The notes under the pieces were generated by a model. The model was not told where the DNA came from, ran no database searches, and was given only the letters and a program-made list of their open reading frames with translations. Below are positions 1-64,000 of a stretch of DNA of 64,000 nt, in pieces. The number at the start of each line of letters is the position of its first letter. The stretch's first letter is position 1. Source of the stretch: Arcuatula senhousia (taxonomy: Eukaryota; Mollusca; Bivalvia; Mytilida; Mytilidae); the NCBI GenBank assembly GCA_963971305.1, contig OZ020307.1:59207702-59271701 (forward strand). The letters run 5' to 3'. The translations under genes were made by a program, and so were the position numbers.

Positions 1-1013
1 TTTGTTTATATATACATATATTAATATGCTTTTAGGCAGTTCACTTGCAGCCAACAAGGAATCTGTGAACTACTGCTCACTCAAAATACCCTGCTACCCC
101 CAAAATGAACTATGTCGGTAAACAGGAAGTAGAAATCATACAGACCTAATTTCAATACTAGCAAAAAAGGACCTCATGATGAACTCATAAACCAAATTTC
201 AAGTCACTGTGATATGTACAGTAGTTGCTGAGAAAAATTTTATAAAAAAGTTCAACAATTGACCAGTAATGTTGAAAAATTAACTAAGTCAGTAAACAAG
301 AAGTAAATATCCAACAGACCTAATTTTAGTACACGCAATAAAAGACCTCACACTGAGCTCATATACCAAACTTCAAGTCACTGTGATATGTAGTTGCTGA
401 GAAAAATGTTATGAAAATTTTCAACAATTGACTAGTAATGTTGAAAATTGTTTTAACAATTGACTGGTAATGTTGAAAATTGACTAAGTCAGTAAACAGG
501 AAGTAAATATCCAACCAATTTTATTTCAACACTCGCATTAAAGGACCTCATACTGAACTCATATACCAAATTTCAAGTCTCTGTGATATGTAGTTGCTGA
601 GAAAAAAGTTACGAAAATTTTCAACAATTGACTAGTAATGACAGTAAACAGGAAGTAGACAGACAGACCTTATTTCGGTACTCGCAATAAAGGACCTCAC
701 ACCAAACTCCTATATTAAATTTCAGATTACTGTGATATGTAGTTGCTGAGAAAAAAGTTAAAAAATTTTCAACAATTGACTAGTAATGTCGGTAAACAGG
801 AAGTAGACAGACAGACCTTATTTCGGTACTCGCAATAAAGGACCTCACACCAAACTCCTATATTAAATTTCAGATTACTGTGATATGTAGTTGCTGAGAA
901 AACTGTTACAAATGTTATGTTGTGGACTGACGGAAGGACAGACGGACGGATGGAAGGACAGACAGAGGTCAACCGGTATACCCCCCCTCTTCTTCGAAGC
1001 AGGTGTATAATTA
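1..1013. repeat. Pearl-like element, family A, essentially complete
   Basis: A left end near 50 with a GTGAAC...GCTCAC inverted motif is followed by five to six diverged copies of a unit of about 130-170 bp. Each copy reads AAACAGGAAGTAGA, then AGACCT, AAAGGACCTCA and GTAGTTGCTGAGAAAA. Next comes an ACGG-type tetranucleotide run (about 921-966) and a terminal hairpin around TTCTTCGAAG, ending GTATAATTA. Other copies are at 12174 (reverse), 22917 and 31008. It holds no gene; open frames here are translations of the repeat. Confidence 0.75.
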
Positions 1014-1310
1014 CAGAAGAACTGGAGACAGGAAACATCTCCCTACACATAAAGGTTCTGGTTTGATTTTTTTTTAAGACTCGAACATGTGCATTTCCTA
1101 AACAATGAATCTGTCAAAGTTTATGTTTGTTCATGTCTTATTCATGCAAATTATTTTAAGTCAAGAAAGGGGTCTTTCTAAAGGGTAATTCTGAGATTCA
1201 TTTGAATCAGTTGCATTATAAAACCAGTTACCCTATAAATCTATTCTGTTATAGAAATGCAGAATTGAGAGCAGCCATCAATGATTATTATCTTTTTTCG
1301 CTCTTTTGTG

Positions 1311-1507
1311 TACTGTGGTTTCATTATTATTCGTGGGGTACCAATTTTCGTGGTTTTCGTGGGCAGCCTCAAACCACGAAATTTGATATCCCACGAAAAG
1401 TAAATTTACATGGGTTTATATGCTGCAGACTCAAGCACCACGAATTTAAGAACTTTTTCACCAAACCACGAAAATTGGTACCCACGAAAATAAATGAATC
1501 ATCAGTA
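1311..1507. mobile_element. Palindromic MITE (TACTGTGGTTTCATTATT type)
   Basis: The arms are inverted: the left reads TACTGTGGTTTCATTATTAT then CGTGGGGTACCAATTTTCGT, and the right ends ACCCACGAAAATAAATGAATC then ATCAGTA. The middle is rich in CCACGAA motifs. Related copies at 4643-4852, 33523-33638 and 39730-39872 share the TACTGTGG...CACAGTA ends. It is non-coding. Confidence 0.65.
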
Positions 1508-1795
1508 TCTATTCCACAAATCATTATTATCAATGTTTATAAAAAAAGCAAATATGTAAAAACATCAGTTCTATCTTAAAACATGCTGAGAGCTTAATAC
1601 AAGTAATGGTGACTAGTCTATATGTATCTCAAGAAGGGAAAGAACTCATCAGAATTACATTTATAGTGACTTCATAACTAATTTAGTTATGGAATGGATA
1701 TAAATGCTGATAACTGTGACAAATAATATGTCATCTCTGCAAATATGAATCAAACATAAAAATGAAAAAAATCAAAGTCAAAATTAGCCAGATTT

Positions 1796-2010
1796 CTTTA
1801 AACAGGAAGTGTGTGAGCAACAGACCCGAAATCTAATCCCACATTATGGCCCAATCCTTGTACAATATACCAAATAACAAGTGGCTGTGATATAAAGTAG
1901 TTGCTGAAAAACTGTTATGAAAATTTCTTCCTTGTAGGTCCACCACCTGCCCACCTGGAATTTACCATTTTATTTCCCAGATTTTTCATTCATTGAAATC
2001 CAGCCAAAAA
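1796..2010. repeat. Fragment of pearl-like family A2
   Basis: It has an AACAGGAAGT start, CAACAGACC, and an end with ATTTACCATTTTAT, CCCAGATTTTTCATT and GAAATCCAGCC. The same end recurs at 56315-56362 (ACCATTTTATAACCCAGATT). It sits immediately beyond the last visible exon of the DUF7802-like gene, in its intron. Confidence 0.5.
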
Positions 2011-2034
2011 TATTTCAACCACAAACAGACTTAC

Positions 2035-5000
2035 TTTTCCTTTCTGACTGTGATGGCTTGTTGTCCGCCTTGGATCTATCTGCCGACCAAATAATCATCA
2101 CATAGGTGGCAAACAACAGGGCCACACACACTTCACTGTGTAACTTGTTAGTGTCATGTAGCGGGTGGTAGATTGGTAAAAACTGTAAGACACCCAGAGG
2201 CATACCAAGGAGACCAGTCAAAACACACGTCAGCAACTCCTTGAAAAAGCTGAAAGAAGAATGTATGAAAAATGAAAAGGATAAAAAGATTGGCAAAATG
2301 TTTACAAATGAACACATAGCAAAGGCAAAGGACTACTGTATAGCAGAAAATTTTCATCTCTAAGATGTTAATGAATTTCATCTACAAATTTAAATCTTTG
2401 TATTGTCATTGAAAATTTTCTTTTTGTATTCTTACTCCTTTTATTTCGGCTCAAGTTTGAAAATTTGAATATTATTTTCTCACCCTGCTGATACCCATTT
2501 CTCAGTCTGACTATCCAGTAACTTTCTGATTCCATGGAAAGCGAAGGTAAACCCGCTGGCAAATGTGGCGTGGAAATAGTAACTGGTCCAGGGCACCCAG
2601 TAGTGACGATCGTAAATGTTGGGATCAGTATCATGCCAGGTCCACCATAGAGATTTAATACCCATGATATCATAGGGCAGGTCTATCAGCACCACAGATA
2701 CACCAACTGACAAGAAAATAACAATACTATTATCTGAAATATGTTGATGGCAGAAAAGACAACATGTATGTTGCAATCATGTATTGGAAAAGCTATAGAA
2801 ACATGCCATAGAGATGTGATATTACATAAACCGTGGCATAGCGTTGACATTGATGAAACTAAAGGGATTTTTTTACAAAATTGGTTTATGCATACCATAT
2901 CAATATCTTCTTGTCCTCATCTTTTGTATGATTTTGAAGGATGAAACCCAAGTATAAAGGTGCTATTGTGTGTTAATTGGTCCTGATTTTAGGATCTGGA
3001 GTCAAATACATTTAGTCCTCTTTCTTTATTGAAAATACTTGTGTTAGAATTCCAATTAAATTTCATCATTTTGACATTTAAAAGGTATGGTTTATGTTTT
3101 CCATTTTTTATACTTAATTCACATTTTCTTTTTTTTAAAGAGCCAATTACACTTAAGATGTTATAAATGTATTCAATAAGGCAAAATAATTTAAATTGTT
3201 CTTCATTTTCCAGAGATACAGAAAAGAAGTGTAAGTTTTTCAAGCTTGCATTCTAGTAGACACTGTTTGAAAGCTTTTACGTATAGGCCTTCTCTTTTCG
3301 TTTGTGCACATTTATTCTTAGTTAAGAATTACTCAAAGCAATAATGACATGAAGAATTCTTTGTCGCTTAATTCAAATTTTCAATCAATTGCAATCATTA
3401 CGTAGTTATGTTCTTTTTAGTTGGCAAGAAGCATGTAAAGATTCCTCTGAATTTAAAAAAAAATATTTTGTTTATACCTGCAAAGGGTTCAGCCCACCAT
3501 GGAAGTCTCATATGAGAAACTGCTACTGATGCTGTGTATATGAAATAAGGATCTGAAAGGAAAAGATAGAAATGATATTTTAATTTTTTTCTAAAATGGA
3601 TATAGAAACATGATTTTGGGTTTATTTTATTGACATACTTTAATTGAAAAGGTCAGGTGTCATTATGATATGTGAAACAATTAAAAGACTGATTGATCAG
3701 GTCTGATATCAAATAAATAACACTAACATAATATGGAAGGGATCATTTCTTACTATTTAATTAATTTTTTTCTTTGAATTAATTTTATAAAATACTATAG
3801 GTAGAATGCTTTATTACATTCTACAGTGTTATAAGCATACGATAATTAATTGGGTGGAGTGAATAACCAAAACATGAGGCCAAAAATAAAAAGATCATGA
3901 GTTGGTGAATGTATGTGATTTAAAACAAGTCACACATGAGTGATCATATTTTTGTTATTCATGAAACCGAATTGATTATCGTATCTATTACATAGATAAA
4001 ACACAATATTTTACCTTTTTTTCAAATTTATGAATGGCATATGAATTTAGACATCAGCAGTTATGCTGAATACACAATCCAATTCACAACGTCATAATTG
4101 ACAGTTAGGTGGGAAAAGATGCAAGAGTGAAAACATTTTGGTTATTTCACAATGTGATTTTAACAGATTTTATTTGACTTGGAAAAATTAATTGGTATTT
4201 CAAATGCATCTATGCAATAATATCCATATTTCATCATAAGGTCATTTGTAGAGATATTCATTAGTATTATCACAACACAATAATTTTCAATATATGCAAC
4301 CCTAATGTGTTATTGTTCATGTATTCTTTAACTTGGTTAAAGATAATTTCAAATGTTGATTAATGTGAAAAAAACCTTACATATAGAAGCAATGTAGAGT
4401 GGAAGTCTCAATCCGAGGAATGTTATCACACCCTGGGCATGCCAGAAGTTGTCTATATCTGGTACAAAATAGGAGACACATTCTACTGTTAGACCATGAA
4501 GTAATGTAGCCAACCATAGCCATCTAAATCTTCCTCCATTTCTCATAGCTAAAAATAAATTCAGAAATGATTTAAGGAAAGTCAAAAGTACAGTGGAGTT
4601 AAAAATCAAATCTGATATTGGGAAAAGTGATGATACTGTCATGACTGTGTGGTTTCATTATTATTTGTTGGGTATCCATTTTTTTTGTGGCTTTTGTGGC
4701 TGTCTGTAATCCAATAAAATAAAAATCCAACAAAGTGTTACATTGATTACATTAAGTATATGTGCAAACTACGAAAAAAAAATCCAACAAATCGTCTTCC
4801 TTGGCAAACAAATGAAAATTGATATGCATAAAAAATAAATGAATCCACAGTAGTGATATTAAATTTGGAAATACATGCATCTTTCAAAGTTTCACGAATA
4901 AGAGTACAAATATAATGAAAACCAAGTTCAAGAACCCTTAACATTTTTATACATTTATCTAAAATGGCTCAAAAGTCTCAAGATTTCAGTAGTTCCCTTC

Positions 5001-5235
5001 ATCTGGAGTTTTTTTTAGGCTTATTTGTTTCCTATCTGGTTGGTTTTTTGTTTTTACTTTTTGAAACAAAATATTTTGACCAATATACAATAAATATTCT
5101 CAAATTTTTAAAAGACTTACCGTGAATGAAGGTGAGAACAAATCCAGTCATTACCACTGCCTCCACACAGAGATATGACCCATGTGTTTCCAGTGTGTCC
5201 CTGGGGTCTCTAAACTGGACCCACCAGTCAATCCC
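2035..5235 (-). CDS. Multi-pass membrane protein of unknown function (DUF7802-like), partial gene model
   Basis: Five consecutive internal exons join in frame on the minus strand: 5121-5235, 4381-4548, 3478-3552, 2484-2706, 2035-2249 (796 nt, about 265 residues). Every junction is GT-AG and all phases agree. The peptide is rich in Trp, Tyr and hydrophobic stretches, with several likely membrane helices. Distinctive pieces are GIDWWVQFRDPRDTLETHG, RFRWLWLATLLHG, MRLPWWAEPF, LPYDIMGIKSLWWTWHD and DRHYWVPWTSYYFHATF. From memory these resemble an uncharacterised animal family (DUF7802); that assignment is unverified and no biochemical role is known to me. The 2035 end has a good donor (GTAAGT), so more exons lie to the left, probably outside the window. 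The exon at 5235 begins at an acceptor, and I found no initiator exon between it and CCDC6, with which it is divergently arranged. Confidence 0.72.
2484..2706 (-). CDS. Exon of DUF7802-like gene: most distinctive conserved block
   Basis: This 223-nt exon has acceptor TTGTCAG and donor GTGAGA. It carries VGVSVVLIDLPYDIMGIKS, LWWTWHDTDPNIYDRHYW and VPWTSYYFHATFASGFTF. The His/Asp/Trp-rich stretch is the family signature as I recall it and is the best region for a homology search. Whether the His and Asp residues bind metal or substrate is unknown. Confidence 0.75.
4381..4548 (-). CDS. Exon of DUF7802-like gene: membrane segments
   Basis: This 168-nt exon encodes AMRNGGRFRWLWLATLLHG, then a segment with TVECVSYFVPDIDNFWHAQG, and ends LPLYIASIY across the next junction. 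The acceptor is TTTTTAG and the donor is GTAAGG, both phase 1. Aromatic and hydrophobic runs alternating with short polar loops suggest parts of two membrane helices. Confidence 0.7.
4643..4852. mobile_element. Palindromic MITE, second copy
   Basis: Inverted ends GACTGTGTGGTTTCATTATT and AAATGAATCCACAGTA match the element at 1311. The internal TTTGTTGG/CCAACAAA motifs are also inverted. It lies in an intron of the DUF7802-like gene. Confidence 0.6.
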
Positions 5236-7183
5236 CTGCAAAAAAAAAGTAGAAATCTTAATTTGCCAAAATCAAATCTGAGAAAAAAACAAAGCAATGC
5301 TCCTGCATAGGGCCCAACATACATGTAAAAGTCTGACAGATCTGAAAACTTCTTAGGAAGTACAGTTTGTATTACTGAACCAACTTGCCAAATTTTTCAA
5401 TTCATTTCCACCAATGCTTTCTGAGAAAAGCTTGACAGAAACTTGTACAGCTGTACATATGGATGGACATGAGTAAATCTATATGCCCCTCGACATTAAA
5501 ATAGTGTTTGAAAGGCACAAGCTCCTGCTACATTCATTTATATTACTTTAAGGCAAATTTTATATAAATGTATATAAGCTCCTGTTGCATTACATGTACC
5601 TTTGTGGTGGACTTACATGGAATTGCAGACCTATAACTAATACAGAAAACCAATTTATTATCATTATTGTAGAATTTATATTATTTGTAACTCCATTTGC
5701 TCAATACACAAAAATAAAATGGAAATTATATCGATTTTGTAAATAATAACAAATTTCAAAATACATGTAGTTATTCATTCATTAAAGTTTAACATCATAA
5801 TAAGTTTAAAGGTTAACATAATTTAACATATAGCTTTATATCAGCCTTTATTTAAAATTCTAATGTGGGTTATACTGAAATAAGTACACAATCAGGGGAT
5901 GATACAGAATTTTTCTAAAGGGGAGTCCACCATATGCTGTCCATAATGGATGAAAGGGTGGTGGGGGTTGCTTTAGTGCCTGAAATGGGAATATGGAATC
6001 TGGTGGCCAATATCACATTTTATTTTCATTTATTAAGAAAGAAAATAAAAATTTTGTAAGTCTAAACTCTGAACAAAAACTTATTTTTTTACTTACTTCT
6101 GAAGATCCAATGGTGTTAAATGCAGTGGGTGAATTTATTTTTAAATACTTATAAATTTATATAGAATCATCATGAATATTATGAAATCTGTCTTGCTACT
6201 CTGATGTGTGATTGTAACTCTCTAATTATTGTTCTTTTCTCTTTAAATGTTATATGTATACTCATGCTGCCCCTTGTTGGGCCCTTGATTGGAAAATTTA
6301 CCTGAATTCTTATTCACAAAATTTAAGCATGTTTAGTGATTAAGTTCTATGTTTACATTCAATTGGTTCCCTGTTACCATAATGGGTACAGAATTTAGTC
6401 CATCTTGGATCCTGGAAGTATCATAACAGGAGCATATATAAAATTTCGAGTTAGATTTGTGTAAATAAACTTAATTAGGAGCTTATGCCTATCTGAAACA
6501 AAAGGAAAATATTATTATTAGGCTCCCGAAGGATGCGATAATGGTAGAAATGTCAATATTTTAGTTGTACTATGAGCTGAATTTTCCTTCATCGTCCAGT
6601 TAAGCACGCTCGTTTTCCCAAACTTTCGGCGTCTTTTTAACCTTTATTCTTTTCAAATTTCGAACGTCATAAAGCGCACATGTGACCCACAAGAAAAGCT
6701 AGTTCATTTTTATTTTCGAATAAATTTTATTTCAATTCATATCGCAAATATATTATTTTAGCCTGTAAAATATATATACATGTAGATACGTTTTAACTTC
6801 GGGAGCGTCACAGGTTTAACCTGCCTCATATTAATTTTGAAGGCTACATATCAAGGAAAATTATTCTAGTCACAGAGAAATCAGAAAATCAAAATCAATA
6901 AATCATTTTCCTCCCTTATTTAACAACCTTTAACTCTGACACGTTAATAAATTTGGGCATAGCTGTTTTTTCCCTGCAGTCTTTGAAATCTTGAGAGGCA
7001 CAAAGGTCACAAATTGGCACGTTAATTTTTTTCAAAGTTTCGAATCTTTGAGAAAATAAATAAAATATAATTATAATTTCTGGAAAATTGTTAGACGTTA
7101 AACTTTCATTTTCAACGATTTTTAAGATTTAAGAATTTTATTCGAAAATACTAACACTCACGTTTTGGAAGACAACAACAAAA
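5236..7183. other. Intergenic/5' region between two divergent genes
   Basis: It should contain the missing first exon and promoter of the minus-strand DUF7802-like gene and the promoter and 5' UTR of CCDC6. I see no convincing coding exon or TATA box. It contains one interspersed element (6521-6835) and otherwise AT-rich unique-looking DNA. The CCDC6 ATG context is AAAATGG. Confidence 0.5.
6521..6835. repeat. Interspersed MITE-like element upstream of CCDC6
   Basis: It starts GGCTCCCGAAGG and ends CTTCGGGAGCGTCACAGG plus TTTAACCTGCCTCATATTA, so GCTCCCGAAG is inverted at the two ends. A diverged copy covers about 20299-20515 (AATGGTAGAGATGTCAATAT, TTTAGCACGCTTGTTTTCC). The end motif alone recurs at 10417-10450. 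Confidence 0.6.
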
Positions 7184-7405
7184 ATGGCGGACAGTGCGAG
7201 CGAGTTGGAAAGTGATACCAGTTCAATTGATGGGGGACCTACGCTCAAACCCCCGTCCCCAGCGACACTGGAGCAACTTCAAAAGAGAATAGAGTCCCTC
7301 CAGCAAGAGAACAGAGTCCTAAAGATGGAACTGGATACGTACAAATTGAAATGCAAGACTCTACAAGAGGAGAAAAAAGAGCTCCAAAAAGCCAGTATAA
7401 ACATT
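7184..7405 (+). CDS. CCDC6: CCDC6 exon 1 with weak donor
   Basis: It encodes residues 1-74, from MADSASE to [10 protein letters not shown]. The boundary is fixed by homology (human KASVTI joined to QARAEQ) and by the acceptor at 10606. The donor reads ATT|GTTCGT and departs from GTRAGT at +3 and +4. Reading on gives only VRTFVF then a stop. Confidence 0.85.
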
Positions 7406-10400
7406 GTTCGTACATTTGTGTTTTAATTAAATATTTCATATTTAATTATGGCCTTTATTGTATACAATACATAGATGTGTAATTTATGTTACTTAAATCA
7501 TAAGTTTTATGGGTTGTCAAGTCTTTAATATCTAATTATGTGACACATTTTATATTAAAATGTGTCATACCTATTTTTATCATCAAATTTATGTTTATTG
7601 TTTCAATACATGTAATAAAGGGGTTGACAAATTGCCTCTAACTCAAATAATTCAAGCCTTTTCTGTCTTCGTAAACTTCGGGGGAACAGCTTGAACTCAC
7701 CCAAAGGAAATTCTCCTTGACTGGCTGTCCGGTTCAGACAGCCAATCGTAATACTTTCAATGGTGTTAATTAATTTGCTGCTAAAATTAGTTTGAAATTT
7801 TCTAAAACAGATTCGACATATAAGTGTTGATTATGTGAAAATTAATAATTAATCAATAATAATTATTCTTATCTAGTACACATGTCCTAAGAAATTTTGG
7901 CTCTACTGACTCATTTTTGACAAATTATTATCAAATGCAGGGTTCACCACAGATTGAAAATCAAGGGTGGGGGGGGAATTTTTTATCATGATTTTTTTTT
8001 CGGTCGTGATAGCTGATGCGTCGTTTCTTTTTTCAGTTTTATACAAAATGAGAAGGCATAGTCATTGTGTATTATACTTTATTAAAGAGTAAAGCATGTA
8101 ACAATAAAACAACATACAATAACATGTAGCACACAGAAAAAGAGCACTAGTTAATTCATCTCTATAGTCAGCACTAGTTTCACAAGTTCATTGCATTGCA
8201 GTTCTTAATCTCTGTAGCTCAGGTCAGTGTCGGTGGCAAGTTCCCCCAGGTCTATTCTTCTGTTGCTTATGTTATTCCATAAGGTGGCTGCTCTGGTGAA
8301 GTTGAACTCTTTGCTGTCTGGACCTTGGGTAGACACCATCATGAGGGCATTGAGTATCTTCTGGGACAGTCTGTTTCTGAGTTCTGTCTTTATTCTCTTA
8401 ATGGCACTGAACCCTCTTTCACAATCTATAAAATAAAACAAATAGAATAAGACATACATGTAGTAATTAGAATATAATAAAAAAAAACAAAATAAAATAA
8501 AAGTTAATTGAAATAAAGTACATGATTTCAGTTACAAACAAAAGGATTAAAATAATTTTATTTGCAGTTTATTCTAGAGATTCCCTTAATATTTTAGTTA
8601 AAATGAAATAAAAGAATTATGTCATAGGTGAGCCACTGGTATTTTTGTAACCATGGCTGATAGAAGGATGATCTGTGTTTGGTTTGTTTTGGTGTACTGG
8701 TATTGGTTTGGGTTTTTTCTTTTGTTTGAGTTGGGTCATGTGTCTGAGTCTGGGTTTGGTCTTGTGTTTGAGTTTGGTTTGTGTCATCTTGTATTCTTCT
8801 CACTTTTGCAGTAAAGAAGGAGGAGATATCTTGAGTAGCTGAACGTTTCATTGTGAATGACCAAAACTGTTAAGTCCCCAAATTTATACTTATTCATTAT
8901 ACTAATTAGTTCTAATTACTTTCTTTGATCCTTGTATGGAATTGTCAGCTTGCATTGCTCAATGTCAGCTTGCACTGCTCAGATCGTAATGACCGCCGTG
9001 AATAGTTCTCATCCATCTTATTATCTTAATCAGGATCCTTTAACAACAAGCTTTAATCAACCCAAATCGTTCTGACTAATTATTTTCTTCTTGAAATATA
9101 TTAATTTGTACAGTTTATCTGTCAAAATATTGTAACAATTATCGATCTTTTCATAAATTTTTACTTCCTTGTTTTTAAATAGTCGTGATGTGCAACATAC
9201 AAAAAAAGAACGTTTTAAAAAAAAAAAATATTTGAAGAAATTCCTAACAACAATAAGATAAAACTTTTAAACACTTTTTAATATCTTTAAATTTTAATAA
9301 TTTTCATTCATTAATTAATCCTGTTGAAAGAAACAAGACATTGTCAATCACACTTTATTGATCACCCAAGCGCGAACAGGTAATTATCGTATGTGATCAG
9401 CTGTCCAGGTGATGCCCCGAAGGCCTGATTTAACAGGTCAGTGATCTTGTAACAGATCTGACACACTAATTGGGTTACAAACATCCTGTCATAAATAACA
9501 AAGTTACGATTTTTGAAGCGTGGCGCAGCGCATTTGAAGCGTGGCGGCAAAAGATCAAGCGTGGTGCTCAAGAACTCAAGCGTGGCGGCCCCCCACGCTA
9601 AAATAGCCTGTGGTGAACCCTGAAATGAGCATTCAGGCATTAATGTAGTGAGTGCAGGGAGTGAAATATAACCACTGAATTATTTGGGTTAAATTGCCTC
9701 CATTGATGCCCATCTACCTTCAGTTTTTCTTGACTTTGCTTCCGTCTCATCATACATGTACATGTATGTGATGCTAACGCCAGGAGACAAATCTCGATCC
9801 TCACTTTTTAACCCATCCCCTGTTCTCCAGACTTTTTGTGAAATCTATCTATTTGAGTTAGAGGCAAAAATTTGGCACACGTTAGTGCCCTCAATTGACA
9901 TTGAAATCTAATATAATGAGTGTTGAAAATGTCCAGCTTTTTTGTCCAATCTCCAGCTTTGTCATCACAGATAATGAGATTCTTAACATGTATGCCTCAT
10001 TTTGTTTATCTTTGCATTTGTCGTCACTACCTATCCTGCTAACTCCCTGGTTTCCGTTCTGCCCTTGTTGACCCCTGTGAGAACATACTATAGGTTTAAC
10101 TGAAAAAATGTGGTATTAGGTTGTAACCTGTGGTAGGGCACAAATATATGTATTGTAAAATTCACTGAGGAAAGTGACATTCTGGCAGAAGAAATGAAGT
10201 GTCAGGTGTTGTTTAAAACATCACATTAATATACTAGAACAACAACAAAGAAGTTGAGAATTTACATTAATGTCACATTGATATGTAATTAGGGCCCCTC
10301 ATCGAAGATGCGGACGCCCCATAGTTTTCACTTTGTCCGTCTGTCCGTCAGTCAACAATTGTTGTGAACACTAAAACTCAAAAACTATTAACAACACAGT

Positions 10401-13400
10401 TCGAAATTGTTACTTCAGGAGCGTCGCAGGTTTAACCTGCCTCATATTATAAGAATAACTTCTAACAAGCTGTTTATCAGTCATCCTTGCACAAACAAAA
10501 CAAAATCATGTGTTATATGTATGACCCAGGGGTAATAAATGAGTAAGCGAGAAAAGAACCCCTGTGTTTCAGAGGATGTTTATCAGTATTATACATTTTT
10601 TATCAGCAAGCCAGAGCTGAACAAGAGGAAGAGTTCATTAGCAACACTCTTTTGAAGAAGATCCAAGCACTAAAGAAAGAGAAAGAATCACTTGCCATGA
10701 ACTATGAACAGGAAGAAGAATTCTTAACCAATGATTTGTCAAGAAAGCTAACACAGGTAATTTTATCTTTTATCCACATTTAGGCTGATGATCATATTTT
10801 AAAGCTCTGGTCCATTCTACATACATGAAGGTGGTATCAATCCATAAAAACAGTGATTTGAAATACATGTAGTTTGAAAATTTTACTCTGACATGTCTGA
10901 AGTTATTAAGATAAAGGTGTAGATTTTACAATTTCCAAAGTTTGTTTTAATCAAAAAGAAAATAAAATATTTAAAAATTTGATAATTGGTTTAAGGTAAT
11001 CAAATTTTATTCAGTAAGTACATGTCAGAACATTTAGTCATTCTTCTGCTTCCTGGTAGGAATTCTTGCATAAGCACTGGAGATTTTAAATCCAGTTTAG
11101 TATTATTAGAACTGTAATGAATTGAGTAAAAATTGCTATAATTGTAATGTTTTAACTTTTTTCAGCTTAGACAAGAGAAAGTTGAATTAGAAGAGACTTT
11201 GGAAAAAGAACAAGAATATCAAGTCAATAAATTAATGAGAAAAATAGAAAAGTTAGAAAGAGAAACATTGTCTAAACAAGTCACACTTGAACAGGTAAAC
11301 AATCTCAATATTCAGGGCCTGGCATTATGATTATTGTTTAACAGCCTCTCAATAAATTTTGGTGTAGCTTAAACTTAAAAACAATCTGAGGAAACACTTT
11401 TCAATAATTAATGGAAAACCATTTCATCTATTTTGGGGAATGTAGAATTTTGCAAACAGAAAGAGCCTTTGTTGTCTTTTTCTTGTAAGACTATCATATT
11501 GTTCTTTTTTTTTCAAAAAACATTAATAAACTGATTCAACCTTTTAGATCAATTTAAGTAGATCAAGAAATTAAATAGATAAGACTTCTTGTTATTGAGC
11601 ATGTGTGTGTGTTGTTTATTATGTTTCCTAAAAGGATTATTCTTTTATTATATAAAGACTGCAATTATAAATAATCTCTGGATCATTTGTCTTTATGATA
11701 TAGATTTCATCATCAAAAATAATGATTTCCTTATATTCAAAAGTAAATAATTAATGAGGACCTGTCTGTCTTAACTTTGACAATTGTTACATATACCACA
11801 TGTAGTACATGTACTTCTGGTTTGTTGTTATGCAATAGAAGATAATCAGACATAGGATTGACCTAAACTGTAACACTGTAATTACCAGACATGTTTTAGT
11901 ACATGTGAATGTACTACATCACTGCAATCACATGTTAGGATTTACACATAGTTTGAGGAATTCTTTTAATTGTAATACTGATATATTAAGTAGACAGGTA
12001 TGAAAGGATGAACTTTCAATATTTGAAAAATAAATTAAGCCACTTTTCACGTGACCTTTAATAATAAAAAAAATATTTTTCCAAAATTCTTTAATATTTA
12101 TCCTTATTTAAGTCTCTAGATCTACAGTCATTTAAAAACATATGTTAGTTTCTTACAATGTTTTTAAAATACTTATTATACCCCTGCTCAGAAGAAGAGG
12201 GGGGTATACTGGTTTACCTCTGTCTGTCTTTCCGTCCATCCGCAACATAATCTTCGTTACAGTTTTCTCAGTAACTACATATCACAGCGGTTTGAAATTT
12301 GGTATATGAGTTCAGTATGAGGTCCTTTATTGCGAGTACCGTAATTAGGTCTGTATAATATCTTCTTGCTGTTTACTGACATAGTTCATTTTGGTGGAAG
12401 CAAGGGTATACTGAGTGAGCAGTAGCTCACAGATTCCTTGTTGTGCTATTTTTTTTACAACACATAATGATGAATAACAGTGTTTGTATAATTTGATGTC
12501 AAAAATACAGTTTAATACAAAACTAGTGAAATTTGAAAATGATTTCACTTTGATATCAAAATGGTTGCAATTTTGAAAAAAATAATGTACATTTGTAAAT
12601 CAAAAGTTGAATAATGATTTTTTTTCAGCTGAGAAGAGAAAAAGTAGAATTAGAAAATGCCTTGGAACAAGAACAAGAATCTCTAGTCAACAGGTTGTGG
12701 AAACGTATGGACAAACTTGAGGCAGAAAAGAGGTAAATAGTTGTTCTATAAATAGTTCTTCTAGAAAACATTGTATGAAAAAAGGGGTCTTTTTCAAATT
12801 AATGCTTGTCTTTTCAAAGTAGTTTTAAGGGGCTGAACTCCTTTATTACCAGCATTTCACAATCTAGGCTGTTTATAAACTTTATTGGAGTGTACACATT
12901 GTTTTATCAAGTAAATCAGGAATATTGATGTGAAAAATTGTTGGACACAAGAAAAAAAAACTCTGAAGGAGCATCAGATACAAAAAAGTTAAGGATGCCA
13001 ACTTCAAGTCATCTGTTGATTGAAAAGTTTACTATTTAGTGTAGCCAGTTCCTTTATTTTGAAAAAAAAAACAGCCTTGGTTCCCTTTAATTAAGCAATC
13101 ATTGACTTGGAAGCTTTTTTACCCACTTTGTAAATTGGCAATTACTTTATGAAATTGCATTCTAGTGTAATAATTGGTTTCTAGATACATGGCAAGGATT
13201 GTTTATGCTATAAACTTTTTATTTTGACAGACTGCTACAGGAAAAGTTAGACCAGCCTGTGACGGGGCCTCCGTCTCCCAGAGACATGAACAACGGAGAC
13301 ACGGCAGCAAATCTAACCCAACACATAGAAAACCTGAGAGGGGAGGTTAACAACCTGAAGGAATTGTTACGCAGAGCTCAAGTGGAACGTAAGATATTGT

Positions 13401-16400
13401 TGTGTAATAAGTTATAACATGCATGTCCACTAATTTTGATGACTAAATCTCCCATTCACTTCATTCACTTCAATCAGCTTTAACTATAGGATTTATTTAT
13501 TTGTACATGAACAAAAGATACTCTATTTATACATTTTTATAGGTTAGAAGTTATTCATAGAAAGTGTGCATTCTTGTTAAGATATAAGTCTAGATTTATA
13601 TGTAAATTATTTGTTCACAAGAACCAACAGCAGTTAATCCTCAGTGCCTGATTTATAGACATAAAACCTTACTTTGCGGCATTAACCAGCTATGCAATCT
13701 CAAAATCTTCATTGAAATCTCTATTGAACCACAGGTAAGTTTTTGTTCGGTAAAAAACTAAACAATCATATTCTAAATTAATCCTCTTTGTAGATGAACA
13801 AAAAATGGCACAGTATGCTCAAGAGGAGAAGAATATCAGAGAAGAAAATCTTAGATTACAGAGAAAACTACAGTTAGAAATGGAGCGTCGAGAAAACTTG
13901 TGTCGGCACCTGTCAGAGAGTGAATCTAGTCTTGAAATGGATGATGAAAGGTATTCTTTTAGCAAAGTTCATATAATGTGTTTTATTCATGGATAAGTGG
14001 TTCCCCCAACAGATCATTGAAAAAATACATGGAGGTTTTAATTGGCAGTTGATTATGTTTCGAAATAGGTGATTCAGGGTTCATGAACAAATTTAATTTC
14101 ACATTCCTTTTCAAAATTGCCAATGAATTGAACGGCGGTGGGGTATTGGAAACAAGTGCCTTCTAACATTCCCATACATTTAATTCTTATAGTCAAAGGA
14201 TGAGGGGCATTAAGACCCATAATTGGCCCAAGAAAATGTAGTTGCTTGAAAAATAATGATATTTATAACAAATATCAACTTATATGTGGTTACAAAGAAA
14301 ACACACAAAATGAGGCAATTTTTGTTCTTTTTTGCATAATTATGACATCACATATAGCTGTCTTATTTGACAAAATAGGGAAAATCTGCAATTTTGAATA
14401 TTTTTAGTGTATATTTGCCTTTAGAAAACTTTGGGCGCAAACAACAACTTCAAACTTTTAGAAGTGAAAGGTATCATAAATTTACACATTTTATCCAAGT
14501 ATGAAGCTGTTGTTTTAATGCGCCCACATTCTTCCAGACCAAAAAGTGTGTGGAAATCAGCAAAAAACAATGAATTAGGACAATTTCTTTAATTTATAGC
14601 TTTTTTAGTAAACTTATTGGCAAAACAACTAAAGTGATATGGCAAAAGCTTATCATTTTCTTAAAGCCTTATATTTGATCAATGTTTCATCAACTTAAGG
14701 GGGTACAGAACACCTAAGGGAAATGACTCTTAAATATCACTTGAACATTTTAGTCAGCCACAATTATTCAGAGATCTCAAGCTTCTCAATGATCAAAAAA
14801 TGAAATGTTGAAACTCCATTATGTTCAATGAAAAATTTCACAAGAAACCTATGGTTCGATTTTCTTAAGATTTGACATATTAATTCATATGACTAAAGTG
14901 CATATTTATGCAAATTTTCATGAAATTTAAACGACACAATTTTATTTTAGCCAAAGTGTTGGAAACCCCCTTAAGACATCCATATGGTCAGTTTAAATTT
15001 CATGGTAAATCTTGGGCCAAAAATGGGTCTTATTACCACTCATCTTTTTGTAAGTTGACTTATCACTCAAAAATATAAGTAAAAATTAAATATAGGAACA
15101 GTTAAACATGTACTTCCAAAAAATAAAGATTCTTAATAAATGTACAGTTCTATCACTATTCCGAGATTTTGTTATTTCTTAATGAATGATAAAATAACAT
15201 AGAAAAGCCATTAAGGTGGCTCGAGGCTTTTCTACTGAGCATCTATTTGCACTTATTGGTATTTTGTATAAAATTGATAAATTAAGTGGATATGGCAGAC
15301 AAAAACTATTTATTATAATATATTTAATCAAATTAGAAGCAATCGTAATACAAAAAAGGTCTTTTAAATCATTTTTAGAATTTCCCCGTACTAAATCAAA
15401 GGGAGATAATTTATAAAGAATGTATAGGAAAAATTTCAAATTTCATGAGTATCTTGAAAAAATGAATAATGACCCTATGTTTATTAGGGCCCCGCATCAA
15501 AGATGCGGACGCCCTATAGTTTTCACTTTGTCCGTCCGTCCGTCCGTCAACAATTCTTGTGAACACTAAAACTCAAAAACTATTAACACCACAGTTCTGA
15601 AACTTTGCACAGCTGCTAAGTAGCATGTCATGATGTGCATATTAAAATTTTGTGCAGATCTGATTAAAATTTTTGTAAAAAATCTTCATTTTTTATTGAA
15701 AATCACAGATTTTGAGAATTGGACTTTGTGAACACTAAAACTCAAAAACTGTTAACAATACAGTTCTGAAACTTTATTCAGCTGCTAAGTAGCATGTCAT
15801 GATGTGCATATTAAAATTTTGTGCAAATCTGATTAATATTTTTGGAAAAAAACTTCATTTTTTATCGAAAATCACAGATTTTGAGAATTGGACTTTGTGA
15901 ACAATAAAACTCAAAGGCTATTAACAATACAGATCTGTAGTTTCATATGCATTCCATGGAACATGCCTTAGTGGTTATAATTAAAGTTCGTATGATTTTG
16001 AAAACACTTTGATATTTTGCCGCGGGGCCCTTTCTGACTTTGTCAGTATTCTAGTTTTGAAGAGCTTTAGAAAAGAGACTTTCATTCAGATTTTGAGCTG
16101 ATTCTATAGTAGGAATTCTTCTTTAGGTGCCTCTATAGCTTTTCTCCCTCTATATTCTATATAAAAGTATTTTAACTTTGCTATTTTTAGAAAGCAGCTA
16201 GAGCTCTAAAATGAATATTGACCCCCTCTTTTTATTTGATTTTTTTTTCTATGCATTAAGGTTTAAAATCAATGTACCAAAAATGAAAAAAAATCTATAG
16301 TAGAATACTAATAGCCCTGAGACACCTTAAGCTCGTTCAATAACTCACATCACAGATCATATGTAAAGAAAGACTCTGAGTGGTTTCAAACAAACAAAAA

Positions 16401-18757
16401 AGTTTTATTGGTAGGGGGGGGGGGGGTTATAGATAGGGTAAAGTTATTTAGTCAATCAAAAAGTCAAAGAAATAAAGAGAAAGAATGAGCAGTCAGATGA
16501 TAAGGTGTTGACTGATAACACCTTATTGCCTGACTGTTGTGTTATTCTTTAAAACCTTTTGTATGATTTTTTTTAATAACTCTGCATCTTTTTGGATCAA
16601 GTCTACTTCTTGGCTGTTTAGGGACAATTTTACCCTAACACAACCTCCTTATATAAACAACAATTTAAAAAATCCACAATGGAAAACGAAGTTGTCAGAT
16701 GACCCCTTATAGGGGTTACAGCCCCTTAAAGGCAAAAAATAGTGTTTTTGGCCCATAGAATAAAAACTATTGCAGATAGAGAAAAGATGTCGCTTGCTTA
16801 AATGTTTCCCCTAACACAACCTACATATATGAACAACAATTAAGAAATCCCCATTGGCCCATTGGAAAACAGCATACAGTTGAAGAAAATTTGTATCCAA
16901 ATAACTTGCTTTCAAATTTTTGCTCGAATTAATCTCTGCTTATAATAAGCAATTTAAAGCAATCTGAATGCGTTTCATCTTTATCAAGAAAATGTTAAAA
17001 GATTTTATAGAAGTATTTCATTTTCAGACATTTCAATGAGATGACGAAACAACAAGAAATGAGTCATGTTGTACGACCAAGAACAGTCTCAAGTCCTATC
17101 CCATATGGTTCTCCTAACACATCCAGACCAATATCACCTGGTAAGTCTCAATTCCTATCCCTTATGGTTCTCCTAACACATCCAGACCAATATCACCTGG
17201 TAAGTCTCAAGTCCTATCCCTTATGGTTCTCCTAACACATCCAGACCAATATCACCTGGTAAGTCTCAAGTCCTATCCCTTATGGTTCTCCTAACACATC
17301 CAGACCAATATCACCTGGTAAGTCTCAAGTCCTATCCCTTATGGTTCTCCTAACACATCCAGACCAATATCACCTGGTAAGTGCCAAAGATAACAAAAAT
17401 TTAGCCTGAAATAATAATTGCATTTAATGAGATCAAAGTAGAAAAAAATGTATTTTAATAACTATCAGTATTCAATATTAAAAGGATCTGTTTCTCATCT
17501 TTTTTTCCGTATGGCTATAGATGAACTATTTAATTAAAAGTGTGAATGATAAGACTTTTATATTGCCATTATATATGAAGCTTTAGCACATATGCAAGTT
17601 GTATGGAAAGGTATATTTTAGTTGAATTTACAGCTTCTATAAATGTTTTGTTTGAATAGTTAATGCCACAAATTTTTCAGTTAACTTTTATATAGTTGTA
17701 TTTTGCAAATGTGTAAAATTAGTGTTGATTCCCCCATCCCCCACAAATATAGATAAACAACTATAAAAACTGATCTATTGTACATTTATTAATTGATATT
17801 TTCTCCTCAGGTATGAACTATCCAGCATTTAGTCCACCGAGTCCAATGAGACGGAGTACCGGCAGTACTAGTAGTACAAGTAGTGGAACATTCCATCCTC
17901 CACACCATTTACCTGGTACTTCTCCACCAGTACACACACACATGCAGGTAAATACACATCAAATACACACATGTAAAACATCATGCAGGTCATAAACATA
18001 CAGGTAAATAGCCATCATATATACCCACATGCATGAAAATGCATTAAATATATCCACATAAGGTAATAGAAATACAAGTAGCATAAAAGATAGAATCCAT
18101 ATAGGTGATTGAAACCAACCCTATTTCCTTGTATTAGCAGGGTTGCCACGCATCCTTGAAACCTGGAAAAACCCTTGAATTTCATTTGTCAGTTCAAGGT
18201 CCTGGAAAAGACCTTGAATTTTGAAAAAAATGAAAATATCCTCGAAAAACCCTGGAATTTTCCACTATCAAAGGTTCAAAATTGAACTGTTTCACAAAAA
18301 ATTTCATTGAAAATGACTTAAATACCCTTGAAAAGTCCTGGAAAACCCTTGAATTTTGCAACAACAAAATAGGGGCAACCCTGGTATTAAAGTGCTTGAT
18401 ATCTTTGGTTATCAGTTATATCTTTTATGTTATTGAGTACATTGTACTTTGGGACAAATTTTGTAGTTTACTGTTAATGTGATACTCAATATTCATGCCA
18501 GGCAATTCATGGTTGAACTGATTAACACCATATCTGTTGTTTACAATGTATGGACAAAAGAGTAAGTTCAGTGGGTGCTTCTATAAATTCCAAAATGGCT
18601 GCCCTCTGCACACTTGAGAGGCATTTACAGTGTAAAGATTTCAGCTTTTTGACATTGTTAATGCTTATTTATTTGTATTATCCAGAGACCAAGAACAACA
18701 AACACAGATAAATTTGCCAGACCCAGTAGTTTTCCAGAGAGAAAAGAAACCACCTGA
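7184..18757 (+). CDS. CCDC6: Coiled-coil domain-containing protein 6 (CCDC6)
   Basis: Nine exons join in frame: 7184-7405, 10607-10756, 11166-11294, 12629-12732, 13231-13388, 13794-13950, 17028-17140, 17811-17947, 18686-18757 (1242 nt, 413 aa). The start follows AAA in AAAATGG, and the protein opens [14 protein letters not shown], close to vertebrate CCDC6. Residues from about 28 to 300 form a long coiled coil with hallmark pieces [57 protein letters not shown] and [19 protein letters not shown] (about 215-220) and [12 protein letters not shown] follow, then a Ser/Pro-rich tail. Vertebrate CCDC6 is a phosphorylated scaffold linked to the DNA-damage checkpoint and to CREB1 repression; function here is inferred from homology. 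It lacks the Gly-rich N-terminal insert and the long Pro-rich C-terminus of the human protein (474 aa). Introns hold many repeats. Confidence 0.95.
8208..8427 (-). pseudogene. C-terminal hAT dimerisation domain fragment
   Basis: After an apparent acceptor (TTTATAG) comes [20 protein letters not shown], then [20 protein letters not shown] and a short Asp/Thr tail. The [12 protein letters not shown]...RLS core is typical of the C-terminal dimerisation region of hAT transposases. The RNase H-like catalytic core is missing. Confidence 0.75.
8597..8851 (-). pseudogene. N-terminal fragment of hAT transposase-like protein
   Basis: It starts [20 protein letters not shown], then a Thr/Gln-rich low-complexity stretch, then [18 protein letters not shown], which resembles the N-terminus of KIAA1586/ZNF862-like hAT transposases as I recall them. 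The frame then runs into ILLFHFN and a stop where the catalytic region should continue. Confidence 0.65.
10290..10405. repeat. Fragment of pearl-like family C
   Basis: It starts AGGGCCCCTCATCGAAGATG and CGGACGCCCCATAG, then a GTCCGTCTGTCCGTCAGTC run and GAACACTAAAACTCAAAAAC. This matches the start of the fuller copy at 15486. It breaks off into the AGGAGCGTCGCAGG end of the 6521-type element. Confidence 0.6.
12174..12446. repeat. Pearl-like family A, short reverse copy
   Basis: Reverse of the family at 1-1013: hairpin end with CCCCTGCTCAGAAGAAGAGG, a GTCTGTCTTTCCGTCC run, one core unit (AGTTTTCTCAGTAACTACAT), and the left end CTCACAGATTCCTTGTTGT. It lies in CCDC6 intron 3. Confidence 0.7.
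14699..14970. mobile_element. TTAA-flanked MITE-like element
   Basis: TTAA duplications at 14695-14698 and 14971-14974 flank short inverted ends GGGGGT and ACCCCC/CCCCC, with ACAC/GTGT further inside. It is 272 bp, AT-rich and non-coding. TTAA target sites are used by piggyBac and Kolobok transposases; which applies is unknown. Confidence 0.45.
15215..16326. mobile_element. TTAA-flanked element with nested pearl-like insertion
   Basis: TTAA occurs at both sides (15211-15214 and 16327-16330), with inverted ends GGTGGCTCGAGG and CCCTGAGACACC. A pearl-like element occupies about 15486-16056 within it. No transposase coding is visible. Confidence 0.5.
15486..16056. repeat. Pearl-like element, family C
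   Basis: It opens with a hairpin GGGCCCCGCATC...GATGCGGACGCCC, a CCGTCCGTCCGTCCGTC run, then three copies of a unit of about 170 bp containing GAACACTAAAACTCAAAAAC and ATTTTGAGAATTGGACTTTG, and closes GCCGCGGGGCCCTTTCTGAC. It is non-coding. Confidence 0.75.
17028..17140 (+). CDS. CCDC6: CCDC6 exon 7, abutting a donor-containing tandem array
   Basis: It encodes residues 307-344: [39 protein letters not shown]. The acceptor is TTTTCAG. The first donor (CCTG|GTAAGT at 17141) joins in frame to exon 8 (GT ATG AAC, giving PGMNYPAF). The last 59 bp, including the donor, recur four more times downstream. Confidence 0.88.
17082..17382 (+). repeat. 59-bp tandem array copying the exon 7 end and its splice donor
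   Basis: There are five near-identical units, each containing TCCTATCCC, TATGGTTCTCCTAACACATC, CAGACCAATATCACCTG and GTAAGT. Donors fall at 17141, 17200, 17259, 17318 and 17377, an exact 59-bp period. Only the last is followed by GTAAGTGCC, probably the ancestral intron sequence. Reading past donor 1 stays open until TAG at 17233. As 59 is not a multiple of 3, donor 2 shifts frame, and donors 3-5 include the stop. Confidence 0.9.
18138..18383. mobile_element. hAT-type MITE
   Basis: The ends CAGGGTTGCC and GGCAACCCTG are inverted, and the flanks share GTATTA. The interior repeats CCTGGAAAA...CCTTGAATTTT motifs in both directions. It is 246 bp, non-coding and lies in the last CCDC6 intron. hAT membership is inferred from the CAGGG ends. 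Confidence 0.6.
18686..18757 (+). CDS. CCDC6: CCDC6 terminal coding exon
   Basis: The acceptor is ATTATCCAG. It encodes residues 391-413, [20 protein letters not shown] then ETT and TGA. It corresponds to the SNSPDKFKRPTPPPS part of vertebrate CCDC6, but the human Pro-rich tail that follows is absent. Confidence 0.8.
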   Translation, partial: RPRTTNTDKFARPSSFPERKETT

Positions 18758-21700
18758 AAAGATATCACTCATCTTTAGTTTGGTGCTAATAGCGAAATGT
18801 TTCGTGCTTACAGACTTGCCGAGAACGAGAGAAAAATCCACATAGTGGGCAGGAGTGTAGTGATCATGCTTTGCATTGTTTTGTCACTTGCAGTCATGGT
18901 AACTGCTAGATTCCATCTGTTTGTTTTTGTGTATCCATGGAAACAAGTTTATGTTTTAAAAGATTTTTCGTTTTGTACAATTTTATTATTTCAATTTTAC
19001 AAAGACATTCAGATTTTGTTAGATGTGTAATTTTGTGGCAGAACTTTACATATATAGACATGTGTATTTAGTGTGATTCATATGGTATACATGTTGTGCA
19101 TTTTTTTATATTAAGATGGATATTACAAAAGTTATCCTAGTCCATATCATTAACAACAGTTACAGTTGTTGTTTTTTTCTTTACATCAAACATGTTTAAG
19201 GAATTTAGCATGTTTTGTAATTTGAATACCTAGTCATTGTAAATTGAAATTTTAAATTGAAATTTAAAAAATATAGGTGATGGCTTAAAAGTGAAATCTT
19301 AATTGTCACTGATTTCTTATTTAAAACTTATTTTAAGTTGAATTGAAAAGAAGTAGATTTTGCATGTTTCTTTCTTTATTTTTTAATATTTCATGCTTAC
19401 ACAAGTGCTTGACATTGTCCATGGTCTGTGATACAGTGAAGGTATTTCCATTTATTCAGTCCCTGTAGGTGGTAGTCTTAGCAATGCTTTTAGGGTAGAT
19501 ATTGTTTTTCCTTTGATTTTTGGTAAAAAAAAAAGTGATGCCAATGTTGTTTGAAAATATTATAGAAGAATTCTTTTTTTATCTATATTGCAAAAAAGTT
19601 GTTATTTTGAACTAGCTTAGAGTTATTTGTAGAGAAAATTATATTGAATATGAGAGTTTTTGCAGGATATTAAAATGTCAGAAATCAGTATTAGCTTAAA
19701 ATTTGACAATATAAAGCTTTTAATTTCTGAATATTGTCAGCATATTACTCCTGAATTTTAATGTAGAATTTTCATAACAGATGTTGCTTTCAGTGTTAAA
19801 ATTAATTTTAGTAAAATGTTAAAAGTTATACTAGTTTTCATATTTGGAATAAAAAATAGTAAGAAAAATATTTTATATCCTCAATGACACATCAAAGTTG
19901 ACACATTTTGATTTATTGAAAATAATTTAAACACTCAAAGTTTATGTGAATATTCAATTATATTCTGTAAACTTGTTTAAATTTGTGGCCATAAAGTTTT
20001 AGTGATAAACTTAAATTTTCTCATGTTGTGCAAACAAATTTTGATATTTTAAGATTCTAAGAGCTTTTGTAAATTTAATTTCTTTATACCGACATGCAAA
20101 CTTATTTTTAGCAATTTTAGCACAAAAGTTAAGAAAGTTTATATCTCGCTAAAATTAATTTGTTGAAACTGTCCTGTACAGTAATTGTATTTGTTCTGTC
20201 CCTTTATCTTTGGCAGCTTTTGTGTTTCTATTTCTGCATTTATTTTATTGACAAATAAGGTTTATAATTGGCTCTGATATAAATATGTAATTATATGCTC
20301 CTGAATGGAGTAATAAATGGTAGAGATGTCAATATTTTTGTATTACTACATGTATGAGCTAAATTTTCCTTCAACGTCAGGTTTAGCACGCTTGTTTTCC
20401 AAACTTTCAATGTCTTTTTAAGGTTTTTTTCTCTGTAAATTTCAACGTCATTAAGGGCACATGTGACCTACAAAAAAAGCTAGTTTGATTTTATTTTCGA
20501 ATATAAAATTGTTTCAATTACTCGCATTATCAATTAGTCTGAAATATAAGATACAAACTAATGAAAATATTAAGACATGTAAGAGGTTTGTTACATTTTT
20601 GTCGACCTCAAAATCTAAAGTATCATCTGACAATATCATTAGCAAATTTCACATGTTAACATCAAACCATTAACATTTTAGTTAAGTAGCATTGTCATAT
20701 TTTCATACATATCATGGTGGACACTGCTTAATACTGTTTGATTAAAACCAAACTGGGATATTTTTTTTAAAGTGTTTGATATTGTTATCTAATGGCTGTT
20801 TATTTTCTACAAAAATTCTGTAACATTAAATACTCTCTATTCATAGTTATTTTCTTTTGTCTCTCATGTAAAAATAGTAATCACTTTTCTAAATATAAAA
20901 CTATTAATGAAGCCACTTGGCAACATCTTTATTCAGTTAGTTGATAATATTTGTAGGTTGGTGTGTATTGTGAGGATGTCAAATGTGTTAACATCTTAAA
21001 GGTGAACTGTATATTTGATTGAATTCATAAAAAACACTCCCACTAACTAGGGAGATAATTAAAAAGTATTTTGTCCAAAATGGAACGTTGGTTATGTTCT
21101 TGTTTTATTTTAAAGATGATATAACAGTGATATTCAGAACATTATTGTTACACTTGGTCTATAATTGTAGGATTAGTATGATAATTCTTTTGTTTATTAT
21201 TGCTTTTGCTATTTTTATAAGAAATTGTGAATGATTGTTGTGAATTTTGGTGCAGTATTTTGTGAATGATTGTGATTTTCCCAGGTGAGTCTGATAAAAT
21301 TACAGGTGTACACAGATTGGCCTTAGATATTTACATGTACAGTATAAACAGGTGGGGAGCTTGTTGTTAGTTGGCCTAATACATGTAATACATTACATCG
21401 GAAACTTTTTCTTCAAATTGAACTTCTTTTAAGTAGATATAATCATTTTGAACATAAACATATTCCAGTTTTCAACATAAAAGGGGGGGGGCAAAGGCAT
21501 TCTTGATGTTTTACAGAATCTATGAGTGTTAAAAAAATATTTTTGGGAATAGAAGAAGGAGCTTCAAATTCATTCTTAATGTCATAGCATTTAATTGCTT
21601 TTAGTTAATCATTTGAAAATATTAATCAAGATACATATGTAAATCATTTGTTCTTGTTTGTTAGTCAAACTTTTGTTTATTTAAAAGAACTGTTGACAGG

Positions 21701-22290
21701 CTGTTTACAGTCAATAGATCTTTATTTTAGAATTTTAAAACTTTTTCACAAGTATATGCTATTGTGAAATGATAACATTAAAGATTCATTTTCCCCCATT
21801 TCAGTATAACCTTTCATTTATAGCTCTCTTCTATATGTATGGATTGTTGTCTCAAGGAGTTTACTCCTCTTATATTACTTTTATCATCAAATTTATTATC
21901 CGTACCGACCTTTCACATCTCAATGTCAGCTTATTATGACACTTTTAAAGTAAACACCACTTTCTTGAACAAACTTGAAACTATCAAAATTATATTTTAA
22001 GATTCAGAGTTGATGTCAAAGATTTATCTTAAATATTTTACTCAAATTGCCATTTACTTAGAGATGTTTTCTTCTATGCATCATTATGCATTGCTTCGAT
22101 TGGTCAATGATAAGCCATTCTCATATAGACAAACATACTTGCTTATTTCCTTCCTTTTACATGGCCTGTGATTGGTTAGGCCTTATCTGTTGTACATTCA
22201 GACTGATTATTGTGATAATTAATTTGTTATGTATGTGCTAATCTGTTGTATATAAACTTTGTTATGTATCTGAATAAAAAATATCACGCC
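18758..22290 (+). other. Probable CCDC6 3' UTR and downstream AT-rich DNA
   Basis: After the CCDC6 stop there is about 3.5 kb of AT-rich sequence without convincing reading frames. AATAAA-type signals occur near 20310, 22273 (CTGAATAAAAAATATC) and 22357; which is used cannot be told. It includes the diverged copy of the 6521-type element (20299-20515). Confidence 0.4.
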
Positions 22291-25200
22291 CTTATTTTTG
22301 TTTTATCAGCACTTCACTGAACCACTATTCTTTGTCCTTTGTTATCTGCAGCGTCACAATAAAATCTATCATACTATATTTTGACCTCTAGCTTCCTAGC
22401 ACCTGAGTTCACTCATGTTACGACTTGAGTTCGCTTTGTTGATTTTGTGTTTCTTCATGCTGTTTTTGTTCGTGTTTATTGGTTTCGTCGTTGCCCTTTC
22501 AGACTTTCAGAATGCCCCTTTTCTTCTTTCTTGACATTGACTGACAGCTTTATCCAATGGTACTCTATGGTGTTAACATTTGAATATTGTAACTCTAATA
22601 AGAAGCTCTTACCGGTAGTTTTCAACAGAATAATATTTTGAGTATTTACCGGTATGTCTTCCCCCACATAATTGATTGGGATACACATTATTTGTGTCTT
22701 GTCCTTCTTAGATCTGTCACTAGGTGGATTCAATGAAGTCCTCTAATACTACTTGACAGAATTTATTGAAACTTGGTACACAATATGTAGTTGTACATGT
22801 TATCAGGAAATTTTTATAACTGAAATTTTTGGGGAGTCATGGCCCTTTGAGCTTCAAATTTCTCTCAAAAGATCCTCACATTGAAGCTCCTATGGAACGA
22901 TACTAAACCAAGTAAAACAAGTAATCTGTTAGCTACTGCTCACTCAGTGTATCCTGCTACCCCCTAAATGAACTATGTTGGTTAACAGGAAGTAGATATG
23001 AGACAGACCGAATTTTGATACTCTCAATAAAGGACCTCATACTGAAGCTATATATCAAATTTCAAGTCACTGAGATATGTAGTTTCTGAGAAAAATGTTT
23101 AGAAATTTTCAACAATTGACCAGTAATGTTGAAAACTGATTAAGTCAACAGGAAGTAGATATCCAACAGAGCTAATTTTGGTACTCCAATAAAGGACCTT
23201 ATACTGAACTCATATACCCAATTTCAAGTCATTGTAAAATGTAGTTGCTGAGAAAAATGTTACGATGGGAAATGAGAGCAGACATGGTTTTTGGCTAATA
23301 ACAAACTTTATTTTCAAATTGTACTTGGGCTATCTGTCAATACACCAACAGCCCAATATCAGTGCTATATACACATTTGCATATCAAAGACCTTTAATTG
23401 AAAGCAATATAACTTGGATTTATAAAAAGTTCATTTACTTATGATGTACACTAGTTCTGACACAGCTTCAATAATATGACCTACCTAAATTAATAGGCAC
23501 CCAACTTGTTACCAAGCGCAATGGCAGGTGTGATGACTAACTTGGCTGTCTTGTGCCCTTACCCTTGGGGAACATTGCAGTACACTCGTTACGACATAAG
23601 TTTGTTGTCTGTTTCTGTTCTTCCATCTGATTTAGTTTTTGCCTTTTTGACATCATTGAAATGCTACATTAGTACTTGTTAGCTTCTTTTATTATCCTTT
23701 TTGACATCATTTAAAGGCTACATTGGTACTTGTTAGCTTCTTTTATTATGTCCCTCCCCTTCCACTTTGGTGGGCTTACATATTGTTTTTGTCATGTTTT
23801 GTCTGTCCATCTGTCAGTCACAAAGTTATACCACTTAACCACTGAAATTACTCAACAGAATTTCATGACATTTGGAGTAAGTACACCATATGTTGTTGTG
23901 CATTTTACCAAGAAATTTTGATCCTAAATAATTTGTGGGATTATGCCTAATAAACTTATTATGCTCCAGAAATCAACAGGAATATTTGTTTTGCTTAACT
24001 CCTATAAGAGACTACTCAATCAATTTTGATTACAAATACCTTGTACCCGTAGGAAGTTGTGCTGGTTACTAGAAAATAAATTTTGTTTCTCAAAATTTTG
24101 TGGGAGTAACAACTCTTTGAAATTTTAGGGAAACAGTGGCGACAAACAAAGTTTAATTATGTTGCATTGCCTATTGATACACCCCAAAACTAAAGTTTCA
24201 TTAACTTGGGACATGTAGACATGAATAAAAAGCTACGCCGAGCGCAGCATGATACGACCGCCACAAGTTTAACCCTGTACGTTGGAGGCCTAATATGGAT
24301 AGTCCATTGCTTTGGTCACATGAAGCCCAAGGTGGACTTACAAAGCTTTTTGACACATGCATCCTGTGGTGGACTTAAAAATGCATTTTTGACACATATA
24401 TATTTATATCAACATCTAATACAAATAGCCTTATTTATATACATGTAATAACTACAACTTAATTTTAAGTATAAAACTATTTGCCTTGACAAACTTTTAA
24501 AATTTGTGTTTTTGGCCCCTTTGACCCCTAATTTCTCGAAAACGGTAAGAGATATTGCAAATCTGATTGAAAAACGCAGCCAGGGATTTTCACAAGGATT
24601 CCAATGAAAAAAAAAGATTTTGAAAATCAGACCAAAAATAAAAAAGTTGATTTTATGGGCGTGGCCTGTCTTTAGCCCTCTGTAGCAATGTAATGGTGAA
24701 ATACATATCAAAATCATTGACACATTTAGTAGACAGAATTTCATGAGCACTTCAACAAAAAAAGAATTTTCAAAATTGAATGAATAATGAACATTCTACA
24801 ACAGTTTTGTCAATACACCCATTTTAGTCCCTTTGGCCCTTTTTTCTAAAACAGTAGGGGCCACAAACCCCAAATACAAAACCAACATTCCTTTAGTGGA
24901 TATAATCATCATATTTAAACTTCATAACAATTGGCTGGCCCACTACAACTTAATATTGGTAAAAAACTATTTGCCTAGACAAACTTTTATAAATGGCGTT
25001 TTTGGCCCCTTTGACCCCTAATTTCTCGAAAACGGTATGAGATATTGCAAATCTGATTGAAAAACGCATTACAAGGATTCCAATGAAAAAAAGATTTTGA
25101 AAATCGGACCACAAATAAAATAGTTGAATTTTTTTGGTGTGGCCCCTTTTTGACCCCTTATAGCAATGTAACCGTACAAGATACATCAAAGGTGTTGTTA

Positions 25201-26573
25201 TATTTTGTTAACAGAATTTATAGAGGAATACAATAAAAAAAGAATGATCAAAATCGGATGAAAATTAAACATTCTACAGACGTTTTGTCAATACACCCAT
25301 TTTAGCCCCTTTTTGTCCTTTTTTCTAAAACGGTAGGGGCCAGAAACCCCAAATGCAATACCAACCTTCCTTTAGTGGCTATAAACATCATATCAAAATT
25401 TTATAACATTTGGTTATACCAACCTTCCTTTAGTGGTTATAAACATCATATCAAAATTTTATAACAATTGGTTAACTACAACTAAAGTTATCGCACGGAA
25501 ACCAACAACGACAACAACGATGACATCGCCATAACATAATAACATCGCAAAAAATTTGCGGTCGTATAAAAAGCTAAATATAAATATATTGTGGTTACTG
25601 TACTCAAAACCATTGCAATTTCCAAAAGACATAATTCACCATCTCTCAACATTTGGGACAGACAGACGAACTAACCCAAATACTTTATACCCCCCTACTT
25701 TCGTAAATGGGGCATACAAATGCAGTCATGGAATTTAGGATTATGGATCTACAGGATTTTATCCATGATTTTGAAATATTCTCATTATATTGTTACAAAA
25801 TTTACAGGACTGAACACAATTTCAGGTCGTGGGCTGTTCCCCTGTGCTAAATTCCATGACTGAAAATGTTGGAAAGCTATGAACAGATGACTTCTATGGT
25901 CATTTGCCACTCTATAGCCTGGCACAAAATACATGTACATGTATAAATGAGCCTGAAAATGATGTATATGTTTATTATAAATTTATAAAAAAAATCAAAT
26001 AACAATCAATAATAAGAAGAAGTACATTGTAGAAATAATGATTGTTTTATGCAAAAAAAAAAAAAAAAATCTTATCAAACATGATTTGTCAAATCAATAA
26101 TAACAAATATAACATAAAAAAAAAAACATTTAGCACTTACAATATAATACTAGCATATCTACAACATATTCAAGTGATTTTGGTGTGTAGCCATTGATTC
26201 ATTTAAAAACTTCAATAATGTCATGGTAATGTATTTCTAATTATCACTCTTTGCTTCATTTAATTTAATTCTTGGACTAAGGTCATAAAAATGTGTAAAA
26301 AAATATATGCCAAATAATTTCCTTTCTGAATCAATTTTTGACTTAATTTTATAAACATACTTGTAAATGGTTATAAATAAGAGCTACATAAACAATTTTA
26401 TTTTTCCTAGATTACTTGGTACAAGAAAAAAGAAAACCATGTATCTAAAGCAATATAAAAACCCAGCTGTATTGAAATGTTGCAGCTGCATACGATGCAC
26501 TTTCAGACAAACCCTTTACCCTTTGGCTTTACCCTGTATAAATCAACATGGAGAATTTTTTAAACAGTTATTT
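22291..26573. repeat. Intergenic repeats between CCDC6 and neutral ceramidase
   Basis: Between the two converging 3' ends lie the pearl-type A fragment (22917-23266), a different truncated element starting near 23738 (TATGTCCCTCCCCTTCCAC, CTGTCCATCTGTCAGTC), and a larger body at about 24220-25712. That body repeats a segment (CCCTAATTTCTCGAAAACGG at about 24525 and 25015, about 490 bp apart) and ends with a GACAGACAGACG run and a CCCCCTACTTTCGTAAATGG hairpin. The remainder is AT-rich, and 25970-26570 probably includes ceramidase 3' UTR. No host gene is seen. Confidence 0.55.
22917..23266. repeat. Pearl-like family A, truncated
   Basis: The left end TTAGCTACTGCTCACTCAGT is followed by two core units with AACAGGAAGTAGATAT, AAAGGACCT and TGAGAAAAATGTT. 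The tetranucleotide run and terminal hairpin are missing. Confidence 0.65.
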
Positions 26574-26922
26574 CTAACCAAGCTTATTGGACAACTTGTT
26601 CTGTCTGAGAACATCATTGTATGATCCATAATTCTGTGGGATTTGGTATTTAGCTGCCAACATATCATTATTCAAGGCTAAAGTTTGTTTCAATTTATCT
26701 TTCAAACTCAATTTCTGGAATTTGTTTACATAGAAATTTTTCGCTGACCTCACTTTAAATGCTGACGATTTTCCTTGGAATGGAGTGATGGTTCCGCCAA
26801 TAGATTTATGGTTGCCAAAGTAACTGATGCGATAAGTTCCTATCTCCTGATTGGCTGGAATGTCCCATGTGATTGTGACCTCACTCTCTCCAAGGAGTGT
26901 ACTTGTTACATGCCAAGCAAAC
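26574..26922 (-). CDS. ASAH2: Neutral ceramidase last exon with lineage-specific C-terminal tail
   Basis: It encodes residues 635-750. The first part (FAWHVTSTLLGESEVTITWD, IPANQEIGTYRISYFGNHKS) is the conserved immunoglobulin-like end, which stops in human soon after SPAFEVVTI. Here SSAFKVRSAKNFYVNKFQKL is followed by a Lys/Gln/Asn-rich tail ending YNDVLRQNKLSNKLG and TAG, about 50 residues of unknown role. Confidence 0.9.
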
Positions 26923-29900
26923 CTACAAATTTGAGATAAATTTCAAGATCTGTTCATCATATCTATACATATTAGATGGAGCCTTACTGCTGAAGTGAAT
27001 TTTTGTGTGCAAGCTGAATGTTTTGCATCTTCAGAATCTGCAACTTTTCATTTTTTAACAGTATAAATAGGTTTGGTGGAAAGTTCAGATTAAAGTCAAA
27101 CTTTTAAAAATTTTAACTGGATTATTCATTAATGAAAGCAATGAAGCTAATTATGGCATTAGATTCATTATTTTCACAATTGGTCATAAAACTACATGTA
27201 TACAGTAGAAAAGTTTTTTTTATGTCACAGTGACAATAAAATGATGACAACTAAACAGTGGAATTGAGTTTAAAACTAGAAAAACTGTGAGCCGCAGCTC
27301 ACAAATAAATACCCCCCACCCCCCAAAAAATTAATCAGATAAAATTTAGAATAGAAGATGCATATCTACATTATGTCACAAAGATTGTGTGTAGGTTTCA
27401 TGAAAATCCATCAAGGGGTTTAGGAGGAGTTGCAGATAAGAGATGGGCACCCCCATGTAGTCGAATGGCTGAGTCCATGTATTGCTATGGGAAACCCCAA
27501 AATCATTCTGATCAAACTTTCTAATAGTAAGTGCACATCTATATTATGTTACAAAGATTGTGTAAAAGTTTCATGACAATCCATCAAGGGGTTTAGGAGG
27601 AGTTGCAGATAAGAGATGGGCACCCCCATGTAGTCGAATGGCTGAGTCCATGTATTGCTATGGGAAACCCCAAAATCATTCTGATCAAACTTTCTAATAG
27701 TAAGTGCACATCTATATTATGTTACAAAGATTGTGTAAAAGTTTCATGACAATCCATCAAGGGGTTTAGGATGAGTTGTGGATAAGATATGGGTACCCCC
27801 ATGTAGTTAAATGGCTAAGTCCATGTTTTGCTATGGGAAACCCCAAAAATCATTCTGATCAAATTTTAAAATAGTAGATGCACATCTACATTTTGTCACA
27901 ACAATTGTGTGTAAGTTTCATGAAAATCCATCAAGCGGGTTTCGGAGGAATTGCGGATAAGAGATGGGTACCCCCATGTAGTCAATGGCTACTTCCATGT
28001 TTTGGTATAGGAAACCCCAAAAATCATTCTGATCAAATTTTAAAATAGTAGGTGCACATCTACATTATGTCACAAAGATTGTGTGTAAGTTTCATGAAAA
28101 TCCATCAAGGGGTTTAGGAGGAGTTGCGTATAAGAGATGGGTACCCCCATGTAGTCAATGGCTAAGTCCATGTTTTGGTATAGGAAACCCCAAAAATCAT
28201 TCAGATCAAATTTTAAAATAGTAGGTGCACATCTACATTATGTCACAAAGATTGTGTGTAAGTTTCATGAAAATCCATCAAGGGGTTTAGGAGGAGTTGC
28301 GGATAAGAGATGGGTGCCCCCATGTAGTCGAATCGCTAAGTCCATGTTTTGCTATGGGAAACCACAAAAATCATTCTGATCAAATTTTAAAATAGGTGCA
28401 CATCTAAATTATGCCACAAAGATTGTGTGTAAGTTTCATGAAAATCCACCAAGGGGTTTAGGAGGAGTTGCGGATAAGAGAATTGGGTACCCTGAAGTGT
28501 AACGGAAGGATGGACGGACGGACTATATACCCCCCACTTTTGAAGTGGGGGGTATTAAAATACTTTAAAAAATATCTCACAAAATAAGTGCTATTTATGA
28601 TTAAAAGATGGTTCAATTCAATAAAGATCTTGCTATGGTTAGGGTTAAGGGTTGTGATTTCTTGTATTCTTTGTATTATTGTCTTTTGTATTGACTGGTT
28701 TGTCTTTTTACTTTTTAGACTTCTGACATTTGTATGCCTCATTGATACAGTACTTCTTTAGTTCCTTAACAAATACCCAGTTTTGAGTTCTTACTTTGTT
28801 TGCCAATGAGCATCTGTGTAATTTTGTCTCCATACTCCATCTGGGCCAAGTACATCTACTGATAGAAAGGTACTCTCAGGCTGAAAAAGATAATCACTTA
28901 TTGGAAACTTACTTTATCAAACCAGATATGAAATTGTCTATCATTGACAAAAACGTTTCACCAAATATTTTGTCATCTAAGAGTGTATGAGGCAAATGTA
29001 TTGAAAAAACATTCAATTTTAGAATTGTTTTTCTACACACATTTATCTATTGTATGAAATTAAGTATTAAATGTTTAAAAAGAATAGCAGATTTGGAGAA
29101 ATCCATGAGGTGAAACAGATATAGGATGAGGAATCCTTTGTCATTAGTAACTAAGTCAATGTTTTTGCTTTGAGAAACCCTAGATAGCAATCTGAGAAAA
29201 TAATAAAATAGGATATCTACATTATGTCACAAAGGTTGTGTAAAAGATTCATCTAAATCCATCAAATAAATTAGGAGTAGAGGACAACAATATGACTTTA
29301 GTGGTCCCTACATGTCACTTCACATTACACAGGCAAAGGACTCGATAATTAACAAACAAAGACACAGACTGGAAAAAATGTATGACTTTGAGAGATAACT
29401 GAACCTTAAATCAAGTGACCTATGAAAAACAATTCTTTTAACTTACTTTTCTGTCATTCCTAGGGTTTGCACCAATAAACTTTACTACAACAGTAACTCC
29501 CTATAATAAAACAATAAAATAAAACATTCCATCAAAAGACCTCAATACACATAATCATATGACTTAACCTGCAATTATTTTAAGTTTTGACTCATTTAGG
29601 TTGCATGCTTAAGAATAATGTAATCTTCTTTATAAATATCCCAGAGCCTCCATTGAGAATTTCCTTATTACAAAAGTATTGAACTAAAAGCAGTTTATGT
29701 TAATTTCAGAAACTTAAATATCCATTCAAAGAAAACAAATGTCATTTTGTTTTTGATAAAAATTATCTCAATTGTAATCACACTTGACCTGTTGGGACTA
29801 TAAATCATTAAAATGTCTGTCTATATTGTTCTCAGTACCATTAGAAGCAAACTTATTTTACAAAAAAAAGTCAATCTGGGACTATGACAAATCTATACTA

Positions 29901-32900
29901 CCTGATTATATGAAGATTGGACATCCTCTGTTGGGTCTCCATAATTCTTGCCAAAAGGTGCATGATCAAAGACCACAGGTAACATGAAGGACAGCTGTTT
30001 GTCTAAAAGGTTGGGTGGGTTTGGTCCTGGGGCCACTGTTTGATTCTAATAAAAAAAAGTTTTCATAACGTACATTGTACTATTTGTGATTAACAAAATT
30101 CTGTGAAACTATTATATGTAATTCAAAGAATGATATTTGAAAAAAAATACAATATTCATGTGACGACATGAAATGTTGATGACGGCAAAGCCACATGGCA
30201 AAATATGGTCTATGGGCTCATAGATGAAAGTGTTTCAGCCAAACACAAAGCTTGATGTACTATTATGAAATTAAACCTCTTTCTTCTCCTAAGACAACTA
30301 ATTACCAAACATGTAGGTGTCATTTAAAATTAATGAAAAAGGGTACCACTATCCTGAAATTCAGTATAATCTTAAATGCACTTGTACAAATAAATGTGTC
30401 TCCTACAGACATGGTCTATAAACATACTAACCTTGGCCATAGCCTCAGCTAACATGACATAATTCTGTATATAAGCTTGTAAGGTGTGTGGTCCAAAAAT
30501 GGTGGATCCTCCTTCATATCTCTGTTCCTGTAAAATACATGACGGTTATCATTATACAGGAAATTTAACCTTGGTATGTGCATTTTAGTTAAGTAGTACT
30601 CCACCTAAGAATCATGCAAAATTGAAGAAAAGTGATTCATCGATAAAAAGGCTACAGTGGTTTATTTTTAACAAAAGATAGTTCAAAGTATACAAAATAA
30701 GAAATAAATAACAATTTGCTCATAACTGTCTGGTCCTGGGAGAAATCTTGCTATTTTGTTACAATGGTTTCTATGGAAATTATTGACAGTTTTAAGAGTT
30801 ATCTCCCTTTCTTACAATTTTCCAATGCATTCTATATATTTTTTTTCTTTCAGGACCAATGCTTGTTTGGAAAAAGAGTACGAAATATCGAATCAGGGTG
30901 CTAGTAGGAGTAACATATCAAAAATAAAGTGGTGTAGGCTTTCCACCCATGAATCGCTTTTTGCATGGATCTTATAAAAAGTGGTACTTAATTCTTTAAA
31001 AAAAAACTTAGATACTGTGAGCTACTGCTCTTTCAGTGTACCCCCGCTACGCCCAAAATTAGCTATGTCAGTAAACTGGAAGTAGATATCTAACAGACCT
31101 TATTTCAATACTCGCAATACAGAACCTCATACTGAACTATCTAATTCCTGTGATGAATAGTGGTGGAAAAACCCGTAACAAAAAAATTCAACAATTTACC
31201 AGAAATCTTGAAAATTAACTGAGTTGGTCAACAGGAAATAGAGATCTAACAGACCTAATTTTGATACTTGTGATAAAGGACCTCATAATGAAGCCATATA
31301 CCAAATTTTAAGTCTCTGTGATATGTAATTATTGAGAAAAATGTTACGAAAATTTTCAACAATTGACTAATAATGTTGAAAATTGACTAAGTCGGTACAC
31401 AGGAAGTAGATATCTTAGAGACCTAATTTTGATACTTGTGATAAAGGACCTCATTAGGAAGCCATATACCAAGATTCATGTCACTATGAGTTGTTGCTGA
31501 GAAAACTTATGAAAGTAATGTTGCCAAAGGACAGAGGTAAATCAGTATACCCCTTCTTCTTCGAAACAGGAATACATTTACTAACAGAAAACAAGTAATC
31601 CATAGGCTGATATAGGATACTAAGGCTTAAACTATGGAGAATGAAAATACATGCATTTAACCTTTAATCATAACATTTGGAAATGGATTAGCAAAGGACC
31701 CAGCTTTTAACTTTTGCATGTAAGAAATACAAATCTTACTTGATATTCTTCATAGGTAGTAGTATATCCTGAGTAATCATTAGATAGTCCAGCAATCACT
31801 GTCACAGTATCTGATGGGAATCCATTGGTTATCAGGGTCTGAAATAATAAGTAACCAGAGTCTATAAAAGAATACATTAAAGTTGTGAATACATCTAATT
31901 TCTGTGGGAAACAGCATATGGTATTAATCAGTAAGTTAATTTATATAATAGGGAACAAGAGGCTCCCAGGAGCCTAAATATCTCACCTGACGTAAATACC
32001 TAAATTTTCATGCTAAGACCACAAAGAATCAATATCGTGTTCTTCAGACTTTAACTTTAAAATAATAGCTCATGTGGACCATCTGTCCAGGTGAGCTAAA
32101 AGAGGGGTGAGCATTTTTTTTAAATTAAGTTTTTTCTGAATTTCTGATGTTTAAGAGCAGAAGATTTTTCTTAAGACCAGAGACACATTTGAAAAAAATT
32201 TTAGAAAATTTTTTCTTGTTTTCATGGTATAAATCTGATGCAAGCAAGCGATTTGTTCTTTATTTTGAAGAAAATAACTGAAATCAAATAAAAAATGAGT
32301 TTCATAAGTAAAACAAGTTGTTCTCAGTGTTTTATGACTTTACCAACTAATTCATAAATTGTATGAGCAAAAAAGAATTGCTTTGAGTTGGTTTTTTTTT
32401 CTCTTCTGAAGAGTTGCTGCCCTGGTTTCTATCAATTGGTACAGACAGACCATAACAACAGACATGTATGTCCCCAAATCTTTTACTTTTGTTTTCTTAG
32501 CAAAATTTATTGCACAGAACTTCTTAGAAATATCTGATTAAAGCAACAAACCATACCTTTTTGACAGTCTCCATAGTTCTTCTACCAGACATAGTTCTGA
32601 AATGATAAACATAATCATTTATATAGGAGAAATGACAAAACAAAATTGAAGGGATTTTCCTCCCATGACAAAACAAAATTGAAGGGATTTTTATCCCTTT
32701 AAATAAGCACCAAATATGGGCACCTTTCCCAATGGCAAAAACTTTTTTTTCACAATTCTGACTTAAATTTCCCAAATATAAATTTTCATACATACAAATA
32801 TAAATTTTCATACAATTCTTTTGACATGGATAAGCTAATTTTTCATGTTTGACTTTAAAGCTAAATCTTATACATGTACTCTATTTCTATTGGAATTACT

Positions 32901-35900
32901 ATATAAGCATAAAAAAAAACACAAATATAATTTTTAAGCATAAAACACAAAATTCTCATACATTTGTACTAAAACTTGCGATTGCAATAGTTTCAAAAAA
33001 TTATGAAAAACTGTCCATACACTTTTCCAATATCAGTGGAAATGGAAATTACCAAATTGGTCAGAAAAGGCCCTTCAAATATTCTTCATGTTACATTTGC
33101 TTACAACATATTTTATTACATGTTTTATCAATTTAGTAATCCTAAATAAAGTACAAAATGTATTAGTGATAAATTATTTCAATCAACTCTTACACGAAAC
33201 AGACAATTAATCACAAAAACAAGAAATGGCCCTTTCCAAAACGCAAGCAACCAAGTGTACCTTTTTGATTAGTTGTAAACTTACGTAAATTCTGAAGGGA
33301 CAGCAATTATGGCTAGCTGACCAACTCTTAACAGCTGTACATCCAGTATTTCTGGCTCCCACATGTAAGGGTTGGTAATCTGTAAAGTCATGCAAAATAT
33401 TTCAATAACTATTTAAGTTTTTAAACTTAAGAGGAAATTTAAACAGACAAAATTCTTACAGGATTAGTTAACATAAGAGAACAATAGTACATACACAAAA
33501 ACTGCAATCTTCTAGTAGATAGTACTGTGGATTTATTTATTTTGGTAGGTATCAATTTTCCTGGTTTCTTAAAAAATATATTTGTTATTATGTATGATTT
33601 TGTGACATGCATAAGTTGCTAAAAAAGAATCAACAGTAATTAATCATCTTAAAAGAGTTAATTCCATAAGTAGTAACACTTCATTTGTATGTTGGACAAT
33701 CATCCACAAAAAAAACATGATAATTGGTACTCCATGAATAATGAAAGAACCTTAGTGAGCACACTCACATACCCCAAGAGTCCACATTATGGACAGAGAT
33801 TATCTATTTCGAGTTAGGAATAAAAAAGTTTTAAGTTGTTGTCTTTCGAAGACGGCTCATTAAACAAGAATGAATGAGTGACAGAGCTGAAAATGTATCC
33901 CACCATATGGGATCCCTCTCTGAAGCCACATACAAAATATCAAAAGTCTATGATTAATAGTTGCTGAGAAATCTGTAAGAAAAATTTTTAACCCTAAAAA
34001 TAAAGCGAAAAAAGTCTAAGTAGGCTCGTGAAAAACAGGAAGTAGATAATCGACAGACCTAAAAAAAGAATCCCACCATATGGGACACCTACCCGAAGCT
34101 AAATACCAAATATTAAATACCTACGATTAATAAATTCTGAGAAATCTGTTTCGAAAATTTTCAAACCTGAATATTTAGCGAAAAAAGTCGAAGTCGGCTA
34201 TTTAAACAGGAAGTAGATGATCAACAGACCTGAAAACAAATCCCACCATATGGGACACCTACCTGAAGCTAAATACCTACGGTGAAGAGTTCCTGAGAAA
34301 TCTGTTACGAAAATTTTTAACCCTGAAAATTTAGTGAAAAAGTCAAAGACTGCTATTTAAACAGGAAGTAGATGATCGACAGAGCTGAAAACGAATCCCA
34401 CCATATGGGACACCTATCTGAAGCTAGATACCAAATATAAAACACCTACAATTAACAGTTGCTGAGAAATTTGTTACGAAAATTTTGATCACGGACAGAC
34501 GGACTGACGGACGGACGGACGGACGGACAGACGGACCAGTCAAAAACATAATGAAATCATGGACTTTGATAGCTGGGCCTTAGAGAAAACTGGAGTGAAA
34601 TATATACTCTTGAACCATGCATACCTCACCAGTATCAAGCAGTATAGGTTTAGGTTCCTGACAGGCCTTTTGTTCAGCTGAAGGTTTGGCTAAGAAACCA
34701 CTAATAAAATTCCAGAGGGCATTACTTGAATTACTTCCTAAAATTATAAAAATATGTAAGATATCACTTTAAAAAAATTCCAATGTGATCTGAATGTGAT
34801 GTTATAATTTCAAACCAGAAGATGCTTTTGTGAAAACAGATACCAGGATTCATGCACATTTTAAAAAAATCTGAATTCCAGAATCAGAAGCTGGTATGGA
34901 CTAGAAAAGGTAATGCCCCTGCTTCCCCCAGTACACAATGTTTAAAGTAAAAGACTTATTCATTGTCACCCTAAAACTGCAGGTTGTTATGTATCTGTAA
35001 GACAAAGATGATGATACATGTACCCCTATATGTTTAGAAAAATCAACTCAATATTTACATGTAAAATAGTTGAAAAAAGTCCAGAAAACTGATGTATTCT
35101 TTAAGTTTCATATTACCAAATGGCCACAACTTTGGTGTAACTCAGGAAAATATACTTCCCCAAGCATAGTAAGCAGTTAGAATTACCTTGCTCAAAGTCA
35201 AATGCTCCTGGTCCATCTGTAGTTCCTGCAGCAAAACTATATCCCATGGCTGGTTTACATGTCTTAACCTATAACAAAAACAGTTTTTCGACATAAAATG
35301 TCAGATTTAATTGACATCATTTTTAAAACTAGAAATGTTTTTGTATTACCATTGGGCAGAGAAGCATAAAATAGTCTTTTACAAAATATTCTGCATAGTC
35401 AATGTTTCATGATAAATGAAAGGTACTATAGGCAATAAAGAATTAACTTTTGGGGAGTTTCTCATAAACTTTACATAAATAATTATTATAAGATATTAGC
35501 TATGCCATCAAGATTGACATAAGGACATTTCTGACAGGACCATTGTTTTGAACTGTTACAAACCTTAGTTGTGGTATTGAGCTGTACCATAACCTTTGTC
35601 ATATCTACATAAGTATGTCTGAAATCTACTGGTCCAGACAGTTTGATTTGGGCCGTCTGGTATAACTCCTACAAATAAAATTCAGTGTATTTAGTATAAC
35701 AGAAATCTACTGGTCCTGACAGTTTGATTTGGGCCGTTTGATATAACTCCTACAAATAAAATTCAGTGCACAAGTATGACAGAAATCTACTGGTCCTAAC
35801 AGTTTGATTTGGGCCATTTGGTATAACTCCTACAAATAAAATTCAGTGCACAAGTATGACAGAAATCTACTGGTCCTGACAGTTTGATTTGGGCCGTCTG

Positions 35901-38900
35901 GTATAACTCCTACAAATAGAATTCAGTGTAAGTATGACAGAAATCTACTGGTCCTAACAGTTTGATTTGGGCAGTTTGGTATAACTCCTCCAAATAAAAT
36001 TCAGTGTAAGTATGACAGAAATCTACAGGTCCTGACAGTTTGATTTGGGCCGTCTGGTATAACTCCTACAAATAGAATTCAGTGCACAAGTATGACAGAA
36101 ATCTACTGGTCCTGACAGTTTGATTTGGGCCGTCTGGTATAACTCCTACAAATAGAATTCAGTGCACAAGTATGACAGAAATCTACTGGTCCTAACAGTT
36201 TGATTTGGGCAGTTTGGTATAACTCCTCCAAATAAAATTCAGTGTAAGTATGACAGAAATCTACAGGTCCTGACAGTTTGATTTGGGCCGTCTGGTATAA
36301 CTCCTACAAATAAAATTCAGTGCACAAGTATGACAGAAATCTACTGGTCCTAACAGTTTGATTTGGGCAGTTTGGTATAACTCCTCCAAATAAAATTCAG
36401 TGTAAGTATGACAGAAATCTACAGGTCCTGACAGTTTGATTTGGGCCGTCTGGTATAACTCCTACAAATAAAATTCAGTGCACAAGTATGACAGAAATCT
36501 ACTGGTCCTGACAGTTTGATTTGGGCCGTCTGGTATAACTCCTACAAATAGAATTCAGTGCACAAGTATGACAGAAATCTACTGGTCCTAACAGTTTGAT
36601 TTGGGCCGTCTGGTATAACTCCTACAAATAAAATTCAGTGCACAAGTATGACAGAAATCTACTGGTCCTGACAGTTTGATTTGGGCCGTTTGGTATAACT
36701 CCTCCAAATAAAATTCAGTGCACAAGTATGACAGAAATCTACAGGTCCTGACAGTTTGATTTGGGCCGATTGGTATAACTCCTACAAAAATAAAATCATA
36801 GTAAGTACGACAGAAATCTACTGGTCCTGACAGTTTGATTTGGGCCGTTTGGTATAACTCCTACAAAAATAAAATCATAGTAAGTACGACAGAAATCTAC
36901 TGGTCCTGACAGTTTGATTTGGGCCGTTTGGTATAACTCCTACAAATAAAATTCAGTGCACAAGTACAACAGAAATCTACTGGTCCTGAAAGTTTGATTT
37001 GGGCCGATTGGTATAACTCCTACAAAAATAAAATCATAGTAAGTACGACAGAAATCTACTGGTCCTGACAGTTTGATTTGGGCCGTCTGGTATAACTCCT
37101 ACAAAAATAAAATTCAGTGTAAGTATGACAGAAATCTACTGGTCCTGACAGTTTGATTTGGGCCGTCTGGTATAACTCCTACAAAAATAAAATTCAGTGG
37201 AAGTAAGACAGAAATCTACTGGTCCTGATAGTTTGATTTGGGCCGTCTGGTATAACTCCTACAAAAATAAAATTCAGTGTAAGTATGACAGAAATCTACT
37301 GGTCCTGACAGTTTGATTTGGGCCGTTTGGTATAACTCCTACAAAAATAAAATCATAGTAAGTACGACAGAAATCTACTGGTCCTGACAGTTTGATTTGG
37401 GCCGTTTGGTATAACTCCTACAAATAAAATTCAGTGCACAAGTACAACAGAAATCTACTGGTCCTGAAAGTTTGATTTGGGCCGATTGGTATAACTCCTA
37501 CAAAAATAAAATCATAGTAAGTACGACAGAAATCTACTGGTCCTGACAGTTTGATTTGGGCCGTCTGGTATAACTCCTACAAAAATAAAATTCAGTGTAA
37601 GTATGACAGAAATCTACTGGTCCTGACAGTTTGATTTGGGCCGTCTGGTATAACTCCTACAAAAATAAAATTCAGTGTAAGTATGACAGAAATCTACTGG
37701 TCCTGATAGTTTGATTTGGGCCGTCTGGTATAACTCCTACAAAAATAAAATTCAGTGTAAGTATGACAGAAATCTACTGGTCCTGACAGTTTGATTTGGG
37801 CCGTTTGGTATAACTCCTACAAAAATAAAATCATAGTAAGTACGACAGAAATCTACTGGTCCTGACAGTTTGATTTGGGCCGTTTGGTATAACTCCTACA
37901 AATAAAATTCAGTGCACAAGTACAACAGAAATCTACTGGTCCTGAAAGTTTGATTTGGGCCGATTGGTATAACTCCTACAAAAATAAAATCATAGTAAGT
38001 ACGACAGAAATCTACTGGTCCTGACAGTTTGATTTGGGCCGTCTGGTATAACTCCTACAAAAATAAAATTCAGTGTAAGTATGACAGAAATCTACTGGTC
38101 CTGACAGTTTGATTTGGGCCGTCTGGTATAACTCTTACAAAATAAATTCAGTGTAAGTATGACAGAAATCTACCGGCCCTGACAGTTTGATTTGGGCCGA
38201 TTGGTATAACTCCTACAAAAATAAAATCATAGTAAGTACGACAGAAATCTACTGGTCCTGACAGTTTGATTTGGGCCGTTTGGTATAACTCCTACAAATA
38301 AAATTCAGTGCACAAGTATGACAGAAATCTACTGGTCCTGACAGTTTGATTTGGGCCGTCTGGTATAACTCCTACAAAAATAAAATTCAGTGTAAGTATG
38401 ACAGAAATCTACTGGTCCTGACAGTTTGATTTGGGCCGTCTGGTATAACTCCTACAAAAATAAAATTCAGTGGAAGTAAGACAGAAATCTACTGGTCCTG
38501 ATAGTTTGATTTGGGCCGTCTGGTATAACTCCTACAAAAATAAAATTCAGTGTAAGTATGACAGAAATCTACTGGTCCTGACAGTTTGATTTGGGCCGTT
38601 TGGTATAACTCCTACAAAAATAAAATCATAGTAAGTACGACAGAAATCTACTGGTCCTGACAGTTTGATTTGGGCCGTTTGGTATAACTCCTACAAATAA
38701 AATTCAGTGCACAAGTACAACAGAAATCTACTGGTCCTGACAGTTTGATTTGGGCTGTTTGGTATAACTCCTACAAAGTAAATTCAGTGTAAGTACGACA
38801 GAAATCTACTGGTTCTGATAGTTTGAATTTAGCTGTCTCTTTGAGAAAAAAAAAATTATGTAAGGCCATACAAAATTAAATTTTAGCTTCTCAGGTCATT

Positions 38901-41900
38901 TTTATCAAAAACAGATGATGCAGGGAGGCTTCTAATTTATTTTTTTATTGGTCAATAAAATGGATGAGGCAACTTTTAACATTGTTAACAAAAAAAGTGA
39001 TGAGGCAGATAATTTATATTTTTATTTTATAAAATAGCAATAACAAGGGACAATGAGGCTGCCTCAGAACAGATGAGGAATGGGACAAGAGAAGCTAAAT
39101 ATTTTTTTTTTGCCTAAATATGTTATTATTATCCCCTTTTTAGTTAATCTGTCTCTGTGTAATAGATCTATTCTCATAAGGTAACAAATATCAAGTAGCA
39201 AGTTAATAACTATAGAATATATTCAATTTCAATTTCAGCTTAAGTGATACAAAATAAGACCTACCATAGCCTTTTTGTACTGATTTTCACCTATAATCCT
39301 GGTGCTCTCAAACATGTCCTTTCCTGGACCAAAAGCTACACACATTTCATTCTGAAAGCAAGAAACAAATCAGATGTATACAATGTATTTGTAATATGAT
39401 GTCAATAAGTCAATTGGTTTTAGGAGTAAAATCAAGCTATATCATTGGTTCCATCTTTAAGAAAGCAGAGCTCTCAAATATCTACTATGGTTAAACTAAT
39501 AAAATATTTAATAATTATCTTTCCTTTACATATACCTTCAATTTTCTTGTCAAAAACAAGAACTAACCTTGTTCCAAGACAAAAATGTGTGTGATATCAT
39601 TTTAGAATGTCTAGTATATAATCAAACAATGTTACTGTAATTTCATTTTTGATGTATACATATTTTCCATAGCCATAAAAGATGAACCCTGGTAAGAAAC
39701 TGTGAAAAATTCTGTACTCATCACTTAATGTGATTTCATTATATTTCTTGTGGTATTAATTTTTGTGGTTTTTGTGTGCGAACCCAAGAAAGTTGAATCC
39801 AGACAAAAAGGAAATTCAACATTGCATACTGTAGACTTCAGAACCACAAATCCGCGAACCATTGAACTGTAACTTGTTTATCAATCCACGTGACGGAAAT
39901 AAAAGAATGCACAGTATATCATTATTATTTCATACCCTGCCATTACAGGTGCTATGTACTGGATCACATGGTTTTCCTGTGTCTAAACATTTAGGTCCAG
40001 CTGTATTGGGTGATACATCTCCTTCATTAGCCTGGGCAAAGGCAGCTACAAATTTTCCTGATTCCTAAAAACACAAGAAAAATGCATACTAAAGAACAAA
40101 ATTTGATTCCCATCTAATAATTAAATTTGCAATGATTTCAATAATGAATGCTAAAATTACCAATTCATAAAGCCACAAATATGCATCTATTCAAAGTCAA
40201 TGAAAATTGATTCCTACAAACTTAAGTATTTTGACAACTTTTAATGAATTTTTATATTCTTAGGCTAGCAAATATGCATTAAAAAAATCACAAGACGCAT
40301 AATCACACGAAAGAAAAGTCTCAAAAACTACTAATTGTATCTTCATATTTTTTTGACATAATTTATATCGATCATCATTTGATATATATCCACCAAAAGT
40401 TTTCAATTATAAGGCAAGGTTTAAAGTGCAACTAAAACGTCTATAACAACTTTATTTCATTTCATAGATCTTAATTTTCTCAGATCAATGCAAAAAACCC
40501 GACTTGATTCCGATGACAAATAACAAAGATATTGGCAATTTAGTGTTAATTTCTTAAAATCTCACCTTTATAACTTCCGCTTTCGCGTCACTAATGCCAC
40601 TGACCGTGCTACGTCAGAGGGGGAACCGATTAATTTGTTTACACTTGTTACAATAGCAAACGGTAGTTTATCTTTACAATTTATTAATAATGAAATGATA
40701 ATTAATGCATCCAGAAGTAAAATACATGTATGTGATATAAAACATGTAAAATAAATATTTAATCACTATGTAAAAACTTTATAGATTGTGAAGATGAAAA
40801 AATGATAAAAGAAAATCATAATTAAAAGAAGCCTATTCTTTCAAAAACTTAAAAGTCAGAAATGTGACAGGCCAGTAATGATACTGATCATATTTGAGGT
40901 CTCTCGCATGAAATTTAGCTTTGAGCATATGTGTGTCTATTCAAAATTTCCGTGGCTTTCAGATATTTTCGATGTAACCGACAGGAAGCTAAGACATCAA
41001 TTCACACATTCAACATTATTCCATTGTTTCCTATATTCTAGTATATACAGATTTAGGAGACCATATAGTTTTACTCTTGTCCGTCCGTAATTCCGTCCGT
41101 GCATACGTCTGTAACACTTTTGTTAAGTTCTTGGTGAAGGTTATAACTGTGATACATTTTAAGAACAGGGGCCATCTGTGGCTTCTAGACACATTTTCTA
41201 GTTTAATGTTGGATTTCTAGGAAATTTGACACCAGATGATTTAAAGTTCGTCGGACAATTCATGAAAAAAAGCTTCAAGCGGGCGGAATTTGTATGCCCA
41301 TCAACGAACGTCTTGCGCATATTAGGCCCTGTTCGATTACAAATAATCTGAAACCGGATTGTGAAACCGTCACGTTTGTTTACCCGAATCCGAAACTCGA
41401 TTTTTTTGGTTTTACGAAACCATGAATCTTGCCGCTAAGCAGGATTTCATAGATTCAAGATGGCGGCGAACTCGACCGAATGACCAGAAACCTGTTCAGA
41501 AACAATGCAAAATTGATCATAAGTGTTCCTGCATCCATTTTATATGCACTATTTATACATTCACAGGTCCATGATACATTAAAGCTGTCTTTTGATCTTG
41601 TTTTACATGTTTTTTTGGTTTCAGACCGTGTATTCTCTCTTTGTCACAAGCACTGAGGCGGAGCCGGTCGATACATATTTGATTATTCCACTATTATACT
41701 TATTCTGTTGAAAAAAATGCTAATAAACTAAAAATAAATTGATTACATGTTTTCAGGTGCGTTTGACTTCTGTGAAATTTTATCAAAAATCTAATTCCTT
41801 GATTAGCCTATTTCGACGGTCCACTTTTTAACAAAATATTACGAACTTTCAATAAAAACTTCATTTATTAATTAATACAAAGCTGCTTAAAGTTATCCTA

Positions 41901-44900
41901 TTTTTTTTTATAGTTTACTTCCATATTATGGCTTGAGTTGAACCTTAAAATCTTCTTTAATTTCAGAAGTTGTCTTCATCTTTTCATTTAACATGTGAAA
42001 TCAAACTCAATATCCCGGAGCAGCAAACCATATTGTATCCACAAAAATGAATGTTTAGTATTTGTCTTTTACAGATATAAGAATGTCTTGTTTGTATGCT
42101 CAAATGATTAGCATACACGTTGTCTGTATAGTTATGGTTTATTCCCGGGTTTATTACCAGTATAATCATATTAGGTCACTGTTACCAGCTTTGATAGTTT
42201 AATGAAAAACACTGAGATATCAGAGATAGTGGATCACAACCACTTCAAAGCAGCAGTTCTGGTGTTGTTTTTGTTGTAATTTATTCGTGTAGTCTTATTT
42301 GATTTTATTTTCAATTGTAGCATCATTTAAAATGAACATGACATATAAGACCAAAACTAGTGTGATATCACTACATTTAAGAAGCGCTTGTCCCTAGTCT
42401 GAAATATTTATAAAGGTTTACTTTCTCCAAAATAGAAATGCCGGGAATAGTGGTCTTTTTTGGTTAATCTATCATTGCTATATTTGTTGTAGTACCATTC
42501 AATTTCGTGTATATATAGAGAGAATTAATATTTTTCGTTTTAGATTCTGATAAAATCATAGACAGAGATTAATATAAAGTACATCGGAAACTTTGAAGAG
42601 AAAGTTCAAGAGTACGTGAAACCGCCTAGAGGCAAACGGGTGGATCCGCATAAGTCGGCTCGGGGAATTCAACTTGCCATGTCTGGGCGACGGACGATTG
42701 AGGGAATCATAGTCTTCATGCAGAGCTAGATCAGCAACAGTAATCTATGTCCATCAAAAACTTATAATCTTTTGTAATGACTATAACATACAATAAAGTT
42801 GATACACCCTGGTATATGATGATGTTATACATTTGACTATGTAATCATTTATGGACATTTGAGATTGATTCTCCAAGTTCGGTTTTTTTGTTATTACCTT
42901 TATTAACCATGAATGGTATCCAAGAGTAGACAGAGGTTGTACACACTCTTAGTTATGATATGAAACTCTATACTGGTGCACATTCAGATCCGTTCAAAAT
43001 ATTAAATAGCAGCTTCCAAATAAGTTATTAGAGAGCCGGTGGTGTAGTGGTTAACGCGTCGGGCTACTAACACCGTGGTTCGTGGTTCGATCCTCGTCAG
43101 GGGTGAAAATTTCATGAACCTATTTTCCGACTCTCTCTTGACACCATTTGCGAGGATGGTCTCAAGAACCGATGCTAGTCCTTCGGAAGGGACGAAAAAA
43201 GGTTGTCCTGTGTATGGGAGAGCAATACCCCATGCACGTTAAAAACCCCTTTGTAGAGTTCGATAAGAGTAGGCTCAATGGGGGCCGCTACAAAGGCCAC
43301 ACTCGCAATCTGCTAGCTGGAGAGGGATTAATATAAGCATTAAGCTTGTTTCCCAATCCAGGGTAAATAAATATGTTTAAAGTAAGTTATTTGAATACTG
43401 ATCTTCATATAAGAGAAAAGTAAAGTTTAGATTTGGCAATCGAGCGAGCGCAAATTATGCTTGTATCTTGGTCGCTGATGTTTCTTGTCATATTTTTACT
43501 TGAACTTTATCTATAAAACTGTGGCTTATTCAACATGTTTGTTTTGTTGTTTTTTTTCAAACTTTTTCTTTTCATTCAATTCTCGACATCTGTCAATCAT
43601 GTCTAGTGACTTAACTCCGTCATCTAAGCTAAACTTATCGCCCACATTCCAGGTTTTACAGCCTTAAGCGATAAATTCATGAAATATACAAATCTATGAT
43701 GGCATATATACAATTGTTGTTTCAATCGTCTTCCAAAGTCATATGTCTTTCATGTAGATTTCTCTAATAAGAACGGTACAGTAACGTTTTACACTCATAC
43801 TGAATATTTTTGAAACAACACAATAACTTGTAAAGAATCCTCGCATTCATGAATCAGGGGTTTTACTCCCACTTGTTCTTTGTAAATTTGTCAAAATTAC
43901 AAGAAAAAAAATATTTTCACGTTTTGCCTATACAAGACTGATCCAATGCACTGGACCCCAAAGGATGAAAATGCAATAGTATTCGAATATGACGAACATG
44001 GAATAATAAAATAGGGAATAAAAATTATGGTTAATCATTATCAAAAAGTAAATTTTGAAATGCTGTATGCATATTTCATTGAGTAACCTCCCATCAGCAG
44101 CATTTGAAACATAAAGCTAAAAGGAAAAAAATCAAAAGTACAAATCTACATGTGTATGTCTCTTTGTTTTACACAGGGTACACTCGTGGCTATTGTTTGG
44201 TCTGGCAAACTGAAGTCCATTATACATGTGCATTAACAAAGAGATTGTACATAGGTGGACTTATCCTAGTCTGCTAGCTTCCCATTTCTCCTTTTGTTAT
44301 CCCCAATGTCAATGGCCGTACACCGTTATTATTTTACATATAGCCGGTTATACCTCATGATAACAGGGACTATCGTTTACCGCTGCCATTTTGTGACCGC
44401 TGCATTGCAAACTGAAGACAGACAAAAATTACGTCGCACGGTTTATGTTTAAAGTCCTACAGAGATAAAAGTTTGGAGTGGCTTAAATTTATTAGTATTA
44501 ATAATAGCCCCAAATGCGTCTGGATTAAAAAGAATAGGCGGGGTTTTAACGGCTATAGTCCTTTTTTTTTTAACAATGTGTGATTTTTTACATAGTAAAT
44601 GCACTCACAGAATTTTATTCTATCTTCACTTTGCCAGCGTTAATGGTAGCCGAAAATGCCCCCTGGAACATTTGTTGGCTGACAATTTAGAATTTTATAT
44701 GGACGATTTCATAGTTTTGGTGTGGTCCTAAATACAAAAGTGGTGATCCCGGAGTGGGATACTCTGGGAGGATTTTAATCATAATGGTTGTGAAAGAAAC
44801 TAAAGACAATAATATTTTGTAAACCCAGTAATAAGTCACCTTAACATCAACGAAAGTCTGCCCGTTTCATAGCTACAGAATATTTGGAATACTCAACAGG

Positions 44901-47900
44901 TGACTGGTCATGAAACTGTCACATCATTATTTAAAAATCTGAAGCTACTATCAAATGCTACGAAAAACAGCATTTGTACTTATGTTACACAAAATCCTAC
45001 ATAAAAATAAATGACACACTGCTTCCAGACTATATTAGGACAACATCGAGACAGATAAGGCAAACATACCATAGACGATTTGTAAGAGTTGGCTCAACTG
45101 AAGAACAATACAAGAACACTGAGTAACCATTTAAGACTGGAAAATACGACTTGCCACCAAACAAGTCTTGGGCCAATGCAAGACGATAAGCAGTGACCTA
45201 TGGTCATGTTGAAGACTGCTTGCTGTTTCCGTTGTGATTTTTTAAATCACTGTCTGTTTATGTTTGTTGTGTCGCGTACACTCATTCCACATCTCAATAT
45301 CGTCTATTCTAGACATCGAGGACTACGAGTCATTCAAGACCAGAGTCGTAACTCATCTTTAATATCATTTTAGCGTTTTAGTATCAAGGGGGTGTGTTTC
45401 TGAGGGCTGAACACTTCAGTTGGATAGATTTTCAGTTCATTGAATATATGCCTTGAATCCCCTTTCCCTCCTCAATTGCATGTGGGTGCCAATGATCATT
45501 TCCAAACCTTTTCTGCTTTTAACCTTAGTATAACTTTATACACGCACTATTAATAGGAAGTATGTGGAGTAAGGAAAGCCATAGTTTAGATTGTTAATTC
45601 AATAAAAAATCGCACACCCATATTTGACCAAGATTGGTTTTCAAGAGGGATACCTACATTTTGATGTGCTTCACACACCATATTGCTTACAATTTAAGCT
45701 AAATCTTGCTTACCAATCGTGACAATTATTTATTATGACATATTTTTGCAGTCCTTGATCAGGAACTTGAGAAAACGCTTTAGACAAATCAAAATGAAAT
45801 ATTGCGTAAAACTATCAAAAGACCCATGATACAACTCAGTTCAACATACGGAGGCTTTTATAGAGCATATATACATGTATAGCCAAATATTCAAGCAGGC
45901 AAAACCTGTTCTTTAATATATTTCATTGTTTTTATCTAAAAAAAAAACCAAAGCCCCATGTCCCACTAAATCACCGTGGGTATACAGTTTCTTTGTTCAA
46001 TTTCATGAATGGGTGTGTTTTTTAATTACTGGCGGTACCCCTACCACTATACCATAATTCCGATTAAGTGACCCCCCCCCCCCCCCCCACCGTAAGGAAA
46101 ATGAAACTCGGTTAAAAAAAAAGAAAAAAACAATGAAAAACTAAACTTTTCAAACGGCAATGTTGTTAGTCATTTATAAAAGTTGTCTGCCTCAATGGTA
46201 ATAATTTGACCTTAATATTTTTATCAAAAAGAAAATTTAGCGTGATATGAAACAGTGAAACTATAAACGGTTTTTCAATCTGAAATCCGGTTTTAGTTTC
46301 ACTGTTCGATTACTACATAACGGTTTCGCAAAACTGGATTGTAAATCCGGTTTCAGGTTATTGGTAATCGAACAGGGCCTTAGTGTCCGGGGCCGTCTTA
46401 TGTTATAAAAAGTTATGAATACACAATGTGATGTTTTTGTTTATTGTTTACAACTATAATTATTAAAGGTAATAAATAAGCATACTTACATATTTGTGTT
46501 TACTTAGTATTTGCCAAAACCACACAATAGAGAAGTTTTAGAAGAGAAAATCTAAATATGATCTGATGTTATTTTAATAAATACTTTTTACTAATTAAAT
46601 ATATTGAAAAAATTATTTCTGAATTTAAATTTGTTTGTTTGCGGAGGACAACAAAACACGATGCTCTAGGATATGCGTGATGTTTTAACATGTTTTTTTT
46701 ACTGTAAACTTAATAAAATTTTTGATATGAACATTATATGCCAAACACAACAGTATAAAGACATTTATTGCAAATACTGTAGAATCAAGGAATTTATTCA
46801 TTTTATTTCATTTTATTATTTTTCTATTTCAATACGATAATTAAACATAATTTGAGAAGATGCTCGAGTTTAAAAATTGCTTGTCCCCAAATTGTGAATT
46901 GCCCCCCCCCCTACGGTGATATATTGGTAATCTAATTTGGTTTCACTTCACACCTGCGTTTGTTTAATCATACTCAGCATGGGTTATTAAATCAGGTAAT
47001 TATCATGAGGACTGGAATCCTGACACCGGTCTAATTCCGACATAGACCTGCATATTTGACATATATGATTTAAATTAACACTTTGAACAGTAAAGACAAC
47101 ACAACTGTTTAAAATTGATATGTTCCTTTGATTGCATCATGTACGTGTACTGAATGCTGCGGTAAAAACTTTAAATTTTGTACAATATGACAATTATTTG
47201 ATTAAATCATATGATTTAGATTTAACCAAGGAATTCGAGTACTTTAATTCCTTGATTTAACATTTAATACAAATTTTAAAAAGCTCTTAACTTCATTCCT
47301 GTGATGGCCTATCTTTTTAGAATATTATCTGATGTAAAATGTATTGTTAGAATTTGGGAAATGTATAAGCATTCGTTGGGTATTTCCTTAAAATATTTAT
47401 GTAAAAAAATACCACCGAAATTATTTATATTTCATTGCTAATATCTTTAATTCCCCTTTCAAAAACGCATTCCCACTATACTAGCAAACTATCTCGGTTC
47501 CCCCTTGTGCGTCACTTCCGGTAAGCTCGCAAATAATTCTTTTCCGGAAATATCGTTGATTAGATTTTGAAAGGTGCGAAATTTTGCACTTCAAACACTC
47601 ATATCTCCGTTATTTGTCAACGGATTTTGATCGGATTTTTTGCGTTGATCTTAGAAAATTTAAAACTTTTAAATAAAATCAAGTTGTTATGATCGTTTTA
47701 GTTGCACTTTAAAAATTCACAAACAAGATTTCAACGAGACTGAAACCTCAGTAGAATAAATGCTAAAGAAATCAACCAAAATGTTTCAGAGTTAGACATG
47801 TAACAATTTTTATAGGGTGGTTTAGAAGTTATTAGAGAAATAAAGCTACTTTTGGTTTGTTTGTTTTTTTGTTTTGCTGCATGTTTTGTAAAAATCTTAC

Positions 47901-50900
47901 AAAAGCGGGAAATTTTCCTCCATTTTTGTCCATCTCTGCCAACAGTGAAGCGTACCCTTTATTGTCACTACTGATGAGCTGGTTGGTGTTGTTCATACTA
48001 GTACAATGAACTGCATACCAACTGTGTAAAATAACAAAATGCTTATTTGAATGCATTGTTCACTTTCTAATATTTAAACCAATAGAGTGTCATTCTTATA
48101 TAGACCATGCCCACTAACAAAGGAAACCATGACACCAAGCTGTGTGTAAATTGCAATATACATGCATGCACCGAGTCAATGTCACTGTTACTTTAACACT
48201 AAAACAAGTGACAGCATAATATGTTTTGTGCACAGAAACACCAAATTGACAAGACATTTTGTCTTGCAGTAAAGGTCCACAGAAAACACAAAAATGAGAC
48301 ATAAGAATTGAAATAGTTCATGGTTGCCTGAGGTCTATAGTCAAATTTAACATGGGTTGGCATTAAGTGAAAAGCAGCAGAGCAAGGAGAATGAAAAAAA
48401 AAACAATGGATACTTATGTTAGTACAATCTCCAATAAACTATGGAATAGAATGAAGATAATTACCTAATGAGACCAATATCATTTTCTTGTTCATCCACT
48501 ATCTTCAGAACAGTCATATTTTTATCAACATCATACTTGTATCTAAAATTTAAAAAAAGAAATGCTAATCATTTATTGCTGATTAAGTCATTATATGCAC
48601 TTTCTATAACAAACAAGAGGCTCCCAGGAGCCTGAATCGCTCACCTGACATATGTGCCTGAAGTAAAGGTTTTTAGGCAAAATCTATTTGACATTGAAAG
48701 GATCATAAGTTTAATAAGGGGGTTATCTGAAAATATGGTGGATCTTAAGGTGCTGATCACTTTTTTTCTCAATCAAAATTCAAAAATCTGTCACCCTTTT
48801 TGAGTTATTAGCAAAAAAATGCAGTTTAACCCAATGTTCTATTTTTAGCCACAGTGGCCATGTTTTACAACCAATCAAAAATCCCAACATCAGTTCTATA
48901 CACCTAATGCTAATAAACAACTATATCAAGTTTGGTTCCAACTGAATTTAAAGTGTCAGAGGAGTTAACGTTTTCAATGTAATGAGGATATACTTTGTAA
49001 ACATGGTTAAGTCCCTTCTCAAGTGAATGTCTTACCCAACATTATAAAAGTGGTAAGTTTAGGTTTATTTTACCTAGCTCTCTCCTCTGCTGGATTCTGT
49101 AGATAAGCTGTAGGACTCCTGTTAATATTTACCTAGCTCTCTCCTCTGCTGGATTCTGTAGATAAGCTGTAGGACTCCTGTTAATATTTACCTAGCTCTC
49201 TCCTCTGCTGGATTCTGTAGATAAGCTGTAGGACTCCTGTTAATATTAACCTAGCTCTCTCCTCTGCTGGATTCTGTAGATAAGCTGTAAGACTCCTGTT
49301 AATATTTACCTAGCTCTCTCCTCTGCTGGGTTCTGTAGATAAGCTGTAGGACTCCTGTTAATATTTACCTAGCTCTCTCTCCTCTGCTGGATTCTGTAGA
49401 TAAGCTGTAGGACTCCTGTTAATATTTACCTAGCTCTCTCTCCTCTGCTGGATTCTGTAGATAAGCTGTAGGACTCCTGTTAATATTTACCTAGCTCTCT
49501 CCTCTGCTGGATTCTGCAGATAAGCTGTAGGGCTTCTGTTAATATTAGTATCCAGGAGCTCACCATTGTTAATGTACATATTCCCAGGTCTCTGGTTATT
49601 GTGGGCTCGTTCTATACTCTGTTCCAAACAGAAAATTTATATGAAAAAAGACAGGAAGAAGAGGTTATTCCAAAATAAGTTTGAACAATTTAGCTATCTA
49701 TTTCTATTTTTAAAAGATTCAAAACAGTTAGCATCTCAATGAGTGGTCAAATTAGGAAGTTCTGAAAGCCCAGTTTAAGTTACTAAAGGCAATTAGACTT
49801 TATAAGCTAAAACGTTGATCAGTTTTTCTATTACTTTTACTTTCTATACGGTTTTAGTATAGCAAGTACATCACCTTAAAGCTATGCTGTTCTAAAAGTC
49901 AGATATTTTTGACTGGTTTCCCATCAAATTTCTGTTTGAAAATCTACATGTTTACATCAGTCGATAGATGCTTCTTAGCTAGCTGTCAGTAACTTCGAGT
50001 GTTTTCAAGAGAGTATCTCTACATCCCATTAATTTCTTATTGTCCTTTTGTCTCAGGTACTCTCTTGTTGAATTGAACTTCTATCGATTTGATTTTTACT
50101 GTGTTAGTTTGTGCTTTGCTATTAACTATCAATAGGGAGAGGTTGGCGCCAAAAAAATAGTTTAACCCTACCACATTTTATATGTGCCTGTCCTAAGCCA
50201 GAAGTCTTTATCAAAGCTTATGTTTGTATTTCGTCTTATTTATGTGAAATGTTTTTTTTTTGTCAAGAATAGGGTCTTTCATTGCACTTTAGGATTGGGC
50301 TTGAATCATATGTAGTTTATTTTTAATTCAGGGCCAATTGAAAAACAGTGAGCAGCGACCACTGGTCACATTGAAGGCTGCTGGCTGTTTCCCATTGTGG
50401 ATTTTTTAAATTGTTATTAATATTGTAGGTTGTGTCGCGTACACTTATTCCACATCTCATAATCTTCTATGTAGAGCTCTCAAACATTGTGAAATGACTA
50501 ATAGGATGTCGTCTTGATGTTCACTGGATAACATTTGCGTCAAAAGTTTTGATGGAAATAGTGTGTCATCTGATTTTCCAAATGAAATCTGATTTTTACG
50601 TCTTTTCAAATGAAAGTCTGATGCACAATTCCATGTTTTGTTAAAAAGACCTCCATGCTCAGTATACTAACCTTAACAACACCATCAACAATAGCATCAA
50701 ACGTCTCTTTAACAAATCCTAGTGATGTGATGTCATACAACAGGTACTGATGGAATCCCCCAGGACCAGAATGGGTATGGATACCAGTAATACACACATT
50801 TCTCTCCGTATAAAGATTCCCATACTTAGCCATGAGTCTTTTGATTATCTGAAATGAGACCAAAATTTAAAATTCATTTTTTTATTCATTATGATTTTCT

Positions 50901-53900
50901 ATTGCATTTCAAATATGTACAAAGTCAAGTGTGCTATATGTATGCGGTATGTATCTTTTATTATGGTGAGTCTTATATTATTTGTAAATCTCCTCATCAT
51001 TATCAAAGATAATAATGTCTTGAATTACCCCAAAAATAATTTCTGAAGATACATTTATAAGATTTACTATTTACCACCTGAATAAATGTTTGTTGCATTT
51101 TTATATACTACAATTATATCAGGGTAGGAAAATGGCTGAAAAGGTTACCAGCCCTGAATTTAAATTCTACCTCTTTTTGTCTCGCCTGCGAAGCAGAGCG
51201 GGACATAGGTGTTACTTTACCGGCGGCGGCGGCTACGGCGGCGTTAACTTTTTGGAAAAGTTTTATGAGCACCTCCATATTTCAAGAACTATAGGTCCTG
51301 GGTTGATGAAACTTGGTATGCATATGCCCCAGTAGTAGTTTAGCACAGTTGCATCCCCATCTTTTGACCTTGACCTTGATTTTCCGGTTAAATGACTTTG
51401 ACAATTTTCAATACATATAATAGCAATGAAAAAGTTTTGCGAGCACCTCCATATCTCAAGAACTATAGGTCCTAGGTTGATGAAACTTGGTATGCATATG
51501 CCCCAGTAGTAGCTTAGCACAGTTGTATCCCCATCTTTTGACCTTGACCTTGATTTTCCGGTTGAATGACTTTGACAATTTTCAATACATATAATAGCAA
51601 TGAAAAAGTTTTGCGAGCACCTCCATATCTCAAGAACTATAGGTCCTAGGTTGATGAAACTTGGTATGCATATGCCGCAGTAGTAGCTTAGCTCAGTTGC
51701 ATCCCCATCTTTTGACCTTGACCTTGATTTTCCGGTTGAGTGACTTTGACAATTTTCAATACATATAATAGCAATGGAAAAGTTTTGCGAGCACCTCCAT
51801 ATCTCAAGAACTATAGGTCCTAGGTTGATGAAACTTGGTATGCATATGCCCCAGTAGTAGCGTACCACAGTTGCATCCCCATCTTTTGACCTTGACCTTG
51901 ATTTTTTGGTTGAGTGACTTTGACAATTTTCAATACATATAAAAGCAATGGAAAAGTTTTGCGAGCACCTCCATATCTCAAGAACTATAGGTCCTAGGTT
52001 GATGAAACTTGGTATACATATGCCCCAGTAGTAGCTTAGCACAGTTGCATCCCCATCTTTTGACCTTGATTTTCTGGTTGAGTGACTTTGATTATTTTTA
52101 TTGCATTATTTGCAATGTTTAAGTTCTATAAACCTCTTTTGATCTCAGAAACTGAAAATCCATGTAAATTCAAAATATAGTGGAAGTAAGAAAGAATAAT
52201 TGTTTCTGATGGTGCCAGCAGGCGAGACATACTTTAGTGTTAACTCTTGTTACTATATAGCAAGTCATATTTTCATGAATTTTAGCCAGCCCTGTCTCCA
52301 GCTGGTGGTCTGGCTAATATTTCAAGCTCTGATTATATAAGCAATTTTCTTTCCATTTTTTGATAACAGACTTTGTTTTTTATATACATGTAAGATTCTA
52401 CCTTGTCATTTTAATAATCATGTCTACAACCAACAAGTAATACTGTGAGCGAGCTCACAAAAGGATACCCCCCGCTTCATATTGGACTCTGTACTGTAAA
52501 AAAAATCTCAAGTCCAGTTATTTCCCCTCAATAATAACCAAGAGCAATACAAATTCTTCATGCACATCTACAGATGATGTACTTCTTTCATGTAAAGTTT
52601 CATCAAAATCCATCAAGCGGTTTAGGAGGAGTTGCGCTTACGAGGTCTCCCATTGAATAATGTATTTAAAAAGTCTAAGTCCAGTTATCTCCCCTGAATG
52701 ATGTCTGATTGCAATGAAAATTCCTCATGCACATCTACATATGATGTACTTCTTTTATGTAAAGTTTCAGCAAAATCCATCAAGTGGTTTAGGAGGAGTT
52801 GCGCTTACGGGGTCTCCCATTGAATAATGTATTATAATGTATTTAAAAAGTCAAAGTCCAATTATCTCCCCTGAATGATGTCTGATTGCGATGAAAATTC
52901 TTCATGCACATCTACATATGATGTACTTCCTTCATGTAAAGTTTCATCAAAATCCTTCCTGCAGTTTAGGAGGAGTTGCGCTTACGAGGTCTCCCATTGA
53001 ATAATGTATTTTAAAAGTCTAAGTCCAATTATCTCCCCTGAATGATGTCCGAGTGCGATGAAAATTCTTCATGCACATCTTCATATGATGTACTTCCTTC
53101 ATCTCAAGTTTCAGCAAAATCCTCGCAGCGGTTTAGGAGAAGAAGCGCTTACGAGTTATGTGGACAGACGGACAGACGGACGGACGGACAGACGGACAGA
53201 CAGGGTGTTTCCTATATACCCCCCCAAACTTTGTTTGCGGGGGGTATAATTAGTCATGGAAGGGGAGACAAAGGTTTTATTTTACAACAGCTGCTGCTAC
53301 AGCCACATTGGCAGAAACTTTTAATGAATTACTGTAAAAGTATACTGCTTAGTCACCTGCTATTTGGTATACAGACACATGGGATTTTGGTCTACACTAC
53401 TGTCATCTCGGCATATGACCTTGACCCCAATTTCACGCTTCAACTGCCAAGTAAATATAGGTCTTTTTGGAGGTGTATTTTTTTTTTGGTAAGACTTTTA
53501 AATTAATTGAAAAGTCTAATACAATGCATTGTAAATACAGATGTTATGTTCTATACTTCTGTCACCATGACATGTGACCTTGACCTAATCTATACACTTT
53601 TATGACACAGGTTGATTTCTCTGTTCAGTTTTTTTAAAGTCAAGTTAATAACTATGATATCTAGAACCTCTTTATTTGGTCCACAGATTCTTCCTGTTGG
53701 TTCAATATCATTTTGTCACCTTCCAAATGACTATGACCTTAATGTCACAATTTCAAGAACTAAAGGCTTAAAAAACATTTAATGAGTTTCAAACATGTGT
53801 ATACATTTCATACAGTGCTGACAGGCCAGACATTATGACATTTATCATACCTCTTATCTATTTGTTCTTCAACTTTCTTTACATTATCAAATGTTCATAC

Positions 53901-56900
53901 CTCTAGTTTCAAACCCTGTGACTGCATACAAGAATCTGTGTTTACAAAAACAACACGACTTGAGTTTTTTATATCAGAAATAATGAAAGCTCTGCTGTAT
54001 TGCCGAAGGTGTATTCCATGGGATGTCTGTGCTGGATTGGCATAGCCCATCTGAAAGCAGAAAAAAATTGAAGTAGATTTTGATCTATAACAAACATGCA
54101 CATTGTTAATGTTATTATAAAAATTACAATAAACAGTACATGTATATAGAAATACAATATTGACTGTAAGTACAAAAACTATTATCATTTATATCAGTAA
54201 CAATTTCTTTTATTCCAATTATGGTTCCTTATGGGGCAATGATAAGAAATAACACGTATAATTTAAGAACAATATATTTTACAAATACAAAATGTATACC
54301 TGTAGAACAGTTAAATAAATTGTGATAGCGTTATACATTGTACATTTTTATATTAGTGTTTTATGCTTCTGTTTGACAATTAAAGTTTTAGCATCATTTA
54401 CCAATATCTAAGTTAAAAAATATTCAAGTAATTTGGTAAAAGAACAAGAGGCTCCCAGGAGCCTAAATCGCTCACCTGGTCTTGATGTCAACCCTATATT
54501 TTGTAAAGCTAAATGAGCTGAACATTTAAGCAAGCAACAGTTTTTTCTTTATCTACTATAGTTTTCATTCTATAGGCCAAAAACACGAAAAACCGTTATT
54601 TTAGGGGCCGTAACCCCTATAAGGGGTCATCTGACAACTTCAACCCTGTGGAGACTTTAGTAGAGCTTTATGCGCTGAACATTAAAGCAAGCAACAGCTT
54701 TTCTCTATCTGCTATAGTTTTCATTCTAAAGGCCAAAAACATGAAAAAGGTTATTTTAGGGGCTGTAACCCCTATTAAGGGTCATCTGACAACTTCAATC
54801 CTATTGAGACTTTTGTAGAGCTAAATAAACTGAACATTTAAGCAAGCAACAGCTTTTCTCTATCTGCTATAGTTTTCATTCTATAGGCCTAAAACATGAA
54901 AAAGGTTATTTTAGGGGCCGTAACCCCTATTAAGGGTCATCAGACGACTTCGATCCTATGGAGACTTTTGTAGAGATAAATGAGCTGAACATTTAAGCAA
55001 GCAACAGCTTTCCTCTATCTGCTATAGTTTTCTTTCTTTAGGCCAAAAACATGAAAAAACATCATTTTAGGGGCCGTAACCCCTTTAAGGAGTCATCTGA
55101 CAACTTCGACCCTATAGAGACTTTTGTACAGCTAAATTAGCTGAACATTTAAGCAAGCAACAGCTTTTCTCTATCTGCAATAGTTTTCATTCCATAGGCC
55201 AAAAACATGAAAAACATTATTTTAGGGGCCGTAGCCCCTATAAGGGGTCATCTGACAACTTCGACCCTATGGAGACTTTTGTAGAGCTAAATGAGCTGAA
55301 CATTTAAGCAGGCAACAGCTTTTCTCTATCTGCAATAGTTTTCATACTATAGGCCAAAAACATGAAAAAACGCTATTTTTCACCTTTAAGGGGCTGTAAC
55401 CCCTATAAGGGGTCATCTGACAACTTGGACCAAATGGAGACTTTTGTAGAGCTTTTAATGCTGAAGCAGTAGGGTGGCATCAGATTTCATCTATCTCTTA
55501 TACTTTTTGATTTACAAGCCAAAAACAGTTGTCTGACCCCCCTGGTCTATTTTTAGCAACGGCGGCCAAGTTTTTCGACGAATCAAAAATCCCCACATCA
55601 GTTCTGTGGGGGATACCCTAAGGTACCATCAGACCAAATTTGGTTTGAATCTGTTCAGCCGTTTCAGAGGAGAAGAAGTGTGAAGAAAAGTTAACGACGA
55701 CAGACGACAACGGACGACGACGACGGACGGACGCCAAGTGATGGCAATAGCTCACATGGCCTTTGGCCAGGTGAGCTAAAAATGGGTCAAAGACAGAAAT
55801 GGCTGGATTTCATTTAACAGGAAGTATATGAGCAACAGACCTGAAATCGTATCCCACGTTAATATGGGGGCCAATGCTGATGCTGCATACCAAATATCAA
55901 GAGGCTGTGATGGGTAGTTGCTGAGAAAACTGTTACGAAAATTTTCTATTATTGAACATTAATGCCAAAAATTAACTAAGTTGTTAAACAGGAAGTAGGC
56001 GACAGATAGACCTGAAATGGAATCCCACGTAATGGGAGTCCATGTTGATGCTGCATACCAAATATCAAGAGGCTCTGATTGGTAGTTGCTGAGAAAACTG
56101 TTACGAAAATTTTCTATTATTGAACATTAATGTCAAAAATTAACTTAGTCGGTAAACAGGAAGTAGGTGAGCGATAGACCTGAAATGGAATCCCTCGTTA
56201 TGGGAGCCCATGCTGATACTGCATACCAAATATCAAGAGGCTGTGATTAGTAGTTGTTGAGAAAACTGTTACCAAAGTATTTTCCCCGCCGGCTCGCTGC
56301 CCGCCGCTCGCCCGACATTCACCATTTTATAACCCAGATTTTCACTAGTGAAATCCGGCCAAATCATTCAATCTTCAATCATTCAATGTATCTTTTTGAT
56401 GCCCCCTTATTCCTTACTCCTCAATGTTCCACTTTCCATTTGTAGTGGCCTGTACTCTTATCAAATGATATTCAAATGGCTTCTAATTGAGTAATTATAT
56501 AGTAAATGTCAGCAGGTGCTTTATTCACTAATTGGTCTTGAATAAATTCAATACGATTCAATTCCAATTTCAATTTATTTGAATTTGAATTTCGATTTCA
56601 ATTTATTTGAATTTGAGTAAGACACTTTTCAAAGTAAAAATCTAAAGTACACATGTAAGATTAAATTTTTCCTAGAAACTAGAGGCTCCCAGGAGCCTGA
56701 ATCGCTCACCTGATCTCTTATGCAAAAGTTTGAATAAATTTCACAAACTTTCAAGTATACAAAGTTGCAAAACAATCCCTTCAGTGGTTTTAGAGAAGAT
56801 TTTTGGAAATCAGTTTGAATTTATAGAAAAAAAAACAGTAAAAGGGCAATAACTTCTGTAAGGACCTTTTCATGCTGAACAAGATAAGTTGCTTCGGATT

Positions 56901-59900
56901 TTCTCTATCTCTTATACTTTTCCAGTTTTAAGCCAAAAACAATGGTCTGACCCCCCTGTTCTATTTTTAGCAATGGCGGTCATGTTGGTAGAGGACATCC
57001 TAAAGATCAAGTATACCAAGTATCAATGCAATCCCTTCAATGGTTTCAGAGAAGAAGATTTTTGAAAATCAGTTAAAATTAATGGAAAAAAACAGTTAAA
57101 GGGGATTAACTCTTAAACGGCTGACAATTTTGACCCTGAATTCAATTTAATAGATCTCAATGAGCTTAACAATTCTGCAATGCTAACTTTTCCTCTAGCT
57201 CTAATGGTTTTCAAGATATTGTCCAAAAACTGCAAAAATGGTCAATTTTGATGAATAAAGGGCAATAACTCCTATAAGGAGTCGTTTCACAACTTCAATT
57301 CACTGAAGAGATTTGTAGAGCTTTAGATGCTGAACAAATAAGTTGCTTCAGATTTTCTCTATCTCTTATACTTTTCGAGTTATAAGCCAAAAACAATGGT
57401 CTGACCACCCTGTTCTTTTTTTAGCAATGGCAGCCATGTTGGTTGGTCGACGTGTATATAATTCACTAACTTGGTAGAGGACATCCTAAAGATCAAGTAT
57501 ACCAAGTATCAATGCAATCCCTTCAATGGTTTCAGAGAAGAAGATTTTTGAAAATCAGTTAAAATTAATGGGAAAAAACAGTTAAAGGGAAATAACTCTT
57601 AAACGGCTGATCTGACAATTTTGACCCTGAAATCATTTTTGTAGATCTCAATGAGCTTAACAATTCTGCAATGCTAACTTTTCCTCTAGCTCTAACGCTT
57701 TTCAAGATATTGTCCAAAAACTGCAAACATGGTCAATTTTGATGATTAAAGGGCAATAACTCCTATAAGGAGTCGTTTCACAACTTCGACTCAATGGAGA
57801 GATTTGTAGAGCTTTTGATGCTAAACAAGGTAGGTTGCTTTGGATTTTCTCTATCTCTTTTACTTTTCGTGTTATAAGCCAAAAACAATGGTCTGACCCC
57901 CCTGTTCTATTTTTAGCAACAGCGGCCATGTTGGTTGGTCGACGTGTATATAATTCACAAACTTGGTAGAGGACATCCTAAAGATCAAGTATACCAAGTT
58001 TCAATGCAATTCCTTCAGTGGTTTTAGAGAGGAAGATCTTTAAAGAAAAGTTAACGACGGAGGACGGATGGACGACAGACGGACGACGGACGACAGACGA
58101 TGACAATAGCTCATTAAAAAACAGACAGAAAATCTTATTTTTTCATGACCAATTATTTTGATAATATATATTAAAAAAAAAAACATCAATATAAATCTTG
58201 ATGATACCGGTATGTACTGTAGCGTTGATGGAGTTCAGACAAGTGTGTAGCAGAGCGGTGGGTTGAAAAAGAGAAGTAGAGAGCAGGACAGAGGAGGGCA
58301 GAGAATTAATAAAAAAAAATGATTTATTGTGTGAAATACAAATGACAACAAAGTGAAATAAATGTTTTCATCCAACTGTTCTTTATTTTAAAGGATTTTT
58401 AGTAATTTGAAAGCATCTGGGTTGGTTATAAATGGTTTTGTATGGTAGGAATTGAAGATAACTACGATGTTGGTAGAGAGGAGAAAACCAGCGTATGATA
58501 AATGCCATCAACGATTATTTCCAAAGTATTAAATTTGGAATAAAATGCAATATTTTGTTATTATGAAGGTATAAGTATCTAGAATCTATGTTTGGATGTT
58601 TTTTAGCCAATTGAAACTTTATTTGCAATTGGTTTTTTTTCGTAAATATTGTAATGAAAATGGTGACTGTCGACTTGAAAATACAGGTAAGTGTCGGATC
58701 AGATACGTATTTACTTACAATGTAGATGACATCTTTTTAAATTATAATTATATGTTGCTAAGAATAACTCATGATATAGATACATGTAGGATCTTAAAAG
58801 ATGCAAAGATCTTTAAACAAGAATATGTCAAGACATAATGCCCCATTTTGCAACATTCAGGACAGAAGGACAGACTAACAGACCCGAACTCTATGCCCCC
58901 ATACTTTCGTAGAAAAGTACCACATAAGTCTGTCAGAAAATAACAAAATTGTTGGGCGATATATTAAAATTAAGGTGTTAACACTGAAAAATATTTCCAC
59001 ACGGAAGATAGTATATACAGGTGAGGTCTTTGGCAGAACAAAACTTAACCTCTCATAAAATAATTAATAAAACAAGATGATTATTTGAAATGCAATACAT
59101 CGACCAAACAAATTTGATATCTGGGTCCCACAAGTAGGATGCTGCGGTGAAGGCGATGACTGGGGTGTGCACGTGTTGCTCATAAGCCGGGGCAACACAA
59201 ACGAACTAAAAACTGCAAGACAGTATCTGGTCCAAGTAAAAAACTTAAGGTTACTTAAGTTTTTAGTTAAACACAACTGCGACGTATTTCAGTAAATAAT
59301 TTGTTTTCTCGCGTTTCCAAATGGAATTAGTATTCATGACACAAGTTTTCAAAATAGCATTATTATTTCAATTAAGATCGCGTATTCAGTAGATTGCGTT
59401 CCCAGATGGAATGAAAGTTTATGACATATATTTTTTAAATATAATTCTAAATATCACTGCTAAATAAAAATATCGGTCATAAACTGGCAAACTGTTGTGT
59501 ACCAAGATACAATGACATGACTTCAATCCAAACCTTTATTAATAAAGTTCATGACACATATCTTTTTTTTTTAAAGGCTTAAGATCCCCGCAATTAAAAT
59601 CGGTTATATATGATTGTCTAATATGAACTCACTAAAATAAATGACAAATTATATTTTTTTATTTTCAAAATAACATGTCAGTACCCCATAATTAAGAATT
59701 TTGAAATTGGCACCTTAATAACTATAGCCGGAACACAACAAAACGCAATGCATTATGGATTTACTGTAATGTAAACAAACCCGATCATTACTATTTTATA
59801 TCTATATCGTCAAGATAAATTAAAAAAAAATAAATAACAAGAATATGTCCAAAAGACATAATGCCCCATCTTTAATTAATTTTTTTCCACAATCACTAAA

Positions 59901-61207
59901 CCCTGAAGTTGTTCCGAGAGTATATATAATTTCATGTTGATTAAATGATTTATAAAGTTTCATGATCCTATACTTACATCTCTGTAAGTGGTCATCCATG
60001 CGGAAAATATAGGAAAATATATACAACCAGCATCCGAAGCATGCATTGTGCTTAGCATCACAAGGTGTACCTACCATACCAATATGGTTGCTATGGCACT
60101 TGTCAGTAAGTGGGAATAGACTTTAACCATTCTTCTGTAAGTGGTCATTTATGCAGAAAATATAGGTCACATCCAGCATCCCAAGCATGCATTGTGCTTA
60201 GCATCACTAGATGCACCTACCATACCAATATAGTTGATGTGGCACTTGTCAGTAAGTGTGAATGGAATTTAACCATTTTTCTGTAAGAGGTCATCCATGC
60301 GGAAAAAATAGGTCACATTCAGCATCCGAAGCATGCATTGTGCTTAGCATCACTATGTGCACCTACTATACCAATATCATTGATTTGGCATTTGTCAATA
60401 TGTGGGAATTTGGAAATATGGGGATTTGGGACGGACAGATTGACGGACGTCCGGACCTCCGGACAAACGGACCCGAACACTATATGCCCCCCTACATTCG
60501 TAGATGGGACATAAAAACTCTTATTTTATCATTATATCACATATTAGACAAATAAAACTATTATTAAACGTTTCCATAATGATTTATCTTAAGTGTTCGT
60601 GTCTTGATATTCTGTGCCATTACAGACCATCGATCCTCCGTCAAGATATCTAAAAAAATCGACAATAAAAACTTCTTTACTGTTTAAATGAATATAAAGA
60701 CAAATTTACACATTAAAACCTTTAATTTTGAGTGGAAAAACCGTTTTTTTATCTACTCCTCTGCACATTTCTCTAAATCTCTCTAGTTCTCTCTGTTTAG
60801 ATGCCCCCTAGGGCCTAGCAGTTGGAATATCCCATTGTGGACAATCCGAACCGTCATCATCGGAAACCCTTGGTTGGTCACGCTCTCGCTACGCTACCTC
60901 TCGGGTAGTGTAGCGAGAGTGTGACCAACCCTGGGTTTCAGACGATGCCGAACCTTTTGAAGAAGTTCTCCCCCTTATCAGTACTCCCACAAATGAAGAA
61001 CAAACCAAAGGCACTTGACATATTAAAACTAACTAAAAATCTTCAGTAAAGAAATAATTTATCCCAGATAATTGGTGAGCCGTTTACCATATCAACTTCA
61101 GCTGCTGGTCCAGTGATGTCAGCTATACCAGTCCCAATAATGTAATTAGCATCACCGTGACATTGTGACAAAGTTGTGAAAAAGAAGAACACTAAAAGGC
61201 CCTTCAT
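26574..61207 (-). CDS. ASAH2: Neutral ceramidase (N-acylsphingosine amidohydrolase 2-type)
   Basis: Nineteen exons join in frame on the minus strand: 61088-61207, 53901-54050, 50672-50848, 49491-49618, 48465-48542, 47901-48021, 39936-40064, 39265-39351, 35564-35668, 35187-35268, 34625-34737, 33285-33379, 32557-32596, 31740-31838, 30432-30527, 29902-30045, 29447-29500, 28795-28880, 26574-26922 (2253 nt, 750 aa; human about 780). All junctions are GT-AG with matching phases. The family hydrolyses ceramide to sphingosine and fatty acid at the cell surface or outside the cell. Visible motifs are a signal peptide (about 1-20), HTHSGPGG (114-121), WYAVH (His 223), GDVSPN with the presumed Ser nucleophile (276), SEFTTMSGRR (Glu 460) and YTTTYEEYQ (500-508). 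The C-terminal immunoglobulin-like region is also present. There is no mucin-like Ser/Thr box after the signal peptide. The C-terminus is about 50 residues longer than the human protein. Two exons adjoin tandem arrays. Confidence 0.96.
27287..28556. repeat. Pearl-like element, family G
   Basis: The left hairpin GTGAGCCGCAGCTCAC is followed by about seven units of roughly 175 bp (GTTTCATGAAAATCCATCAA, GGGGTTTAGGAGGAGTTGCG, GATGGGTACCCCCATGTAGT), a GGACGGACGGAC run, and a terminal hairpin CCCCCCACTTTTGAAGTGGG. It lies in the intron before the last ceramidase exon. Core phrases are shared with the element at 52445. Confidence 0.8.
31008..31575. repeat. Pearl-like family A copy
   Basis: The left end is ACTGTGAGCTACTGCTC. 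Core units carry GGAAGTAGATATC, AAAGGACCTCAT and GAGAAAAATGTTACG, and the right end CCCCTTCTTCTTCGAAACAG lacks a full tetranucleotide run. It is in a ceramidase intron. Confidence 0.7.
31740..31838 (-). CDS. ASAH2: Neutral ceramidase exon 14: Tyr-containing catalytic motif
   Basis: It encodes residues 476-508: TLITNGFPSDTVTVIAGLSN, DYSGYTTTYEEYQ. It matches human GLCNVYTHYITTYEEYQ, whose Tyr completes the zinc site. The phase is 0 on both sides. Confidence 0.92.
31961..32101. repeat. Short element with GAGGCTCCCAGGAGCC hairpin, family L
   Basis: The left hairpin AGGCTCCCAGGAGCCT with CTCACCTGA, and the right end GTCCAGGTGAGCTAAA, put CTCACCTG and CAGGTGAG in inverted position. Only about 140 bp with almost no core. 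Larger relatives are at 48614, 54443 and 56680. Confidence 0.7.
33285..33379 (-). CDS. ASAH2: Neutral ceramidase exon 12: Glu ligand motif
   Basis: It encodes residues 431-462: ITNPYMWEPEILDVQLLRVG, QLAIIAVPSEFT. Glu 460 aligns with the human zinc-coordinating Glu in GEFTTMSGRR. The motif continues in the 40-nt exon 13 (32557-32596), which gives TMSGRRTMETVKK. Confidence 0.9.
33523..33638. mobile_element. Palindromic MITE, short copy
   Basis: TACTGTGGATTTATTTATTT and GAATCAACAGTA are inverted ends of the family at 1311. It is about 116 bp and intronic. Confidence 0.5.
33754..34585. repeat. Pearl-like element, family I
   Basis: The left end AGTGAGCACACTCACATACC is followed by four units of about 155-165 bp (AACAGGAAGTAGATGATC, GACAGACCT, TCCCACCATATGGGACACCT) and a long run of CGGA/CAGA tetranucleotides (about 34492-34536). 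It then ends GGACCAGTCAAAAACATAAT. The end GGACCAGTCAAAAACAT also occurs in the element at 63281. Confidence 0.75.
35564..35668 (-). CDS. ASAH2: Neutral ceramidase exon 9, downstream of an acceptor-containing tandem array
   Basis: It encodes residues 331-365: ELYQTAQIKLSGPVDF, RHTYVDMTKVMVQLNTTTK, matching human ELYASASQEVTGPL and WVDMTDVTVWLNST. The acceptor TTATTTGTAG|GAG is the last of about 40 copies. The first 48 nt of the exon are in each copy; the rest is unique. Confidence 0.9.
35624..38838 (-). repeat. About 78-bp minisatellite carrying exon 9 head and its splice acceptor, about 40 copies
   Basis: Each unit, in gene sense, reads GAGTTATACCAGACGGCCC, AAATCAAACTGTCAGGACC, AGTAGATTTC, then an intron-like linker with CATACTTACACTGAATTTTA and TTTGTAG. 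It therefore contains 48 coding nt, a possible branch point, a T-rich tract and an acceptor. Linkers fall into several types (CAGTGCACAAGTATGAC, AAATCATAGTAAGTACGAC, CAGTGTAAGTATGAC, as plus strand). The rarer GCACAAGTACAAC type recurs near 36953, 37433, 37913 and 38703, a higher-order period of about 480 bp (six units). In the commonest unit the ELYQ frame ends at the TAG of the next acceptor. Confidence 0.95.
39730..39872. mobile_element. Palindromic MITE, diverged copy
   Basis: GATTTCATTATATTTCTTGT, TTTTTGTGGTTTTTGTGTGC and an inverted right half (CCACAAATCCGCGAACCATT) place it in the family at 1311. The ends are degraded. Confidence 0.45.
39936..40064 (-). CDS. ASAH2: Neutral ceramidase exon 7: catalytic serine motif
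   Basis: It encodes residues 259-301: ESGKFVAAFAQANEGDVSPN, TAGPKCLDTGKPCDPVHSTC, NGR. The Ser of GDVSPN (276) is the predicted nucleophile. Four Cys residues correspond to the disulfide-bearing loop. A 7.8 kb intron with three nested mobile elements precedes it. Confidence 0.92.
42545..42729 (+). other. Short GC-rich reading frame inside the Harbinger-type element
   Basis: In AT-rich surroundings a frame ending at TAG near 42729 reads YIGNFEEKVQEYVKPPRGKR, VDPHKSARGIQLAMSGRRTI, EGIIVFMQS. It is preceded by a T-rich tract and TTTTAG, a plausible acceptor. It may be a last exon of an element protein. I do not recognise it, and the opposite strand is open too. Confidence 0.3.
43030..43382 (+). 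mobile_element. tRNA-derived SINE
   Basis: The tRNA-like head has an A-box region TGGTGTAGTGGTTAACGC and a B box GGTTCGATCC (about 43086-43095). A central domain follows with CCTTCGGAAGGGACG, TGTCCTGTGTATGGGAGAGC and CATGCACGTTAAAAACCCC, and the tail is AATAAATATG-rich. Perfect 9-bp target duplications TAAGTTATT flank it (43021-43029, 43383-43391). The GCACGTTAAA block resembles conserved SINE core domains found across metazoans; which superfamily I cannot say. The anticodon arm does not fold well, so this is not a functional tRNA. Confidence 0.88.
45186..45310. repeat. Interspersed repeat shared with 50341-50465
   Basis: GCAGTGACCTATGGTCA, TGTTGAAGACTGCTTGCTG, ATTTTTTAAAT and GTTGTGTCGCGTACACTCAT, TCCACATCTC match GCAGCGACCACTGGTCA, ATTGAAGGCTGCTGGCTG and GTTGTGTCGCGTACACTTAT at 50353-50460. 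One copy is inside the Harbinger-type element and the other in a ceramidase intron. Class unknown. Confidence 0.6.
47901..48021 (-). CDS. ASAH2: Neutral ceramidase exon 6: second zinc-ligand motif
   Basis: It encodes residues 218-258. SWYAVHCTSMNNTNQLISSD corresponds to human WFAIHPVSMNNSNHLVNSD; the His (223) is kept while the usual Pro after it is Cys. NKGYASLLAEMDKNGGKFPA follows. The donor is GTAAGA. Confidence 0.9.
48614..49030. repeat. Truncated family L element
   Basis: It starts AACAAGAGGCTCCCAGGAGC, CTGAATCGCTCACCTGA, and contains TTCTATTTTTAGCCACAGTG and CAAAAATCCCAACATCAGTT as in 55545-55610. The right terminal hairpin is missing. It ends close to the exon 4 array. Confidence 0.65.
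49074..49540 (-). repeat. 59-61 bp tandem array copying the exon 4 end and its donor
   Basis: There are eight copies, the true exon end plus seven downstream, in the gene's sense AACAGGAGTCCTACAGC, TTATCTACAGAATCCAGC, AGAGGAGAGAGCTAG then GTAAATATT. Copies start at about 49074, 49132, 49191, 49250, 49310, 49369, 49430 and 49491. Two carry an extra CT pair. The outermost copy continues into GTAAAATAAACC, probably the ancestral intron. The true exon copy differs at several bases (AGAAGC, CTGCAG), so the array copies resemble one another more than the exon. Confidence 0.92.
49491..49618 (-). CDS. ASAH2: Neutral ceramidase exon 4, abutting a donor-containing tandem array
   Basis: It encodes residues 150-192: SIERAHNNQRPGNMYINNG, ELLDTNINRSPTAYLQNPAE, ERAR. 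The donor GAGCTAG|GTAAAT is the first of eight near-identical donor copies lying downstream in the transcript. Reading through it gives AGG TAA, an immediate in-frame stop, so exact use of the first donor is needed. Confidence 0.9.
50672..50848 (-). CDS. ASAH2: Neutral ceramidase exon 3: zinc-site motif
   Basis: It encodes residues 91-149, from IIKRLMAKYGNLYTERNV through ITGIHTHSGPGGFHQYLLYD to FDAIVDGVVK. HTHSGPGG is the conserved zinc-binding loop of neutral ceramidases. The acceptor is CATTTCAG, the donor GTTAGT, phase 0 on both sides. Confidence 0.92.
51177..52245. repeat. Pearl-like element, family J, 177-178 bp core
   Basis: The ends TCTCGCCTGCGAAGCAGAGC and GCCAGCAGGCGAGACATA are inverted. 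A CGG-rich stretch (GGCGGCGGCGGCTACGGCGG) is followed by about five units of 177-178 bp: GAGCACCTCCATATCTCAAG, GGTTGATGAAACTTGGTATG, CCCCATCTTTTGACCTTGAC. A unit of 177 nt keeps a minus-strand frame open for 259 codons, which is a by-product, not a gene. Confidence 0.8.
52445..53252. repeat. Pearl-like element, family K
   Basis: The left hairpin GTGAGCGAGCTCAC is followed by four units of about 175 bp (ATCTCCCCTGAATGATGTCT, TTCATGCACATCTACATATG, TTTAGGAGGAGTTGCGCTTA), then a GGACAGACGGACAGACGGAC run. The terminal hairpin is CCCCCCAAACTTTGTTTGCG with GGGGGGTATAATTA. It is in a ceramidase intron. Confidence 0.82.
54443..55780. repeat. Family L element, about 157-bp core x6
   Basis: The left hairpin GAGGCTCCCAGGAGCC with CGCTCACCTGG is followed by six units of about 157 bp (AAGCAAGCAACAGCTTTTCT, TTTAGGGGCCGTAACCCCTA, AAGGGGTCATCTGACAACTT), a GACGACAACGGACGACGACG run, and the right end GGCCTTTGGCCAGGTGAGCT. 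It is in a ceramidase intron. CTCACCTGG and CCAGGTGAG are inverted. Confidence 0.82.
55795..56362. repeat. Pearl-like family A2
   Basis: Three units of about 180 bp read AACAGGAAGTAGG, GACCTGAAATGGAATCCC, CATACCAAATATCAAGAGGC, GTAGTTGCTGAGAAAACTGT. The end has GCCGGCTCGCTGCCCGCCGC and ACCATTTTATAACCCAGATT. It follows the family L element by about 15 bp. Confidence 0.7.
56680..58115. repeat. Family L element with about 490-bp core
   Basis: It begins AGGCTCCCAGGAGCCTGAAT, CGCTCACCTGA. The phrase ACATCCTAAAGATCAAGTAT recurs at about 56996, 57484 and 57973, roughly 488 bp apart, along with CTCTAATGGTTTTCAAGATA and GGTCTGACCCCCCTGTTCTA. The end is a GACGACGGACGACAGACG run and CAATAGCTCAT. The GGTGAGCT terminus is truncated. 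Confidence 0.75.
58820..58925. repeat. Short pearl-like family N element
   Basis: AACAAGAATATGTCAAGACA, TAATGCCCCATTTTGC, CAGGACAGAAGGACAGAC and CCCCCATACTTTCGTAGAAA give the two ends and tetranucleotide remnant of the element at 59838 with no core. Confidence 0.6.
59838..60516. repeat. Pearl-like element, family N
   Basis: It begins AACAAGAATATGTCCAAAAG, ACATAATGCCCC. Three units of about 170 bp follow (CTGTAAGTGGTCATCCATGC, CAGCATCCGAAGCATGCATT, GTGCTTAGCATCAC), then GGGACGGACAGATTGACGGA, and the end CCCCCCTACATTCGTAGATG, GGACATAAAA. It lies in ceramidase intron 1. Confidence 0.75.
60851..60950. repeat. Near-perfect hairpin
   Basis: The left arm GGTTGGTCACGCTCTCGCTA, CGCTACC and the right arm GGGTAGTGTAGCGAGAGTGT, GACCAACC pair across a 4-6 nt loop. 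Pairing continues through CGGAAACCC/GGGTTTCAG and ATCATCGG/GACGATGCCG, about 45 bp per arm. It lies in ceramidase intron 1, about 140 bp downstream of exon 1 in the gene's sense. Confidence 0.8.
61088..61207 (-). CDS. ASAH2: Neutral ceramidase exon 1: signal peptide and mature N-terminus
   Basis: It encodes residues 1-40. MKGLLVFFFFTTLSQCHG is a classical signal peptide, followed at once by YIIGTGIADITGPAAEVDM, the start of the catalytic domain. I chose this Met because it places the hydrophobic core directly after Met-Lys. An upstream in-frame Met (61286-61288) would add 27 residues and bury the signal. The donor ATG|GTAAAC joins to ATGGGC, giving DMMGYANP, the family motif. Confidence 0.9.
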
Positions 61208-61626
61208 TTTTATCTTGTCAGTAGAAAATTCTTGAGTTGTCAGGCCAAAATCACGAGAAATTGTATTAACTGGTTCCAAAAATGACAATATTTTTTCCCT
61301 TTCTCTTCAAAGAAAAAAAAACAGTAGCGAATCAAACTAATACGAGTACGGTTTCGGAACAACTAAGAACGTTTTAGCGGAGATCATCTCTAAAAATATC
61401 TTTCAACTTCGGATAAAAAAAAAATTGAGATACTTAAGAATAAATCTATCTGTTCATGAGTTGAACTGTTGGTTTTAACAAGAAATTGGTTTTAAATATG
61501 TGAATCTATTTTGGTGGAAAACCATTCCCCTCAGTAGGATTGATTCTTCGGGAACTACCTGCTAGCTCAGTTATTCAATATATTTATCTGTGATAAAAAG
61601 ATGATAGGAAAAGTTACAAAAATCAA
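61208..61626 (-). promoter_or_regulatory. Neutral ceramidase 5' UTR and presumed promoter region
   Basis: This is the sequence immediately upstream of the chosen start codon. The frame is open to a Met at 61286-61288, then AT-rich DNA. I see no clear TATA box or other recognisable element; promoter status is by position only. Confidence 0.3.
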
Positions 61627-62844
61627 ACTGGCTACGATTACCTGGATTTACCTGGAAAAGTAACAATAAGATAAAAATTATTGTTACCTGACGCCGGAAG
61701 TCAAAGAAAAATATAAACTGGTCCACGGATGCGGACCTGTTTTTTTATGAAAGTAACATTAAGATTTTTTTCTAATTGTTACCGCTCGTTATTGTTACCT
61801 TAAAATGTGTGAACTAACAACGAATTTTGTTTTTATTTTTCATAAGGCTATTATAAAACGCCGGGTATTTTGACACATAGAACCGGGTGGAACGCAAGAG
61901 ACCGGGTGAGCAAAAAAAACATTGTGTTCATGTAGGTGTGGTATTTTCTTTATGAACGTATTGAAAAGAGATAACAGACAAAAATAAGTTTATACAGCCT
62001 TTTGTATGTCCATTATATATCTACTACTACGCCAAGTTTTGTCTGTTTTTACTGAAAATTAAATGTCTTGAACAACTGAATTACTCCCGGAAATGTAAAC
62101 TTTCAACTTCTATGATTGTAACTTATCCCAAAATGCAAGCTGAAACCTTTTTTGGTCAATATAGATACCCCAATGTATACTTGTTTATCTATAAGAAGTT
62201 CAACTTCTAATTTGACGTATTATTAAGCACAGTATTATTCAATATCCTAACCAAGGTGGCGAATTTTGGACACAAGAGACAGCGGGTGATTTTAGATGAA
62301 GAACACTAAGAACGCGGGTGTTGGACTTAATAAACCGGGTGCTAGGTAGCAATAACTTTGGATGAAATAAATATTCACCACCGGCATCTCGGAAGCCATT
62401 TTGATACGTTATAAGCTTTTTTGTTACAAACGGCCGAAGACAAAACAGACCAAATGTATTAACTTGGGGTGGTCTTATAGAAAAGACAGTGTTTCAATAT
62501 ATATGTATTTTTATGATCACAATTCAAGTCACCCGGATGGTTTTATTAGTTAAAATAAAGGTTAAATAAATTAGTTTTTTGTTCCAAGTTTTCAATTACA
62601 AAAAAAAACATTATCTAATAAAGAAATAACATATTGTTAATAATATTCTTAAATACAAAACAATATCCAAATTCATATAATAAGGTAACAATAACGCAAA
62701 GTAACAATAAGAAAAATTACTTATTGTTACTTCCAATAAAACAGGTCCGCGTCCGATACACGGTTTTCCGTTAGTCCGTCCTTCCGGTGCCAGGTAACAA
62801 TAATTTTTTTCTTATTGTTACTTTTCCATGTAACCGTATCCAGT
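61627..62844. mobile_element. Long-TIR non-autonomous element of 1.2 kb
   Basis: The left arm ACTGGCTACGATTACCTGG, GGAAAAGTAACAATAAGA, AAAATTATTGTTACCTG, CCGGAAG, GCGGACCTGTTTT is mirrored on the right (CAATAAAACAGGTCCGCG, CTTCCGGTGCCAGGTAACAA, TAACAATAATTTTTTTCTTA, TTACTTTTCCATG, TAACCGTATCCAGT). The arms are about 130-150 bp. The middle has repeated CCGGGTG motifs and no open frame. The superfamily is not identified; target duplications are unclear. Confidence 0.7.
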
Positions 62845-64000
62845 GCCCAATAATAGAGGTTTCTGAACTTGTTTTCGAAACTTCGAAATTTTCGAAATTT
62901 GGTGGGAAAAGGCTTACTCTGTTTGTTTGTTTTTCGTAGGGTTAACATAAGCAGTTTAGCTCTTATAACAGAAAAAACAATTTGGTAAAGCAAGAAAACG
63001 AAATCTAACGAAATCTATAGATATAGCGAAATCTGTAAGTCTACCGGTATCTGTTTAATGAGAAATACGAAATCGGTTCAATCTGAATATGATGAAATAA
63101 GCATGATAAGTATACATATTTCAACTTTCCTAGCATACTAAAAGTGATGATGGCTGACGGGAGAAGGTATACTTAAAGCATTGAATTGTTACGAGTAAAA
63201 AAAATAAACTTTAATTTTCTTTATGAAATATCATAGACCTGTATATTATAATATAATAAATGAAAGAACATTATATAATTAGTGAGCACAGCACGCTCAC
63301 ATACCTCACGCGTTCTGTTATTGGCTATAAAAATTAACCTTGAGCTCATAAACTTTTGCGTATTAAAACTTTGTGATAACATACACAGTTACATATGTTA
63401 TACTTCTTGAATACAAAGTTTCGCTAAATTCTGTTCAGTAGTTTAACAAACTGTAATAAGAATTTTCTGCAAATTTATAAGTCCAAAGGGCCATAACCCC
63501 CACAAAAATTCGCAGATCAAAAATTCCTTGTAACATGCACAACTACATATGGTGTACTTCTTGAATACCAAGTTTCATTAAATTCTGTTCAGTAGTTTAA
63601 GGGGAGTTGCGTTCACAAACTTTGATGACAGACGGAAGGACGGACGGACGGACTGGGTGACTGACTGACTGACTGACAGACGGACCAGTCAAAAACATTA
63701 TATCGTTCGCAACTTCGTTGCGTGGGGTATAATTAAGTATACATATTTAATATACAGGTCTTTGGAAATATACAATGGCACGATAATAATAAAAAAACGC
63801 ATGAAGATAAAATTTAAACAAATAGACATATACTTATTTTATTCATTTTATATAAATGTATATGTTTATATGACTCTGTTGGTCATCCACCATTCGATTT
63901 ACTGAACAGTGCCATAACCCCGACCTCCTTAATCCGCAGTTACGCAACGCATACACCAAAAACTTCAATCAACAGATCGACTACGAGCCGTTTTAAATTT
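62845..64000. other. Region upstream of the ceramidase gene
   Basis: Apart from the pearl-like element (63281-63735) it is AT-rich. Two weak coding hints exist: GATGATGGCTGACGGGAGAA followed by GGTATAC near 63147-63165 (a possible MADGRR start with donor), and a GC-richer stretch at 63890-64000. Neither is enough to call a gene. Confidence 0.35.
63281..63735. repeat. Pearl-like element, family O
   Basis: The left end AGTGAGCACAGCACGCTCAC is followed by about two units (AACATACACAGTTACATATG, AGTTTCGCTAAATTCTGTTC, AGTAGTTTAA), a GGAAGGACGGACGGACGGAC and CTGACTGACTGACTGAC run, then GGACCAGTCAAAAACATTAT. The hairpin CGCAACTTCGTTGCG with GGGGTATAATTA ends it. The ends match the element at 33754. 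Confidence 0.8.

Follow-up and report, generated by a model that had tools for sequence, protein, structure and literature searches.

Minisatellites termed 'mirages' have been described in amphioxus, in which the exon-intron boundary itself is repeated in tandem, either at the 5' or at the 3' edge of the exon (PMC3087553, PMC3902484). According to these reports mirages are found in Adh3, in the globin genes BflGb6 and BflGb9 and in troponin C, the troponin C case and similar repeats in PGBD5 having been added by the second report (PMC3902484). Mirages are described as undergoing concerted evolution within clusters and as leaving regular splicing undisturbed (PMC3087553, PMC3902484). In human segmental duplications, internal tandem repeats at exon-intron boundaries are reported to alter intron ends (PMC2812944). 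Bivalves are described as carrying Helentron-borne, satDNA-like arrays, short tandem arrays that are dispersed in the genome (PMC7492417). For the human CBS gene, the sources list a 31-bp VNTR, c.1444_1467+7, with alleles of 16-21 copies, and a 68-bp junction duplication, 844_845ins68. Zhuo et al. reportedly described, in 2007, introns derived from tandem arrays.

The DNA analyzed here, referred to as the window, is a stretch of 64,000 nucleotides (64 kb) from the mussel Arcuatula senhousia. Exons were mapped from reading frames and splice signals, and tandem arrays were located with TRF. Two genes of the window host the arrays of interest. The neutral ceramidase gene (26574..61207, minus strand) consists of 19 exons with an intact reading frame of 750 amino acids; its product matches the solved neutral ceramidase 4wgk (E = 2.3e-209), and the best two among the proteins listed are ASAH2 of Mytilus edulis (76%) and an unnamed product (78%). 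The CCDC6 gene (7184..18757, plus strand) was modeled with exons 1-8 placed and with the last exon and the gene end approximate. Its product matches PF09755 (E = 3.8e-119), and exons 2-8 show 96% identity to Mytilus coruscus CCDC6. A third gene, on the minus strand at about 2000-5300 of the window, contains exons with DUF7802 (PF25085).

Gene models, TRF and unit alignment together identified three tandem arrays with a unit spanning an exon-intron boundary, at two donors and one acceptor, so that 5' as well as 3' exon boundaries are represented. CCDC6 exon 7 (17028..17140, plus strand, true donor after 17140) overlaps an array at 17085-17382 (TRF: 59 bp x 5.1, 98% matches). In the ceramidase gene, exon 4 (49491..49618, minus strand, true donor after 49491) overlaps an array at 49069-49546 (TRF: 59 bp x 8.0, 96% matches), and exon 9 (35564..35668, minus strand, true acceptor before 35668) overlaps the longest array, at 35610-38826 (TRF: 80 bp x 40.5, 91% matches). 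The original prediction had placed five copies of 59 bp at CCDC6 exon 7 and eight copies of 59-61 bp at ceramidase exon 4, and both TRF and the gene models agree in place and size. At ceramidase exon 9, where about 40 copies of roughly 78 bp had been expected, we found 40 acceptors, 39 intronic ones and the true one, with a unit of 78-81 bp. The unit had further been read as an exon end plus its splice site, repeated at two donors and one acceptor, and this composition was recovered in all three arrays.

The CCDC6 unit of 59 bp consists of 56 exonic bases followed by GTA and is present in five copies, copies 2-5 lying inside intron 7. At the break, AGT is common to exon and intron, leaving AGT after every unit, so that the donor reads GTAAGT, a core kept in 5/5 copies. 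Ceramidase exon 4 has eight units, six of 59 bp and two of 61 bp, with copies 2-8 inside intron 4. Here the unit comprises 54 exonic bases plus GTAAA, AA being common to both sides at the break; GT is present in all eight donors and GTAAA in seven, the remaining one reading GTTAA. The exon 9 unit contains about 58-59 exonic and about 19-22 intronic bases, AG is in register in 39 of the 40 acceptors, and a degenerate partial copy marks the far intronic edge of the array. All three units are thus lopsided, with 54-59 exonic bases and little beyond a minimal splice signal.

Within the exon 9 array, the copies are organized as a six-copy higher-order repeat of 478 bp, and copy identity is highest at lag 6 (0.940; all other lags between 1 and 18 give 0.901-0.932). 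Intronic copies are 0.946 identical among themselves, while the coding copy is 0.912 identical to them. The boundary units 1 and 39 have nearest-relative identities of 0.962 and 0.926, respectively; for inner units the nearest relatives mostly reach 0.975-1.0, exceptions being unit 8 (0.925) and units 26 and 36 (0.962). The six-copy pattern shows block-wise copying in this array. It also bears on the idea that the arrays are assembly errors with falsely multiplied copies, to which the identity of CCDC6 copies 3-5 would lend itself. In the exon 9 array the many variants in their higher-order arrangement argue against a simple artefact, whereas the CCDC6 sequence provides no such argument. At exon 4 the copies carry private changes, and two of them share a 2-bp insertion. 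In addition, the authors who described the similar PGBD5 repeat of the lancelet state that resequencing speaks strongly against such an error there (PMC3902484). Taken together, we consider an assembly origin highly improbable.

For each array, the original prediction had also put the true junction on the edge facing the exon, and conserved protein sequence is indeed found there in all three places. Joining CCDC6 exons 7 and 8 at 17140 yields SRPISPGMNYPAF, as in Mytilus coruscus CCDC6 (P0001). The ceramidase exon 4 junction yields ERARYKYDVDKN (cf. ERARYKHDVDKN in P0121, ERAQYKYDVDKN in P0122 and ERARYNYDVDKN in P0128), and the exon 9 junction yields GPVDFRHTYVDM, where P0121, P0122, P0126 and P0128 read GPVDFRH(T or S)YVDM. 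When the alternative sites were spliced in silico, every one of them gave a shorter protein (exon 9, 39/39; exon 4, 7/7; CCDC6, 4/4, the latter in a model without the last exon). According to the gene models, the full frame is kept by the exon-side junction only, at all three arrays. Splicing must therefore mostly pick the exon-side junction, since any other site shortens the predicted protein. The location of the junction at this edge follows from a duplication across the edge combined with selection for the reading frame, and no extra mechanism is needed. Coding and intronic copies also differ at ceramidase residue 347, which is AGA (Arg) in the coding copy and TGT (Cys) in 39/39 intronic copies. 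Among 120 homologues listed, this position is Arg in 59, Cys in none and another residue in 61; Arg is present in 15/15 selected bivalve-like homologues (13 named, 2 unnamed), and the 4wgk alignment has Ala.

Judged from the sequence, the extra exon-edge copies are decoy ladders within introns, as had been suggested, with all alternative sites leading to shorter predicted proteins. Such ladders might nevertheless be used, providing alternative isoforms or tuning expression by diverting some transcripts to decay, and the splice cores are mostly kept, as described above for CCDC6 (GTAAGT), exon 4 (GTAAA) and exon 9 (AG). However, this retention may only reflect the youth of the copies, and a use as isoforms is at odds with the shortened protein obtained from each alternative site. 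Moreover, 240 listed proteins were scanned for 9-residue words occurring more than once, a weak test that would miss copies read in other frames, and none of the homologues was recognized as containing an inserted edge copy. Repeated words occurred in 16/240 proteins; 11 of these have them in the coiled coil of CCDC6, and the other 5 are long ceramidase-type proteins. A functional role of the ladders thus appears very unlikely.

The window is rich in other tandem repeats. A catalogue of ungapped clusters (period 20-400, at least 70% identity) contained 22 entries, compared to 3, 0 and 2 in three ten-base block shuffles at 70% identity; hence, chance does not account for tandem repeats of this kind. 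Fifteen of the 22 clusters were compared with the remaining window sequence; nine of them have relatives elsewhere and six, including the three edge arrays, are single-locus. For eight arrays with a period of about 148-177 bp (210-973, 15503-16018, 27290-28409, 31113-31536, 34116-34544, 52390-53252, 54543-55530 and 55812-56324), relatives occur at other places in the window, and some of the eight adjoin GGAC-type microsatellites. These eight recall the Helentron-borne satDNA-like arrays described from oyster (PMC7492417). They raise the question of whether the edge units, too, are mobile satellites that inserted at exon edges. This is extremely improbable, because each edge unit consists of exon and splice-site sequence from its own locus, and a BLAST search (E up to 1e-6) revealed no copy of the three arrays elsewhere in the window. 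Several further repeats were observed. Two arrays in ceramidase introns (51137-52194, 174 bp; 59980-60449, 146 bp) are single-locus, without a relative elsewhere in the window. The same holds for a 54-bp two-copy repeat (94%) between genes, at 23622-23770. In the ceramidase intron that precedes exon 13 (32557-32596, minus strand), a 33-bp two-copy repeat at 32620-32710 comes near the exon edge without crossing it.

The original prediction took three such arrays in 64 kb as a hint at a special process. Overlap of clusters with exon edges was evaluated against uniform placement, using 52 placed edges and 10 approximate edges of the third gene, with cluster periods set by hand; omitting the 10 approximate edges gave somewhat lower P values. 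For all 22 clusters, 1.86 overlaps were expected and three observed (P = 0.28). Among the 12 clusters with a period of 20-100 bp, 0.48 were expected and again three observed (P = 0.010), and for the five clusters with a period of 50-100 the expectation was 0.29 (P = 0.002). All three arrays with a period of 20-100 and at least three copies are on exon edges (P = 0.0002, the most favourable subset). The six single-locus arrays among the 15 compared gave an expectation of 0.42-0.51 (P = 0.005-0.009); when the seven short arrays left out of that comparison were added, the expectation was 0.58-0.69 (P = 0.016-0.027), the ranges denoting tests without or with the approximate edges. All of these subsets were picked after the data had been seen, and the excess of arrays at exon edges within the window is suggestive only. 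Overlap thus exceeds uniform placement in the post hoc short-unit subsets but not significantly in the clusters as a whole, and these figures do not establish a special process.

We also scanned 51 exon edges over 2 kb on the intron side. Three hits were the arrays, one was an explained match and the rest were weak. In comparison to the best of 31 control sequences, three edges scored higher by 1-4 points, one was equal and 43 were below. No clear older, decayed array was found within these 2 kb at the other 48 of the 51 edges. The CCDC6 exon 4 acceptor was rejected as an array edge; its match at 11157-11215 is the start of exon 3, which codes for a similar coiled-coil stretch. CCDC6 exons 3 (11166-11294) and 4 (12629-12732) have similar starts and apparently represent an old exon duplication.

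A distinct process might favour duplication across exon edges, through transcription, R-loops, splice-factor binding or repair at donor-like sequence, and such arrays would then be over-represented in the genome. The overlap of the short-unit subsets, in particular 3/3 and 3/12, speaks for it, as does the minimal intronic share of the units. With 3-6 bases at the donors and about 19-22 at the acceptor, the joint chance of such shares under uniform placement is about 0.001-0.003, in a post hoc test with limits set by hand. Against it stand the P value for all clusters, the post hoc nature of both the subsets and the share test, the small number of only three events, and the fact that 48/51 tested edges have no such array. 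We therefore regard a distinct process as unlikely.

Very probably, the arrays are minisatellites of the mirage type, which arose by ordinary duplication across an edge, were tolerated since the exon-side junction works, and expanded by unequal exchange or slippage. In this scenario, one short tandem duplication per array would have happened to span the exon edge. At the breakpoints of the two donor arrays the sequences match over 3 bp and 2 bp, which is compatible with slippage or with end joining at very short homologies, although matches of this length are also common by chance. The exon-side copy would have kept both splice signal and frame, turning the extra copy into intron and making it tolerable. 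Unequal exchange or replication slippage could then have added further copies and homogenized the inner ones, while the coding copy would have stayed under selection as the intronic copies expanded. Transcripts from the decoy sites would be expected to undergo nonsense-mediated decay. Hairpin-driven slippage was considered as a cause and rejected, eight DNA folds of one or two units being ordinary (z-scores -0.51 to 1.01); known RNA families were not detected in the window at gathering scores. Some observations do count against ordinary duplication, namely the short-unit edge arrays in excess of uniform placement and the lopsided unit, which uniform placement leaves unexplained. The lack of decayed arrays at the 48 other edges is a further point, as steady birth and decay might leave some. 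In addition, Arg at ceramidase residue 347 is not universal, since 61/120 homologues and 4wgk have a different residue.

One could go further and take exon edges in this particular bivalve lineage as a preferred birthplace of minisatellites, which would start from a near-fixed parcel of about 54-59 exonic bases plus a minimal splice signal (3-6 bases at a donor, about 20 at an acceptor). We consider this quite unlikely. If the parcel were general, one breakpoint would be determined by the splice signal itself, or by the complex that binds it while the gene is transcribed, and mirages would then be a readout of a splicing-linked process of DNA duplication. Surveyed across a whole genome, the composition of such units could show in a simple way whether tandem duplication is guided by splice signals. 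Likewise, ladders of near-identical splice sites provide a natural system for studying splice-site choice by position.

No earlier case of a mirage in a mollusc was recognized among the open-licence papers listed, and the arrays are of a known kind, apparently in a phylum for which no earlier report was found. Human segmental-duplication repeats, as reported, are similar in being minisatellites at exon edges, but they frequently remain part of exons or give rise to new introns (PMC2812944), whereas the mussel arrays are predicted only to lengthen the intron. The Helentron-borne arrays (PMC7492417) are described as dispersed and mobile, in contrast to the three edge arrays, each of which is confined to one locus within the window. 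The CBS VNTR comes close in that its name denotes 24 coding plus 7 intronic bases, which makes it a donor ladder to which the intron contributes minimally; it differs in being human and in its shorter unit of 31 bp. In CBS ins68, by the account available, the more distal of the two copies is used, unlike what is predicted for the arrays described here. The amphioxus mirages, as far as their descriptions go, share with our arrays the boundary-spanning unit, the occurrence at both types of edge, and AG or GT kept in many but not all units. They belong to another phylum and to other genes, and their splicing has been reported, while the mussel arrays are known from the sequence of a single haplotype. 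The exon 9 array, with its 40 acceptors, is larger than the amphioxus BflGb6 arrays, for which six and three units are described in the two haplotypes. Three such arrays within 64 kb of a bivalve genome suggest that mirages reach further than amphioxus.
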